Below, piece by piece: positions 1 through 41,967 of a DNA stretch of 41,967 bases; the first letter of the stretch is position 1, and each line of letters begins with the position of its first letter. Source of the DNA: a virus. The stretch spans positions 1 through 41,967 of IMG/VR virus record IMGVR_UViG_3300019776_000166. One strand, given 5' to 3'. A model generated the notes under the pieces. It did no database searches, was not told where the DNA came from, and saw nothing but the letters and a program-made list of their open reading frames with translations. The position numbers and the translations under genes were made by a program.

Positions 1-99
1 GATTGAAATTAGAGCACCATTGTTTCTTTGATCGATCTCCATTCGGCCATTGATGATCCTATTGACCATCCCCATGCGGCCACTGCCGATACTTGATCC
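1..99. repeat. Direct terminal repeat, left copy (closure overlap)
   Basis: These 99 bases are identical to 41869-41967. The repeat lies inside a coding sequence (tail fibre), which reads in frame across the junction when one copy is removed. A length of exactly 99 is a common assembler k-mer value, so this is probably a circular-contig overlap and not a packaged terminal redundancy. One copy should be dropped when the genome is circularised. Confidence 0.95.
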
Positions 100-141
100 A
101 TCTGAAAAAGCGATATTGTCGCCGCTGTATGAGATAGTCAT
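1..141 (-). CDS. Tail fibre protein, N-terminal part (continues at 41967)
   Basis: This is the beginning of the tail-fibre gene whose remainder is 41005-41967 on the same strand. The ATG at 139-141 gives MTISYSGDNIAFSDGSSIGS and then joins in frame to the [12 protein letters not shown] segment. The complete protein is 334 residues on the circular molecule. A start inside the repeat would lose 22 residues, so the upstream ATG is preferred. The gene follows the 154-741 fibre gene by a 12-nt gap, which points to cotranscription. Confidence 0.85.
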   Translation of the reverse strand, partial: MTISYSGDNIAFSDGSSIGSGRMGMVNRIINGRMEIDQRNNGALISI

Positions 142-153
142 TATTTAATTTCC

Positions 154-741
154 TTATTCATACAAAATGTTGATTGAGCCAGCATCAAATGTGTCTGTGC
201 CGTTTACCGTGGTGATGCGGACTGTTGTGACTATTCCTATTCCAGTTACTTTACCAGCGCAGGTTTTTAAAGTTGTTGAGGAATCTCTAACAAAATTACC
301 TCCACCAACCCATACGCTTGAACTTAATTGATTAATAACATAAGCACCAGAATCAATTAAAGCCGCAGTATCTTCACCAATTACAAACCCAGCAGTAGAT
401 GATATTGTTGGGCCTGAGTTACAAGCAGAAACATAACCACTAGAAACAATGCCTCCAGAAGTGCCAAATTGAATTAAAAAGCTACTTGCACCGCTTACTG
501 AAACTCCTGACAACATTACAGTAATGCGTTTTACCCAACTAGGTATGCCTGTAAAGTCAATAGATGTACCGCTTGTAGAAGCCTGTGCAGTACCGCTAAC
601 AATATTAGTAGATACGCCTTGTACAGCTATTGTTCCAGTTCCGTCAGGAATAGTTACGACTTGTGCTGAATTGGTGTTTGGGGCTTGCACCACCATTGAA
701 CCAGTGCCAGATGGCCCTCCCGCTAATTGTGCTGAACTCAT
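154..741 (-). CDS. Putative tail fibre / minor tail protein
   Basis: The 195-residue product is rich in Ser, Thr, Gly and Val and has the short beta-strand pattern typical of phage fibre shafts and heads. No enzymatic motif is visible. Residues 1-50 (SGTGSMVVQAPNTNSAQVV) look like the short entry segment of fibre modules. It lies between the T7-type fibre gene (752-1732) and the NGRMEIDQ fibre gene, all on the late strand with 10-12 nt gaps, so a part in the receptor-binding apparatus is likely. The assignment rests on position and composition; no specific family is recognised. Confidence 0.6.
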   Translation of the reverse strand: MSSAQLAGGPSGTGSMVVQAPNTNSAQVVTIPDGTGTIAVQGVSTNIVSGTAQASTSGTSIDFTGIPSWVKRITVMLSGVSVSGASSFLIQFGTSGGIVSSGYVSACNSGPTISSTAGFVIGEDTAALIDSGAYVINQLSSSVWVGGGNFVRDSSTTLKTCAGKVTGIGIVTTVRITTVNGTDTFDAGSINILYE

Positions 742-751
742 CTATATATCC

Positions 752-1732
752 TTAAAGAATGACGAGGCGTTGGCCTGTTGGTACAGTGAGCGCCAATCCT
801 GTTGGCACGACTAATGGGCCTACCATCACTGCGTTCTTACCAGTAGTTAATGTGTAATTGGATGTCATCGTTGTGCCGTTTTCCATAAATATGGAATCTG
901 ATCCACCACCCGTTGCGCCGCCGCCGACCGATCCCCATGCAGTGCCGTTGTAACCTTCAAACTTTCCAAGATCAGTATTAAATCTGAACCAGCCAGCCAC
1001 TAAACCCGCTACGGATCTTTGCGCTGTTGTTCCCTTTGGAATAGCTGCTGCACCAGTTGATGAATCTTTATTGACTAAAGTTGCAGGATTAATAGAAGCT
1101 GCTGAAGCGGCTGCTGCTACTGCGCTGTTATTGGCATTAGTCGCAGAAGTCGATGCTGAAGATGCCGATGCTGCTGCGGATGAGGCGTTAGCGGATGCGC
1201 CTTGAATGGCGACAATATTTGTACTGTTTGTATTAACAGAAGTAATGTTATTAGAAACAGTAATGATGCTGGTTAAGTTGTTGTACAAGGCAACGATATA
1301 ACCAGTCAAAGTCGATGGCGTAATGCTACTGGAAATATCCACTTTGACAGAACGACTGACTTGCTCTTTTAATTGCTGAACCAAAATGGTCAGCTTATCA
1401 AGCGCCGTGTTAAGGACGGATGGATAGAATCCACCTTGGTTTGTCAGGTCAGTTGCCTGCAACGCCCCTACTTGGCTTGATAGTGTCAGCAAATAACCAG
1501 TGGCTAATGCTGATGGAAGGACTACTGAACCACCAGGATTAGAATCCTGATTGCTATTTAATGTAACTGTGTAATCAGTATTGAGAACGAGAGTCGATTC
1601 AATCGCAGATAAGTCGGTACGAATGACCAAGACATCTGCCGCAGTGAATACTTTAAATGCGAATGAAAAGGAAGTAGTTAAGCCATTACCCGTATAAGGG
1701 CCAGCTTTTCTTGTTTCACTGGAAATCGTCAA
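752..1732 (-). CDS. Tail fibre protein with T7 fibre-type N-terminus
   Basis: The 326-residue product begins with a region (about residues 10-135, with GNGLTTSFSFAFKVF and LNTALDKLTILVQQLKEQV) resembling the N-terminal domain of T7 gp17, which docks the fibre on the tail adaptor. Residues 165-220 form an Ala/Ser/Asn-rich stretch that looks like a coiled-coil or shaft, followed by a Gly-rich end. The start is TTG at 1730-1732, preceded by GGGAG at a six-base spacing; no ATG fits. It is the first gene after the giant ejection protein and follows a GTGCGCGTAC motif and a hairpin. It is probably the attachment fibre to which the next two fibre proteins are linked. Confidence 0.75.
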   Translation of the reverse strand: MTISSETRKAGPYTGNGLTTSFSFAFKVFTAADVLVIRTDLSAIESTLVLNTDYTVTLNSNQDSNPGGSVVLPSALATGYLLTLSSQVGALQATDLTNQGGFYPSVLNTALDKLTILVQQLKEQVSRSVKVDISSSITPSTLTGYIVALYNNLTSIITVSNNITSVNTNSTNIVAIQGASANASSAAASASSASTSATNANNSAVAAAASAASINPATLVNKDSSTGAAAIPKGTTAQRSVAGLVAGWFRFNTDLGKFEGYNGTAWGSVGGGATGGGSDSIFMENGTTMTSNYTLTTGKNAVMVGPLVVPTGLALTVPTGQRLVIL

Positions 1733-1741
1733 GGTTTTCTC

Positions 1742-1778
1742 CCTATATCTCAGCCATCAGTTTGATAGGAGATATAGG
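1742..1778 (-). promoter_or_regulatory. Hairpin overlapping the fibre-gene Shine-Dalgarno
   Basis: CCTATATCTC (1769-1778 read on the minus strand) and GAGATATAGG (1742-1751) form a perfect 10-bp inverted repeat with a 17-base loop. The 3' arm runs into the GGGAG ribosome-binding site of the TTG-started fibre gene. As RNA it could reduce fibre translation or act as a processing site after the very long upstream gene. No U-tract follows, so it is not a standard terminator. Confidence 0.5.
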
Positions 1779-1780
1779 AA

Positions 1781-1790
1781 GTACGCGCAC
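1781..1790 (-). promoter_or_regulatory. Late-region intergenic motif GTGCGCGTAC, copy 4
   Basis: Exact 10-mer on the transcribed strand, 16 bases after the TAG of the giant ejection gene and about 49 bases before the fibre start. It is one of four exact copies (also 12888, 18696 and 25250), each in an intergenic gap of the late region. Its function is unknown. Confidence 0.6.
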
Positions 1791-1806
1791 CTAAACTGCT
1801 TCTACC

Positions 1807-4800
1807 CTATTGTTTTGAATACCCAAATAAAACAGCTAATGGGTTTTCAGTCTTACCTTCCGATAGGGCAATCACACCATCCACAGTACGATTGATCTGA
1901 GCGCTTGGTAAATGCAATGCGATACCGCCCACATTGATTACCGATCTTGCTAAGGCACGATCTAGCTCACCTTGACCAATCTGTTTGCCCAGTTTGTCTA
2001 ACTCTTGGAAGAAGCGTAAACCCGCTGGGCCACCATAGGCAGTGTCAAACATCTTTGTGCCAGTGATGTATTGGACTGCGCCAGTCGCTTCGCGTAGGCC
2101 TACCATCAAGCCCATGAGATAGCTAATCTGCTCTGAGGCCAATTTGCGTGCAATCTTTTCCCAATCATCATCGCCAGCACCACTTGGCATCAAGGCGTCT
2201 TTGAGTAACGAGGCCAATACAGAGGGTACGGAATAGAGTAAGAGGAAATCCCAGGCTAAAGCCATGACTTCGACTGGACTCTTAAAGTTGGTCTTCTTAG
2301 TCTGGTCAACACCCAAATTGTAGGCAGCGCTAAAGTAGCCATAGAACACAGTAAAGAGTTTTTGCAAATTGCCACCGCGTTGCACTTTTGCTAAATCTTT
2401 AATTTGACCGCCACCTTGAGAGTCGATGACTGCCTGATCTGCTCTGGCAATTGCAGTTTGCTCATCTACACCATTCTCAGCATCCATTAGTGCAGGATCA
2501 GCCAAAGCCTTCTGATACGCGCCCCACCAAGTCGGCATATCGGCAACAAGCTGCAAAGATTGCATTGGCGCAAACATCAACGCATCGAGCTTTTCGCGGA
2601 TCTCGCCCTTACCTTGAACAATCGACTGCACTTCATTGACTTCACGATTTAGCGTTCTAGCGCGATTGCGCATAAATTCAGACTTCTCATGCACTTGCTT
2701 GACCAGGCCAATTGGGGATTTAGCCCATTCAACAATGCCAAGTCCAATCCAGCGAGTGCCAACGCGAACCATAGACTGAGTTAAACCCAATGGCTGAAGC
2801 ATGGAGTTCATCAAGTTAAAGCCTAGACCAGCTACCGCAGCACCAGAGCGCAGCGGAGTTAAGACCTTAGACATTGCATCCATATCAGGCGAATCGCCTT
2901 TGGCAATGTCAGTAATCGCTGATTTAAATTGAGCAATGACATCAGCACCAAAACCAGTGCGAATCGCGTGATCCAAGGACTCATTCTTGATAATGCGATT
3001 GGCATCGATAACCCATTCATGCCAGGTCAAATCATGGATCACATCATTGACGCCCCTAAAGAGCGCATCCCAAGTCAGAATCAATGGACGGCCTGTGACT
3101 TCTTCAGCACGATCTTTAGTAAAGGATCTGCGAGTCGTCGCTGCATTGAACGCACCACGCATCATTTGTTTAGCAGCCTCGGCATCAGCAAACTGCTCCG
3201 CCCTACCTGATTCACGAGGATCGTACACAATCGGGAAGTAACCGCCATTGAGATCAAGCTGCGTACCTTCTTTAGTGGTGACAGTGAGGCGTTGTGGCTC
3301 TACCCAGTTTGGCTCTTTACCCATCACGCGACGCTCTTTTTCAGCGATCATTGGGCGATAGGATTCAAAGAAATCCCAGATATTCTGCACAAAATTCCAA
3401 TCGGCAGCCGTCAAGTTTTTCATTACAGGCGTTAATTGCTCGATCTGCCAGCCGCGACCATCCAGTAAGCGCTGCTGGTTTCCTGCATTACCCATGTTTA
3501 AGGCAATAACAATCTGCTCTCCGCGATTCAAGCTCTCTTTCAAAGTCGGGAAGTATTGTCCTTTACCGCCAAATTTACCGCCCTTGAGGATTGGCTCAAG
3601 TAAAGCAGAGAGGCGATGAGTTGCATCAGCACGCATAGTAGCTTCGTGATCCCCAGCTTTATTCATGCTGCGAATCAGGTATTCCCACATTGGCCCTTTC
3701 TCGTTATAGCCATCTAGCTCACGGGCAAGACTGGCTGTTTTACGATGGGCTGCAAAGAATCCTTTGAATAAGCGAACGGCCTTATTACCCAAGGTATCGC
3801 GAGTACGATTATCGATCTGTCGATCATTGGCATTTTTTTCGACTGATTCGACCATCTGATTAATGATGTCCGAGAATCGGCGATTGTCTTGCGCAGTCAA
3901 TAACTTTTCTTTGAGGCGGCCTAGATGCTCAATCTGTTTAATCGAATCAATTAATCCGCGCAACTCTTCTACTGTCATATCCTTATAGGACTGACGATAG
4001 GCTTCTGCCTTGATCTTGCTAGGTAAATCTACCTCAATACCCAGTTCTTCTTGCTGGGCAATCCAAGCTGCCAAAGACTTGCGCTTATCAATAGTTTTAA
4101 GAGTTGTGCCTTTACGCAAGTCAAAGCGCTCTAGGATGGCATCGATCTGATCTAGGTAATCGACATCCAATGCCTTGCGTGTACCTTCTTTGTCAAACTT
4201 GGACAAGTAACGCAGGCCTTTTTCAACTTCTTCCTGGGCGTCATACACTGCTTTAGTCGCGTAAGTATTGATAATCTGGTTACGCTTTTCGGCTGCTGCT
4301 TGTTCTAGCTTGCCTTCTTTTAGAGCTTTCTCGGCAGCTTTAGCAGCGCGGACTTCGGACGCCGCATACGGAGATGGTTTGAGATTACGAATGATCAGGC
4401 GATCGATCATATTCTTAGCAAATTCCTTGGCAGCGCTAACCAAGACTTTAGGTTTTCCAGTCGCTTTATTAAGGGCGTTCAATTCAGTAGCTACAAACTT
4501 GGCACGCGCCTCATTGTGAATCGCAACATCGGCAGCCTGCTCTAATGCTTGTGGGCTAGTAATGTCACCATAGCGCTCTAGCATCATCTGGTCTGTCAGA
4601 TTGGCAATAGCTTCTTTTGGATTTGGCAAAGTTAGTAAGGATTGAACTAGCTCATCACCTGAGCTAATACCAAACTGTTCAGCCACTAGATCAGGATGAA
4701 TACCATTGATAGCCACCAGCTTCATCGCTTCTAACTGATTGATCTGATCTCTTGGCACTGGCAATCCGACCAATTCACCAAAGTCTAAGCGCCCTGCACC

Positions 4801-7800
4801 CAGATCTTCTAAGTTGATGCCTTCACCAGCGCGGCCTTCTTGACCGAGTAATCGTGGATCAACGCCAACGGCATACTGTGGATCACCCCGCAACTCAGCA
4901 TCGATCTTGTCTTCTAGCTCATGGGTATCAAACTTGCCATGCTCATCGACTGTCAAATAGCCATAATTAGCAAGGATCTCACCCATAAAGTCTAAGGACT
5001 CTCCACCATTACGCTTAAAGACATATTTGCCAAAAGCAGGCATTGGGCTCTTCATCTTAGGATCTAAACCCATGAGGGCATCGATCTCATCGCGCTTGAG
5101 GCCGCCGAGCTTGGCAATTGCCGTAAACATGGAATCGACTTCTGGTGTCACTGTGTCTTTGTCAGACTTTGGCAGCGCATCAGGAACGATCTTCTGATCT
5201 TTTTCAATGCGATTGGTGAGGAATGTCCAGGCTTGATAGATTGGTTGACTCAATACCTCACGACGCGCATCCATCATTACTTCAGCGCGACGGGCGACAT
5301 TTTGCTTTTGCAGCTTTTTAATGATCTTGCCTCTGGCATTGTGTAGCCATTGCATATCCTTTAGGCCTTTAGCCTCCAATGAAGAGAGGGCTTCCATAGA
5401 CGCATCTAAGTCAAGCGCGTGGTAGGCAGCAAATTCTTCAGTTGTCATACCCGCTTGATCAGCCGATTCAAACAAAGGCATCATCGATCTGCCCTGTTCA
5501 GCTAATTGGATCTGCTCTGATGACGCCAGCATACGATCAAATACCTGACGGATAGAATCATCGAGCTTGCCTGCTTCTGGGTTACGCGCCACAAAGTCTT
5601 CAATCGACTTATAGACATTCATTAACCAGGCGCGGAAAGCCTGGAATATGCGCTGCAATTCAATGGATGGCGCTTTACCTTCAAACAAATAACGCTCGAA
5701 AGATTCAGCAGTCCGCTCATGGTAGCTGCGCTTTTCTTCTGGGCTTAATGTGTACCACTGATTAAGCTGGTCATTCAGATTGCCTTGTAAGCCATGCCAT
5801 TCAAGCATCTTGCTAACATCGCCCATGAGCTGACGCTCACCTTCAGTTAAAAAACTTGCGCCCATATCTGCGGCAGTACGGCTTAGATCAGCGACTAAGT
5901 TAATGTCACTTTCAAAGAAGAAGTGGCCTGATTCATGCAGGAATGTGGATAAATCTGCGGATTTAAGCAAAGTAATAATGCTTGGGGATTTGCTAATGTC
6001 AGATCCAAATGAGATCTGACCCCGCTGGGCTTGAAATAAAGTCTGGCCCGACATCACGGCTGCGCGGATTTCTGGAGTTACAGTAAAGCCAAGTTGAGTA
6101 AGGCTTTCTGTTTCGCCGCGAATAGACTCATCTCCATGACCTAATTCTTGACGCTCCATGATGTGAGTAAGGCGCTCTGCTTCATCAAAGTCACGACGCT
6201 TTTCTGCTGCTTGGATTTGATCGTAAGTAACTTTCTTTTCTGATCCTATTTCCATAGGCTCAATTTTTCCGCCGCCTACTTTTTTAAGAACATCATTAAC
6301 TACTTTTGGCAAAATTTTGTCATAGAATCCTTCCATACCTTCTCCTCCAACTTTTAGATCTAATCCAGAGTAGGAATGAAAATGCTCACGATTATTGGCA
6401 AAGTCATCTTTAATTTTTGATGCCAAATCTTTTCCAACATGATCCTCAAGATCAATAAGATTGAAAAGTGTTTTATTGATTACTTGATTTGCTTCTTGAT
6501 CATAGGCGGTTAATTTAAAACTTTTAACTGCGCCGCTATCATCTACATCTCGCTCAATGTCTAAATTATTAATTTCTTTAGAAAGATCAAAACGATCTGC
6601 CGCTTGTTCTCCATTTACAAAGGCCACTTTGTCATATCCATTCTCAGCGGCGTAACGAGTAATTCGCTTAATAGCTAATCCTGTCCAGGCTTTTGTATCT
6701 TTTAGCGGTGCATTTGGCACGCCATATTGCGTCATCATTTTGACAATATCTTCATCGCTACTATTTGCTACCGATTCTTGGGAGTATCCGTTGTCAAGCA
6801 TTTTTTGCCTTGCTTGTTCAATTGACATATCTCCACGATAACCCTTCTTACGACCAGCTTGATGCCAGTCTGATTGGATCTCTTCTACAAATAAGACCTT
6901 ATTTCCTTCTGCATCAGTACGATCATTAAAACGGATATGGGCTAATACATTTAGGTCATCCCAATGAGAAGATTTGTAGTTACTTTTGGGATCTGCTTCT
7001 GGCTGCTTTTCACGCAAGATGTAGGCTTTGGCTTCAGCCTCAGTCTTATACCTAGATTTAGGGATTTGGAATACTTGTTCTGGAGCATTGAAATACCAGA
7101 ATCGATCTGGATCACTAGCAATCTTTGTGTAGATAGATCCTAAATCACCCATGCGCTTGACTTCAGCATCGGTCATTTCAAAAATATCTTTACTCATTAA
7201 AGTCTTATATTCAGCCTCTTCTTCTGGGGTTAATGCTTTCTGTGGCTCAATAGCTGTGACATTTTCGTTTGTGTAAGTAACGCCGCCCTGCTCTGGCAGG
7301 GTAATCAATAGTTCTTTGTAGTTTTCCCCGCCTGGCAAAGTCCACTTGCCATACTTGGTAATTCCTTCTTTTTCAAGTCTAAGCCCAAGATCCATAGCAA
7401 TATGCTGCGGCTCACCTTCTGCAATGGTGTCACCAGTTTCGTCATCTATTAAATATGAATAACCCTCTGGGCCACGATCATCGAATGTATATCCGCGTGA
7501 TTCGGCATATTGAGCAATAGCAGACTGCGCTCTTTCACCTTCAGATCTGGAATCGCCTAATAACTTCTCACTAAGCTGCACGCCGTTCTCATTGATAAAC
7601 TGCGCAACTTGCTCTTTAGTGAGCTTTTCTTTACCTTTTAATTCCAGGTAATCTTTAATGCCTGACCATTCAATTTCTTCCTTTTTAACGCCTGGGAGTG
7701 AATTGATAATAGGCAGCCAGTCTTTTGCTGGAGCTGTGGCCTGCTTTGCAGCCATTACTGCCTGCGCTAAACCTGAGTAAAAAATAGGATTTGACTGGTT

Positions 7801-10053
7801 ATAAGAAGACTTGTTGAAGTCTGAAAGAATACGATCTACAATATTCTCTGGGGCGTTAGGAAGCGAGTCGCCTTCCTGTGAATCTTTGGCAGCGTAGATA
7901 GTCGTGCCAGAAGCACCCCTCTCACCTTTCTCGTAAGCAGATAAAAGCCATTTCTTTTCTTGGCCTTTCCAGTTCAAACTAATAGCAGATTTGTGATCAT
8001 CTGATTCTAAGATGATTCTATTCTTGCCTTTGTTCTTAACTGTCATGCCATCTAGGATGTCTTGTAGCTTATTTTCCAGCTCTGGATGTTTAGCTAAGAT
8101 CTTTGCCAGGCCATAGCCTCCCGCATAGTCCTTAGTTGCATCACCCTCTTCACCCCAGATCAAATCGATAGCACCTATTTCTGGGTGATTTAATGCGCCA
8201 ATGGCTTCACCTGATTTAGCTTGCTTGAGGTGCGCCACAGCTTCATTAGTCTTGCCTACAAATTGCTCAAACTTTTGACCAAATGCGCCAGTGCCAGGCT
8301 GTTGCAATACATTGTCACCCGTGACTGTATCGGCAGTGACTTTCAATAAATGCTTATTAAACAAGGCCTCTGGCGTCATGCTTAATTGAGCTGCGCGAAC
8401 GGCAGTACGAGCTGCAATTAAAGTCGCATCGATCTCATTCTTTTGCTCTGTAAAGCGATTGGCTTCATTCAGATTATCTAGCACCATCTGATACACTCGA
8501 TCACGACTGGCTTTAAATTCTTGAGTCTGCTCACTTTCACCCAATAGACGCTCTACTTCAGATTTGAGATTAGCGCCATGAGTCTTAATGAACTCTTGGG
8601 CCTCTACCTGGCTCATACCCTGTGGATCAGTCTTTAAATGCTGAATAAGCTGTTGGGAATAAGTCTGGCCTGCTAACTGGGTAGCGAACTCAGTAATCGG
8701 GATAGATAGATCAGTATTGGTAGCAAGGGATTCTTGGAGCTGCGCGCTAACCAATGGGGAGGTCTGAGAAAAGTCTTCCATTTTGATGCCAGCTTGTTCA
8801 AGGGTTTGCATCAGCACTTGTGGCTCAATGTAAACATGATCGATTTCGCCATCTTCTAGTGCAGATTGCAAGAATGTCTGGAATGAATCAGTATCGCGGG
8901 CGCGTAGCTTACTTGCTGTCGCCAAGGTGTTGAGCTGAGTTAATAGCTCTGCTGAATGTTCTGCTCTGCGTACTTGATCAGATTGCCCTGTGAATTGATC
9001 TGTGAGCTTTTGCGCTCCTTTTGCTAATGTGACTTGACCACCAACGCCAACAACTGTGGCAATTAAGGTCTGAGCGGCTGCGGATGGGCGCTCTGCAATG
9101 TAATCAGAAAATGGTTTATTTGGGTTAATTACTGCCCATTCATTGAGATCTTGCAAGATCGTAGCGATCTGCTCGCCAGGAATCTCACTTGCCATCTGAT
9201 GTGCAATGACTTTATAAAATGGTGAACCGACTTTCAGATCTTTGATCAAATACTGCACTGGCAACTTCTCAGTAGCGTATTCAATTAAGCCTTGTGACGC
9301 GCCATAGACAGCGGATTCCGTAGGTGAAATACCTTTTTCACGGGCATCAGAATACGCATTACCCGCTACTGGAGCGACCATGCTACTTAGATAAGCGCTC
9401 TGGCCTCCTGGCACAAACGCCAATGGCAAGGCTAAAAGGTTTTGTGAAAGCGACTCAATACCACTATTGATGCCACTAGAAATAATGCCTTCTGATTTTG
9501 GACGATTGGCCTTAGCGCCTGCGTCGGCTGATTGCCCCAGCGCATCAAATCCAGCAGCGACTCTACGCAGTGGATTTTCTGGCAAGATCGTGCCAGCCAA
9601 AGGATCTAATAAAGGTGCTGCTAATTCAAACCCTGCTCTAAATACGCCTGCTGCGCCTCGACTGGCTGAGTATGCTCCAGCAATTGCATCGCCCTTGAGA
9701 TCTTTTAGAGCGCCCAATACCTTTTCGGTATTCGACATATTGCTTACATCATCATGGGCAATATTGGCGTTTTCTTGTTTTGCTAAGAATCGCGCTGTAT
9801 TGGGGTATTGATCCGCAATTTGATCAAAGTTTGTCGTCAGCATAGCAGCTTGACGACGCACCTCTTCTGGGTGCGCCCTGGCTGAATCAACGGGAATGTT
9901 TAAAACACTGGCAGTCTTGCGCAGATCTGCTTCTTGATCTGGGTTTACTCCTAAAGCCGTATCAAACGAAACACGCAAACTTTGCGTGGTTTCTTGTTTT
10001 TTATCGCCTAGATAGGAAAGGACTGCACTTTGTATTTCATTTGGATCAGCCAT
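1807..10053 (-). CDS. Giant polyvalent internal virion / DNA-ejection protein
   Basis: At 2748 residues this gene takes up a fifth of the genome. Recognisable segments: residues about 620-720 (AIDLIWGEEGD, GLAKILAKHPEL) resemble the PBECR nuclease-like domain; residues about 1000-1075 (VLAHIRFNDR, FVEEIQSDWHQAGRKKGY) resemble a conserved block of phage polyvalent proteins; H1373, E1374 and H1377 in FLHESGHFFFE form a zincin HExxH-type metallopeptidase motif; a hydrophobic stretch near 2600-2620 (LLLYSVPSVLASLL) lies close to the C-terminus. It follows the transglycosylase ejection gene with an 8-nt overlap, the place of T7 gp15/gp16. It is likely packaged in the head and delivered to the host with the DNA. 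Domain names are from memory of polyvalent proteins, not from a search. Confidence 0.8.
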   Translation of the reverse strand: MADPNEIQSAVLSYLGDKKQETTQSLRVSFDTALGVNPDQEADLRKTASVLNIPVDSARAHPEEVRRQAAMLTTNFDQIADQYPNTARFLAKQENANIAHDDVSNMSNTEKVLGALKDLKGDAIAGAYSASRGAAGVFRAGFELAAPLLDPLAGTILPENPLRRVAAGFDALGQSADAGAKANRPKSEGIISSGINSGIESLSQNLLALPLAFVPGGQSAYLSSMVAPVAGNAYSDAREKGISPTESAVYGASQGLIEYATEKLPVQYLIKDLKVGSPFYKVIAHQMASEIPGEQIATILQDLNEWAVINPNKPFSDYIAERPSAAAQTLIATVVGVGGQVTLAKGAQKLTDQFTGQSDQVRRAEHSAELLTQLNTLATASKLRARDTDSFQTFLQSALEDGEIDHVYIEPQVLMQTLEQAGIKMEDFSQTSPLVSAQLQESLATNTDLSIPITEFATQLAGQTYSQQLIQHLKTDPQGMSQVEAQEFIKTHGANLKSEVERLLGESEQTQEFKASRDRVYQMVLDNLNEANRFTEQKNEIDATLIAARTAVRAAQLSMTPEALFNKHLLKVTADTVTGDNVLQQPGTGAFGQKFEQFVGKTNEAVAHLKQAKSGEAIGALNHPEIGAIDLIWGEEGDATKDYAGGYGLAKILAKHPELENKLQDILDGMTVKNKGKNRIILESDDHKSAISLNWKGQEKKWLLSAYEKGERGASGTTIYAAKDSQEGDSLPNAPENIVDRILSDFNKSSYNQSNPIFYSGLAQAVMAAKQATAPAKDWLPIINSLPGVKKEEIEWSGIKDYLELKGKEKLTKEQVAQFINENGVQLSEKLLGDSRSEGERAQSAIAQYAESRGYTFDDRGPEGYSYLIDDETGDTIAEGEPQHIAMDLGLRLEKEGITKYGKWTLPGGENYKELLITLPEQGGVTYTNENVTAIEPQKALTPEEEAEYKTLMSKDIFEMTDAEVKRMGDLGSIYTKIASDPDRFWYFNAPEQVFQIPKSRYKTEAEAKAYILREKQPEADPKSNYKSSHWDDLNVLAHIRFNDRTDAEGNKVLFVEEIQSDWHQAGRKKGYRGDMSIEQARQKMLDNGYSQESVANSSDEDIVKMMTQYGVPNAPLKDTKAWTGLAIKRITRYAAENGYDKVAFVNGEQAADRFDLSKEINNLDIERDVDDSGAVKSFKLTAYDQEANQVINKTLFNLIDLEDHVGKDLASKIKDDFANNREHFHSYSGLDLKVGGEGMEGFYDKILPKVVNDVLKKVGGGKIEPMEIGSEKKVTYDQIQAAEKRRDFDEAERLTHIMERQELGHGDESIRGETESLTQLGFTVTPEIRAAVMSGQTLFQAQRGQISFGSDISKSPSIITLLKSADLSTFLHESGHFFFESDINLVADLSRTAADMGASFLTEGERQLMGDVSKMLEWHGLQGNLNDQLNQWYTLSPEEKRSYHERTAESFERYLFEGKAPSIELQRIFQAFRAWLMNVYKSIEDFVARNPEAGKLDDSIRQVFDRMLASSEQIQLAEQGRSMMPLFESADQAGMTTEEFAAYHALDLDASMEALSSLEAKGLKDMQWLHNARGKIIKKLQKQNVARRAEVMMDARREVLSQPIYQAWTFLTNRIEKDQKIVPDALPKSDKDTVTPEVDSMFTAIAKLGGLKRDEIDALMGLDPKMKSPMPAFGKYVFKRNGGESLDFMGEILANYGYLTVDEHGKFDTHELEDKIDAELRGDPQYAVGVDPRLLGQEGRAGEGINLEDLGAGRLDFGELVGLPVPRDQINQLEAMKLVAINGIHPDLVAEQFGISSGDELVQSLLTLPNPKEAIANLTDQMMLERYGDITSPQALEQAADVAIHNEARAKFVATELNALNKATGKPKVLVSAAKEFAKNMIDRLIIRNLKPSPYAASEVRAAKAAEKALKEGKLEQAAAEKRNQIINTYATKAVYDAQEEVEKGLRYLSKFDKEGTRKALDVDYLDQIDAILERFDLRKGTTLKTIDKRKSLAAWIAQQEELGIEVDLPSKIKAEAYRQSYKDMTVEELRGLIDSIKQIEHLGRLKEKLLTAQDNRRFSDIINQMVESVEKNANDRQIDNRTRDTLGNKAVRLFKGFFAAHRKTASLARELDGYNEKGPMWEYLIRSMNKAGDHEATMRADATHRLSALLEPILKGGKFGGKGQYFPTLKESLNRGEQIVIALNMGNAGNQQRLLDGRGWQIEQLTPVMKNLTAADWNFVQNIWDFFESYRPMIAEKERRVMGKEPNWVEPQRLTVTTKEGTQLDLNGGYFPIVYDPRESGRAEQFADAEAAKQMMRGAFNAATTRRSFTKDRAEEVTGRPLILTWDALFRGVNDVIHDLTWHEWVIDANRIIKNESLDHAIRTGFGADVIAQFKSAITDIAKGDSPDMDAMSKVLTPLRSGAAVAGLGFNLMNSMLQPLGLTQSMVRVGTRWIGLGIVEWAKSPIGLVKQVHEKSEFMRNRARTLNREVNEVQSIVQGKGEIREKLDALMFAPMQSLQLVADMPTWWGAYQKALADPALMDAENGVDEQTAIARADQAVIDSQGGGQIKDLAKVQRGGNLQKLFTVFYGYFSAAYNLGVDQTKKTNFKSPVEVMALAWDFLLLYSVPSVLASLLKDALMPSGAGDDDWEKIARKLASEQISYLMGLMVGLREATGAVQYITGTKMFDTAYGGPAGLRFFQELDKLGKQIGQGELDRALARSVINVGGIALHLPSAQINRTVDGVIALSEGKTENPLAVLFGYSKQ

Positions 10054-12262
10054 TGTTTTGTTTCATCTTGATTTTGAGATAAACACCGAGAACATCGCCC
10101 TCGCTTGGTTTTGTTTTGCCGCCTAATTTCAGATCTGCTTCGATTGCATTTCGATAGTCTTTTGGAATGTCGCTGTAAGTCATAGATAAGATGGGTACGC
10201 TTTGCTTATCGCCGTATGTCATTCCCATAAAGGTTTTACGGAAGTCAAAGGATTTGGCAAAGAGGCCATCAATATGACGCTCTACTTCTTGATCATTGAG
10301 CTTTCTACCAAGCGCTTGCTGCTGCTCATAGATGGAATCGCGGACATAGCGCTTGACTGCGCCCATGCGCATCTGACCAGTTTCATCGCTATCTTTTGGA
10401 GTCGGATCAATGCCAATATTGCGTAGGCGATTGGTTAAGACTTCATTGATTGGGCCACTAGGAATATCGGACGCTGCGGATACGGCTTTACCAGTACGAA
10501 CGGCTGCGCGTTGATCAGAGAACTTTTTGAAGTCGCTTTCAGATAATTCAGTACGCATCGTGGCGAACTTGGCATCGGACATATTGTTTAGCGCCACTGG
10601 ATCAGTGAGCTTTTGATAGACGGCTAGATTAGTTTCCTGGGTATTTGTAGCGATGCGCTTGGCGTAATCGACTAAGCGATTCATTTCTTTTGTGGGCACA
10701 TTGCCGCGCATATCCGCAGGCAGCGCCATAAAGTTGCCGCCATTCTTAATTAGTCCATCAATCGCGGATGCTGTGGCTTCATCGTTACGCTGGATTTGAG
10801 AAAACTCCAGATTTTTAAAGCGGGAAATGGCATAGTCTTGTGCCAGCTTTTTGACTTGTGGACTAGCATTACCCATCTGCGCATCCACTGTATCGATGAC
10901 ATCTTTAATGGTAGGTTTAGCGCCTGCGCCCTTACCTTCATTAAAGGCCTTCATATTGTTGTTTACATAGGCAATGGTTTCTGGGAATGGCGGGATTCCA
11001 TCTGGCGTAGTGATCTTATTAGGATTTTTACCACTCAGGTTTGTGCCATCACGAAAATCTTTAACGGCTTGTGGCCCAGCATTATAGGCAGCATAGGTTT
11101 GTGCCAGATTGCCGTGAAAGTCTTGGAGCTGCTTTTGAAAATAGGCGCGTCCTAAAACTTCGTTATAGGCTTTGGCTTCGTTATCTTTGGCAGGATCGCC
11201 CGTCATCTTGCGATTGAAAAGCTCTTCATTCCAAGGTAAACCAGCTAACTTCGCTGCCTCTGGTGCAGTCGATGGCATGACTTGGGTAATCCCCGTTGCA
11301 CCTTTGTTAGATGTTAATGGGTTTCCATTCTTATCAAATTGACGGCCGCTGGATTCAGCGCCAATCGCAATATTAAAAGCGCGATTAGCATCAGAAGTAA
11401 TAATGGCTGGGGCTAACTTAGCAAAGGCATTATCAACGGATTGATAGGCTAATCCCACATCGATCTGCTTACCAATCTGAGTTTTGACTTTCAGAATGTC
11501 ATCTGCATCCATTTGGCTGGAATACTTCTTTAAATAAGCATCCGCGCCCTTAATGTCATCTTGCTCAATAGCCGAACCAATAGCTAATAAATGCGCATTA
11601 GAAGTGAGCTTGCGATTATTGGCATCAATCCATTCGGGCGATTTACCTTGTAAGCGGCCAAGGTTTGTACCCGCTTCTTGAATACGCTGAACGGCAGAAT
11701 CGACTGAGGCTGGATTGCCATAGCTCAAGCCAATCTCATTCATCGAGTTTTTGATTGTTCCTTCCTGGACGGATTGGGCGTAAGTCTGATATTCATTGGC
11801 CTCGTGCTTGAGCGCTGCGCCATGAAACTGCGCCATTAAATCTTTGGCTTTGGCTGCAAACACTTCGCGCTGCGCAGAATTACCGAGCTTGCTATCGATC
11901 TCGCTTAGTGATTGCTGGTATTTTTCTAGGTATTCATCAGCCAAAGGTTTACCAGAATCACGCTCTAAAGCATTAATGCCTTTTTGATTGGTAAAGCCAG
12001 TGGTTTTGTCATACATCAAGCTCAAGGCTTTATCCTTGGCTTGATTTAAAGCATCATCTACGCGAACGGCATTGGCGTCTTTTTGAATGTCATAGACGAC
12101 ATTGGCCATATCTTTGCCAGCCGATGTCAATCCTTGCCCTACCATTGCTAGCTGTTTGCCAGGCAATGCCCCAGCTTCCACACTGAGCATCGTGTTAAAT
12201 GGGGATGTAGGACTGTTATTCGGTGCTACTTCAAAATTGTCGTATGTTGGGACTCTTGGCAT
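10046..12262 (-). CDS. Internal virion protein with lytic transglycosylase domain
   Basis: The 738-residue product carries an SLT-type (goose-lysozyme-like) transglycosylase domain at about residues 297-420: AESSGRQ with catalytic Glu near 303, GATGITQVMPSTA, and AAYNAGPQAVKDF. Such domains in T7 gp16 and relatives open the peptidoglycan locally so that the ejected proteins and DNA can cross the periplasm. The rest is helical and Gln/Lys/Asp-rich, consistent with an internal head protein. It overlaps the giant downstream gene by 8 nt, and its ATG shares a base with the end of the upstream gp14-like gene (positions meet at 12262). Confidence 0.85.
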   Translation of the reverse strand: MPRVPTYDNFEVAPNNSPTSPFNTMLSVEAGALPGKQLAMVGQGLTSAGKDMANVVYDIQKDANAVRVDDALNQAKDKALSLMYDKTTGFTNQKGINALERDSGKPLADEYLEKYQQSLSEIDSKLGNSAQREVFAAKAKDLMAQFHGAALKHEANEYQTYAQSVQEGTIKNSMNEIGLSYGNPASVDSAVQRIQEAGTNLGRLQGKSPEWIDANNRKLTSNAHLLAIGSAIEQDDIKGADAYLKKYSSQMDADDILKVKTQIGKQIDVGLAYQSVDNAFAKLAPAIITSDANRAFNIAIGAESSGRQFDKNGNPLTSNKGATGITQVMPSTAPEAAKLAGLPWNEELFNRKMTGDPAKDNEAKAYNEVLGRAYFQKQLQDFHGNLAQTYAAYNAGPQAVKDFRDGTNLSGKNPNKITTPDGIPPFPETIAYVNNNMKAFNEGKGAGAKPTIKDVIDTVDAQMGNASPQVKKLAQDYAISRFKNLEFSQIQRNDEATASAIDGLIKNGGNFMALPADMRGNVPTKEMNRLVDYAKRIATNTQETNLAVYQKLTDPVALNNMSDAKFATMRTELSESDFKKFSDQRAAVRTGKAVSAASDIPSGPINEVLTNRLRNIGIDPTPKDSDETGQMRMGAVKRYVRDSIYEQQQALGRKLNDQEVERHIDGLFAKSFDFRKTFMGMTYGDKQSVPILSMTYSDIPKDYRNAIEADLKLGGKTKPSEGDVLGVYLKIKMKQNNG

Positions 12263-12840
12263 TATTTAGGTGGACTCCATGCAGAGCTGTTATCTACGAT
12301 CTTGGCGCTTCCTGATCCAGATTGAAATGCGCCTACTTTATTAAGGCTGTACCAGCTCGAGGCCACTTTGCCTGCGCCATCTAAGAAAGTTGAGAGTGCT
12401 ACCTGATTAGGATTGATCGCACTGGCTGTGGCACGCTTGATATTGGCATCATTGGTGTAATTAGTTGCCTGCGTTCTGTATCCCCAGGCCTGACGAACGG
12501 CATTAGCCATCGCGGTATCCGCATCAATTTCCTTCATTACATCGGTGGTAGTCAGGATATTGACGGCGGTATCTGATCCCAAATCAATACCATTGGCAGC
12601 CATGTTTGCTCTTTGAGAGCTTTTCATCTGGCCGCCTTTGAGCAAAATTGCGCCTGCCTGACGATTACCAGCCAACATGGTGGATTGAGCGCCTAATTCA
12701 GCGAGGCGTGCATTAATGTCAGCAAGGTCAGCATTGCTATTTAAAGCATTTTTCTGACCAATGGCTGAAGATCGAGCGCCGATCGTTTGCATAGCAACGC
12801 CAGCGCCCATCATTGTTACGGAAGCTACTGCAAAGGACAT
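12262..12840 (-). CDS. Internal virion protein, T7 gp14-like
   Basis: The 192-residue protein starts with a hydrophobic, Ala/Gly-rich segment (AVASVTMMGAGVAMQTIGA) and continues as a long helix (NADLADINARLAELGAQ, GNRQAGAILLKGGQMKSSQRA), the pattern of the small ejection protein that forms the outer-membrane part of the T7-type conduit. Its place immediately before the transglycosylase and giant ejection genes supports this. The ATG at 12838-12840 is preceded by AAGGAATCCTT. The gap upstream carries copy 3 of the GTGCGCGTAC motif. Confidence 0.75.
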   Translation of the reverse strand: MSFAVASVTMMGAGVAMQTIGARSSAIGQKNALNSNADLADINARLAELGAQSTMLAGNRQAGAILLKGGQMKSSQRANMAANGIDLGSDTAVNILTTTDVMKEIDADTAMANAVRQAWGYRTQATNYTNDANIKRATASAINPNQVALSTFLDGAGKVASSWYSLNKVGAFQSGSGSAKIVDNSSAWSPPK

Positions 12841-12887
12841 AAGGATTCCTTGAGTGAATAGCTAAAAAATACTGCTTTCCACCAGAG

Positions 12888-12897
12888 GTACGCGCAC
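12888..12897 (-). promoter_or_regulatory. Late-region intergenic motif GTGCGCGTAC, copy 3
   Basis: The motif starts directly after the TAA of the nozzle gene (12898-12900) and lies 48 bases before the gp14-like ATG. It is identical to the other three copies over 10 bases. The 47 bases after it are not conserved between copies, apart from being fairly AT-rich. Confidence 0.6.
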
Positions 12898-15204
12898 TTA
12901 TGCCCCTACTGCTACTTCCAAAGTCATGGATACGACTGTCAATGGCAGTGGATCAGATTGCCTTACAAACACTTGCCCAGAATCATTCCAGCTTGGTGTG
13001 ATCGTCACGGGGATTTCTTCTGACTTGAGTGCTGGTGGCAGGCCATACATTTCCGTAGTACGCTGCTTGGCTTCAGTCAGATTATTGGCATCTGGGCCAA
13101 CAAAAATACCAGAGCTGCGATAGACGCGCAGCCATACCTTGTTGACATTCTTAGTACGGCCTTGACCAAAGCCTGCGTCAATTTGCGCTGCCCAGGGAAG
13201 AGTCTGCATATCAGCCGTAATTGGCAGGCCTACTTGTACCTTTGCTGATGCTTGATCCAAAGTAATCGTGCCGCCTGTGACTACACGCTGGGGATGCACT
13301 GCGCCATCAGCCAAAATGGAAACAGTTTTACCTTCTAGCCAAGTCAATCCTGATACGGAATCACGGGCAAAGGAGAACCCATTAATCGCCGTGCTGCGTA
13401 ATGCAGCAGGCAAAGCAGATCCTAATTTGGCTGTGGCTACTGTTGTGCTGCTTGTGCCAGTAATGGTCAAGCGATAAGTTGTTCCCGCGCTATCTGTAAG
13501 GATGATCGCGTCATTGACATCCGTAGTGGCAGGATAGGCAAAGAGCGCTGCCGAGGCAGTAATCGTGACGCTATCGCCAGATGCCCAAGTTGTGCCGCCT
13601 GTGACTGTCACTGTGGTGGCTGTGGTATTGGCTGTATTGAGTGTTGCGCCGCAATCGACAAAGAAAGCATCAGCTTGAGTGTTAAATAGACGGGTTGCAA
13701 TACGCTCGACATAACGCACGCTAGAACCATTAATGGTGCGCTTGACGATGACATATAGGACATCTTCATTGCCTTCTGATACTACGCAGCAAGATTCAAA
13801 CAGGCCATCGGTATCGTGCTGATGCCATGCGCCCACTTGCTGTTCTGGCACATAGGTCAAACCTAAGAGCTTGCCAGTCGATGAGATTGCCCAAACAATC
13901 GGATACGGCGCTTTCTCAAAAGCCATATCCACAATGGTATTGCCGTCAAATAGATGGGGGGCGCGTAGGGATAGATCACCTGTTACATAGCCGTTGGCCT
14001 GCCAAGAATAGGCCAATTCCCTCATGTGTCCACCCCTAGCGGCTGGGTAGATCATATTGTTGTTGATGATGACGGGCTGAACATTGGATGCGCCAACATA
14101 CGACTGTGGCCGCACTGATACTGTGCTTGGCGTAATTGCATCCGAGTTAATAGAGGTAATACGCCATTCGGCTGCGCTCGTTAATAGCACCAAGTTGGTC
14201 AATGGCAGGATATGGCGAATGGTATTGGCCTCACGCGCAGCAACGCGGAAAGTAATCGAATCATCATCGCGAGTCGGTAATGAGTAATTCATATTGGACT
14301 CAGTACCCGATTTAGTCATCCAGATGTTCTGCGGCTTATTAGTTGTGCCAGCAAAACAGCGGCGCTGCTCAAAATACGATACTGCGCCAGGGTAATCGCC
14401 TGCTCCTGGGAATGGATTATTTACTTGTGGTGAGCAAATCGATAGATCAGGAACAATATTGTCATCTTTAAAGGTCAACTGATCTGTCTGGCCAATGTAA
14501 CCATAGAGGCCATTTTGCTGTTTATAGATCTTATAGCGCTGCGCTCCTGTGGCTGCTGCCCAAGTAATTGTGTTGTAAGCGCTAGTAGCTAATAGATTGC
14601 CATTACAAGAGGCAGCAGATGAGGCAACGGATTCATCAATACCATTAGCCCCTACTGTGGTGACGACATAGTTATAGGTAGTGCCAGTACCACCAGATGC
14701 GCTTGCCGCTACCGATGTTGGCGCTGATAAAGACGATACAAAACTAATGGCCGTCAATGTCCAGTTGGTTGCTCCTAGGCGGCGCAGCTCTTGTGGTGGG
14801 TAATTGGGATGCACGATGGTTAATACATCGGCAGATTGCACATAATGAAGATCGAACAAGTCGGCCTCAAGATATGGGCTGGTAATCTCATACGGCACGC
14901 CGCCTGATAACAGAGTCGCGCCCTGCGTATGGAATCGAATGTATTGATTGCCAAACTCCAGCACCATTGTTTGCGTGGTGGAATACGAGAATGGAATTAG
15001 TTTTGCCTTCTTAGATCCGCTGAATTTTGTGGAGTTGACATAAGCAAAGCCTGGGCGATTGGCTGCTGGGCCATGCGGTAATACGATAAAGTTGCGACAA
15101 GTAGCTAAACCCGTCTGGAATTTAGCATCGTCAATACGGCCAAAGAACTCGGGAGTGAGTTCGCCGCCACCAAAAGAACGCGATAGAGTCCTGATATTAG
15201 GCAT
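12898..15204 (-). CDS. Tail nozzle protein (T7 gp12 / tail tubular protein B-like)
   Basis: The 768-residue product opens with SFGGGELTPEFFGRID and RNFIVLPHGPAANRPGF, a hallmark of the large T7 gp12-like nozzle proteins of podoviruses, followed by ADVLTIVHPNYPPQEL (residues about 125-140). The remainder is beta-rich with several Thr/Ser/Gly stretches (about 530-640), probably inserted beta domains. It forms the distal tail tube below the adaptor. It overlaps the adaptor gene by a single base (15204), so the two are probably translationally coupled. Confidence 0.88.
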   Translation of the reverse strand: MPNIRTLSRSFGGGELTPEFFGRIDDAKFQTGLATCRNFIVLPHGPAANRPGFAYVNSTKFSGSKKAKLIPFSYSTTQTMVLEFGNQYIRFHTQGATLLSGGVPYEITSPYLEADLFDLHYVQSADVLTIVHPNYPPQELRRLGATNWTLTAISFVSSLSAPTSVAASASGGTGTTYNYVVTTVGANGIDESVASSAASCNGNLLATSAYNTITWAAATGAQRYKIYKQQNGLYGYIGQTDQLTFKDDNIVPDLSICSPQVNNPFPGAGDYPGAVSYFEQRRCFAGTTNKPQNIWMTKSGTESNMNYSLPTRDDDSITFRVAAREANTIRHILPLTNLVLLTSAAEWRITSINSDAITPSTVSVRPQSYVGASNVQPVIINNNMIYPAARGGHMRELAYSWQANGYVTGDLSLRAPHLFDGNTIVDMAFEKAPYPIVWAISSTGKLLGLTYVPEQQVGAWHQHDTDGLFESCCVVSEGNEDVLYVIVKRTINGSSVRYVERIATRLFNTQADAFFVDCGATLNTANTTATTVTVTGGTTWASGDSVTITASAALFAYPATTDVNDAIILTDSAGTTYRLTITGTSSTTVATAKLGSALPAALRSTAINGFSFARDSVSGLTWLEGKTVSILADGAVHPQRVVTGGTITLDQASAKVQVGLPITADMQTLPWAAQIDAGFGQGRTKNVNKVWLRVYRSSGIFVGPDANNLTEAKQRTTEMYGLPPALKSEEIPVTITPSWNDSGQVFVRQSDPLPLTVVSMTLEVAVGA

Positions 15205-15872
15205 TAGCGACCCGCTACCCAGCTAACAGATTGCTGAATCTGCGTGCGGCGCTGACTAGCATCGGATACGGCAGCCTTACCAAATACAGTCATAAAGATT
15301 TGCATACAGCGCTTGGCTTCTGCCGCGCCTGCATCACCCTTGATGACTGGGCCAGCCAAATATGAGGCTAATAACCAAGACAAAGCATCAACGAATAATG
15401 GGCTAAATGTCGTGGTGTCCGATACAGTAGATGTATAGCGCAGCATGGCATTGGCCTGATTGGTATAAATAACGGGCGTACCATCGTCTAAGATCTCAGA
15501 GCTAAATGGCTGCGGTTCATATACGCCGCCCATTGTGATGGGTACACCCATGACGGATGCGCTGTATTGCAATGGCACTGAATAATCGTCAGTAGCATCA
15601 CTGGCCAATACAGCTAATAAATTGATCGCATCGGCTGGTTGCGCATAGCAATATGCCCATTCCGAAAAGCCAGATGACAGCAAAGCCAAATTAATTCGCT
15701 TTGTAGAAAATCCCCAGTTGTGCATTTCCAATAGGGAATCACGCGCAATAGGGTAAAACCGAGAGCAATGCTCTGCTTGAGCGCTGCCTTCTGGTGGGTT
15801 CAAACTAGATACAGTTGCAGAATCACCCAAATGACCTAAAGCCAAATTACAAATATCAACTTCTGAAGCCAC
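15204..15872 (-). CDS. Tail adaptor (T7 gp11 / tail tubular protein A-like)
   Basis: The 222-residue product has the characteristic N-terminus of gp11-like adaptors (VDICNLALGHLGDSATVSSL, then CSRFYPIARDSLLEMHNWGFSTKR) and the PADAINLLAVLA segment. It would form the ring between portal and nozzle. The start is GTG at 15870-15872, with AAAGG some 11 bases upstream, a rather long spacing. The preceding gap holds a strong hairpin with terminator character, so this gene may begin a less abundant transcript segment than the capsid genes upstream. Confidence 0.88.
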   Translation of the reverse strand: MASEVDICNLALGHLGDSATVSSLNPPEGSAQAEHCSRFYPIARDSLLEMHNWGFSTKRINLALLSSGFSEWAYCYAQPADAINLLAVLASDATDDYSVPLQYSASVMGVPITMGGVYEPQPFSSEILDDGTPVIYTNQANAMLRYTSTVSDTTTFSPLFVDALSWLLASYLAGPVIKGDAGAAEAKRCMQIFMTVFGKAAVSDASQRRTQIQQSVSWVAGR

Positions 15873-15898
15873 TTGACTATCCGCCTTTCTTTAAGAAA

Positions 15899-15919
15899 CT
15901 GGGGGCGTACTGCCCCCAG
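15899..15919 (-). terminator. Strong GC hairpin between head and tail genes
   Basis: On the minus strand CTGGGGGC (15912-15919) pairs perfectly with GCCCCCAG (15899-15906) around a five-base loop, followed by TTTCTT. It lies 18 bases after the stop of the small head gene and before the adaptor GTG. The short, interrupted U-run suggests partial termination or 3'-end stabilisation of the capsid message. Confidence 0.65.
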
Positions 15920-15937
15920 ATCAACTATGTACTGCTA

Positions 15938-16126
15938 TTACACGCCTGTTGGTACATCGCTAAAGCTAGGCGCTGCTGGTTCTTCAGCAGGCGCAGCCGC
16001 AGCCTTTGATCCTTTTTTAACTAATTCCAGGTTGTCAGATACTTCGCCGTCATAATCGACAACTGCACCTTCGGCCAAGAGTTCGCCATTGATAAAAGAT
16101 TGTTTAAGTACGCGGTATTGCGCCAT
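15938..16126 (-). CDS. Small head-associated hypothetical protein
   Basis: The 62-residue product (start MAQYRVLKQSFINGELL) has a compact N-terminal part with GAVVDYDGE and an Ala/Pro-rich, low-complexity tail (AAAAPAEEPAAPSF). Similar short proteins are found after cement-protein genes in podoviruses, but no function is recognised. It is preceded by GGAGAAAAGC before the ATG and lies between the Bbp16-like gene and the head/tail hairpin. It could be a minor head protein or a head-completion factor. Confidence 0.6.
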   Translation of the reverse strand: MAQYRVLKQSFINGELLAEGAVVDYDGEVSDNLELVKKGSKAAAAPAEEPAAPSFSDVPTGV

Positions 16127-16148
16127 GCTTTTCTCCTAATTAATTCAA

Positions 16149-16613
16149 TTAAAGAACTGCAAAACCAACTGGGTAGAACTTCTGACCATCAGCAATATCT
16201 GTACCGAGTTCAGCGATCACTGCACCAGCAGTACCAGTACCAGTAGGTGTATAACGAACACCTAAATAGCGTTGGCCTTTAGAACCGATGCGTGGGTTTG
16301 CGCCCACTGCAAAGCGTGAACCAGCGGTCAAAGATGCAACTGGAATCGCGCCAGAAGAACCAATAACAGTTAAGTTAGTAGTCAAGGCTGCATCGTCAGC
16401 AACAACGATTTCGATTGTCAGAGCTGTCAAGCCAGTAAATGCTGTTGGAACACCAACGCGCATATTGAGTTCGCCACCTTCGCCGATGTCGCGGTTCTGG
16501 AGCAGATCTACTGTGTTGGTTGACAACACGGCAGAAGCGCCAGTAACAGTTTGACCAGTCCAAGTGCCGTTTGACCAAGAACCCGATAGGGTTAGGTAGT
16601 TATCGATCATCAT
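16149..16613 (-). CDS. Bbp16-like capsid cement/decoration protein
   Basis: The 154-residue beta-rich protein (SAVLSTNTVDLLQNRDIGEGGELNMRVGV, FYPVGFAVL at the end) resembles the Bbp16 family of Bordetella phage BPP-1, which decorates and stabilises the capsid. The position immediately after the major capsid gene, as in BPP-1, supports the call. Two consecutive ATGs occur; the first (16611-16613) has the better spacing to AAGGA. No enzymatic motif is present. Confidence 0.8.
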   Translation of the reverse strand: MMIDNYLTLSGSWSNGTWTGQTVTGASAVLSTNTVDLLQNRDIGEGGELNMRVGVPTAFTGLTALTIEIVVADDAALTTNLTVIGSSGAIPVASLTAGSRFAVGANPRIGSKGQRYLGVRYTPTGTGTAGAVIAELGTDIADGQKFYPVGFAVL

Positions 16614-16644
16614 AATTTAGATTCCTTTATCAATTAGTTATTGG

Positions 16645-17649
16645 TTAAACCACGCGAGCTTCAGTGTTGAGCAACTGATCTACACGGCGAATAGGTACGC
16701 CATTGAAAGATAACCAGCTTGTTGCGCTACCGAACTGTGTCAAACCTTTTTCGATTGACAATGCGTAGTTAGATTTATTCAACGCTTGAATACGGAGCAT
16801 TGAGTAAACAGTGCGGTTCATGTAGAACACTGGACGGCCCATACCAAAGTTAGGAATACGATCCAAAGCGCGGCTCATCAAAGAAATCAAGTCAGCAGCA
16901 GAAGACTGAGCTACCAAGTTAGCTGTATTGATGTTGCAAATACGGACAACATAGCGCCAATCCTTAACTACTAAACCATTTTTCCACTGATAGTGGGTAC
17001 GATAGGCTTGGTAACGGCCACCAGCAGAATCCCAAACTGTGTTCAAACCGAGGTCTTCGTGCATCAAACCAGCAGTAGATCCTTTAGGGAATGGGCAGAA
17101 AACAGTGTTATCACCCCAAACTACCAAGTAGATAGATGTATTGTTTGTTGATACGCCACCAGCATCGATGATGTTCTGAGCATTACCAGCACCAGAGATA
17201 GTGCCGTAGCGTGATGCCAAACCTAAATACTGTTTTGGATCAGTAGATGGGTTGCCGTAGAACATTGTGGATGCTTGAGCTTGATTCATTGCTTCCAAGA
17301 AAGCAGAGTCTTCGCTTAAACGGAACTGGCTGGTATTGCCATTCAAGTCTGCCAAGTCTTTATCAACTTCAGAGTAGGCTTCGAGCATACCTACTGCTTC
17401 GTCAACTTGTGCAGTTGTCGATTTAGAAGTTGGAATACCTTGGTTAATTGCACGCCAGTAAACAGTCGGTAAACCAGTACGGATCACAACGCGGTGACCA
17501 GTTGGTAAGTTACCTTCCATAAATACTGCATCTTCGAGGATCTCGTTAGATTGTGACAAGAGTTCTGCCACTACTGGTACGCGACCTTCTGGATCGATGC
17601 GCTTTGCCCAATCCGCTAGGGTTAGGGCTGTTGTAGATAAAGTAGCCAT
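16645..17649 (-). CDS. Major capsid protein (Bbp17-like, HK97 fold)
   Basis: The 334-residue protein shows the N-terminal pattern of BPP-1-type capsid proteins: LTLADWAKRIDPEGRVPVVAELL, EDAVFMEGNLPTGHRVVIRTGLP, then an E-loop-like QGIPTSKSTTAQVDEAVGMLEAYSEVDKDLADL split across residues 75-110, and FRLSEDSAFLEAMNQ. It is the expected length for an HK97-fold capsid subunit without a covalent scaffold domain. It follows a separate scaffold gene and precedes the cement gene. It should be among the most abundant virion proteins. Confidence 0.92.
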   Translation of the reverse strand: MATLSTTALTLADWAKRIDPEGRVPVVAELLSQSNEILEDAVFMEGNLPTGHRVVIRTGLPTVYWRAINQGIPTSKSTTAQVDEAVGMLEAYSEVDKDLADLNGNTSQFRLSEDSAFLEAMNQAQASTMFYGNPSTDPKQYLGLASRYGTISGAGNAQNIIDAGGVSTNNTSIYLVVWGDNTVFCPFPKGSTAGLMHEDLGLNTVWDSAGGRYQAYRTHYQWKNGLVVKDWRYVVRICNINTANLVAQSSAADLISLMSRALDRIPNFGMGRPVFYMNRTVYSMLRIQALNKSNYALSIEKGLTQFGSATSWLSFNGVPIRRVDQLLNTEARVV

Positions 17650-17673
17650 TGTTTAATTCCTTTCGTTATTTGA

Positions 17674-18366
17674 TTACTGATTCGGGTAGAGCGATTTAGC
17701 TGGATCTCTCGCCCCACTAAAACCACCTATGCCACCTGGCACAAAGCGGTCTTCACTGATTTGCTTCCCAGCTCGGTAGAACGCCCTAATAATTTCTGGG
17801 TGATTTCCCAAGCCTGATTCATTGAGCAACGCGCGTAGCTCTGGCGTACCAAAGGTTTCTAAGGCCTTCTTTGCCACTGCTAGGTTTTCGTTTAACTTTT
17901 CGCCACCAAACTCTTTGTCAGCGGTTGCTGACTGAACCCACTCTGCTTTCGCAGTTTCTAGGGTGTTGGCTTGCTTTTCAGCAAAGGCATTTCCAAGTTT
18001 GTCGATTACCTTTTGCGCACCTTCTTGAGTCAGTTTCAATTCCTTGGCAACTTCTGAAAATTGTTCGAGAACTGCTGGATCGAACTCGCGCCCTTCGGGA
18101 GCTTTAAATTCATACTTCTCAGGCACTACTGGTTCATCAGCAGCTTTAGCCTGGTCGCCTTCAGTTTTGCCTTCTGTGCTGTCTTGTGGAGCAGCAGCAG
18201 CGGGTTGACTATCAGTTGGTTGTTGACTCTGTTGGGCCGCAGTTGCGTCCGTTGCAGCAGCGCTTGTCTGGGCTGTTGCAGTTGTGGTTGCTTCTGTTGC
18301 ACCAGTTGATGCAGCGCCGTCAGTGTTATTTGTGGCGTCCGTCATCAGCGTGTTTGTTTCTGACAT
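17674..18366 (-). CDS. Capsid scaffold protein
   Basis: The 230-residue product has a low-complexity Thr/Ala/Gln/Asp-rich N-terminal 75 residues, then an acidic helical region (PVVPEKYEFKAPEGREFDPAV, FSEVAKELKLTQEGAQKVID) and a C-terminus ending RDPAKSLYPNQ. The KYEF-KAPEG motif with a following helical region is typical of podoviral scaffolds encoded next to the capsid gene. It should be in the procapsid interior and absent from mature heads. Its start overlaps the 18326-18667 gene by 41 nt in another frame. Confidence 0.85.
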   Translation of the reverse strand: MSETNTLMTDATNNTDGAASTGATEATTTATAQTSAAATDATAAQQSQQPTDSQPAAAAPQDSTEGKTEGDQAKAADEPVVPEKYEFKAPEGREFDPAVLEQFSEVAKELKLTQEGAQKVIDKLGNAFAEKQANTLETAKAEWVQSATADKEFGGEKLNENLAVAKKALETFGTPELRALLNESGLGNHPEIIRAFYRAGKQISEDRFVPGGIGGFSGARDPAKSLYPNQ

Positions 18367-18667
18367 CGTTTTGCTCCTTGAGCATTAATGCGTATTGGTC
18401 TGGACTCACTTCATTAATTTGTGCCATAAGCATCAAACCGACATTTCGTTGGCCTTCCCTAAAGAAAGTTTCTGAGTTGCCTGTAAATGAACTGCGGTAC
18501 ACACCAGTACGCTCCAGCAGCCGCCACACTATGCGGCGACCTCTCTTACTTCCCATGAGCCATTTAAAATCGTCTTTTTCCTGATCGACAATCAGTTTTA
18601 TGCGCTCGTCAGAATCTTCTTTCTTGCGCTCCTGACCTCTCAGGTCAAATGGATCAAAATCACTCAT
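18326..18667 (-). CDS. Bbp19-like structural-module protein
   Basis: The 113-residue charged helical protein (KWLMGSKRGRRIVWRLLERT, FREGQRNVGLMLMAQI) resembles the Bbp19 family of BPP-1-like phages, found just before the scaffold gene. Its biochemical role is not established to my knowledge. Gene overlap with the scaffold suggests coupled translation. Its ATG (18665-18667) follows copy 2 of the intergenic motif and a near-palindrome. Confidence 0.75.
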   Translation of the reverse strand: MSDFDPFDLRGQERKKEDSDERIKLIVDQEKDDFKWLMGSKRGRRIVWRLLERTGVYRSSFTGNSETFFREGQRNVGLMLMAQINEVSPDQYALMLKEQNDVRNKHADDGRHK

Positions 18668-18695
18668 GCGATTAATTTATGCTGATCAGGCATAA

Positions 18696-18705
18696 GTACG
18701 CGCAC
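18696..18705 (-). promoter_or_regulatory. Late-region intergenic motif GTGCGCGTAC, copy 2
   Basis: The motif begins one base after the TAA of the 18707-19222 gene. It is followed immediately by TTATGC, C, TGATCA, GCATAA, an 18-bp palindrome interrupted by one base (18676-18695 region), which could be a dimeric protein site or a small hairpin. Only 28 bases then remain to the next ATG, the shortest of the four gaps. Confidence 0.6.
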
Positions 18706-18706
18706 C

Positions 18707-19222
18707 TTACGGCCTTCTACGCGATCGGAAAGTGGGCATGAATGTTTGGTTAACCGATCCTGTGCCACTGATAAATGGTTGATAACCAGTAAAGCGCAAA
18801 TGGCCTGTTGATGGTGTGATGGAGTTGCTTGCAGTCTGATTAATCGATGGGCTGTATCCTGTAAACAAAATATGCCCTGTATTGGGATTGATTGATTGCG
18901 CAGCCGATTGCGATACGCTAGGCGAGTAACCCGCTAGTACCAAATGCCCTACTCCTGGCGCAACTGATACCGATCGCAATACAGTAGGAATGTAACCCGT
19001 AAAACTCAGATGGCCAGTGCTAGGATTTAATCCGCTGGTAGTGCTTTGTGCAACGCTAGGCGAATATCCCGTTAAGTTGAATTGCCCAGTTCCAGGATTG
19101 AGGATGCTGGTAATGGATTGGGATATGGATGGTGCATATCCCGTAAATCCAAGATGTCCTTTACCAGGAGCAAGTGTATTGGTACTTGATCCTGATCCAA
19201 GGTTTTGAATTATTAGGAGCAA
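18707..19222 (-). CDS. Tandem-repeat structural protein (GHLxFTGYxPS repeats)
   Basis: The 171-residue product consists of nearly six copies of a 22-24-residue unit with consensus P-x-TGHLxFTGYxPSxxQS, from about residue 21 to 155, and an Arg-rich end (TFRSRRRP). Each unit probably forms two beta strands, giving a fibrous or beta-solenoid body. The start is TTG at 19220-19222 with a perfect AAGGAG at six-base spacing. It lies among portal-proximal structural genes, so a head fibre or decoration role is possible. No function is assigned. Confidence 0.65.
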   Translation of the reverse strand: MLLIIQNLGSGSSTNTLAPGKGHLGFTGYAPSISQSITSILNPGTGQFNLTGYSPSVAQSTTSGLNPSTGHLSFTGYIPTVLRSVSVAPGVGHLVLAGYSPSVSQSAAQSINPNTGHILFTGYSPSINQTASNSITPSTGHLRFTGYQPFISGTGSVNQTFMPTFRSRRRP

Positions 19223-19232
19223 TCAATACTCC

Positions 19233-19868
19233 TTAATATTCATAGCCCGTAATAGATACATCCCATGTTGGCGCATTGGTAGTAAATACAGCATTGGCAG
19301 TCACGCCAAACTGTACTGTGCCGTTACCAACTATTTCTATGCCTTCATTACCCAATGTAAAAGACACGCGATCCCAAGCAGAGGCGGTGGCTGGGGTTGC
19401 AGTTCTGGCCGAATAAATCGCGCTACTTGTGGTGGTGACAGCACCCGCATTATTGACGCGAATAGTAAAGGTAGTGGCTTGTGTTGTTGCGGTAGCATTG
19501 CCGCGTGATCCAAAAGTAATATTGGTAATGCGAAAAGTCTTACCTGATGTCGGCGTAAAGCTAGACCCAGTAGTAGTGGCGCTACCCAATGATTGACTGG
19601 TTGTTAGAGTAATGGCGGTTTCAGTACCCGTTGTACCAGCCGCAGCGCCATTAGCCCAGAATTGCTTAAATACGCGACTGGCGTTTTGGTGCATGACTGG
19701 CAATGGAAACAATGCAGAAGCGTCCCTAGCAGTATTCTCATCCCCAAATCCGACCTTTACGCGCTGCACTTTAACGCCAGAAGATGCGCTGCCATTGAGC
19801 GTAGTGACATCATCGGTAGCGATCGTATCGCCACCAGTACCACTGTTTAGTAGTGTGTTATCAGCCAT
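19233..19868 (-). CDS. Structural protein, unknown role
   Basis: The 211-residue product has a short N-terminal segment seen in many phage head proteins (VKVQRVKVGFGDENTARDAS, then LFPLPV) and a beta-rich Thr/Ser/Ala body (TITFGSRGNATATTQAT-like stretches; end WDVSITGYEY). It has neither signal peptide nor enzymatic motif. It lies in the run of small genes between portal and scaffold and may be a surface decoration protein. The two-base gap to the next gene upstream indicates cotranscription. Confidence 0.6.
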   Translation of the reverse strand: MADNTLLNSGTGGDTIATDDVTTLNGSASSGVKVQRVKVGFGDENTARDASALFPLPVMHQNASRVFKQFWANGAAAGTTGTETAITLTTSQSLGSATTTGSSFTPTSGKTFRITNITFGSRGNATATTQATTFTIRVNNAGAVTTTSSAIYSARTATPATASAWDRVSFTLGNEGIEIVGNGTVQFGVTANAVFTTNAPTWDVSITGYEY

Positions 19869-19870
19869 GA

Positions 19871-20329
19871 TTAAGTCGCATCAAACCAGCCTGTTGCTGG
19901 AGTATTAATGGTTAAAGTATTACCAGTAGTCGTTGCAGGAATATCCGCAGGCGTAGAGTCGCCGACAAAATACCCAATCACGGGATTGACTTTGCCCCAG
20001 AGCGTGCCGCTGACATACAGAACGGCATAGCGCCAGGCGTTAATTGATCCACCAGTAGCAGTCCAGCTCACATTGGCGCTAGAGAATTTATATCCCCCAG
20101 TAATGGCAGTGGCTACCATCGAGGCCAAGGATGCGCCGCCAGTGGTGTAACCCGTACCACCCGCAATCTCATTAGCACTCATGTCTGCCCATAAGCTATT
20201 GCCAGTAACAGTCGCATCTGGAGTCCAAGCACTAGAAACGAGGGCCAACTTCACAGTCGCGCCCACAATGTCAGTGATATTGATGTCTGCTTTGTTTTTA
20301 CTAAATAAAGTAATGTTGCCTGATGCCAT
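19871..20329 (-). CDS. Structural protein, unknown role
   Basis: The 152-residue product (MASGNITLFSKNKADIN, VKLALVSSAWTPDA, WRYAVLYVSGTLWGKVNPVIGY split) resembles small phage proteins that pair an N-terminal strand motif with the sequence VKLALVSS-x-WTPD, often found in structural modules. The composition is beta-rich. It abuts the coiled-coil gene with no intergenic base. A minor head or collar protein is likely, but the exact place in the virion is not known. Confidence 0.6.
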   Translation of the reverse strand: MASGNITLFSKNKADINITDIVGATVKLALVSSAWTPDATVTGNSLWADMSANEIAGGTGYTTGGASLASMVATAITGGYKFSSANVSWTATGGSINAWRYAVLYVSGTLWGKVNPVIGYFVGDSTPADIPATTTGNTLTINTPATGWFDAT

Positions 20330-20806
20330 TTAAACCCCCAGAATTTCTGCCATTTTTGCTTTGGCGCGTGTAATCTTTGCTTCTATATCTGCCAGCTCTT
20401 GCGCTGCCACTGCGTTTTTTGCTTCGACATCGTGTAGCTCTTGTTCAGATTGCGCTAAGAATCGCTTGGTATTGGCAGCAATCTCCTCTGCCTGCTCTTG
20501 CGCAGCCTGTTCTAAATGCGAGGCATTAGCCTGCGCTGCCGAAAGAATCTGATGGGCGCGAGTAATGGCATCTTCTTCAGAGGCTTTTAAAGACTCTTTG
20601 GCTTTAGAGAGCGCATCTTTAGTTTTTACCAACTCAGCATCGATGGATTCTTTTTCTTTTTGCGCATTGACCAGCGCAATATTGGCTTCGCGGATGGCCT
20701 GCTCTACGCTAGTCATTCCTTCTAGCGCATCGGCTAGATCGATCACTGATTGAAAGGTACGCGATAGGCTGCGTACATTCTCGATTGCTTGTGAAATATT
20801 AGCCAT
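20330..20806 (-). CDS. Coiled-coil protein in the head module
   Basis: The 158-residue product is almost wholly predicted coiled coil from about residue 25 to 150 (EKESIDAELVKTKDALSKAK, EQAAQEQAEEIAANTKRF), rich in Ala, Glu, Lys and Gln. There is no transmembrane segment. Such proteins can be scaffold-like, head-fibre or ejection components; here the separate scaffold is already present, so a fibre or internal rod is a reasonable guess. Its ATG overlaps the end of the 20799-21158 gene by 8 nt. Confidence 0.6.
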   Translation of the reverse strand: MANISQAIENVRSLSRTFQSVIDLADALEGMTSVEQAIREANIALVNAQKEKESIDAELVKTKDALSKAKESLKASEEDAITRAHQILSAAQANASHLEQAAQEQAEEIAANTKRFLAQSEQELHDVEAKNAVAAQELADIEAKITRAKAKMAEILGV

Positions 20807-21158
20807 TGCGCATTTTCCTTACAGAGAGAATGACTGTGATTGATGTTGTGCCGTCACCCGCTAAGACTCTGGGGCGAATCAAATCCACATTTTCGAGAAC
20901 TGCTTTGAGATCTGCGCTAGAAAAGATGAGCTTTGATCCAGTGGGATCACGCAGCGCATACCAATTTACCCCGCCATCGAGCGATCCTTCGATCTGTACT
21001 TGGCCGCCTGCACCAAAAGTACCTTGAATTTGCACTGTACGATCACCAGAAGCAACTACCCCAATAGCTGATCCTGTATCACCCAGCGCCATGTTTGCCC
21101 AAGTGTATAGACCATTACCAATGAGAATGTCGTTCGAGGTGGCAACTACTGTGGCCAT
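20799..21158 (-). CDS. Small beta-rich structural protein
   Basis: The 119-residue protein has the pattern GDRTVQIQGTFGAGGQVQIEG followed by S-L-D-G-G-V-N-W, typical of a small beta-sandwich found repeatedly in phage head modules. It ends RPRVLAGDGTTSITVILSVR. No catalytic residues are visible. It may be a capsid decoration or a spike component next to the 21476-21745 protein. Confidence 0.6.
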   Translation of the reverse strand: MATVVATSNDILIGNGLYTWANMALGDTGSAIGVVASGDRTVQIQGTFGAGGQVQIEGSLDGGVNWYALRDPTGSKLIFSSADLKAVLENVDLIRPRVLAGDGTTSITVILSVRKMRNG

Positions 21159-21160
21159 GA

Positions 21161-21466
21161 TTAGTCCTTATCGCTTCCATAGAGCATTGAGGCTGACTTG
21201 TTTGAGCTGCTTGCATTACCCACTTCTAGGTCAGTAATCTGCAATTCCAAGTACAACTCTTGATCATCGTCACCAACATCGACCTCTTGAGTCACGCAAG
21301 TAGCTACTGCCATCGCGCGCAAAGATAAAACTGTGCCCGCTGCTGGAGTTGATAAGCCCAATATTTCGCATTGTTTAGGATTAAGACGGATACATAAGCC
21401 ATAGCCATAAGGGTTGCTTTCTAGCGCTTCGTTTTCTTCGGGTACAGCCATGTTTTTTAAGGCCAT
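21161..21466 (-). CDS. Small structural protein, possibly capsid-staple-like
   Basis: The 101-residue product has ALKNMAVPEENEA, YGYGLCIRLNPKQCEILGL, and a central beta core ending LYLELQITDLEV. The layout (LKNM, then a short proline segment, then YGL-x-I-x-L and a final L-Q-I-T-D) resembles small proteins annotated as capsid staples in some phages, a resemblance from memory. The role is unproved. The gene is preceded by the 21476-21745 gene with a 9-nt gap and followed by a 2-nt gap. Confidence 0.55.
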   Translation of the reverse strand: MALKNMAVPEENEALESNPYGYGLCIRLNPKQCEILGLSTPAAGTVLSLRAMAVATCVTQEVDVGDDDQELYLELQITDLEVGNASSSNKSASMLYGSDKD

Positions 21467-21475
21467 GATGAATCC

Positions 21476-21745
21476 TTAGTAGCAGGCAAAAATGCCAGTT
21501 GAGGTTGTACCAGTGGCCAAGATGCGTTTAGCGCGAATGAATTGCACTGCGCCAAACCAGTTGGTGTTTACGGGAATCGTGACTTGCGTACCTTTTGCAG
21601 TTACGAATGTCACATTTCCTGCTGTGGTAAATAACATTCCGCGTGATACGCCATTAGGCAAATCTGTGGAATCACTTGGGGTTACGGCCTGTAAATCGTT
21701 AATGGGGCTGTAATCGTTGGTCGTATCTAAAAATGGATATGGCAT
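21476..21745 (-). CDS. Small spike-base-like protein
   Basis: The 89-residue protein contains AVTPSDSTDLPNGVSRGML, an interior GNVTFVTAKGTQVTI strand pair and the end FIRAKRILATGTTSTGIFACY. This arrangement (a DST-DLP motif, a beta hairpin, then a conserved ATGTT) resembles the RCAP_rcc01079-type spike-base proteins, which are tiny beta-barrel head-spike anchors. It lies directly after the portal gene. The call is by pattern; head-spike function remains an inference. Confidence 0.6.
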   Translation of the reverse strand: MPYPFLDTTNDYSPINDLQAVTPSDSTDLPNGVSRGMLFTTAGNVTFVTAKGTQVTIPVNTNWFGAVQFIRAKRILATGTTSTGIFACY

Positions 21746-21757
21746 GGTTCTACTCCT

Positions 21758-23467
21758 TTATTGAGGTTGTTGGTTATAGCCAGAGAACATTCCCATCACA
21801 TCAGTCAGAGCGCTTTGTTTGCTGGTATCTGCGCTTGCTAATGTTTTGGCTGTTTGTGCGCCCTGTGCCATCGCTTCTTGCTGTGCTTGGGCTTGCGCCA
21901 TCTTTGCTCTGTCTTGACGAATGAGCGCTACTTTGTCGCTTGGCACGATGAGTTCTGGATCGACACCGAGCATATCGGAATACATTTCTGCCCATTTATC
22001 AGCATCGATGTTGTCCAATACTTCTGGCTTGAGCTGCGCCACCATGCCAATATTTCCCATAAAGCGATCAACGCCATTGGTAGCTACGGCACGCTGGGCT
22101 TGTGCCAACATGGATACAAACTCCACATTGATCTCCGCGCCCTGCAACTCTTCTGGTGGTGGTGGCACGATGCCTGCTGCCATCATGCGATTGAAGGTCA
22201 TTTCAATCAATGGATCTAACAGCTCATTTTGTAATCGCTCTAAGACTGGGCCAAGCATCAAGAGCTTTTCTTCATGGCGCTCTGCTACTTCTGTGGCCGT
22301 CATTCTGGAGTCAGCTTGATTAGCCAGCATCAGGAATAGATCGGCATAGAATGATCCGCGAATCCTCTCGCGCACATCTTGAATGTCCGCTAATAGATGG
22401 CTTAAATCGAGGTTGACTTCAAATGCTGTTTGGATGCCTGCTGTATTGGTAGTGGCATCGACAAATGAAATACCCCCTGGCAAGGTTTCAATATCCCTGT
22501 TCTTCATGGATGTTGGTACTTGCAATGGTGGTTTAGTCTTGTAGTCAATACCTTGAGCTTTACGGAGCTGCTCATGCTGGAGCTGCTTGATGTCGCCTAA
22601 TGCTTCCATGCCAGGACTATTGCCGTAGATGTCGCCACCCGATGTCGCCCATCTAGGCGCTAATGCTGGAAAGTGTTTGAATCCTGACTCGGACAAATAA
22701 CGATTCTTTTGTCCATTGAGTTCAAAGTAGCAGGAGCGATAGGCCATATTGAGCGCATCTTTCTTGCTTGGATCGCGATCAGAGCGTGGTTCAATCGCAT
22801 GAATAATCGTAATCCATTGATCCAATGAACCCCTGTCGTACATCGTGCGAACCGAATTGGAGCATTTATCATAGCCAAACTCCCCTACTATTTCGTGAAC
22901 TGTCTTTTGAAACTCGCGATAGATCGTGTTGACTTGGCCGCGATAATCCGTAGCAATTGCAAACTCGCCTGTGGTTAATGGGTAATGACGGATCACATCT
23001 TGATAGTCATCCATCACAATCGAGGCTGATGTACCGAACGCGCCCAGCTCTTCATACATGGAATGGAGTGCGCGATAAGTGTTGCCCCGCTGGAAGATCT
23101 CCAGCATCAAAGTAGTGACTTGGTTAAGCCATACCTTGACTGGTTGGTATTGCATGAGGTCGTGGTCAGCAATACCAAGTCTGAACCAAGGGCGTGCAGG
23201 ACTGGTCATACCCGACATCATTCCCGCAGCTAACACTCTGAGGGCGCGAGTACCAGTTGAATCATAGATATTGTTGTGCCTGCGCCAGCCTTTATCGCGA
23301 TCCTGGACAAAGAATCGGCCTGATCGCGGCAGCATATAGTCACTGATCTCTTTCCAGTGCGCTAACCATGATGCGCGTTCACTTTTGAGTTGACCCCAGC
23401 GCGTATAGAGCTTATCTCTATCTGGTGATTTGGTATTTGGCTGGTTATCGCCCGTGTATTCACTCAT
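21758..23467 (-). CDS. Portal protein (head-tail connector)
   Basis: The 569-residue product matches podoviral portals: RWGQLKSERASWLAHWKEIS at the N-terminus, then MLPRSGRF, an RALRVLAAGMMSGMTSPARPWF block, and GDIKQLQHEQLRKAQGIDYK followed by the PPLQVP segment. The clip/crown end (about 510-569) is Gln/Ala-rich. It forms the dodecameric DNA channel at one capsid vertex. The next gene upstream ends four bases before its ATG. Confidence 0.92.
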   Translation of the reverse strand: MSEYTGDNQPNTKSPDRDKLYTRWGQLKSERASWLAHWKEISDYMLPRSGRFFVQDRDKGWRRHNNIYDSTGTRALRVLAAGMMSGMTSPARPWFRLGIADHDLMQYQPVKVWLNQVTTLMLEIFQRGNTYRALHSMYEELGAFGTSASIVMDDYQDVIRHYPLTTGEFAIATDYRGQVNTIYREFQKTVHEIVGEFGYDKCSNSVRTMYDRGSLDQWITIIHAIEPRSDRDPSKKDALNMAYRSCYFELNGQKNRYLSESGFKHFPALAPRWATSGGDIYGNSPGMEALGDIKQLQHEQLRKAQGIDYKTKPPLQVPTSMKNRDIETLPGGISFVDATTNTAGIQTAFEVNLDLSHLLADIQDVRERIRGSFYADLFLMLANQADSRMTATEVAERHEEKLLMLGPVLERLQNELLDPLIEMTFNRMMAAGIVPPPPEELQGAEINVEFVSMLAQAQRAVATNGVDRFMGNIGMVAQLKPEVLDNIDADKWAEMYSDMLGVDPELIVPSDKVALIRQDRAKMAQAQAQQEAMAQGAQTAKTLASADTSKQSALTDVMGMFSGYNQQPQ

Positions 23468-23471
23468 ATTT

Positions 23472-23990
23472 TTATAGTCCTAACATCGTGCTTTTGTTTA
23501 ATTTGTAGGTGTTATCTGGCCCACTGACTGTTCTAGTCGTCAAGGATCCTGACCCTTGAGGTGCGCCCAGAATGGCGGGATCATTTAATGAAGTAGATTT
23601 TTGCTGAGAGTTATCAGCGGCAACTGTTTGTGTACCGCTAGCTTGTCCTTGTCCCTGCGTTGGTTGACCATTTGGCTTTTGCATTGGTTTGCCACCAGTC
23701 AAGATTGATACATCGCCAATTACGCCATTAACGATAGATCCAAAAGCGCCACCAATTTGTCCATGCGCTAAATTTGTACCAGCATCGCCAATCGCTTTGG
23801 CAGAGTTTGTGACTACATCACCAACTTGTTTGCCAACTGTTGCTACTGCATTTCCTACATCAGATACAGCCTTCCCGACTGCGCTAACAACACTACTGAC
23901 ACCACCACCGCCGCCATAAAGACGGATTCGGCGATCTCCGCAATGCTCGAACGCTCCTTCTGGTAGGAATGAATCAAGTCCATACTTCAT
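23472..23990 (-). CDS. Gly/Ala-rich head-module protein
   Basis: The 172-residue product begins with a short polar segment, then a GGGGG stretch and an amphipathic Val/Ala/Gly-rich region (residues 30-95: VVSAVGKAVSDVGNAVATVG), and a Gln/Pro/Gly-rich tail. Together with 24353-24685 it belongs to the small hydrophobic-helix proteins often located before the portal gene in T7-like and BPP-1-like phages. It may be an internal or ejection protein. No motif gives a function. ATGA overlap couples it to the gene before it. Confidence 0.55.
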   Translation of the reverse strand: MKYGLDSFLPEGAFEHCGDRRIRLYGGGGGVSSVVSAVGKAVSDVGNAVATVGKQVGDVVTNSAKAIGDAGTNLAHGQIGGAFGSIVNGVIGDVSILTGGKPMQKPNGQPTQGQGQASGTQTVAADNSQQKSTSLNDPAILGAPQGSGSLTTRTVSGPDNTYKLNKSTMLGL

Positions 23991-24352
23991 TCCACTTTTG
24001 CTTTCCAGTTGTATTGCTCTTTATCAGAATCCATCACTGGAATCCCTAGCATTTTGAGCATTTCAATAATGTGATCGCGATCTGCTTTGCCATAGACATA
24101 TTCCAGATTGGTTTCTCGAATACGCTCAATAAAGCGCATCACGGCCTTAACTAATGCCATGGGCTTATCACTGGTAAACAAATGCAACTCAGCTTCTTTC
24201 TCGCCTATCTTTTTAACGAGCAATACTGAATCGCCTTCATGGTAGGCAACGGCCTCGCCCTTATCAATCCAATGACTGATCGTTTTAAAGATGGGTTCGT
24301 GATCTAATTCACGCTCATCTGCATCAGCTCGGATGATTTCTTCTGGAGTCAT
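23987..24352 (-). CDS. Small alpha/beta protein of the portal module
   Basis: The 121-residue protein (SHWIDKGEAVAYHEGDSVLL, then LHLFTSDKPMALVKAVMRF and NLEYVYGKADRDHIIEML) has an alternating strand/helix pattern slightly reminiscent of GNAT-like folds found in podoviral structural modules. No acetyl-CoA loop is evident, so enzymatic activity is not claimed. It is in the same position as comparable proteins next to T7-type portals. It shares ATGA-type overlap with the next gene. Confidence 0.55.
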   Translation of the reverse strand: MTPEEIIRADADERELDHEPIFKTISHWIDKGEAVAYHEGDSVLLVKKIGEKEAELHLFTSDKPMALVKAVMRFIERIRETNLEYVYGKADRDHIIEMLKMLGIPVMDSDKEQYNWKAKVE

Positions 24353-24685
24353 TTAGCCACCTAGTAATGAGCTTTTGCCCAAGGACAATGTATTGGGATC
24401 AATACCAGCAGGGCCAGTAAGCATCGTGCCCGACTGTCCACCTTTGGCTGATTGTTGATTGGCTGAAAGCAACGCGCCCGTATCTGGTGACTTGGCGTTG
24501 GCTTTATTGATTTGCTCAGTTTGTACTTTGGCCTGCTGATCTGCAATCGTTTTGGCTTGTGCCATAGCATCTTGTTGTGTTGCGTTTGCCTTAGCTGCGC
24601 TTTGTGATGCTGAATACGCGCTATAAGTCACAGCGGCCGCAGCCGCGAACCCCGCCCAAGCCACTGCTGATATACCGAAACTCAT
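24353..24685 (-). CDS. Small hydrophobic-helix head-module protein
   Basis: The 110-residue product has an N-terminal Ala-rich hydrophobic helix (ISAVAWAGFAAAAAVTYSAY), a polar coiled region (QQDAMAQAKTIADQQAKVQ) and a C-terminus SPDTGALLSANQQSAK followed by a Gly-rich LGG-type end. Residues SLGKSSLLGG resemble the STMLGL end of 23472-23990, which suggests a shared short C-terminal motif. It could be a minor internal protein that enters the membrane during ejection. The ATG overlaps the upstream stop (24682-24685). Confidence 0.6.
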   Translation of the reverse strand: MSFGISAVAWAGFAAAAAVTYSAYSASQSAAKANATQQDAMAQAKTIADQQAKVQTEQINKANAKSPDTGALLSANQQSAKGGQSGTMLTGPAGIDPNTLSLGKSSLLGG

Positions 24686-25200
24686 TGTGCTAACTCCTTG
24701 ATTTGTTGTTTTGCCTCGGCATAAGTGAGGCCATCGTGATTTGCCATAACTAATTTGGCTTCTGCCTCTTCTACTGTTTTGGCATCAGTGGCATGAAATG
24801 TGATCCAGATCGTGTCTTCATGGGCATAACCGATGCGCTTTGATCCTGGTGGGCATACCAATGTGGCAGGCGCTTTAACGCGCTTTACGCCATCTTCGGT
24901 ATAAACCGATATATCCCCTTGGCTGCATACATTGATATGCTCAAACAGATGCAATGCACCAGTGAGCATCGTGCCTTTAGGAATAAACATTTCCCTGGCG
25001 TACAAGCCATCAGCAAAGTAATGCTTTACTTGAAGTTCTACTTGCGGCAATCCCAGCAGCGCATTTTCAAATGACTGGATGCGCTCACGGCGATCTAATG
25101 CTGGAGCTGAAAAAGACTCGACCACCGCGCCCATTTCGGATTCAGTGTGGAGTTGATCGATACCAATATCGATTTGTACTTCTTCTTGTGCTACTTGCAT
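24682..25200 (-). CDS. Cupin-like phage protein
   Basis: The 172-residue protein has a beta-helical jelly-roll pattern from about residue 55 to 135: VKHYFADGLYAREMFIPKG, LHLFEHINVCSQGDISVYT, APATLVCPPGSKRIGYAHED and WITFHAT. The H-x-F-E-H and Y-A-H-E positions could supply metal ligands, but no specific enzyme family is clear. Similar cupin-like genes are found next to portal genes in podoviruses. It is the first gene after motif copy 1 and the last before the small portal-module genes. Role unknown. Confidence 0.65.
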   Translation of the reverse strand: MQVAQEEVQIDIGIDQLHTESEMGAVVESFSAPALDRRERIQSFENALLGLPQVELQVKHYFADGLYAREMFIPKGTMLTGALHLFEHINVCSQGDISVYTEDGVKRVKAPATLVCPPGSKRIGYAHEDTIWITFHATDAKTVEEAEAKLVMANHDGLTYAEAKQQIKELAQ

Positions 25201-25249
25201 TGTGCGGCCTCACAATTAATTAAGCCTATGCTAAGTATTTAGGGCGCTA

Positions 25250-25259
25250 GTACGCGCAC
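25250..25259 (-). promoter_or_regulatory. Late-region intergenic motif GTGCGCGTAC, copy 1
   Basis: The first G of the motif is the last base of the TAG stop of the small gene 25259-25435. The next start is 50 bases downstream (cupin-like gene). The following gap contains AATACTTAGCATAGGC and the palindrome TTAATTAA, AT-rich enough for a promoter, but no convincing sigma-70 pair at normal spacing is visible. Confidence 0.6.
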
Positions 25260-25435
25260 TACTGGCCTTCTGGCAGCTTATTCTTATCCTCATCCAGAAC
25301 ATCGGCCATTGCCCGCAGCGCAAATGAAATGGCTGCAAACATTTCTGGAATGTTTTTGCGTGGCTCACCACCTTCGGACACTTGCACAGTGCCGTTGTCC
25401 ATAAAGTCAAACTGCAATCTGTAAGAGGCGTTCAT
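25259..25435 (-). CDS. Small protein after terminase
   Basis: A 58-residue frame reads MNASYRLQFDFMDNGTVQVS then a helical stretch (EMFAAISFALRAMADVLDED) and ends LPEGQ. Its ATG (25433-25435) overlaps the terminase TGA as ATGA, typical of coupled phage genes. There is no recognisable family. The compact strand-helix layout and the position suggest a packaging- or head-associated helper. It was found by direct reading because it is short. Confidence 0.7.
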   Translation of the reverse strand: MNASYRLQFDFMDNGTVQVSEGGEPRKNIPEMFAAISFALRAMADVLDEDKNKLPEGQ

Positions 25436-26754
25436 CGTAGGTGTTCGTAGGGGTTAAATTCGCGTTTACGCTCATTCTGTTGGCGCGCTTTATCCATCAT
25501 GGATAGCTTGGCAACGGGTTGCGCAAAGGTTAGCGCCAGGGCATCACCTAAATCTGGTGAGGGTAAACCTCGCTTTTTAATATCGTCTTTAGGCTCTAGC
25601 TGCTTCCTGCCTGCGCTGTCATACCAATAAATTGGCGCGGCCAGATCTTGTTTCAGATCCACTAGATTGGGGATTGATCCACCCTGTTTAATCCAGCCAG
25701 CCAACTCGAACCACATTTCAGCGCGTTTGTTTAGATAGCCAGCGTCCATTGCTTTGCCACCAAAATGCACCTCAATCACATCGTAGCCCAGTTGACGCAG
25801 CCGATCGATGACGCCTGATCCATTACCCGCATCAATGAATACGGCATCTGGTTTCCAGGATTCAATCTTGGCAGCCACACGCGAGGCCAGATCCATGTTG
25901 TCAATCCCGCGATAGACTTCTGGTTCAAGCGCAGCCATGCCTTGTCTTGGGAAGATAACAGAGCGATCATCACCAAATCTGGCAGGATCAACTCCCAAAA
26001 TCTTGGCTGCATAATCCATTTCGCCAGGACGATATTCAGTATGGGCCGCTGTTTCGACATCAGCCAATGAGATTAACTGATCATCGCCTGCTGCCGTAAA
26101 GTCACAAAGGTATTCGCGAGAAAATGATGTTTCGCTCATGTCCCGCTTGAGTCGCTCTACCTCATCAGGATCAATTGAATGAGTGTCATAGACAGTGAAT
26201 TTTGCACTTGTCCAATCAGGTAATGTTTTGGCCTTGTAGTACAGCTCAGAGAATAAGTTGACCCCTTGTGGCGTCCCAATGAAGATGATCCAGCCCTTGC
26301 GATCGGATGTCGCTGGTTGAACCACATCCTGCCACACTTCGGGTTTTACCTGCGCTGTTTCGTCTATCACTCCACCATCAATCCGAAGGCCTCGGAGCGC
26401 TTCATAGTTATCAGCACCAAAGATACGAATGATCGCGCCATTGTGTTTGAATTTGACCGATAGCTCTGATTCATTGAACTCGACCATGTTGTGAATCCGC
26501 ATCGGCTCTAGTCTGGCCTTGAGGCGTGACCATGCAATCGCTTTGGCCTGCTTTAAGAACGGCGCTAAATAAATAAAGAATCCCAGCTCGAGCTTAAAGT
26601 CCACTGCCTTATCGATCAGCTCCATGATCGCAAACTCGGATTTACCCGCGCGGCGATGCAGTGCCAGGACATTAAAGCGCTTGCGCGTGATATGGCATTT
26701 ACGCTGCCAATCCCTTGGAAAGTAACCCAGTCCTAAACTGAACTCTTTACTCAC
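25432..26754 (-). CDS. terL: Terminase large subunit
   Basis: The 440-residue product has the packaging ATPase and nuclease of headful or cohesive-end terminases. ATPase: HRRAGKSEF (Walker A-like, residues 33-41) and GGVIDE (Walker B with D131 and catalytic E132), plus the coupling motif IIFIGTPQG at 156-164. Nuclease acidic residues: D256 in ILGVDPARFGDD, D308 in VFIDAGNGSG and D404 in PDLGDALALTF. It is preceded by a small terminase-like gene with 8 nt overlap. It would cut concatemers and pump DNA through the portal. Confidence 0.95.
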   Translation of the reverse strand: MSKEFSLGLGYFPRDWQRKCHITRKRFNVLALHRRAGKSEFAIMELIDKAVDFKLELGFFIYLAPFLKQAKAIAWSRLKARLEPMRIHNMVEFNESELSVKFKHNGAIIRIFGADNYEALRGLRIDGGVIDETAQVKPEVWQDVVQPATSDRKGWIIFIGTPQGVNLFSELYYKAKTLPDWTSAKFTVYDTHSIDPDEVERLKRDMSETSFSREYLCDFTAAGDDQLISLADVETAAHTEYRPGEMDYAAKILGVDPARFGDDRSVIFPRQGMAALEPEVYRGIDNMDLASRVAAKIESWKPDAVFIDAGNGSGVIDRLRQLGYDVIEVHFGGKAMDAGYLNKRAEMWFELAGWIKQGGSIPNLVDLKQDLAAPIYWYDSAGRKQLEPKDDIKKRGLPSPDLGDALALTFAQPVAKLSMMDKARQQNERKREFNPYEHLR

Positions 26755-27031
26755 GCGGCACTCCTGTTACAACATTAACGATCAGGTTGCCTTCTAGGTT
26801 GCCCTTCAATTCAGTAGGCAATACCTTACCAATGAGCGATAAGAAGGCCGTAGGATTATCTTCAGCCTGGCGTTGCAGATAGTCTTGACCACCAGCGCCA
26901 TCTAACGCGCCCAAAATCATTTCTTTAAGGGCTTTCGTATTCTTATTGATAGCGCCCTTTGGCCTACCTTTGCCTGCTGCTGGTGGCTTTCTTTTGCCAC
27001 TATCCTTCACTATTTTAGTGTCCACCATCAT
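26747..27031 (-). CDS. Putative terminase small subunit
   Basis: The 94-residue basic N-terminus (KRKPPAAGKGRPKGAINKNT) is followed by KALKEMILGALDGAGGQDYL and AFLSLIGKVLPTEL. Proteins with this GRPKGAxNKxTK / IGKVLP pattern commonly lie just before TerL in podoviruses and are treated as DNA-binding small terminase subunits. The size is short for a classical TerS with HTH, oligomerisation and C-terminal domains, so this is an assignment by pattern and position. GGAG is located upstream of the double ATG. Confidence 0.65.
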   Translation of the reverse strand: MMVDTKIVKDSGKRKPPAAGKGRPKGAINKNTKALKEMILGALDGAGGQDYLQRQAEDNPTAFLSLIGKVLPTELKGNLEGNLIVNVVTGVPRE

Positions 27032-27278
27032 CTAGCTCCAGCTCTAAAGTCTTAAATCCAAATGGGGTACTGACATACCTTCTGTACTGGCAGATCCCAG
27101 CAATACAGGATTTCGTTACGCTATACATCGCGGCTAGTTGCGCATAGGTCAAACCAAAGTCTTCACGCAAATCGCGAATCCGATCGACTTGCTCATTGTT
27201 TAATCGGGCATTGGGATGATCCTCACCAATGCGCTCTCCTGTTTCCCCTACTGCGACCACCAGTTTCTTTTTAGCCAC
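27015..27278 (-). CDS. Small HTH protein between NinG and terminase
   Basis: The 87-residue product contains a predicted helix-turn-helix at about residues 28-62 (LNNEQVDRIRDLREDFGLTY, then AQLAAMYSVTKSCIAGI), of the kind seen in the DNA-binding tail of homing endonucleases and in small phage regulators. It has no nuclease motif. The start is GTG (27276-27278) with AAGGGGG upstream, overlapping the NinG end by 8 nt. It occupies the place where lambdoid phages have a late regulator, so it may control late transcription; that is inference only. Confidence 0.65.
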   Translation of the reverse strand: MAKKKLVVAVGETGERIGEDHPNARLNNEQVDRIRDLREDFGLTYAQLAAMYSVTKSCIAGICQYRRYVSTPFGFKTLELELDDGGH

Positions 27279-27819
27279 GATGACCCCCTTTCAATTCCTT
27301 CAGTTTTTGTTTGTAATGCGCTTTCAATTCAATGAGTTCTGGCACAGTCCATTTTTTTACTGATTGATCAGCCTCTAGTTCCTCGACTTGATCTAATCCA
27401 ATACGGCGTATCAAGCCAATTCGGTAATCGACTGCCCTACCCGCGCCCCATCGGTTGCATTGCTTTCGTTGTCCATGTGCGTTGCGCTCATCAAATCGTA
27501 GGTGTGGAGCGCTGCCGACAGATCGGTAGTGTCCACAGTCGTAAGCACCGCCAACATCGCCCGAAGATAAGAATTGATTGCAGCAAATACATAGCTCATG
27601 CTTATCCCTTTCGCGGATATAGGCGTTAAAAGCCACTTGCACTTCTTTGATGTAATCTCTGGCCGTCTTGAGCGCAGCTTTACGCTCCTGTATGACTTTC
27701 TTTTCTTTTTGCTTTTGTACCTTGGGTACTTTAATCGCACATTTAGGGGAGCAAACTACCTGGCCCATGCGCTGTTTGGTAAATTCTTTTTGGCAGATTG
27801 AGCAGTTGGATAACTTCAA
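27271..27819 (-). CDS. ninG: NinG-family protein (Rap-like recombination nuclease family)
   Basis: The 182-residue product has an N-terminal zinc-binding module (LSNCSICQKEF, VCSPKC), a Lys-rich helix and a C-terminal region with CICCNQF, YDCGHYRSVGSAPHLRFDER and NAHGQRKQCNRW, the signature of lambda NinG/Rap. Rap is a structure-specific endonuclease assisting Red recombination. The start is TTG at 27817-27819, overlapping the NinB TGA as TTGA and preceded by AAGGAT; an in-frame ATG further upstream would overlap NinB by 55 nt and add residues without family resemblance. Confidence 0.85.
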   Translation of the reverse strand: MKLSNCSICQKEFTKQRMGQVVCSPKCAIKVPKVQKQKEKKVIQERKAALKTARDYIKEVQVAFNAYIRERDKHELCICCNQFLSSGDVGGAYDCGHYRSVGSAPHLRFDERNAHGQRKQCNRWGAGRAVDYRIGLIRRIGLDQVEELEADQSVKKWTVPELIELKAHYKQKLKELKGGHRG

Positions 27820-28241
27820 TCCATATCCTTCCACTCGATGCCGTTTTCTGATCCCCAGGCATATAGCCACTCAATAAACTCTGCTCCATCGGCCTTACTA
27901 AATCTTCTGGATTGAATCCCGACTTGTACAACTCCTGAGTTATCCAGATTCGGAATAATTGATCCAGCAGTACGGCCTGTTTCTCTGGCAAATCGATCTA
28001 GCAAAAGTCTTTTCCAATCATCGGCTAACCAGCGCGAACCCAAATGCTCTGCCTGCTCTGCAATATCGTTAATCATCGCGTGATACTTCTCTTCTTGCTC
28101 CCGTGTCTTGGACATAGGTTTGACTTCCAAGATGAGCTTGTGCCCTGCCGATGTCAGGTTCTTGGCGTATTCCCAAGCCTGCTTTACGCACTGATGCGCT
28201 TGGCTAGGGTTGTAAAGAGAAAGAGTTAACTTCTCGCTCAC
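27816..28241 (-). CDS. ninB: NinB-family recombination protein (Orf-like)
   Basis: From the GTG at 28239-28241 the protein has 141 residues (SEKLTLSLYNPSQAHQCVKQ at the start, close to the 146 of lambda NinB/Orf). Conserved stretches include SKTREQEEKYHAMINDIAEQ, GSRWLADDWKRLLLDRF, IIPNLDNSGVVQVGIQSRR and EFIEWLYAWGSENGIEW. AAAGGA lies six bases before the GTG, so the longer open frame to 28304 is not used. Orf proteins bind single-stranded DNA and mediate RecF-type loading in lambda recombination. It overlaps the preceding small gene by 38 nt. Confidence 0.85.
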   Translation of the reverse strand: MSEKLTLSLYNPSQAHQCVKQAWEYAKNLTSAGHKLILEVKPMSKTREQEEKYHAMINDIAEQAEHLGSRWLADDWKRLLLDRFARETGRTAGSIIPNLDNSGVVQVGIQSRRFSKADGAEFIEWLYAWGSENGIEWKDMD

Positions 28242-28458
28242 TCTGTTCCTTTCGGATACCAGCCAGGATAGATTCCCTGGATGGAGCATTGCGGCTTCTG
28301 GCAATCGCCGCCAACATTGCTTCCTGATGGAGTCGCGACGGCCTCGCGGACTTTACCAGTCGAATTGCACAAGATAGACACGCCAGTACATACATACCCG
28401 ACAAAGGGGATGGGGATGCCGTGTTTGCAAGCTGGGTGGCACATGAGTCGCATATCAA
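28204..28458 (-). CDS. Small CxxC zinc-finger-like protein
   Basis: The 84-residue product has CDSC (residues 3-6) and CLSC (27-30), a plausible four-cysteine zinc site, then a helical part with SRLHQEAMLAAIARSRNAPS. It begins with TTG (28456-28458), which overlaps the replication gene TGA as TTGA and has AAAGG at seven-base spacing. No family is recognised. Position between replication and NinB suggests an accessory replication or recombination factor. Confidence 0.65.
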   Translation of the reverse strand: MICDSCATQLANTASPSPLSGMYVLACLSCAIRLVKSARPSRLHQEAMLAAIARSRNAPSRESILAGIRKEQSEREVNSFSLQP

Positions 28459-29279
28459 GCCGCTACCTTTCTTTGTTCTCTACGATCAACGATAAATTTG
28501 CGCATTTCAAAATACGAATTGAATCTGGCCTTGGATGGATCACCACCACACTCCACGCGATAGGCGTGTTCGATTTGCGCATCTGTACCCAACGGCAACT
28601 CTTTTGGCTGGGTTTGCGACTCCAATGGCGTCCAATCGGATAGGTAATGCTCATCTGGGCCAAAGAATGTCGCGGGTTGTTTGATAAATTGCGGATCAAT
28701 GCCCGATGCTTTGCAAAAATCGGCATAGCGCTTTACCCCTTGCAGCATCTTTTGTGGATCAGCTCCAGCTCTTAGCCTTGCTTTCCATGCTTTCAATGAA
28801 CCCTGCTTGCTTGCTCCTGGGCGCTTTGGATAAGAAGTCCATGCTTCTTCAAAAACAAGATCAACAGAAGGCGCAGCCTTCATAGGTTTTATATGGTTAT
28901 TGGTTATTGGTTCTTGGTTCTTGGTTACGATGTGATTCGGTTCTGATTTCAGTTCTGATTTCAGAGCTGTTATCTTTTCTGATTTGATTCTGTTTGCGTT
29001 ACGAGCTGAATCTGCTTTAGATCTGTACTTCTCTATTTCCAGATCTGCTCTGGTGCTATGCCAGAGGCCATCTTCACCCTTCACAAAAAACTCATCGAGC
29101 AAAACCGATACGATCTCTGGCGTACTTTTTACCTTGCGTGCGACATATTCCGCGCTAGAAAAGGCCTGCTCTGTTTGGTAATACAGATCCATCATCCTTC
29201 TGTAAGCCAAGTCTTCAGCATCGCTTAGATGGCTGGTATGGCTGATGTAATCGCCGATGTGAAATGGGTAGAAATTCAT
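28455..29279 (-). CDS. DUF1376 replication-initiation protein
   Basis: The 274-residue protein starts with the DUF1376 pattern (FYPFHIGDYISHTSHLSDAE, then AYRRMMDLYYQTEQ; also LLDEFFVKGEDGLWHS), found in YdaU-like proteins encoded at the position of lambda O. The middle is a Lys/Ser/Asn-rich linker and residues 150-200 hold a second helical block (EEAWTSYPKRPGASKQGSLK). No helicase or primase gene accompanies it, so host DnaB and DnaC are probably recruited. The replication origin may be within this gene, as in lambda, but no iterons are evident by eye. Confidence 0.75.
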   Translation of the reverse strand: MNFYPFHIGDYISHTSHLSDAEDLAYRRMMDLYYQTEQAFSSAEYVARKVKSTPEIVSVLLDEFFVKGEDGLWHSTRADLEIEKYRSKADSARNANRIKSEKITALKSELKSEPNHIVTKNQEPITNNHIKPMKAAPSVDLVFEEAWTSYPKRPGASKQGSLKAWKARLRAGADPQKMLQGVKRYADFCKASGIDPQFIKQPATFFGPDEHYLSDWTPLESQTQPKELPLGTDAQIEHAYRVECGGDPSKARFNSYFEMRKFIVDRREQRKVAA

Positions 29280-29572
29280 TGAAATAAAACGCCTTGAGGA
29301 TTAGATGGTGGAATCTGTAATAGCTCTGCAAACTTATTGCTCTCGGGGTTCTTCTGCTCCCCTACTACTAGCAACGCCTTCTTTGCCACCAGGGAATTGC
29401 AGCGGCCACAAGTCGGACCATCACGCCAGCCAAGCTCATCGGCAATCTGGCGGCGGGTTCTGGCTTTGCCATCATTCATCACGGCCATGACTTCCATTTC
29501 TGTGCCCGTCAAAGCTGCCGTTGATAGGCTGCGATACGCACTTAAACTGGTTTGGGATACTTGGGTTCTCAT
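29276..29572 (-). CDS. Winged-helix DNA-binding protein
   Basis: The 98-residue product has a helix-turn-helix-like core (LTGTEMEVMAVMNDGKARTR, then RQIADELGWRDGPTCGRCNSL) followed by a wing-like strand with KKALLVVGEQ. Such small winged-helix proteins occur between the CII-type gene and the replication gene in Burkholderiales prophages. Target and function are unknown; it could regulate early genes or assist replication. The ATG overlaps the CII-like stop as ATGA. Confidence 0.65.
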   Translation of the reverse strand: MRTQVSQTSLSAYRSLSTAALTGTEMEVMAVMNDGKARTRRQIADELGWRDGPTCGRCNSLVAKKALLVVGEQKNPESNKFAELLQIPPSNPQGVLFQ

Positions 29573-29880
29573 TGCTCGCTCTCCAATAAAAGGTGTTCTA
29601 GACTGTCTGGCCTAGTCATGGCTGCTTCAAATAAAGTGCAAAAAGCTCTCATCCGATCTGGATCAATCGAGCGATAGTTAATTGGTACGACTTTCAAATC
29701 GAGGGCAGCCAAAACTTTTGAAAAGGTTTCTAGGCTGCCGTCTTTTAAGCGACTAATCGTGGATTCGCTTGTGCCAATCGAGGCTGCGATTGCAGATTGG
29801 CCATGTTCTGCAAGAGCGTGCAAGACAAGACGCTCGATCTTGCGTGACAACTCAAGCTGAATAGGAGATAGTTCAGTCAT
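29569..29880 (-). CDS. CII-like transcriptional regulator
   Basis: The 103-residue protein carries a CII-type HTH: VLHALAEHGQSAIAASIGTS, then ESTISRLKDGSLETFSKVLA and LDLKVVPIN, matching the layout of lambda CII (HTH followed by F-S-K-x-L-A-x-L-x-x-x-V). It comes second after the Cro-like gene, as CII does. CII activates repressor and integrase promoters in the lysogenic choice; the target sites (TTGC repeats) were not located here. RBS is GAGGAAG six bases before the ATG. Confidence 0.75.
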   Translation of the reverse strand: MTELSPIQLELSRKIERLVLHALAEHGQSAIAASIGTSESTISRLKDGSLETFSKVLAALDLKVVPINYRSIDPDRMRAFCTLFEAAMTRPDSLEHLLLESEQ

Positions 29881-30112
29881 GGATAACTTCCTCTACCAAC
29901 TCTGGCCAAATTTGCTCCCAATCCGAGGAACGCAAATCTTTCCTGCTTACCAGGCCAGAAGTAGCTTTTTCAATCTCGATACATCTGCCTGGGGAAATAG
30001 GACAAGTCCCAGCGGAGATTTGTGACAAATACGAGATTGAAATACCAAGCTGATTAGCTAACTTTGTAGCGCTACCGCGCCCTTGTTGCGACAAGTAATT
30101 TTTTAAGTTCAT
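29873..30112 (-). CDS. Cro-like HTH regulator
   Basis: The 79-residue product (LKNYLSQQGRGSATKLANQL, then GISISYLSQISAGTCPISPG) has a clear HTH of the Cro/YdaS type and an acidic C-terminus. It is the first gene on the rightward-like early transcript, divergent from the repressor. The promoter -10 lies only seven bases before the ATG, so the message is probably leaderless; there is no Shine-Dalgarno before the start. Some homologues are named antitoxin YdaS, but a lambda-type Cro role fits this setting better. Confidence 0.8.
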   Translation of the reverse strand: MNLKNYLSQQGRGSATKLANQLGISISYLSQISAGTCPISPGRCIEIEKATSGLVSRKDLRSSDWEQIWPELVEEVIHD

Positions 30113-30118
30113 GCGAAA

Positions 30119-30147
30119 AGTTTAATGAACACTTAACCAAAAGTCAA
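30119..30147 (-). promoter_or_regulatory. Early promoter for the Cro/CII/replication operon (PR-like)
   Basis: On the minus strand, TTGACT (30142-30147) and TAAACT (30119-30124) are separated by 17 bases, a sound sigma-70 layout. The expected start of transcription is at or next to the A of the Cro-like ATG (30112). A repressor-operator-like element (30122-30136) covers the spacer and part of the -10. Confidence 0.75.
30122..30136 (-). promoter_or_regulatory. Operator-like site O-A
   Basis: The minus strand reads TTAAGTGTTCATTAA, matching the other two sites in the pattern TNAAGTGTTYRYTWR. The core AAGTGTT is exact in all three. Location inside the PR-like promoter suits repression by the CI/LexA-type or the Cro-like protein. 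Confidence 0.65.
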
Positions 30148-30158
30148 GTGTTTGCTTG
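30144..30158 (+). promoter_or_regulatory. Operator-like site O-B
   Basis: TCAAGTGTTTGCTTG on the plus strand. It covers part of the PR-like -35 and lies in the upstream region of the repressor gene. With O-A it makes the inverted repeat AACACTT (30128-30134) / AAGTGTT (30146-30152), whose centres are 18 bases apart. Confidence 0.65.
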
Positions 30159-30186
30159 TTAAGCATTTACTCAATAACCTCAAACT

Positions 30187-30825
30187 ATGAATATTTCGGA
30201 AAACAGAAGAATTAAATTAAAAGAATGGTTCTCTTCTCGGTCTATACCAGAAGGAGAAAAGAGCTATATTTCACAACTCATTAATGGCAAAGCATCATTT
30301 GGTGAGAAAGCCGCCAGAAGACTGGAGGCAACTTACTGTATGCCAACAGGTTTTTTAGATAGCCAAAATGCTGCTGCGGAAGAAATTAATCTTGAAGGCA
30401 ACCCAGACTTCCCCGCTATTAAAAAAGTAAATTTAAGGGTATCGGCGGGTATCACTGGGTTTGGGGTTGAACCATGTACGGGTGAAGATTCTTTGATTGT
30501 CTTTAGGTCTGACTGGTATCAATCTCGCAAACTCAAACCAGAAAATCTGCTGGCACTCAAAGTATCTGGTCTGAGTATGGAGCCAAATCTTTATGATGGT
30601 GATGTCGTTGTAATGAACACGGCAGATACGAATCTAAAAGATGGAGAAGTCTTTGTTTTTAATTTAGATGGAGAAGTTGTAATCAAGAGGGCTGTCAGGG
30701 ATGGCGGTAGCTGGTGGCTTGATTCAGACAATCCTGACAAAACTAGGTTTACACGAAAGGCCTGCCCTGATGGGATCTGTATTCCACTGGGAAAAGTTAT
30801 TCATCGACAAACAGAACGCATTTAA
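30187..30825 (+). CDS. CI/LexA-type phage repressor (S24 autoprotease)
   Basis: The 212-residue protein has an N-terminal HTH (about residues 5-50: EKSYISQLINGKASFGEKAA) and a C-terminal S24 peptidase domain. The catalytic dyad is S130 (VSGLSMEPNL) and K167 (EVVIKRAV), 37 residues apart as in LexA and CI. VSAGITG (A87-G88) is the probable self-cleavage site, so RecA-dependent induction by DNA damage is expected. There is no Shine-Dalgarno before the ATG, so the message may be leaderless, as lambda cI is from PRM. It would hold the prophage silent by binding the operator-like sites. Confidence 0.92.
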   Translation: MNISENRRIKLKEWFSSRSIPEGEKSYISQLINGKASFGEKAARRLEATYCMPTGFLDSQNAAAEEINLEGNPDFPAIKKVNLRVSAGITGFGVEPCTGEDSLIVFRSDWYQSRKLKPENLLALKVSGLSMEPNLYDGDVVVMNTADTNLKDGEVFVFNLDGEVVIKRAVRDGGSWWLDSDNPDKTRFTRKACPDGICIPLGKVIHRQTERI

Positions 30826-30843
30826 TACAAAGGGAAACGCCAA

Positions 30844-31059
30844 ATGGAAATGATCACCTCTTTTCTTCCGCTGATGATATTGCAAAGTTTTTATACCATA
30901 TTTACATACAAGGTCGCAGAAAAAACCAATAACAGTAAGCTGCTGTATGTCTTTTTGACATTGATTCCAGGTGTGGGATCGGTTTTTTTCTTCATTCAGA
31001 TTCTTAGCTCCATCATCTATTGCCTGGATAAAATTCAAAGAATTGAACAATCCAAATAA
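30844..31059 (+). CDS. Small membrane protein downstream of the repressor
   Basis: The 71-residue product has two transmembrane segments (about ITSFLPLMILQSFYTIFTY and LLYVFLTLIPGVGSVFFFIQ) with a short positively charged linker. It has an AAGGG site upstream and ends just before a strong terminator. In lambda, the same place holds rexA/rexB, expressed with cI in lysogens, so a superinfection-exclusion or lysogen-maintenance function is an attractive guess. No family is recognised. Confidence 0.7.
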   Translation: MEMITSFLPLMILQSFYTIFTYKVAEKTNNSKLLYVFLTLIPGVGSVFFFIQILSSIIYCLDKIQRIEQSK

Positions 31060-31070
31060 ATAATTTTTTA

Positions 31071-31101
31071 AATACTCAGGGTTATTCCTGGGTATTTTTT
31101 T
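31071..31101 (+). terminator. Rho-independent terminator after the repressor operon
   Basis: AATACTCAGG and CCTGGGTATT form a 10-bp stem (one T-G pair) around GTTATT, followed directly by seven T residues. It closes the repressor/membrane-protein transcript and insulates it from the next early promoter. Confidence 0.92.
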
Positions 31102-31111
31102 GCCTATTTGT

Positions 31112-31126
31112 TTAATAAACACTTTA
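31112..31126 (-). promoter_or_regulatory. Operator-like site O-C
   Basis: The minus strand reads TAAAGTGTTTATTAA, with the core AAGTGTT shared with O-A and O-B. The flanking 18 bases (31111-31128) match 30121-30138 at 15 positions. It overlaps the -35 of the PL-like promoter, so one repressor probably controls both early operons. Confidence 0.65.
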
Positions 31127-31151
31127 CTTTTCCTATTTCTTAGTTTAGTAT
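31123..31151 (+). promoter_or_regulatory. Early promoter for the recombination/integration operon (PL-like)
   Basis: TTTACT (31123-31128), 17 bases, TAGTAT (31146-31151). The expected start is near 31158. It lies after the repressor terminator and before the structured leader, with O-C over the -35. The next 240 bases contain no good open frame. Confidence 0.65.
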
Positions 31152-31157
31152 TTACTA

Positions 31158-31397
31158 CATAGCAACACTGTTTCACACAAAGGCGATTAGTAGGCAGGTG
31201 TGATGAGAACTAGGCAAACACTACCTAGGACTGTGGCAGGCGAAATAAGCCCTAGGGCACAAGTAACCAGCAGCTATTGAGTAGTAAATCGATTTGCAGT
31301 TCCGAGAAGTAGGGGTGCAATGTAACAAGGCAGAGTCAGTTATGAACCAGCCCTTGCGAAGACCCCTACAACTCACCTACATACGGAAGGTAACAAC
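31158..31397 (+). ncRNA. Structured 5' leader RNA of the PL-like operon
   Basis: No convincing gene lies between 31060 and 31397. After the terminator and promoter, the last 240 bases show nested helices: CTAGG (31210-31214)/CCTAG (31224-31228); GGC/GCC with the self-complementary GCCCTAGGGC at about 31249-31258; GTAGGGGT (31309-31316) perfectly paired with ACCCCTAC (31362-31369), continued inside by GCAA/TTGC and an AAGG/CCTT helix. The leader ends at the RBS (GGAAGG) of the 31398 gene. Candidate roles are polymerase modification (as with put or nut RNA), a cis-regulator or a stable small RNA. It matches no family I can name. Confidence 0.5.
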
Positions 31398-31571
31398 ATG
31401 AAATACATCGTGAAATGGGTTGATGTGAATGGTCAACAACGCTCAACTGGTTTGCTGAGTCGTTCTGGAATGATTTTGGCAACAGATCACTTTTTGAATG
31501 ATGACGATATTGATCCCGATTTGGTTCAAGTAGATAAAGTTCCCGATCATTTTGTTTGGGAAGCGCAATGA
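31398..31571 (+). CDS. Small early protein
   Basis: A 57-residue frame (KYIVKWVDVNGQQRSTGLLS; SRSGMILATDHFL; acidic NDDDIDPDLVQVD) with GGAAGG seven bases before its ATG. It is acidic and probably a single small domain. It is the first gene after the structured leader, a position where lambdoid phages encode antiterminator N, but it lacks the arginine-rich N-terminus of N proteins, so no such function is claimed. Its stop overlaps the next ATG (ATGA). Confidence 0.7.
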   Translation: MKYIVKWVDVNGQQRSTGLLSRSGMILATDHFLNDDDIDPDLVQVDKVPDHFVWEAQ

Positions 31572-31720
31572 AAAACACTGATCTAGTAACTCCATCTGAA
31601 CGCCTGCTATTTACCAAGCAATCCAATCATCAGAAAACAGATCGCTATTTCAAAGTGTTCATGGTTTTTGCTGCCGTCTATTTTGTAGGCCAATTAGTAC
31701 GCCCAGCGTTCATCGCTTAA
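31568..31720 (+). CDS. Small single-pass membrane protein
   Basis: A 50-residue frame (KNTDLVTPSERLLFTKQSNH, then a hydrophobic helix VFMVFAAVYFVGQLV) overlapping the preceding gene as ATGA. A polar N-terminus and one transmembrane helix near the C-terminus suggest an inner-membrane protein. No family is recognised. The spacing to the Bet gene is 23 bases. Confidence 0.6.
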   Translation: MKNTDLVTPSERLLFTKQSNHQKTDRYFKVFMVFAAVYFVGQLVRPAFIA

Positions 31721-31743
31721 TTTTTTAATCAAGGAAGACAAAA

Positions 31744-32481
31744 ATGAGTAATGCACTCACTACCCTAAGTAAGAATCTTTCTGCCAAATTTGGCATGGGA
31801 GAAGAGGCTAATGTCCTAGACACCCTCAAAGCCACAGCATTTAAAGGCCAAGTATCTGACGCCCAAATGACTGCCCTATTGATCGTAGCCAATCAATATG
31901 GCCTAAATCCTTGGACTAAAGAGATCTATGCTTTTCCAGATAAAAACAATGGCATCGTTCCCGTAGTCGGAGTTGATGGCTGGTCACGCATTATGAATGA
32001 CCACCCAGATTTTGACGGCATGGATTTTGAGCAAGACGATGAATCTTGTACTTGCCGCATATATCGCAAAGGCCGCAGCCATCCTATCCAGGTCACTGAA
32101 TACATGAGCGAATGTAAACGCAATGTAGGGCCTTGGTTATCTCATCCCAAAAGAATGTTGCGCCACAAGGCCATGATCCAGTGCGCACGCCTGGCGTTCG
32201 GATTTGTCGGTATCTACGATGAAGATGAGGCCGCGCGTATTCGTGAAGTAGATATGGGCAAAGTGCAACAAGTTGACTTACCAGTTATTTCACAAGAGCG
32301 CATCGATCAACTCTATGCAGCCGTTGAAAGTGTCACCACTTTGGATGAATTGACTGAAGTTTGGAAAGCAGGCAATACAGAAATGCTTGCTGCCAAATTT
32401 GATAACAAAGCATTTAAGCAAGCAGTTGCCGATAAAGGCGCGCAGCTTAAAGCATTAACTATTGAGAATGAGGCCGCCTAA
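31744..32481 (+). CDS. bet: Bet/RecT-family single-strand annealing protein
   Basis: The 245-residue product matches lambda Bet: ALLIVANQYGLNPWTKEIYA, FPDKNNGIVPVVGVDGWSRI, then CKRNVGPWLSHPKRMLRHKA with MIQCARLAFGFVGIYDEDEA. It anneals complementary strands during recombination and pairs with the exonuclease encoded directly after it. The start has AAGGAAG nearby; the TAA overlaps the exonuclease ATG as TAATG. Confidence 0.92.
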   Translation: MSNALTTLSKNLSAKFGMGEEANVLDTLKATAFKGQVSDAQMTALLIVANQYGLNPWTKEIYAFPDKNNGIVPVVGVDGWSRIMNDHPDFDGMDFEQDDESCTCRIYRKGRSHPIQVTEYMSECKRNVGPWLSHPKRMLRHKAMIQCARLAFGFVGIYDEDEAARIREVDMGKVQQVDLPVISQERIDQLYAAVESVTTLDELTEVWKAGNTEMLAAKFDNKAFKQAVADKGAQLKALTIENEAA

Positions 32482-33119
32482 TGTTAATTATTTCTAATCA
32501 CGAACAAGGCACACCAGAATGGTTTGCTGATCGCCTTGGTAAAGCTACTGGATCAAACGCTAGTGCTGTTGTAGCCAAAGGCAAGACCAAAAGTACTGAG
32601 GCCACCACACGCCGCAACTATCGCTTTCAATTAGCGCTAGAGCGCATTACTGGTAAGCCTACTGAAACCATGTACAAAAACGCCCACATGGAGCGCGGCA
32701 ATGAGCTAGAGCGTTTTGCGCGCATGGCCCATGAAATTCAAACTGGCGAAATGGTAGAAGAGGCAGGGTTTTGCTATCAAGACGGCACGATGTTTGGATG
32801 CTCAGTAGATGGCTTTATGCAAGGACGCGAAGGGATTGCTGAATACAAGTGCCCGATGTCTGCCATTCACTACGGATATATGCAAGAAAACAAAGTGCCA
32901 AATGAATACAAGGCCCAGGTCATTCATAACCTATTGACTACTGGTGCAAAGTTTTGTGACTTTGTTTCTTATTGCGAAACCATGCCAGAAAAGCTCAAGG
33001 TATTTGTCTATCGCTTTGAACCTACGCAGTCAGAGCTAGATGAATACCAAGATGAACTCAATCAATTTCTAGTGGATGTTGAAAAACTCACTCAAGAAAT
33101 TGAATTAAAAGCAGCTTAA
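32481..33119 (+). CDS. exo: YqaJ/lambda-Exo-type viral recombinase exonuclease
   Basis: The 212-residue protein carries the PD-(D/E)XK nuclease pattern of the YqaJ family: GTPEWFADRLGKATGS at the N-terminus, E75 (MERGNELERFA), D110 (FGCSVDGFM) and E121-x-K123 (AEYKCPMSAIHYGYM). It digests 5' strands to give 3' overhangs for the annealing protein. Coupling by TAATG overlap with bet supports a two-component system. Confidence 0.92.
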   Translation: MLIISNHEQGTPEWFADRLGKATGSNASAVVAKGKTKSTEATTRRNYRFQLALERITGKPTETMYKNAHMERGNELERFARMAHEIQTGEMVEEAGFCYQDGTMFGCSVDGFMQGREGIAEYKCPMSAIHYGYMQENKVPNEYKAQVIHNLLTTGAKFCDFVSYCETMPEKLKVFVYRFEPTQSELDEYQDELNQFLVDVEKLTQEIELKAA

Positions 33120-33123
33120 CAAT

Positions 33124-33191
33124 GGGGCAAAAGCGGATTCGACTGAACTACTTGATCACGGACAAGCAATCGTGCAGCGAGTAGCCCCACC
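33124..33191 (+). ncRNA. tmRNA-like small structured element
   Basis: The 68 bases after exo start GGGGC (33124-33128) and end GCCCC-ACC (33184-33191), giving a closing stem as in an acceptor arm. Inside are GGATTCGAC (33135-33143), the invariant block near the 5' end of tmRNA, and nested stems CTACT/AGTAG and CACG/CGTG. There is no tag reading frame and no normal T-arm, so it is not a functional tmRNA. It may be a decoy RNA, a processing site or a hairpin. A 20-codon frame from 33122 to 33184 also exists, which could be chance. Confidence 0.4.
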
Positions 33192-33210
33192 CTATACGAA
33201 AGACAAGAAA

Positions 33211-33468
33211 ATGAAAACACTCATTGCAGTATTCAGTTTATTAACCCTTGCAGCTTGCGCAAGCAAGTCCAGCGCCCCAGAGCAAACCTTGGTACTTGAA
33301 AAAGAAATCCAAGGAATGTCGCGCAATGAAGTCATTATCGCAATTCAAGAGTGCGAATCATCTGGGATGCGTGCCGTTCTTATTCAATCCAAACGCAAAA
33401 TCAACAACTACAACGCAGATATTGTTGTAGATGTGACTTGCGCCCCTAGATTCAAATTCGCTAATTAA
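33211..33468 (+). CDS. Small lipoprotein
   Basis: From the ATG at 33211 the product has 85 residues, beginning MKTLIAVFSLLTLAACAS, a type II signal peptide with lipobox LAAC. The mature part (SKSSAPEQTLVLEKEIQGMS, then a compact domain with two Cys) would be exported and anchored in the membrane. A longer frame starts at 33172 but lacks the signal-peptide arrangement. Lipoproteins among early genes often act in superinfection exclusion or receptor masking; that role is inference. Confidence 0.75.
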   Translation: MKTLIAVFSLLTLAACASKSSAPEQTLVLEKEIQGMSRNEVIIAIQECESSGMRAVLIQSKRKINNYNADIVVDVTCAPRFKFAN

Positions 33469-33473
33469 TTTAT

Positions 33474-33695
33474 ATGAACGCAAAAAAATGCAAAGCATTA
33501 CGCCAAATGGCGCGGCGTCTTACCAAAGATAAACAGTTAGTAGCCCACAAAGAAATGGGCGCTAACAGCCGCATGGAAGACGGGAAGATGGTACGCATCA
33601 CTGCCCCAATTACAGTGGCAGCCGACACTACCAGAGGACAGTATCAGGCCCTTAAAAGAATTGTCAAAGCCGAGTACGGGATCAATAAGAAATGA
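33474..33695 (+). CDS. Small basic hypothetical protein
   Basis: The 73-residue product is rich in Lys and Arg (NAKKCKALRQMARRLTKDKQ, then a central region with RITAPITVAAD and RGQYQALKRIVKAEYG). It could bind nucleic acid. No family is recognised, although short proteins with an N-terminal K-x-L-R-x-x-A-R pattern occur in phages. The stop overlaps the DUF3310 ATG (ATGA). Confidence 0.65.
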   Translation: MNAKKCKALRQMARRLTKDKQLVAHKEMGANSRMEDGKMVRITAPITVAADTTRGQYQALKRIVKAEYGINKK

Positions 33696-33907
33696 GCGCT
33701 CTTGATACCCAGGTCAATGGCGACCATTACAAAAAGCACGCTATTCAGCCGCTTGAATACATCCACGCGAATGGCTTGGACTTCTTTCAAGGAAACATTA
33801 TCAAGTACGCCACCAGGCACAAAGATAAAAACGGGATAGATGACTTGCGCAAAGTCATTCACTACGCCCAGCTTGCTTTGCAGATGCAATATGGTGTCGA
33901 TGAATGA
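33692..33907 (+). CDS. DUF3310-family protein
   Basis: The 71-residue product has the full DUF3310 signature: VNGDHYKKHAIQPLEYIHAN, FFQGNIIKYATRHKDKNG, DDLRKVIHYAQLALQ. Related domains are found in T7 gp1.7 and many phages; gp1.7 has been linked to nucleotide metabolism, but the function of the small stand-alone form is unknown. It sits in a series of ATGA-coupled early genes before SSB. Confidence 0.85.
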   Translation: MSALDTQVNGDHYKKHAIQPLEYIHANGLDFFQGNIIKYATRHKDKNGIDDLRKVIHYAQLALQMQYGVDE

Positions 33908-34077
33908 CGCCAGAAGATTTAAAGAATTACCAGTTTAGCTATGTCAGCAAAGAAGTAATGCTGCTTTTGTTGCATACGCCAACACTGGACGCCGTAGCTG
34001 AAATCAGAGCTGTATTGGATCTGATTACAGATTCACTTATTGAAAAAAACATGGAGAAAATTAATGGCATCGGTTAA
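33904..34077 (+). CDS. Small helical protein before SSB
   Basis: A 57-residue frame ([40 protein letters not shown]) with an ATGA overlap to the DUF3310 gene and a 14-base overlap with ssb. It is probably alpha-helical. The end of this gene contains the SSB ribosome-binding site GGAG, so translation of the two may be coupled. No family is recognised. Confidence 0.65.
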
Positions 34078-34483
34078 TAAAGTCATCGTTATTGGGAATC
34101 TTGGGAAAGATCCAGAAACCCGTTATATGCCATCAGGCGATGCAGTGTGCAACTTTAGTGTGGCCACTACTGATAAGTGGAAAGACAAGCAATCTGGCGA
34201 AACCAAAGAAGCTACTGAGTGGCATCGAATTTCTGCCTTTGGTAAGTTGGCAGAGATCTGCGGCCAGTATCTAAAGAAAGGCAGCCAGATCTATTGCGAA
34301 GGTAAATTGCAAACCCGTAAATTTACCGATGCTGCTGGAGTAGAAAAGTACAGCACTGAGATCCGCTTGGAATCCATGCAAATGTTGGGCGGCAAACCCA
34401 GCGAATCTGGATACCAGCAAGCAGCGCCAACCAAAGGCCCTTCTACCAATCTTGAATCACTAGAAGATGATGTGCCGTTTTAA
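34064..34483 (+). CDS. ssb: Single-stranded DNA-binding protein
   Basis: The 139-residue product is a bacterial-type [23 protein letters not shown], the OB-fold core with [20 protein letters not shown] and [15 protein letters not shown], a polar linker and the acidic tip ESLEDDVPF that contacts partner proteins. The start at 34064 is chosen because GGAG lies seven bases upstream and the protein then begins MASVNKV, the normal SSB N-terminus; an upstream in-frame ATG adds eight residues. It acts with replication and Bet/Exo recombination. Confidence 0.95.
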
Positions 34484-34522
34484 ACATGAAAAAAGGTCAC
34501 AAGAAATTTAAAACAACTCCCA

Positions 34523-34663
34523 ATGAACCCACAAATAACATCTTTCCCGTTGGAAATTCTTACCTTATTTGGCGGTTTACTCCTGGGAGCTTACCTGGGT
34601 TATCTAATTTATTCCCTGTTTTGTTTGATATTAGGACATCAAAATGACGACATTTACCACTGA
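34523..34663 (+). CDS. Tiny membrane protein
   Basis: A 46-residue frame (NPQITSFPLEILTLFGGLLL, then GAYLGYLIYSLFCLILG and a polar end) has one long hydrophobic helix with a GxxxG-like pattern. It overlaps the next gene by 20 bases. A competing frame in the same region (34486-34647, 53 residues) is polar and lacks any recognisable structure, so the membrane protein is preferred. No Shine-Dalgarno is evident for either. Function unknown. Confidence 0.45.
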   Translation: MNPQITSFPLEILTLFGGLLLGAYLGYLIYSLFCLILGHQNDDIYH

Positions 34664-34964
34664 AGATAGAGTTGCAGCAGATTTAGAAATCATGCCAGCA
34701 GTTGTACAAAAAACAGCACAAGTGCCAGTAGCGTACCAGTGCTTTAAAACGCCAGAGCATTATGTCCTTGAGGCCAACATTCCAGAAGAGATTGAGTACA
34801 TCAAATCACTGGGGTTTCAGCGCCTTGTGCCGTTGTATGACAGGCCAGTAAAAATGCTCACCACCGATGAGCGCAAAGAGATCTGGGCCAGTATATTTCG
34901 CGCTCACGATAACCCAACAGTAGAAGATATTTTTATTGCGATTGAGAAAGCGCTATTGCAATGA
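34644..34964 (+). CDS. Hypothetical early protein
   Basis: The 106-residue product (TTFTTEDRVAADLEIMPAVV; FQRLVPLYDRPVKMLTTDER; KEIWASIFRAHDNPTVEDIF) contains an E-x-I-x-Y-I-K-S-L-G-F region and a C-terminal helix typical of small phage proteins with PLY-x-x-P. The RBS is AGGA, eight bases upstream. The LVPLYDRP segment resembles the PLYTHP motif of the 35364 gene, so both may belong to the same loose family. No function is assigned. Confidence 0.65.
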   Translation: MTTFTTEDRVAADLEIMPAVVQKTAQVPVAYQCFKTPEHYVLEANIPEEIEYIKSLGFQRLVPLYDRPVKMLTTDERKEIWASIFRAHDNPTVEDIFIAIEKALLQ

Positions 34965-34979
34965 TCTACTTTAACGATT

Positions 34980-35117
34980 ATGCGAAAGAAGGATATTGCT
35001 TTATTCATGCTAATGGGCTATTTCTATTCCGCGCTGTGGTTCGTATCTTCAATACTAATAGGTGTATCTATATTAATCTTGGTTGGAATATTGCTGGAAT
35101 CGTTGACAGAAATGTAA
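34980..35117 (+). CDS. Tiny two-segment membrane protein (frame choice uncertain)
   Basis: A 45-residue frame (RKKDIALFMLMGYFYSALWF, then VSSILIGVSILILVGILLE) is strongly hydrophobic with a positive N-terminus, typical of phage inner-membrane proteins. A 72-residue frame (34961-35179) covers the same bases, starts with an ATGA overlap, but has a composition without clear structure. I prefer the membrane protein by composition, but neither has a good ribosome-binding site and the alternative could be the true gene. Confidence 0.45.
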   Translation: MRKKDIALFMLMGYFYSALWFVSSILIGVSILILVGILLESLTEM

Positions 35118-35175
35118 CGCCAGGTGATCAGTGGCAGGCCACCTTTGTTTTCTCTCCTAGAATATCGGGGTTCAG

Positions 35176-35367
35176 ATGAGCGAACTATGGACTATTGAGG
35201 ATATTGCCTCATTCTTAAAGAAATCCCGAACAACTGTATATGCTAGGATTGTCACTATTCCTGACTTTCCTAAAGCGATTCGGCTGCCTTCTACTACTGG
35301 AAAAAGATTGCACCCACTATGGAAAGCAGATGAGATTTATAAGTGGGTAACCAAATATCAAAAATGA
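35176..35367 (+). CDS. AlpA/excisionase-type HTH protein
   Basis: The 63-residue product (LWTIEDIASFLKKSRTTVYA, then ARIVTIPDFPKAIRL and HPLWKADEIYKWVTKYQK) is a MerR-like winged HTH of the AlpA/Xis group. These small proteins bend DNA and direct integrase toward excision. Its place three small genes before attP and integrase supports an excisionase role. The ATG follows GGGG by a few bases; its stop overlaps the next start as ATGA. Confidence 0.75.
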   Translation: MSELWTIEDIASFLKKSRTTVYARIVTIPDFPKAIRLPSTTGKRLHPLWKADEIYKWVTKYQK

Positions 35368-35603
35368 AAAATGAACCAGTAGCGTGGATGCTTACATTAC
35401 CTGATGGAACGCATGATTGGATATTAGACGGCAACGGATGTGAAGGATACATTCCACTCTACACCCATCCAGCAAAAGAATTAACGATGACTTTTGAAGA
35501 AATGTATCCAATCGCTGAAAAACATCTTGGTCATGCAATCGGTTTGTATAACTGGAAAATATTTGGTGATGCAATACTAAGAAAGGCACAAGAGAAATGT
35601 TAA
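35364..35603 (+). CDS. Hypothetical protein with PVAWM...PLYTHP motif
   Basis: From the ATG at 35364 (ATGA overlap) the protein has 79 residues. KNEPVAWMLTLPDGTHDWIL followed by YIPLYTHPAKEL is a common arrangement in small phage early proteins, whose function is not established. A second domain (FEEMYPIAEKHLGHAIGLYN) ends in LRKAQEKC. The last 29 bases, including the next start codon, recur at 35762-35790. Confidence 0.65.
   Translation: MKNEPVAWMLTLPDGTHDWILDGNGCEGYIPLYTHPAKELTMTFEEMYPIAEKHLGHAIGLYNWKIFGDAILRKAQEKC
35571..35599 (+). repeat. 29-bp direct repeat, copy 1
   Basis: Identical to 35762-35790, starting GCAATACTAAGAAAGGCACA. It codes ILRKAQEK at the end of one small protein and ends with the ATG of the next gene; AGAAAGG serves as a distant ribosome-binding region. 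Confidence 0.9.
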
Positions 35604-35791
35604 GGCAAACTAAAGAGAAAACATTAAGTGTTCGAGTTACAAGATTAGCAGACTGGCTTTTACGGATTCGTGCAAGATATGAACCTATGAATGGGTTTAC
35701 TGAATCTGCTGGGCTATTGCATGAACTCTTGGCTAGGATTGAATCATTGGAAGCAGAAATAGCAATACTAAGAAAGGCACAAGAGAAATGA
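35597..35791 (+). CDS. Small coiled-coil protein
   Basis: The 64-residue product (TKEKTLSVRVTRLADWLLRI; then NGFTESAGLLHELLARIESL; end AEIAILRKAQEK) is helical with a probable C-terminal coiled coil. Its ATG overlaps the preceding gene by seven bases. Its C-terminal AILRKAQEK is encoded by copy 2 of the 29-bp repeat, identical to the end of the preceding protein apart from the last residue. No family is recognised. Confidence 0.6.
   Translation: MLRQTKEKTLSVRVTRLADWLLRIRARYEPMNGFTESAGLLHELLARIESLEAEIAILRKAQEK
35762..35790 (+). repeat. 29-bp direct repeat, copy 2
   Basis: Exact copy of 35571-35599. As in copy 1 it spans the C-terminal ILRKAQEK codons of one gene and the ATG of the next (35788). 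The duplicated segment moves a gene end together with the next gene start. Confidence 0.9.
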
Positions 35792-35961
35792 ATCTAGCCT
35801 ATGCAATGTTGCATCAAATGAATATGAACTTGCTTAAAAACATAGCGAGTATTACAGCTAGTTATGCAAAAGAGCATGAAAGAATTACCCAGTTAAAACT
35901 AGATACCAAAATAGCTAATTCAAAGTATGAAGTTTTAATAAAAACTAAAGCCACAAAATAA
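35788..35961 (+). CDS. Small helical protein before attP
   Basis: A 57-residue frame (NLAYAMLHQMNMNLLKNIAS, then ITASYAKEHERITQLKLDTK) with an ATGA overlap to the preceding gene. It is predicted mostly helical with a Lys-rich C-terminus (IKTKATK), whose codons run into the first arm-type repeat. It is the last gene of the early operon before attP. No family is recognised. Confidence 0.6.
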   Translation: MNLAYAMLHQMNMNLLKNIASITASYAKEHERITQLKLDTKIANSKYEVLIKTKATK

Positions 35962-35966
35962 CCACA
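35951..35966 (+). promoter_or_regulatory. Arm-type integrase-binding repeat, left
   Basis: CCACAAAATAACCACA occurs here and again at 36159-36174, one copy on each side of the attP core. A shorter related word (CCACAAATTGACCACA) precedes the second copy. Paired repeats of this kind are usual for the arm sites bound by the N-terminal domain of tyrosine integrases. Confidence 0.6.
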
Positions 35967-35999
35967 ATTGTCGATAAGCCCAATGAATATGGGCTGTAA

Positions 36000-36019
36000 G
36001 AGTCCCTTCCTGGGCACCA
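36000..36019 (+). other. attP: attP core, identical to the 3' end of a tRNA-Leu
   Basis: GAGTCCCTTCCTGGGCACCA has the layout of the end of a tRNA gene: T-loop remnant GAGT, T-stem CCCTT, acceptor strand CCTGGGC, discriminator A and CCA. The acceptor CCTGGGC pairs with GCCCAGG, the 5' end of many proteobacterial tRNA-Leu genes. The rest of a tRNA is absent. It lies 154 bases before the integrase start between arm-type repeats, so insertion into a host tRNA-Leu gene is predicted. An AGCCCA/TGGGCT hairpin directly precedes it (about 35977-35995). Confidence 0.75.
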
Positions 36020-36036
36020 CGATTTTCCCTTTTAAG

Positions 36037-36078
36037 CCCCGTACTATATAGCTCTCAGCCTTATATTACGGGGTTTTT
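36037..36078 (+). terminator. Terminator between attP and integrase
   Basis: CCCCGTA (36037-36043) pairs with TACGGGG (36067-36073), with TATA/TATA pairs possible inside, followed by TTTTTC. It separates early-operon transcripts from integrase, which is then probably expressed from its own promoter within 36080-36173. The 212-base gap 35962-36173 holds this terminator, attP and the repeats. Confidence 0.8.
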
Positions 36079-36158
36079 CTTTGGTTTTCTGACCACCCGC
36101 AAAGCCTTATTTTGTCTTGATTTGTCCCACTTTAATCGTTACCATAGCCACAAATTGA

Positions 36159-36174
36159 CCACAAAATAACCACA
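36159..36174 (+). promoter_or_regulatory. Arm-type integrase-binding repeat, right
   Basis: Second exact copy of CCACAAAATAACCACA, ending on the first base of the integrase ATG. Binding here by integrase could repress its own expression as well as form the recombination complex. Confidence 0.6.
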
Positions 36175-37151
36175 TGGCAAACATAACAAAGCGCGGCAAC
36201 AACTGGCAGGCCAGAACTAATTGTAAGGGCGTTCGACAATCTGCCACATTCCCTACTAAAGCAGAGGCCGTAGCATGGGCAACTCAAGTAGAGAATGAAA
36301 TCCTATCTGGGGCGCGCGGCAAAGTAAAGGCAGTGACCTTTGGAAAACTATTGCAAGAGTATGCAGAAAAGGTATCACCATCAAAGCGAGGTGGCAAATG
36401 GGAAATCACCCGCATTGCCTTAATTTGCAAGGATGAAATAGCATTAGTCAAACTATCAGAATTATCTGGGCCTGACTTTGCTAAATGGCGCGATAGACGC
36501 CTGCAAAGTGTATCGGCTGCATCAGTACGCAGAGAATGGAATATCCTCTCTGCTGCTATCAATATAGCAATTAAAGAATGGGAATGGCTATCAGTTAATC
36601 CAATGATGTCAGTTAAGCGCCCTGTATCCCCGCCATCTAGGGAGCGCATCTTTACCGATACCGAGATCGAGTTGCTATGCCATACGCTAGGTTATGACGC
36701 TAATAAAAAGCCACAAACTGTTACGGCTAGAGTCGGGGCTGCCATGTTATTTGCCATAGAAACGGGCATGAGAGCTGGGGAAATTGTGGCTTTAAAGTGG
36801 TCAGATGTGGATAAGACTGTGGTTCAAGTGCGCCAGGGCAAGACCGATGCTGCCACCAGAAGAGTGCCGTTATCTAAGGCAGCGCAATCTATTTTAGGTA
36901 ATTTACCCAAAGATTCTGAGTTTTGCTTTGATATAAACACTAAGCAGATTGATTCTCTATTTAGAAAAGCCAGAGATAAAGCCTTGATTGAAGGCCTGCA
37001 TTTTCACGATACCAGAGCAACGGCTGTGACAAGGTTAGCTAAAAAAGTAGGAATACTAGATTTGGCCAAGATGATCGGACATAAAGATCTACGGATGTTG
37101 CAAATTTATTACCGAGATTCAGCAGAAGAAATTGCCAAGCGCCTAGATTAG
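36174..37151 (+). CDS. int: Tyrosine site-specific integrase
   Basis: The 325-residue product has an N-terminal arm-binding domain (GNNWQARTNCKGVRQSATFP), a SAM-like core-binding domain (about 55-150) and the catalytic domain with R200 (ETGMRAGEIVALKW), K223, H278-x-x-R281 (FHDTRATAVT), H303 (IGHKDLRML) and nucleophile Y312 or Y313 (QIYYRDS). All catalytic residues are present, so it should be active. It integrates the phage circle at attB in a tRNA gene. It ends tail to tail with the phosphoesterase gene, overlapping by four positions. Confidence 0.95.
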   Translation: MANITKRGNNWQARTNCKGVRQSATFPTKAEAVAWATQVENEILSGARGKVKAVTFGKLLQEYAEKVSPSKRGGKWEITRIALICKDEIALVKLSELSGPDFAKWRDRRLQSVSAASVRREWNILSAAINIAIKEWEWLSVNPMMSVKRPVSPPSRERIFTDTEIELLCHTLGYDANKKPQTVTARVGAAMLFAIETGMRAGEIVALKWSDVDKTVVQVRQGKTDAATRRVPLSKAAQSILGNLPKDSEFCFDINTKQIDSLFRKARDKALIEGLHFHDTRATAVTRLAKKVGILDLAKMIGHKDLRMLQIYYRDSAEEIAKRLD

Positions 37152-38104
37152 ACCTTGATCTTTTCGCCGCGCCACCATACATGATCCTCATCGATCACTT
37201 CGCACAACTCTGGTGGCATTAACTTTCCATCTTTAATCGTACCCATCGCCCACCCTTGACGCCAGTTGCGCGGGTTATCTTCCATGTATCCGAATTGAGC
37301 GCCCCAAGGATCAGCCAAAGTACCCGTATCTACCCCATATCGCGTGCCGTTATAGTCTGACCACCTAGACATACCAAGCGCGTGCAAGTGCCCAGTAAAG
37401 AATGATGTGCCGCCTTTAAGGATATTGTTGTAGGTTGCGTGAACCCCGTTATGCCATCGATGCTTAACCATGACATCATCGTTGATCATTAGTGACCAGC
37501 AAGAAGTCCATCCTGGCAGATGATCGTCCAGGGTAAATCCTTTGACCTTCTCATACTGAGGCACAAACCCAGATAATTTAGTATCGAATCGAATACAGTG
37601 ATTACCAATCGTGCGAATGAATTTAGTAGCACCACCTTTGCAAGCCTTTTCTAATTCACTTAATCGCTCTTGGACGGCCTCTAGTTCTTGCTGGACAGTT
37701 GGCCTTGCTTCGTACCCTATCCTGCTGTGTGAGCTGATTGAAGTGCCATCTAGGATGTCGCCGTTGGCTATTAATAATTTAGGCTTGATTGTCGGCAGCA
37801 GCTTTAACAATGAGCGATGCGCTGTACTAATTAATCCAGGAAAGTAATGGGCATCTGAAAAGACCACAAATGTACCATTGGCCATATCGACTTTGATACG
37901 CACCTTATCTTCTGGAATTGTCATTTTGTAGGGCGATGCGCTGTTATTGCAAGGCAGCACTATTCCATATTTAGATTGAATCCGTACCCGCCTATGATTG
38001 ACATTGCGAATGTTCATGTCTAATTGATTAGCAACTTTAGAAGGCGATTGCAGATCCATCCATACCTTAATGAATTGATCATCCGAATACTTTGGCGTTG
38101 ACAT
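37148..38104 (-). CDS. Metallophosphoesterase with N-terminal HTH
   Basis: The 318-residue protein contains the calcineurin-like motifs in order: FSDAHYF (D84, H86), ANGDILDG (D116), IGNHCIRF (N168, H169), KHRWHNGVH (about 215-222) and TGHLHALG (H239, H241). Residues 1-50 look like an HTH (DDQFIKVWMDLQSPSKVANQ). Phage enzymes of this group can act on nucleotides, DNA ends or nucleic-acid phosphates; the substrate cannot be read here. It is the last late gene, convergent with integrase. Confidence 0.85.
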   Translation of the reverse strand: MSTPKYSDDQFIKVWMDLQSPSKVANQLDMNIRNVNHRRVRIQSKYGIVLPCNNSASPYKMTIPEDKVRIKVDMANGTFVVFSDAHYFPGLISTAHRSLLKLLPTIKPKLLIANGDILDGTSISSHSRIGYEARPTVQQELEAVQERLSELEKACKGGATKFIRTIGNHCIRFDTKLSGFVPQYEKVKGFTLDDHLPGWTSCWSLMINDDVMVKHRWHNGVHATYNNILKGGTSFFTGHLHALGMSRWSDYNGTRYGVDTGTLADPWGAQFGYMEDNPRNWRQGWAMGTIKDGKLMPPELCEVIDEDHVWWRGEKIKV

Positions 38105-38106
38105 AT

Positions 38107-38544
38107 TTATCCTAGTTTTCTAATCCAATAGCACGCGCCTTCTAATCCCCAGGGCTTGCTTGGCTTGTACATCTTGAATCCATTAGCAATTAAATTGTTT
38201 GCAGATGGGCAGTTGTTCGTTGTATCAGTGACTAGATGACTCCAGCCTTGTTTCTTGGCAAAGCGGGTACGCACGCGAATGAGTCGGTTATGTAAGCCAA
38301 GGCCACGATAGTCCCACTTCACCCCAGCTCGGCACATATATCCTGTATTGCGCCAACTGGCTGATGGAGTTACGCCACAAAATCCAATTGGTTTATTGCC
38401 GTCATAAGCCATCCACCAGTAACCAGAGTCAAATTCAATCAACTCATCTAGGCGAAAGAACTCACTGTGAAGTCGCTTGAGATCTTCTCTGATCCCTTCT
38501 TTTTGAATATCAACGAATTTAATTTTTAAATGGGTTGACTTCAT
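38107..38544 (-). CDS. GNAT-family acetyltransferase
   Basis: The 145-residue product has the GNAT fold pattern: substrate region WWMAYDGNKPIGFCGVTPSA, acetyl-CoA loop WDYRGLGLHNRLIRVRTRFA (R-G-x-G-L/x-x-L), and VTDTTNNCPSANNLIANGF (the N-x-x-S-x-x-L/I-I-x-x-G-F segment). The target could be a protein, small molecule or nucleic-acid base. It lies after the lysis genes together with the phosphoesterase, a typical place for accessory (moron-like) genes; here it is on the late strand. Confidence 0.85.
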   Translation of the reverse strand: MKSTHLKIKFVDIQKEGIREDLKRLHSEFFRLDELIEFDSGYWWMAYDGNKPIGFCGVTPSASWRNTGYMCRAGVKWDYRGLGLHNRLIRVRTRFAKKQGWSHLVTDTTNNCPSANNLIANGFKMYKPSKPWGLEGACYWIRKLG

Positions 38545-38550
38545 GGCCCG

Positions 38551-38763
38551 TCACTTTCGACCTGATAGGTGTTTTATCTTTTGTTGTATCTCAAAATCTT
38601 CGCGACATTCCGCGTTGCAGAAATGGCCACGATCAATATGCTCTTCGCAATACTTACAGTGACCCGTAAATTTCATGGGTTGGTTTTGTGATCTGGCAGC
38701 TTTGATAGCCAAGTCGCGATCCATCATTTCTTGATCGGTAGCGCGATCATAGATGTCACTCAT
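38551..38763 (-). CDS. Small zinc-finger protein after the spanin genes
   Basis: The 70-residue product (start SDIYDRATDQEMMDRDLAIK) carries HCKYCEEH and HFCNAEC, a four-cysteine zinc ribbon (C-x2-C ... C-x3-C), then a basic end. The ATG at 38763 has AAGG six bases upstream and overlaps the Rz gene; an upstream TTG-type extension lacks support. Similar zinc-finger proteins lie next to lysis genes in many Burkholderiales phages. Function unknown. Confidence 0.7.
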   Translation of the reverse strand: MSDIYDRATDQEMMDRDLAIKAARSQNQPMKFTGHCKYCEEHIDRGHFCNAECREDFEIQQKIKHLSGRK

Positions 38764-39259
38764 TGGCTGCCTTAATAGATTCAATTTGCGCTGCTACTTC
38801 GCGGTACTTTCTGTGGTTTTCGATTGAGGTGGCGAGTACGGAAGCAAGGTCAACGGGGGAGCTGATATTGTCAGTGCTGTCTGGGATTGAGGCTTCACCA
38901 CTTGCACTGGCGTTGAACAAGCGGATAAAGCCAAAGGTAACACGACAATTATCAGAACGCAGCCCAAAACTGTTAGCAGCATAGAGCGATCTAGCTTGCT
39001 CTTGATAGGTTGAACTTTTTGCTTGTTCTCTTCTGATAGTGGAAATGAATGACTCGGTTGCTTTGGCGTTTTTGGCTTGCTCGTCAAGGATTGCTTTGTT
39101 GATGGCTTCTTGACGGCTGGTTTTTTCACGGCCGATTTGGGCTTCGTAGTAGTTTTTTTCGTAGTTGTGACCAAGGTAGATTCCCCCTAAAAATGAGATG
39201 GCTGCTGCGATCAAAGTCGCGTACAGAGTATTAAGACCATTAGATAAGAATGAAAACAT
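38756..39259 (-). CDS. Rz: Inner-membrane spanin (Rz-like)
   Basis: From the ATG at 39259 the protein has 167 residues: one N-terminal transmembrane helix (LYATLIAAAISFLGGIYLGH), then a periplasmic coiled coil (EAQIGREKTSRQEAINKAIL; TESFISTIRREQAKSSTYQE) and a C-terminal helical part. This is the i-spanin design. The start overlaps the endolysin stop as TAATG. A smaller lipoprotein frame is embedded within it (38794-38982), which supports a lambda-type two-component spanin. Confidence 0.88.
   Translation of the reverse strand: MFSFLSNGLNTLYATLIAAAISFLGGIYLGHNYEKNYYEAQIGREKTSRQEAINKAILDEQAKNAKATESFISTIRREQAKSSTYQEQARSLYAANSFGLRSDNCRVTFGFIRLFNASASGEASIPDSTDNISSPVDLASVLATSIENHRKYREVAAQIESIKAANE
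38794..38982 (-). CDS. Rz1: Embedded outer-membrane spanin lipoprotein (Rz1-like)
   Basis: This 62-residue frame lies wholly inside Rz in the +1 frame. From the ATG at 38982 it reads MLLTVLGCVLIIVVLPLALSACS, a signal peptide with lipobox LSAC, then a proline-containing periplasmic part (SAPPLTLLPYSPPQSK). This is the normal make-up of Rz1. The open frame continues upstream to 39174 but those residues are Lys/Thr/Pro-rich and would place the signal peptide internally, so the internal ATG is chosen. No strong ribosome-binding site is seen. Confidence 0.85.
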   Translation of the reverse strand: MLLTVLGCVLIIVVLPLALSACSTPVQVVKPQSQTALTISAPPLTLLPYSPPQSKTTESTAK

Positions 39260-39747
39260 TACGCACCACCCATGCAAGTGTTGAACTCTTCAGTGCGGCG
39301 CTTGGTTAATCCTGGCTGCACTACGCCACCAGCTCGATTCCATTTCAGAATTTCTTGGCACGCACCCGTATAGTCTTGTTGATTGAGTTTTTGTACTAAG
39401 CTGGATTTACAGAAAGCGCCTGTACCGATGTTGTACGCCAGCGATAAATAGGCGTCATATTCACCTTGAGAAATGGGTACTTTGATGCACTGTTTAATAC
39501 CAGCAGCGTGTTCATCTGCACTGGTTAATAGTTGTCTTAATGCTTTAGGTGGAGTTGTTGTTTGACCCATCTTGACGCCTTTGGTTTCACCAAAACCAAT
39601 AGTCGGTACGCCAACAACATCTTTATAAGTCTGGCCAACATACCCTTCATTGACTGCAATAGTCACTAAAGCAGAAGCGCTGATGACCAGCGCTGCAACA
39701 TTCATGCGAATTTTGGGCGTACTTCGCTCTATGATGGGCGGATTCAT
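39259..39747 (-). CDS. SAR endolysin, T4-lysozyme family (GH24)
   Basis: The 162-residue protein has an N-terminal hydrophobic signal-anchor-release segment (VAALVISASALVTIAVNEG) rich in Ala, Ser, Val and lacking a cleavage site. The lysozyme triad follows immediately: E34, eight residues, D43, five residues, T49 (NEGYVGQTYKDVVGVPTIGF). The C-terminal part has SLAYNIGTGAFCKSSL and CQEILKWNRAGG. Like P21 endolysin, it would be membrane-tethered inactive and be released when holin depolarises the membrane. Overlaps both neighbours by a few bases. Confidence 0.92.
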   Translation of the reverse strand: MNPPIIERSTPKIRMNVAALVISASALVTIAVNEGYVGQTYKDVVGVPTIGFGETKGVKMGQTTTPPKALRQLLTSADEHAAGIKQCIKVPISQGEYDAYLSLAYNIGTGAFCKSSLVQKLNQQDYTGACQEILKWNRAGGVVQPGLTKRRTEEFNTCMGGA

Positions 39748-39947
39748 AAGCCCTCTTGAGCGACCAGTCGAGAGATAAATGCGCCTGATACTGTAACAAA
39801 CATCAGGCCACCAAATACATTCCTAGGAATGGCATCGGCAAATACTGGAATGACTACTTCTGCCCCGCTAAGAATACCCGCTACCAACATAAAGCGGATA
39901 GACCATCCTTTGCGTAGGATTGTTTTCCAGTTAGGATAGAGCTTCAT
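39744..39947 (-). CDS. Putative holin (two membrane segments)
   Basis: The 67-residue protein has a positive N-terminus and two hydrophobic segments (SIRFMLVAGILSGAEVVIPV and NVFGGLMFVTVSGAFISRLV). Proteins with this short layout and the P-R-N-x-F-G-G pattern lie just before SAR endolysins in many phages and are treated as pinholin-type or small holins. It overlaps the endolysin start (ATGA) and shares one base with the upstream gene. Which of this and the 39947-40153 protein is the holin and which the antiholin is not decided by sequence. Confidence 0.7.
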   Translation of the reverse strand: MKLYPNWKTILRKGWSIRFMLVAGILSGAEVVIPVFADAIPRNVFGGLMFVTVSGAFISRLVAQEGL

Positions 39948-40153
39948 TACGAAAAGATTTTTTTAATGCCAAGGGTTAGCAAAGAACCAATCGATCCTGC
40001 GGCCAATAACAATACATACAAGCCACCCTTACCTTGATTAATGGAAGCATTAATTGTGACCATTTCTTTTCTTAAAAGATGAATCTCGGTAGTGAGAGTT
40101 TTGACATCAGCCTGTAATGCGCCGAACTCTTTTGGATCGATTGCCCCAGTCAT
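39947..40153 (-). CDS. Coiled-coil, single-pass membrane protein (holin/antiholin type)
   Basis: The 68-residue product has a soluble N-terminal helix (IDPKEFGALQADVKTLTTEI, then HLLRKEMVTIN) and a C-terminal transmembrane helix (GLYVLLLAAGSIGSLLTLGI) ending in Lys residues. The layout resembles XhlA-type lysis-associated proteins. It is part of the lysis cassette, two bases after the fibre-module gene. Likely role: holin accessory or antiholin. Confidence 0.65.
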   Translation of the reverse strand: MTGAIDPKEFGALQADVKTLTTEIHLLRKEMVTINASINQGKGGLYVLLLAAGSIGSLLTLGIKKIFS

Positions 40154-40155
40154 GG

Positions 40156-40314
40156 TTAAGCCAATTGTTCGTCAGTCGGTTTAGGAAAAGTAGGATGCTC
40201 CCACTTTGCTATGTAATCGCCTTTGCCATCTAAATCATTTTGCAAAGTGATGACTGTCAGAAAGTCTTGCTGAGTTAGCTCAGGATAAAGAGCCATGATT
40301 TTTTCGTATAGCAT
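40156..40314 (-). CDS. XkdW-like small tail-module protein
   Basis: The 52-residue product (LYEKIMALYPELTQQDFLTV; then LQNDLDGKGDYIAKWEHPTF; end PKPTDEQLA) matches the pattern of XkdW-like proteins (I-M-x-x-Y-P, then D-G-x-G-x-Y-I-x-K-W and a P-x-P-T-x-E/Q-L tail). It is preceded by a textbook AAGGAG, and its ATG (40312-40314) overlaps the previous TAA as TAATG; a longer frame from 40347 is not supported. Likely a fibre-assembly helper. Confidence 0.7.
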   Translation of the reverse strand: MLYEKIMALYPELTQQDFLTVITLQNDLDGKGDYIAKWEHPTFPKPTDEQLA

Positions 40315-40835
40315 TATGCGCTCCTTACCATTGATGCTTGAAACCAAGTTAATGTTGATCCAGCCTGTGTTGTAAAAGTTCCAGCACCAGAACTAACAAA
40401 ATATATTTCAACATAATCTGTTGTTCCATTAAAATAGATTGTTCTTTGAACAGGAATTCCCGCGTACTGACCAGCAGCTCCACTAATGAATCCATTTGCA
40501 AAAAGCGAACCATTTTTATAAATCATTGGATATGAGTACGCATTTCCTGACACATTCGCTGATACAGCCGCTTGCACAGAATAATATCCAGCAATTGTTG
40601 GAGTAAAACGATAATTTATTGTTGAATCAAAGTTATTATTTGTATCCCATTCTTCAGTTTGAAATTGAATTTTTGTTGTAACTGATAATGTAATTGTTTG
40701 AGCAACACTTTGATATGCGCTAAATGTTGGCGCGGTTGATGCACCATTCAGGATATTCCCGTTCGCATTCAGTGGGCCGTTATCAGTCAATGCAGGGGTG
40801 GTTATCCCCGCTGTTCCATCTAATACGATAGTCAT
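40314..40835 (-). CDS. C1q-like tail fibre or head-fibre protein
   Basis: The 173-residue protein starts with a short fibre-type sequence ([20 protein letters not shown], then [11 protein letters not shown]) and then has a compact beta domain resembling the C1q/TNF jelly roll used by phage fibres ([70 protein letters not shown]). Such trimeric domains bind host surface structures. Its ATG overlaps the stop of the small gene before it. Confidence 0.75.
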
Positions 40836-41002
40836 GCTGTCACCTCATCTGCTGGCAAAGGCTGATTACCTTCGACTATCCATGCAAGATAGACTTGGTA
40901 GTCTGTGTTTGCTTCATCGAATGGGATGCAAGCGTTGTCTATTAAACGGGTTACAGAATCTTGTGCATTTGTTATTGGATTTAATTTTGTAAGTTTGTAC
41001 AT
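40832..41002 (-). CDS. Small tail-fibre-linked protein (assembly type)
   Basis: A 56-residue frame: [20 protein letters not shown], then [20 protein letters not shown] and a C-terminal NQPLPADEV. The YKLTK-x-x-P, I-P-x-D-E-x-N-x-D-Y-Q-x-Y-L-A-W layout is common in short proteins encoded immediately after phage fibre genes and related to tail-fibre assembly chaperones. GGAG lies eight bases before the ATG. The TGA overlaps the next ATG. The frame was found by direct reading. Confidence 0.75.
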
Positions 41003-41004
41003 TG

Positions 41005-41967
41005 TTATAGCTCCGCAGTTGCTGTTGAACCACTACCCCATGTTGCTGCTGCGGCTGTACTTTGCGCATATGCTGTGTCTATATATGGCACAACGGAGTC
41101 TGTTGCAGAATATCCAGTAACAGTTGGTGTAGCTCTTTTTGTTACTTTGTAAACCCAGTTGGCTGCACAAGAAGCGCCTCCAATACCAGGGGAGTTAATA
41201 CCGCCTGATAGTTTTTCAAAATATCGCTTACAAAGCATATCTTCTTGCTGATAGCTTCTAAACTCCCAAGTCGGAGCAGTGGTGTAAGTACCAGGGCGAA
41301 GATCAACGCCAGTGATGTAAAAGGTAGCGCCATTAGTGCCTACTACGGATGTTGCTCCTGTGGCTGAACGATATAAGCCAGTTGCCCATGCACCAGCAGT
41401 TCCACTAATTGTAGAGCCTACACCCAATCCCCAGTTAACACGAATACCAGCACCATTATTGGTTAACCAAGTTCCTGTTGTATCTCCAGCAATAGTTATG
41501 CTAATTTGTGTCCAAGTATTTGCAGAAGAAATTGTATAAGCAAATGGATAACTTCTATCTGCGGCACTATTGTATAAAGCACCACCAAAAGTTCCAGTTA
41601 AACTAGAGTAAACTAAAAACGAAAGCGTAACTGTTTTTGCATTGGCAGCCCCCCATCCAAAATCTGTCGTATTAAATCCTTCAATGGGTTGCTGTAAAGT
41701 AAAATAATCTCCAGCAGTCAAAGAATATGCTGAAGTAGATACGATTCCAAGGTAGTTAGTAAACCCTAATGGTGGTGTTATAGAGTTTAAATTTTGTTGA
41801 GCATTCATTTTTGATGCTTGACTATTAACTAATTGAAATCTATCTACTGTGTAAACACCGCCAGAACCGATTGAAATTAGAGCACCATTGTTTCTTTGAT
41901 CGATCTCCATTCGGCCATTGATGATCCTATTGACCATCCCCATGCGGCCACTGCCGATACTTGATCC
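41005..41967 (-). CDS. Tail fibre protein, main part (starts at 141 across the join)
   Basis: Together with 1-141 this encodes a 334-residue fibre. After the N-terminal lead, [19 protein letters not shown] and [20 protein letters not shown] are typical of a widespread aquatic-phage fibre family, followed by a carbohydrate-binding-like jelly roll ([60 protein letters not shown]). It is likely a receptor-binding protein. It is followed at three bases by the small assembly-type gene. Confidence 0.8.
41869..41967. repeat. Direct terminal repeat, right copy (closure overlap)
   Basis: Identical to bases 1-99. It is part of the tail-fibre coding sequence and is redundant once the genome is circularised. 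Confidence 0.95.

What the first reader, a model, noticed from the sequence alone, without database searches (positions are those of the whole stretch)
1781..25259. Four exact copies of GTGCGCGTAC, each just after a stop codon in a late intergenic gap
Copies at 25250-25259, 18696-18705, 12888-12897 and 1781-1790 have the same orientation as late transcription. Three start within one base of the preceding stop; the fourth follows by 16 bases. They sit in the four widest gaps I noted between 25.4 kb and 1.7 kb, and they divide the late genes into terminase, portal/decoration, capsid/tail, ejection and fibre groups. No phage RNA polymerase gene is present. Possible explanations: sites for a phage-encoded late activator or antiterminator, RNA-processing or sRNA-target sites, or boundary sequences that promote module exchange. 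Three copies lie 48-50 bases before the next start.
Basis: partly seen in the sequence, partly recalled or inferred. Interest (0 to 1): 0.75.

Follow-up and report, generated by a model that had tools for sequence, protein, structure and literature searches.

The report
Late phage promoters with covarying activator
The repeated 10-letter word marks the phage's late-gene promoters: it takes the place of the normal -35 signal, and across many related phages it changes together with the DNA-reading helix of one small conserved phage protein that is very probably the late-gene switch.

Summary
Confirmed: GTGCGCGTAC occurs exactly four times, all on the late strand (chance about 0.04-0.07). The window is a temperate podovirus with BPP-1-like late genes. 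Each copy is followed by exactly 16 nt and a sigma70-type -10 (xAnnnT: TAGCAT, TAAATT, TATTTT, weak CAAACT), with no TTGACA-like -35. Three near relatives also have exactly four copies at the same boundaries. More distant relatives carry their own version (BPP-1 GTGCCCGTGC, DC33 GTACCCGTAT, others GTATACGTA, GTGTCCGTG) at the same spacing: 59 of 61 exact copies in 14 genomes. Many sites have ATG 6-7 nt after the -10, so transcripts would start at the ATG (leaderless), including window site 2. The only non-structural protein shared by all 18 genomes compared is the 87-aa HTH protein 27015-27278 (Bbp27 in BPP-1). Its recognition-helix residues 60, 61 and 65 covary with box positions 3, 5 and 4; a sister phage changed helix and both boxes together; of seven prophages fetched afterwards six follow the code fully, one partly. 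Best reading: late promoters switched on by this HTH protein binding in place of the -35 element, working like (but not belonging to) T4 MotA. Binding and activation are inferred, not measured.

The parts
25250..25259 (-). late promoter 1: activator box GTGCGCGTAC (about -38 to -29)
   Evidence: exact copy; same boundary in G001, G003, G006
25228..25233 (-). late promoter 1: -10 hexamer TAGCAT, predicted start at 25221
   Evidence: 16-nt spacer; conserved TAGCAT/TACAGT in relatives
18696..18705 (-). late promoter 2: activator box GTGCGCGTAC
   Evidence: exact copy; same boundary in near relatives and, with variant boxes, in BPP-1, DC33 and others
18674..18679 (-). late promoter 2: -10 hexamer TAAATT, 6 nt before ATG at 18667 (predicted +1 = A of ATG, leaderless)
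12888..12897 (-). late promoter 3: activator box GTGCGCGTAC
   Evidence: exact copy; same boundary in G001, G003, G006
12866..12871 (-). late promoter 3: -10 hexamer TATTTT, predicted start at 12859
1781..1790 (-). late promoter 4 (fibre and following genes): activator box GTGCGCGTAC
   Evidence: exact copy; same boundary in G001, G003, G006, G026, G046
1759..1764 (-). late promoter 4: weak -10 hexamer CAAACT (keeps A and T at positions 2 and 6), predicted start at 1752
1739..1781 (-). hairpin straddling promoter 4; its 3' arm holds the Shine-Dalgarno of the fibre gene and begins next to the predicted start
   Evidence: MFE -23.1, z -4.4; kept in G001, G003, G006, and with other sequence in G026, G046 and BPP-1
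27015..27278 (-). 87-aa HTH protein, Bbp27 family, proposed late activator that reads the box
   Evidence: only non-structural window protein with homologues in all 18 genomes compared; recognition-helix residues covary with the box
25432..26754 (-). terminase large subunit, upstream of promoter 1; used to find relatives
   Evidence: PHROG phrog_2

Best explanation
The four words are the upstream elements of four late promoters used by host RNA polymerase. GTGCGCGTAC lies at about -38 to -29, where a -35 element would be, followed by 16 nt and a sigma70-type -10 (xAnnnT), with initiation about 7 nt further on, often at the A of the ATG of the next gene. The word does not resemble a sigma70 -35 element, so transcription should need a phage protein that binds it and recruits or redirects the holoenzyme: the 87-aa HTH protein at 27015-27278 (Bbp27 family), encoded at the end of the early leftward operon after ninB/ninG, where lambda has Q. 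When it accumulates, all four late units fire together. Shown by sequence: word, spacing, -10, positional conservation, clade-specific boxes, covariation with the HTH recognition helix. Inferred: binding by this protein, activation rather than repression, contact with sigma or core, exact start sites.
For: Four copies, one strand. Exactly four at the same boundaries in G001, G003, G006. Repeated-word searches of other BPP-1-like genomes give each its own box at the same 16-nt spacing (without any prior on the word). With no -10 selection on the copies counted, 59 of 61 exact box copies in 14 genomes have xAnnnT at spacer 16 (49 TAnnnT; at most 7 and 3 at any other spacer from 8 to 25) and none has a TTGACA-like -35. 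Late versus opposite strand: at least 2 grouped sites in 93 versus 3 of 140 loci. ATG 5-7 nt after the -10 at 68 of 186 sites versus 2.7% in controls. C at -1 and A at +1 enriched. The HTH is the only non-structural window protein present in all 18 genomes. After correction for column entropy the top covarying column is residue 60 for box 3 and 61 for box 5, and 65 is joint first for box 4; recognition helix versus rest p=0.002. The predicted recognition helix is 56-63. Natural swap: L006/L008 have GTACACATAC in the same places with a changed helix. Prophages fetched later follow the code.
Against: No binding, transcript or knockout data. Window site 4 has only two of three key -10 bases. Covariation is partly shared ancestry: in low-identity pairs residues 61, 60 and 65 rank 5th, 3rd and 11th of 53 columns, and one phage (L205, K61 with G5) breaks the simple code. 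In JessA and some partial loci no clear box was found. The AlphaFold model is only moderate (pLDDT 64) and matches generic HTH folds. The HTH could in principle repress rather than activate.
Confidence: 0.84

Rival explanations
1. The HTH protein represses these promoters (or tunes them), and activation comes from another factor or from host RNA polymerase alone.
For: Small HTH proteins are often repressors; weak PHROG matches include repressors. The covariation shows only who reads the box.
Against: None of 61 sites has a usable TTGACA-like -35, so the promoters should be weak or silent without help; the box occupies the -35 place; no other non-structural protein is shared by all genomes.
Confidence: 0.08
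2. A phage- or host-encoded alternative sigma factor recognises box plus -10; the HTH protein has another role.
For: Fixed spacing and -35 position look like a sigma element; two members of the HTH family match Sigma70_r4 weakly.
Against: The -10 is sigma70-like; no sigma gene was seen in the window proteins scanned; box changes track the HTH helix, which a host sigma factor would not explain.
Confidence: 0.05
3. The word is a post-transcriptional signal (RNA processing, sRNA target) or an antiterminator loading site.
For: It lies just after stop codons in gaps; a hairpin follows at site 4; lambdoid neighbours (NinB, NinG) suggest a Q-like strategy.
Against: Fixed spacing to a -10, CA at the start, ATG at +1; copies lying inside the end of terL in G026 and G046 keep the -10; covariation is with a DNA-binding helix.
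Confidence: 0.02
4. Boundary sequence kept for module exchange by recombination.
For: It sits at module borders, and gene content between the sites varies between relatives.
Against: A recombination linker should stay identical between phages; here the box changes as a set within each phage and keeps promoter spacing.
Confidence: 0.01

Closest known systems
T4 middle promoters with MotA/AsiA (sigma appropriation)
   Same: a phage DNA-binding protein reads a box that replaces the -35 element upstream of a sigma70 -10, using host RNA polymerase (PMC6755090)
   Different: the MotA box is centred near -30/-31 and differs in sequence; MotA has a double-wing domain and needs AsiA; here a small HTH, late genes, a box at about -38 to -29, and no AsiA-like partner was identified
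Bacteriophage Mu late promoters and activator C
   Same: a small phage HTH protein switches on several dispersed late promoters with poor -35 elements (PMC4461284)
   Different: C acts as a dimer upstream of or overlapping -35 and does not contact sigma or alpha-NTD; here the site is short, asymmetric and inside the -35 register; only weak matches of some members to phrog_836 'late transcriptional activator'
Lambda CII activation and lambda Q
   Same: the gene lies after nin genes like Q, and late genes would depend on one delayed-early product; CII also acts around -35 (from general knowledge)
   Different: not antitermination at one promoter but several promoters; a separate CII-like protein is present at 29569-29880
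Bordetella phage BPP-1 Bbp27 and its late region
   Same: homologous HTH at the same place and four boxes GTGCCCGTGC with the same -10 spacing
   Different: box sequence differs, going with a different recognition helix; function not annotated as regulation (called 'endonuclease')

Membership tests
Bbp27-like HTH protein family of BPP-1-like podoviruses | sequence homology to Bbp27 over the HTH | tested here: met
   46-52% identity; 140 loci hold a homologue
Bbp27-like HTH protein family of BPP-1-like podoviruses | gene just upstream of the terminase genes, same strand | tested here: met
   window 27015-27278 then 26747-27031 then terL; BPP-1 bbp27 then terS/terL
Bbp27-like HTH protein family of BPP-1-like podoviruses | genome carries clade-specific boxes 16 nt before xAnnnT at late boundaries | tested here: met
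T4 MotA-type sigma appropriation | box replaces the -35 element in front of a sigma70 -10 | tested here: met
T4 MotA-type sigma appropriation | reader homologous to MotA | tested here: not met
   Pfam and PHROG scans of the family give generic HTH and HNH-associated matches; no MotA family among the matches shown
T4 MotA-type sigma appropriation | AsiA-like remodeller of sigma region 4 | not tested
   no directed search made
Mu Mor/C-type activators | homology to Mor/C | tested here: inconclusive
   10 of 29 members match phrog_836 'late transcriptional activator' weakly (best 2.5e-4), among many other HTH families
Sigma70-family factor | sigma region 2 and region 4 domains | tested here: not met
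   87-aa protein with one HTH; Sigma70_r4 matched weakly by only 2 of 15 members, no region 2
sigma70-type promoter -10 element | TAnnnT at about -12 to -7 | tested here: met
   49 of 61 TAnnnT, 59 of 61 xAnnnT, only at spacer 16
activator-dependent promoter | transcription depends on the reader protein | not testable with these tools
   needs in vitro transcription or a reporter

The most novel reading that the evidence does not exclude
A single small HTH protein works as a free-standing substitute for sigma region 4: it sits exactly in the -35 register, hands host sigma70 a new promoter specificity, and drives several late promoters, many giving leaderless mRNAs. In nature it has diverged into many distinct protein-box pairs, one of which would control the tropism-switching (DGR) operon of BPP-1.
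Probability: 0.5. Interest if true: 0.82.

Novelty: new variant of a known kind. Interest (0 to 1): 0.72.

Why it matters
It gives a concrete, testable answer to how BPP-1-like podoviruses switch on late genes, including the model phage for diversity-generating retroelements, where I found no late promoter or late activator described in the held open library. It proposes a function for a conserved protein family labelled 'endonuclease' or hypothetical. The natural set of boxes and matching recognition helices reads almost as a specificity code, useful for studying how activators redirect RNA polymerase and as a source of promoter-activator pairs that may not cross-react. Conserved leaderless starts at capsid-operon promoters would be notable for Proteobacteria.

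Tried and rejected
Nucleotide search for close phages: none. A first check of BPP-1 and others with one mismatch found no boxes, which looked like a refutation until each genome was searched for its own repeated word. RNA processing, sRNA target and recombination-boundary readings rejected on spacing and covariation. Palindrome/dimer idea: GTGCGCGTAC is an imperfect palindrome, but across phages symmetry is not kept (position 6 C while 5 varies; 2 T while 9 varies), so asymmetric, oriented binding is more likely. Alignment A1 could not be used for genome contigs; the single window protein was used. PDB sequence and fold searches gave only generic HTH matches. Liu et al. 2004 (BPP-1 genome) and Ely et al. 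2020 are not in the held library, so prior mention of the BPP-1 repeats there cannot be excluded; a search of the held library for four of the words gave no phage paper among the 10 of 161 hits listed.

Full report
Observation. GTGCGCGTAC occurs four times in the 41,967-base record, always on the minus strand, with no one-mismatch copy; 0.04 are expected from dinucleotide shuffles and 0.03-0.07 from Markov models.

What the genome is. Late genes resemble Bordetella phage BPP-1: portal 68% identical to Bbp21, with matching capsid, tail and internal virion proteins. The early region has an S24 repressor, a YdaS/Cro-like protein, a CII-like protein, NinB, NinG, RecT, SSB and an integrase. It is a temperate podovirus.

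Same boundaries in relatives. Terminase relatives show the word at the same boundaries. Whole-record counts are exactly 4, on one strand, in G001, G003 and G006, and 3 in G026 and G046. In G026 and G046 one of the three lies inside the end of terL; further copies appear when the last base may vary.

The promoter. In the orthologous copies the word is followed by 16 nt and a hexamer with A at position 2 and T at position 6. A repeated-word search in each late-oriented genome then found that other BPP-1-like phages have their own word at the same spacing: BPP-1 GTGCCCGTGC, DC33 GTACCCGTAT, zth2-2 GTACCCGTAA, ctEw122 GTGCCCGTAT, ctQRb9 GTACCCGTA, G008 GTACGCGTGA, G040 GTGCGCAAA, G025 GTGTCCGTG. 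A search with no prior on the word gave, in many other loci, words of the same form (GTATACGTA, GTGCACGTA, GTACACATA, GTATCCGTG and others); the remaining loci gave unrelated top words. The general form is GTRYNCRWN. Counting all exact copies of each phage's box without asking for a -10, 59 of 61 have xAnnnT at spacer 16 and 49 have TAnnnT; other spacers between 8 and 25 give at most 7 and 3. None has a TTGACA-like -35. (The box words of some genomes were first picked with the help of the spacing, but the repeats in the window, G001, G003, G006 and BPP-1 stand without it.) Only the late strand carries grouped sites (93 versus 3 of 140 loci).

Start sites. At 68 of 186 sites an ATG opening a long ORF lies 5-7 nt after the -10 (41 at exactly 6), against 2.7% in controls. 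Position +1 is enriched for A and -1 for C (part of the A comes from the ATG sites). Window site 2 is of this kind: the predicted +1 (18667) is the A of the ATG. These would be leaderless messages. The inference rests on spacing alone.

The reader protein. Apart from structural proteins, only the 87-aa HTH protein 27015-27278 has homologues in all 18 genomes compared (G010 is a partial record and lacks most late genes). It is BPP-1 Bbp27, annotated 'endonuclease', probably because phrog_6156 carries a similar HTH near its C-terminal end. Its gene lies after ninB/ninG and before terminase. AlphaFold gives helices 28-41, 45-52 and 56-63, best confidence around 31-60. Over 59 representative loci (effective 35), normalised mutual information with the box peaks at residue 60 for box 3, residue 65 for box 4 and residue 61 for box 5. 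K or Q at 60 goes with A3 in 22 of 22; K61 goes with C5 (23) or A5 (7), once with G5; G, D or S61 with G5 (17 of 17); R61 with A5 (4) or G5 (2); G or C65 with T4 (10 of 10). After correcting for column entropy the recognition helix exceeds the rest (p=0.002), G61 and A60 are the top two columns overall, and K76 ties Y65 for box 4. In low-identity pairs residues 61, 60 and 65 rank 5th, 3rd and 11th of 53, so part of the signal is shared ancestry.

Natural swap and later test. L006 and L008 are sister phages (about 78-95% DNA identity in the aligned stretches). At the same aligned places they have GTACACATAC instead of GTGCGCGTAC, with changes in the helix (VTKSCIAGICQYRRY to VTKRSVAAICQYKRR), while flanks and -10 stay similar. 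Seven homologues in bacterial genomes, fetched after the code was seen, have the boxes expected from residues 60-61 in six cases and partly in the seventh, L235.

Mechanism. With +1 seven nt after the -10, the box spans about -38 to -29, which is where sigma region 4 would bind. A protein that reads this place and turns on a sigma70 -10 works like T4 MotA (box near -30 replacing the -35, PMC6755090), but no homology to MotA was seen and no AsiA partner was identified. Whether it displaces sigma region 4 or helps it is open. Repression is the main rival; it is unlikely because the promoters lack any -35.

BPP-1. Its four boxes lie at record positions 26284-26293 (start of terS), 24122-24131 (before bbp24), 20737-20746 (before bbp19) and 6175-6184 (before bbp9, upstream of mtd, avd, TR and brt). 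The predicted start of the third, 20708, is the annotated start of bbp19. The last box sits beside an intrinsic-terminator-like hairpin whose stem straddles the promoter, so the DGR operon would be expressed from a late promoter that starts beyond the hairpin's 5' arm. This is a prediction.

Limits. No experiment was done. Earlier description of the BPP-1 repeats in papers not held cannot be excluded.

Noticed in passing
window 1739-1781 (minus strand): A long hairpin straddles late promoter 4; its 3' arm holds the fibre gene's Shine-Dalgarno and begins next to the predicted start, so read-through RNA would hide the site while the promoter's own RNA would not (as known for T4 gene e, from memory). 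Same place, different sequence in G026 and G046.
   Followed up: partly
L085 (BPP-1) about 6130-6184, minus strand: In BPP-1 the corresponding hairpin is followed by TTTTT, an intrinsic-terminator-like structure overlapping the promoter of bbp9-mtd-avd-TR-brt.
   Followed up: partly
window 18667 and about 67 sites in related loci: ATG placed at or within a base of the predicted transcription start: conserved leaderless late messages, especially at the bbp19 (capsid operon) boundary.
   Followed up: yes
L085 (BPP-1) 26255, minus strand: The box at 26284-26293 puts a predicted start at an ATG at 26255, inside the annotated bbp26 (terS, start 26318); terS may really begin there.
   Followed up: no
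L086 (PQ492659.1): Limnohabitans phage DC33 is filed under Inoviridae in its taxonomy line, but its genome is a BPP-1-like tailed phage.
   Followed up: no
window 18707-21158: Five consecutive late genes between the portal block and promoter 2 have few or no homologues in the relatives (a variable block just upstream of a promoter).
   Followed up: no
L121-L123 (G001), late-oriented about 30-190 and 40670: AATTCCCGAA occurs three times before TAnnnT at the same 16-nt spacing near the record ends of G001; not the late box, unexplained.
   Followed up: no
L205: Counterexample to the simple code: AKICRYE helix with a GTGTGCATA box (K61 with G5).
   Followed up: no
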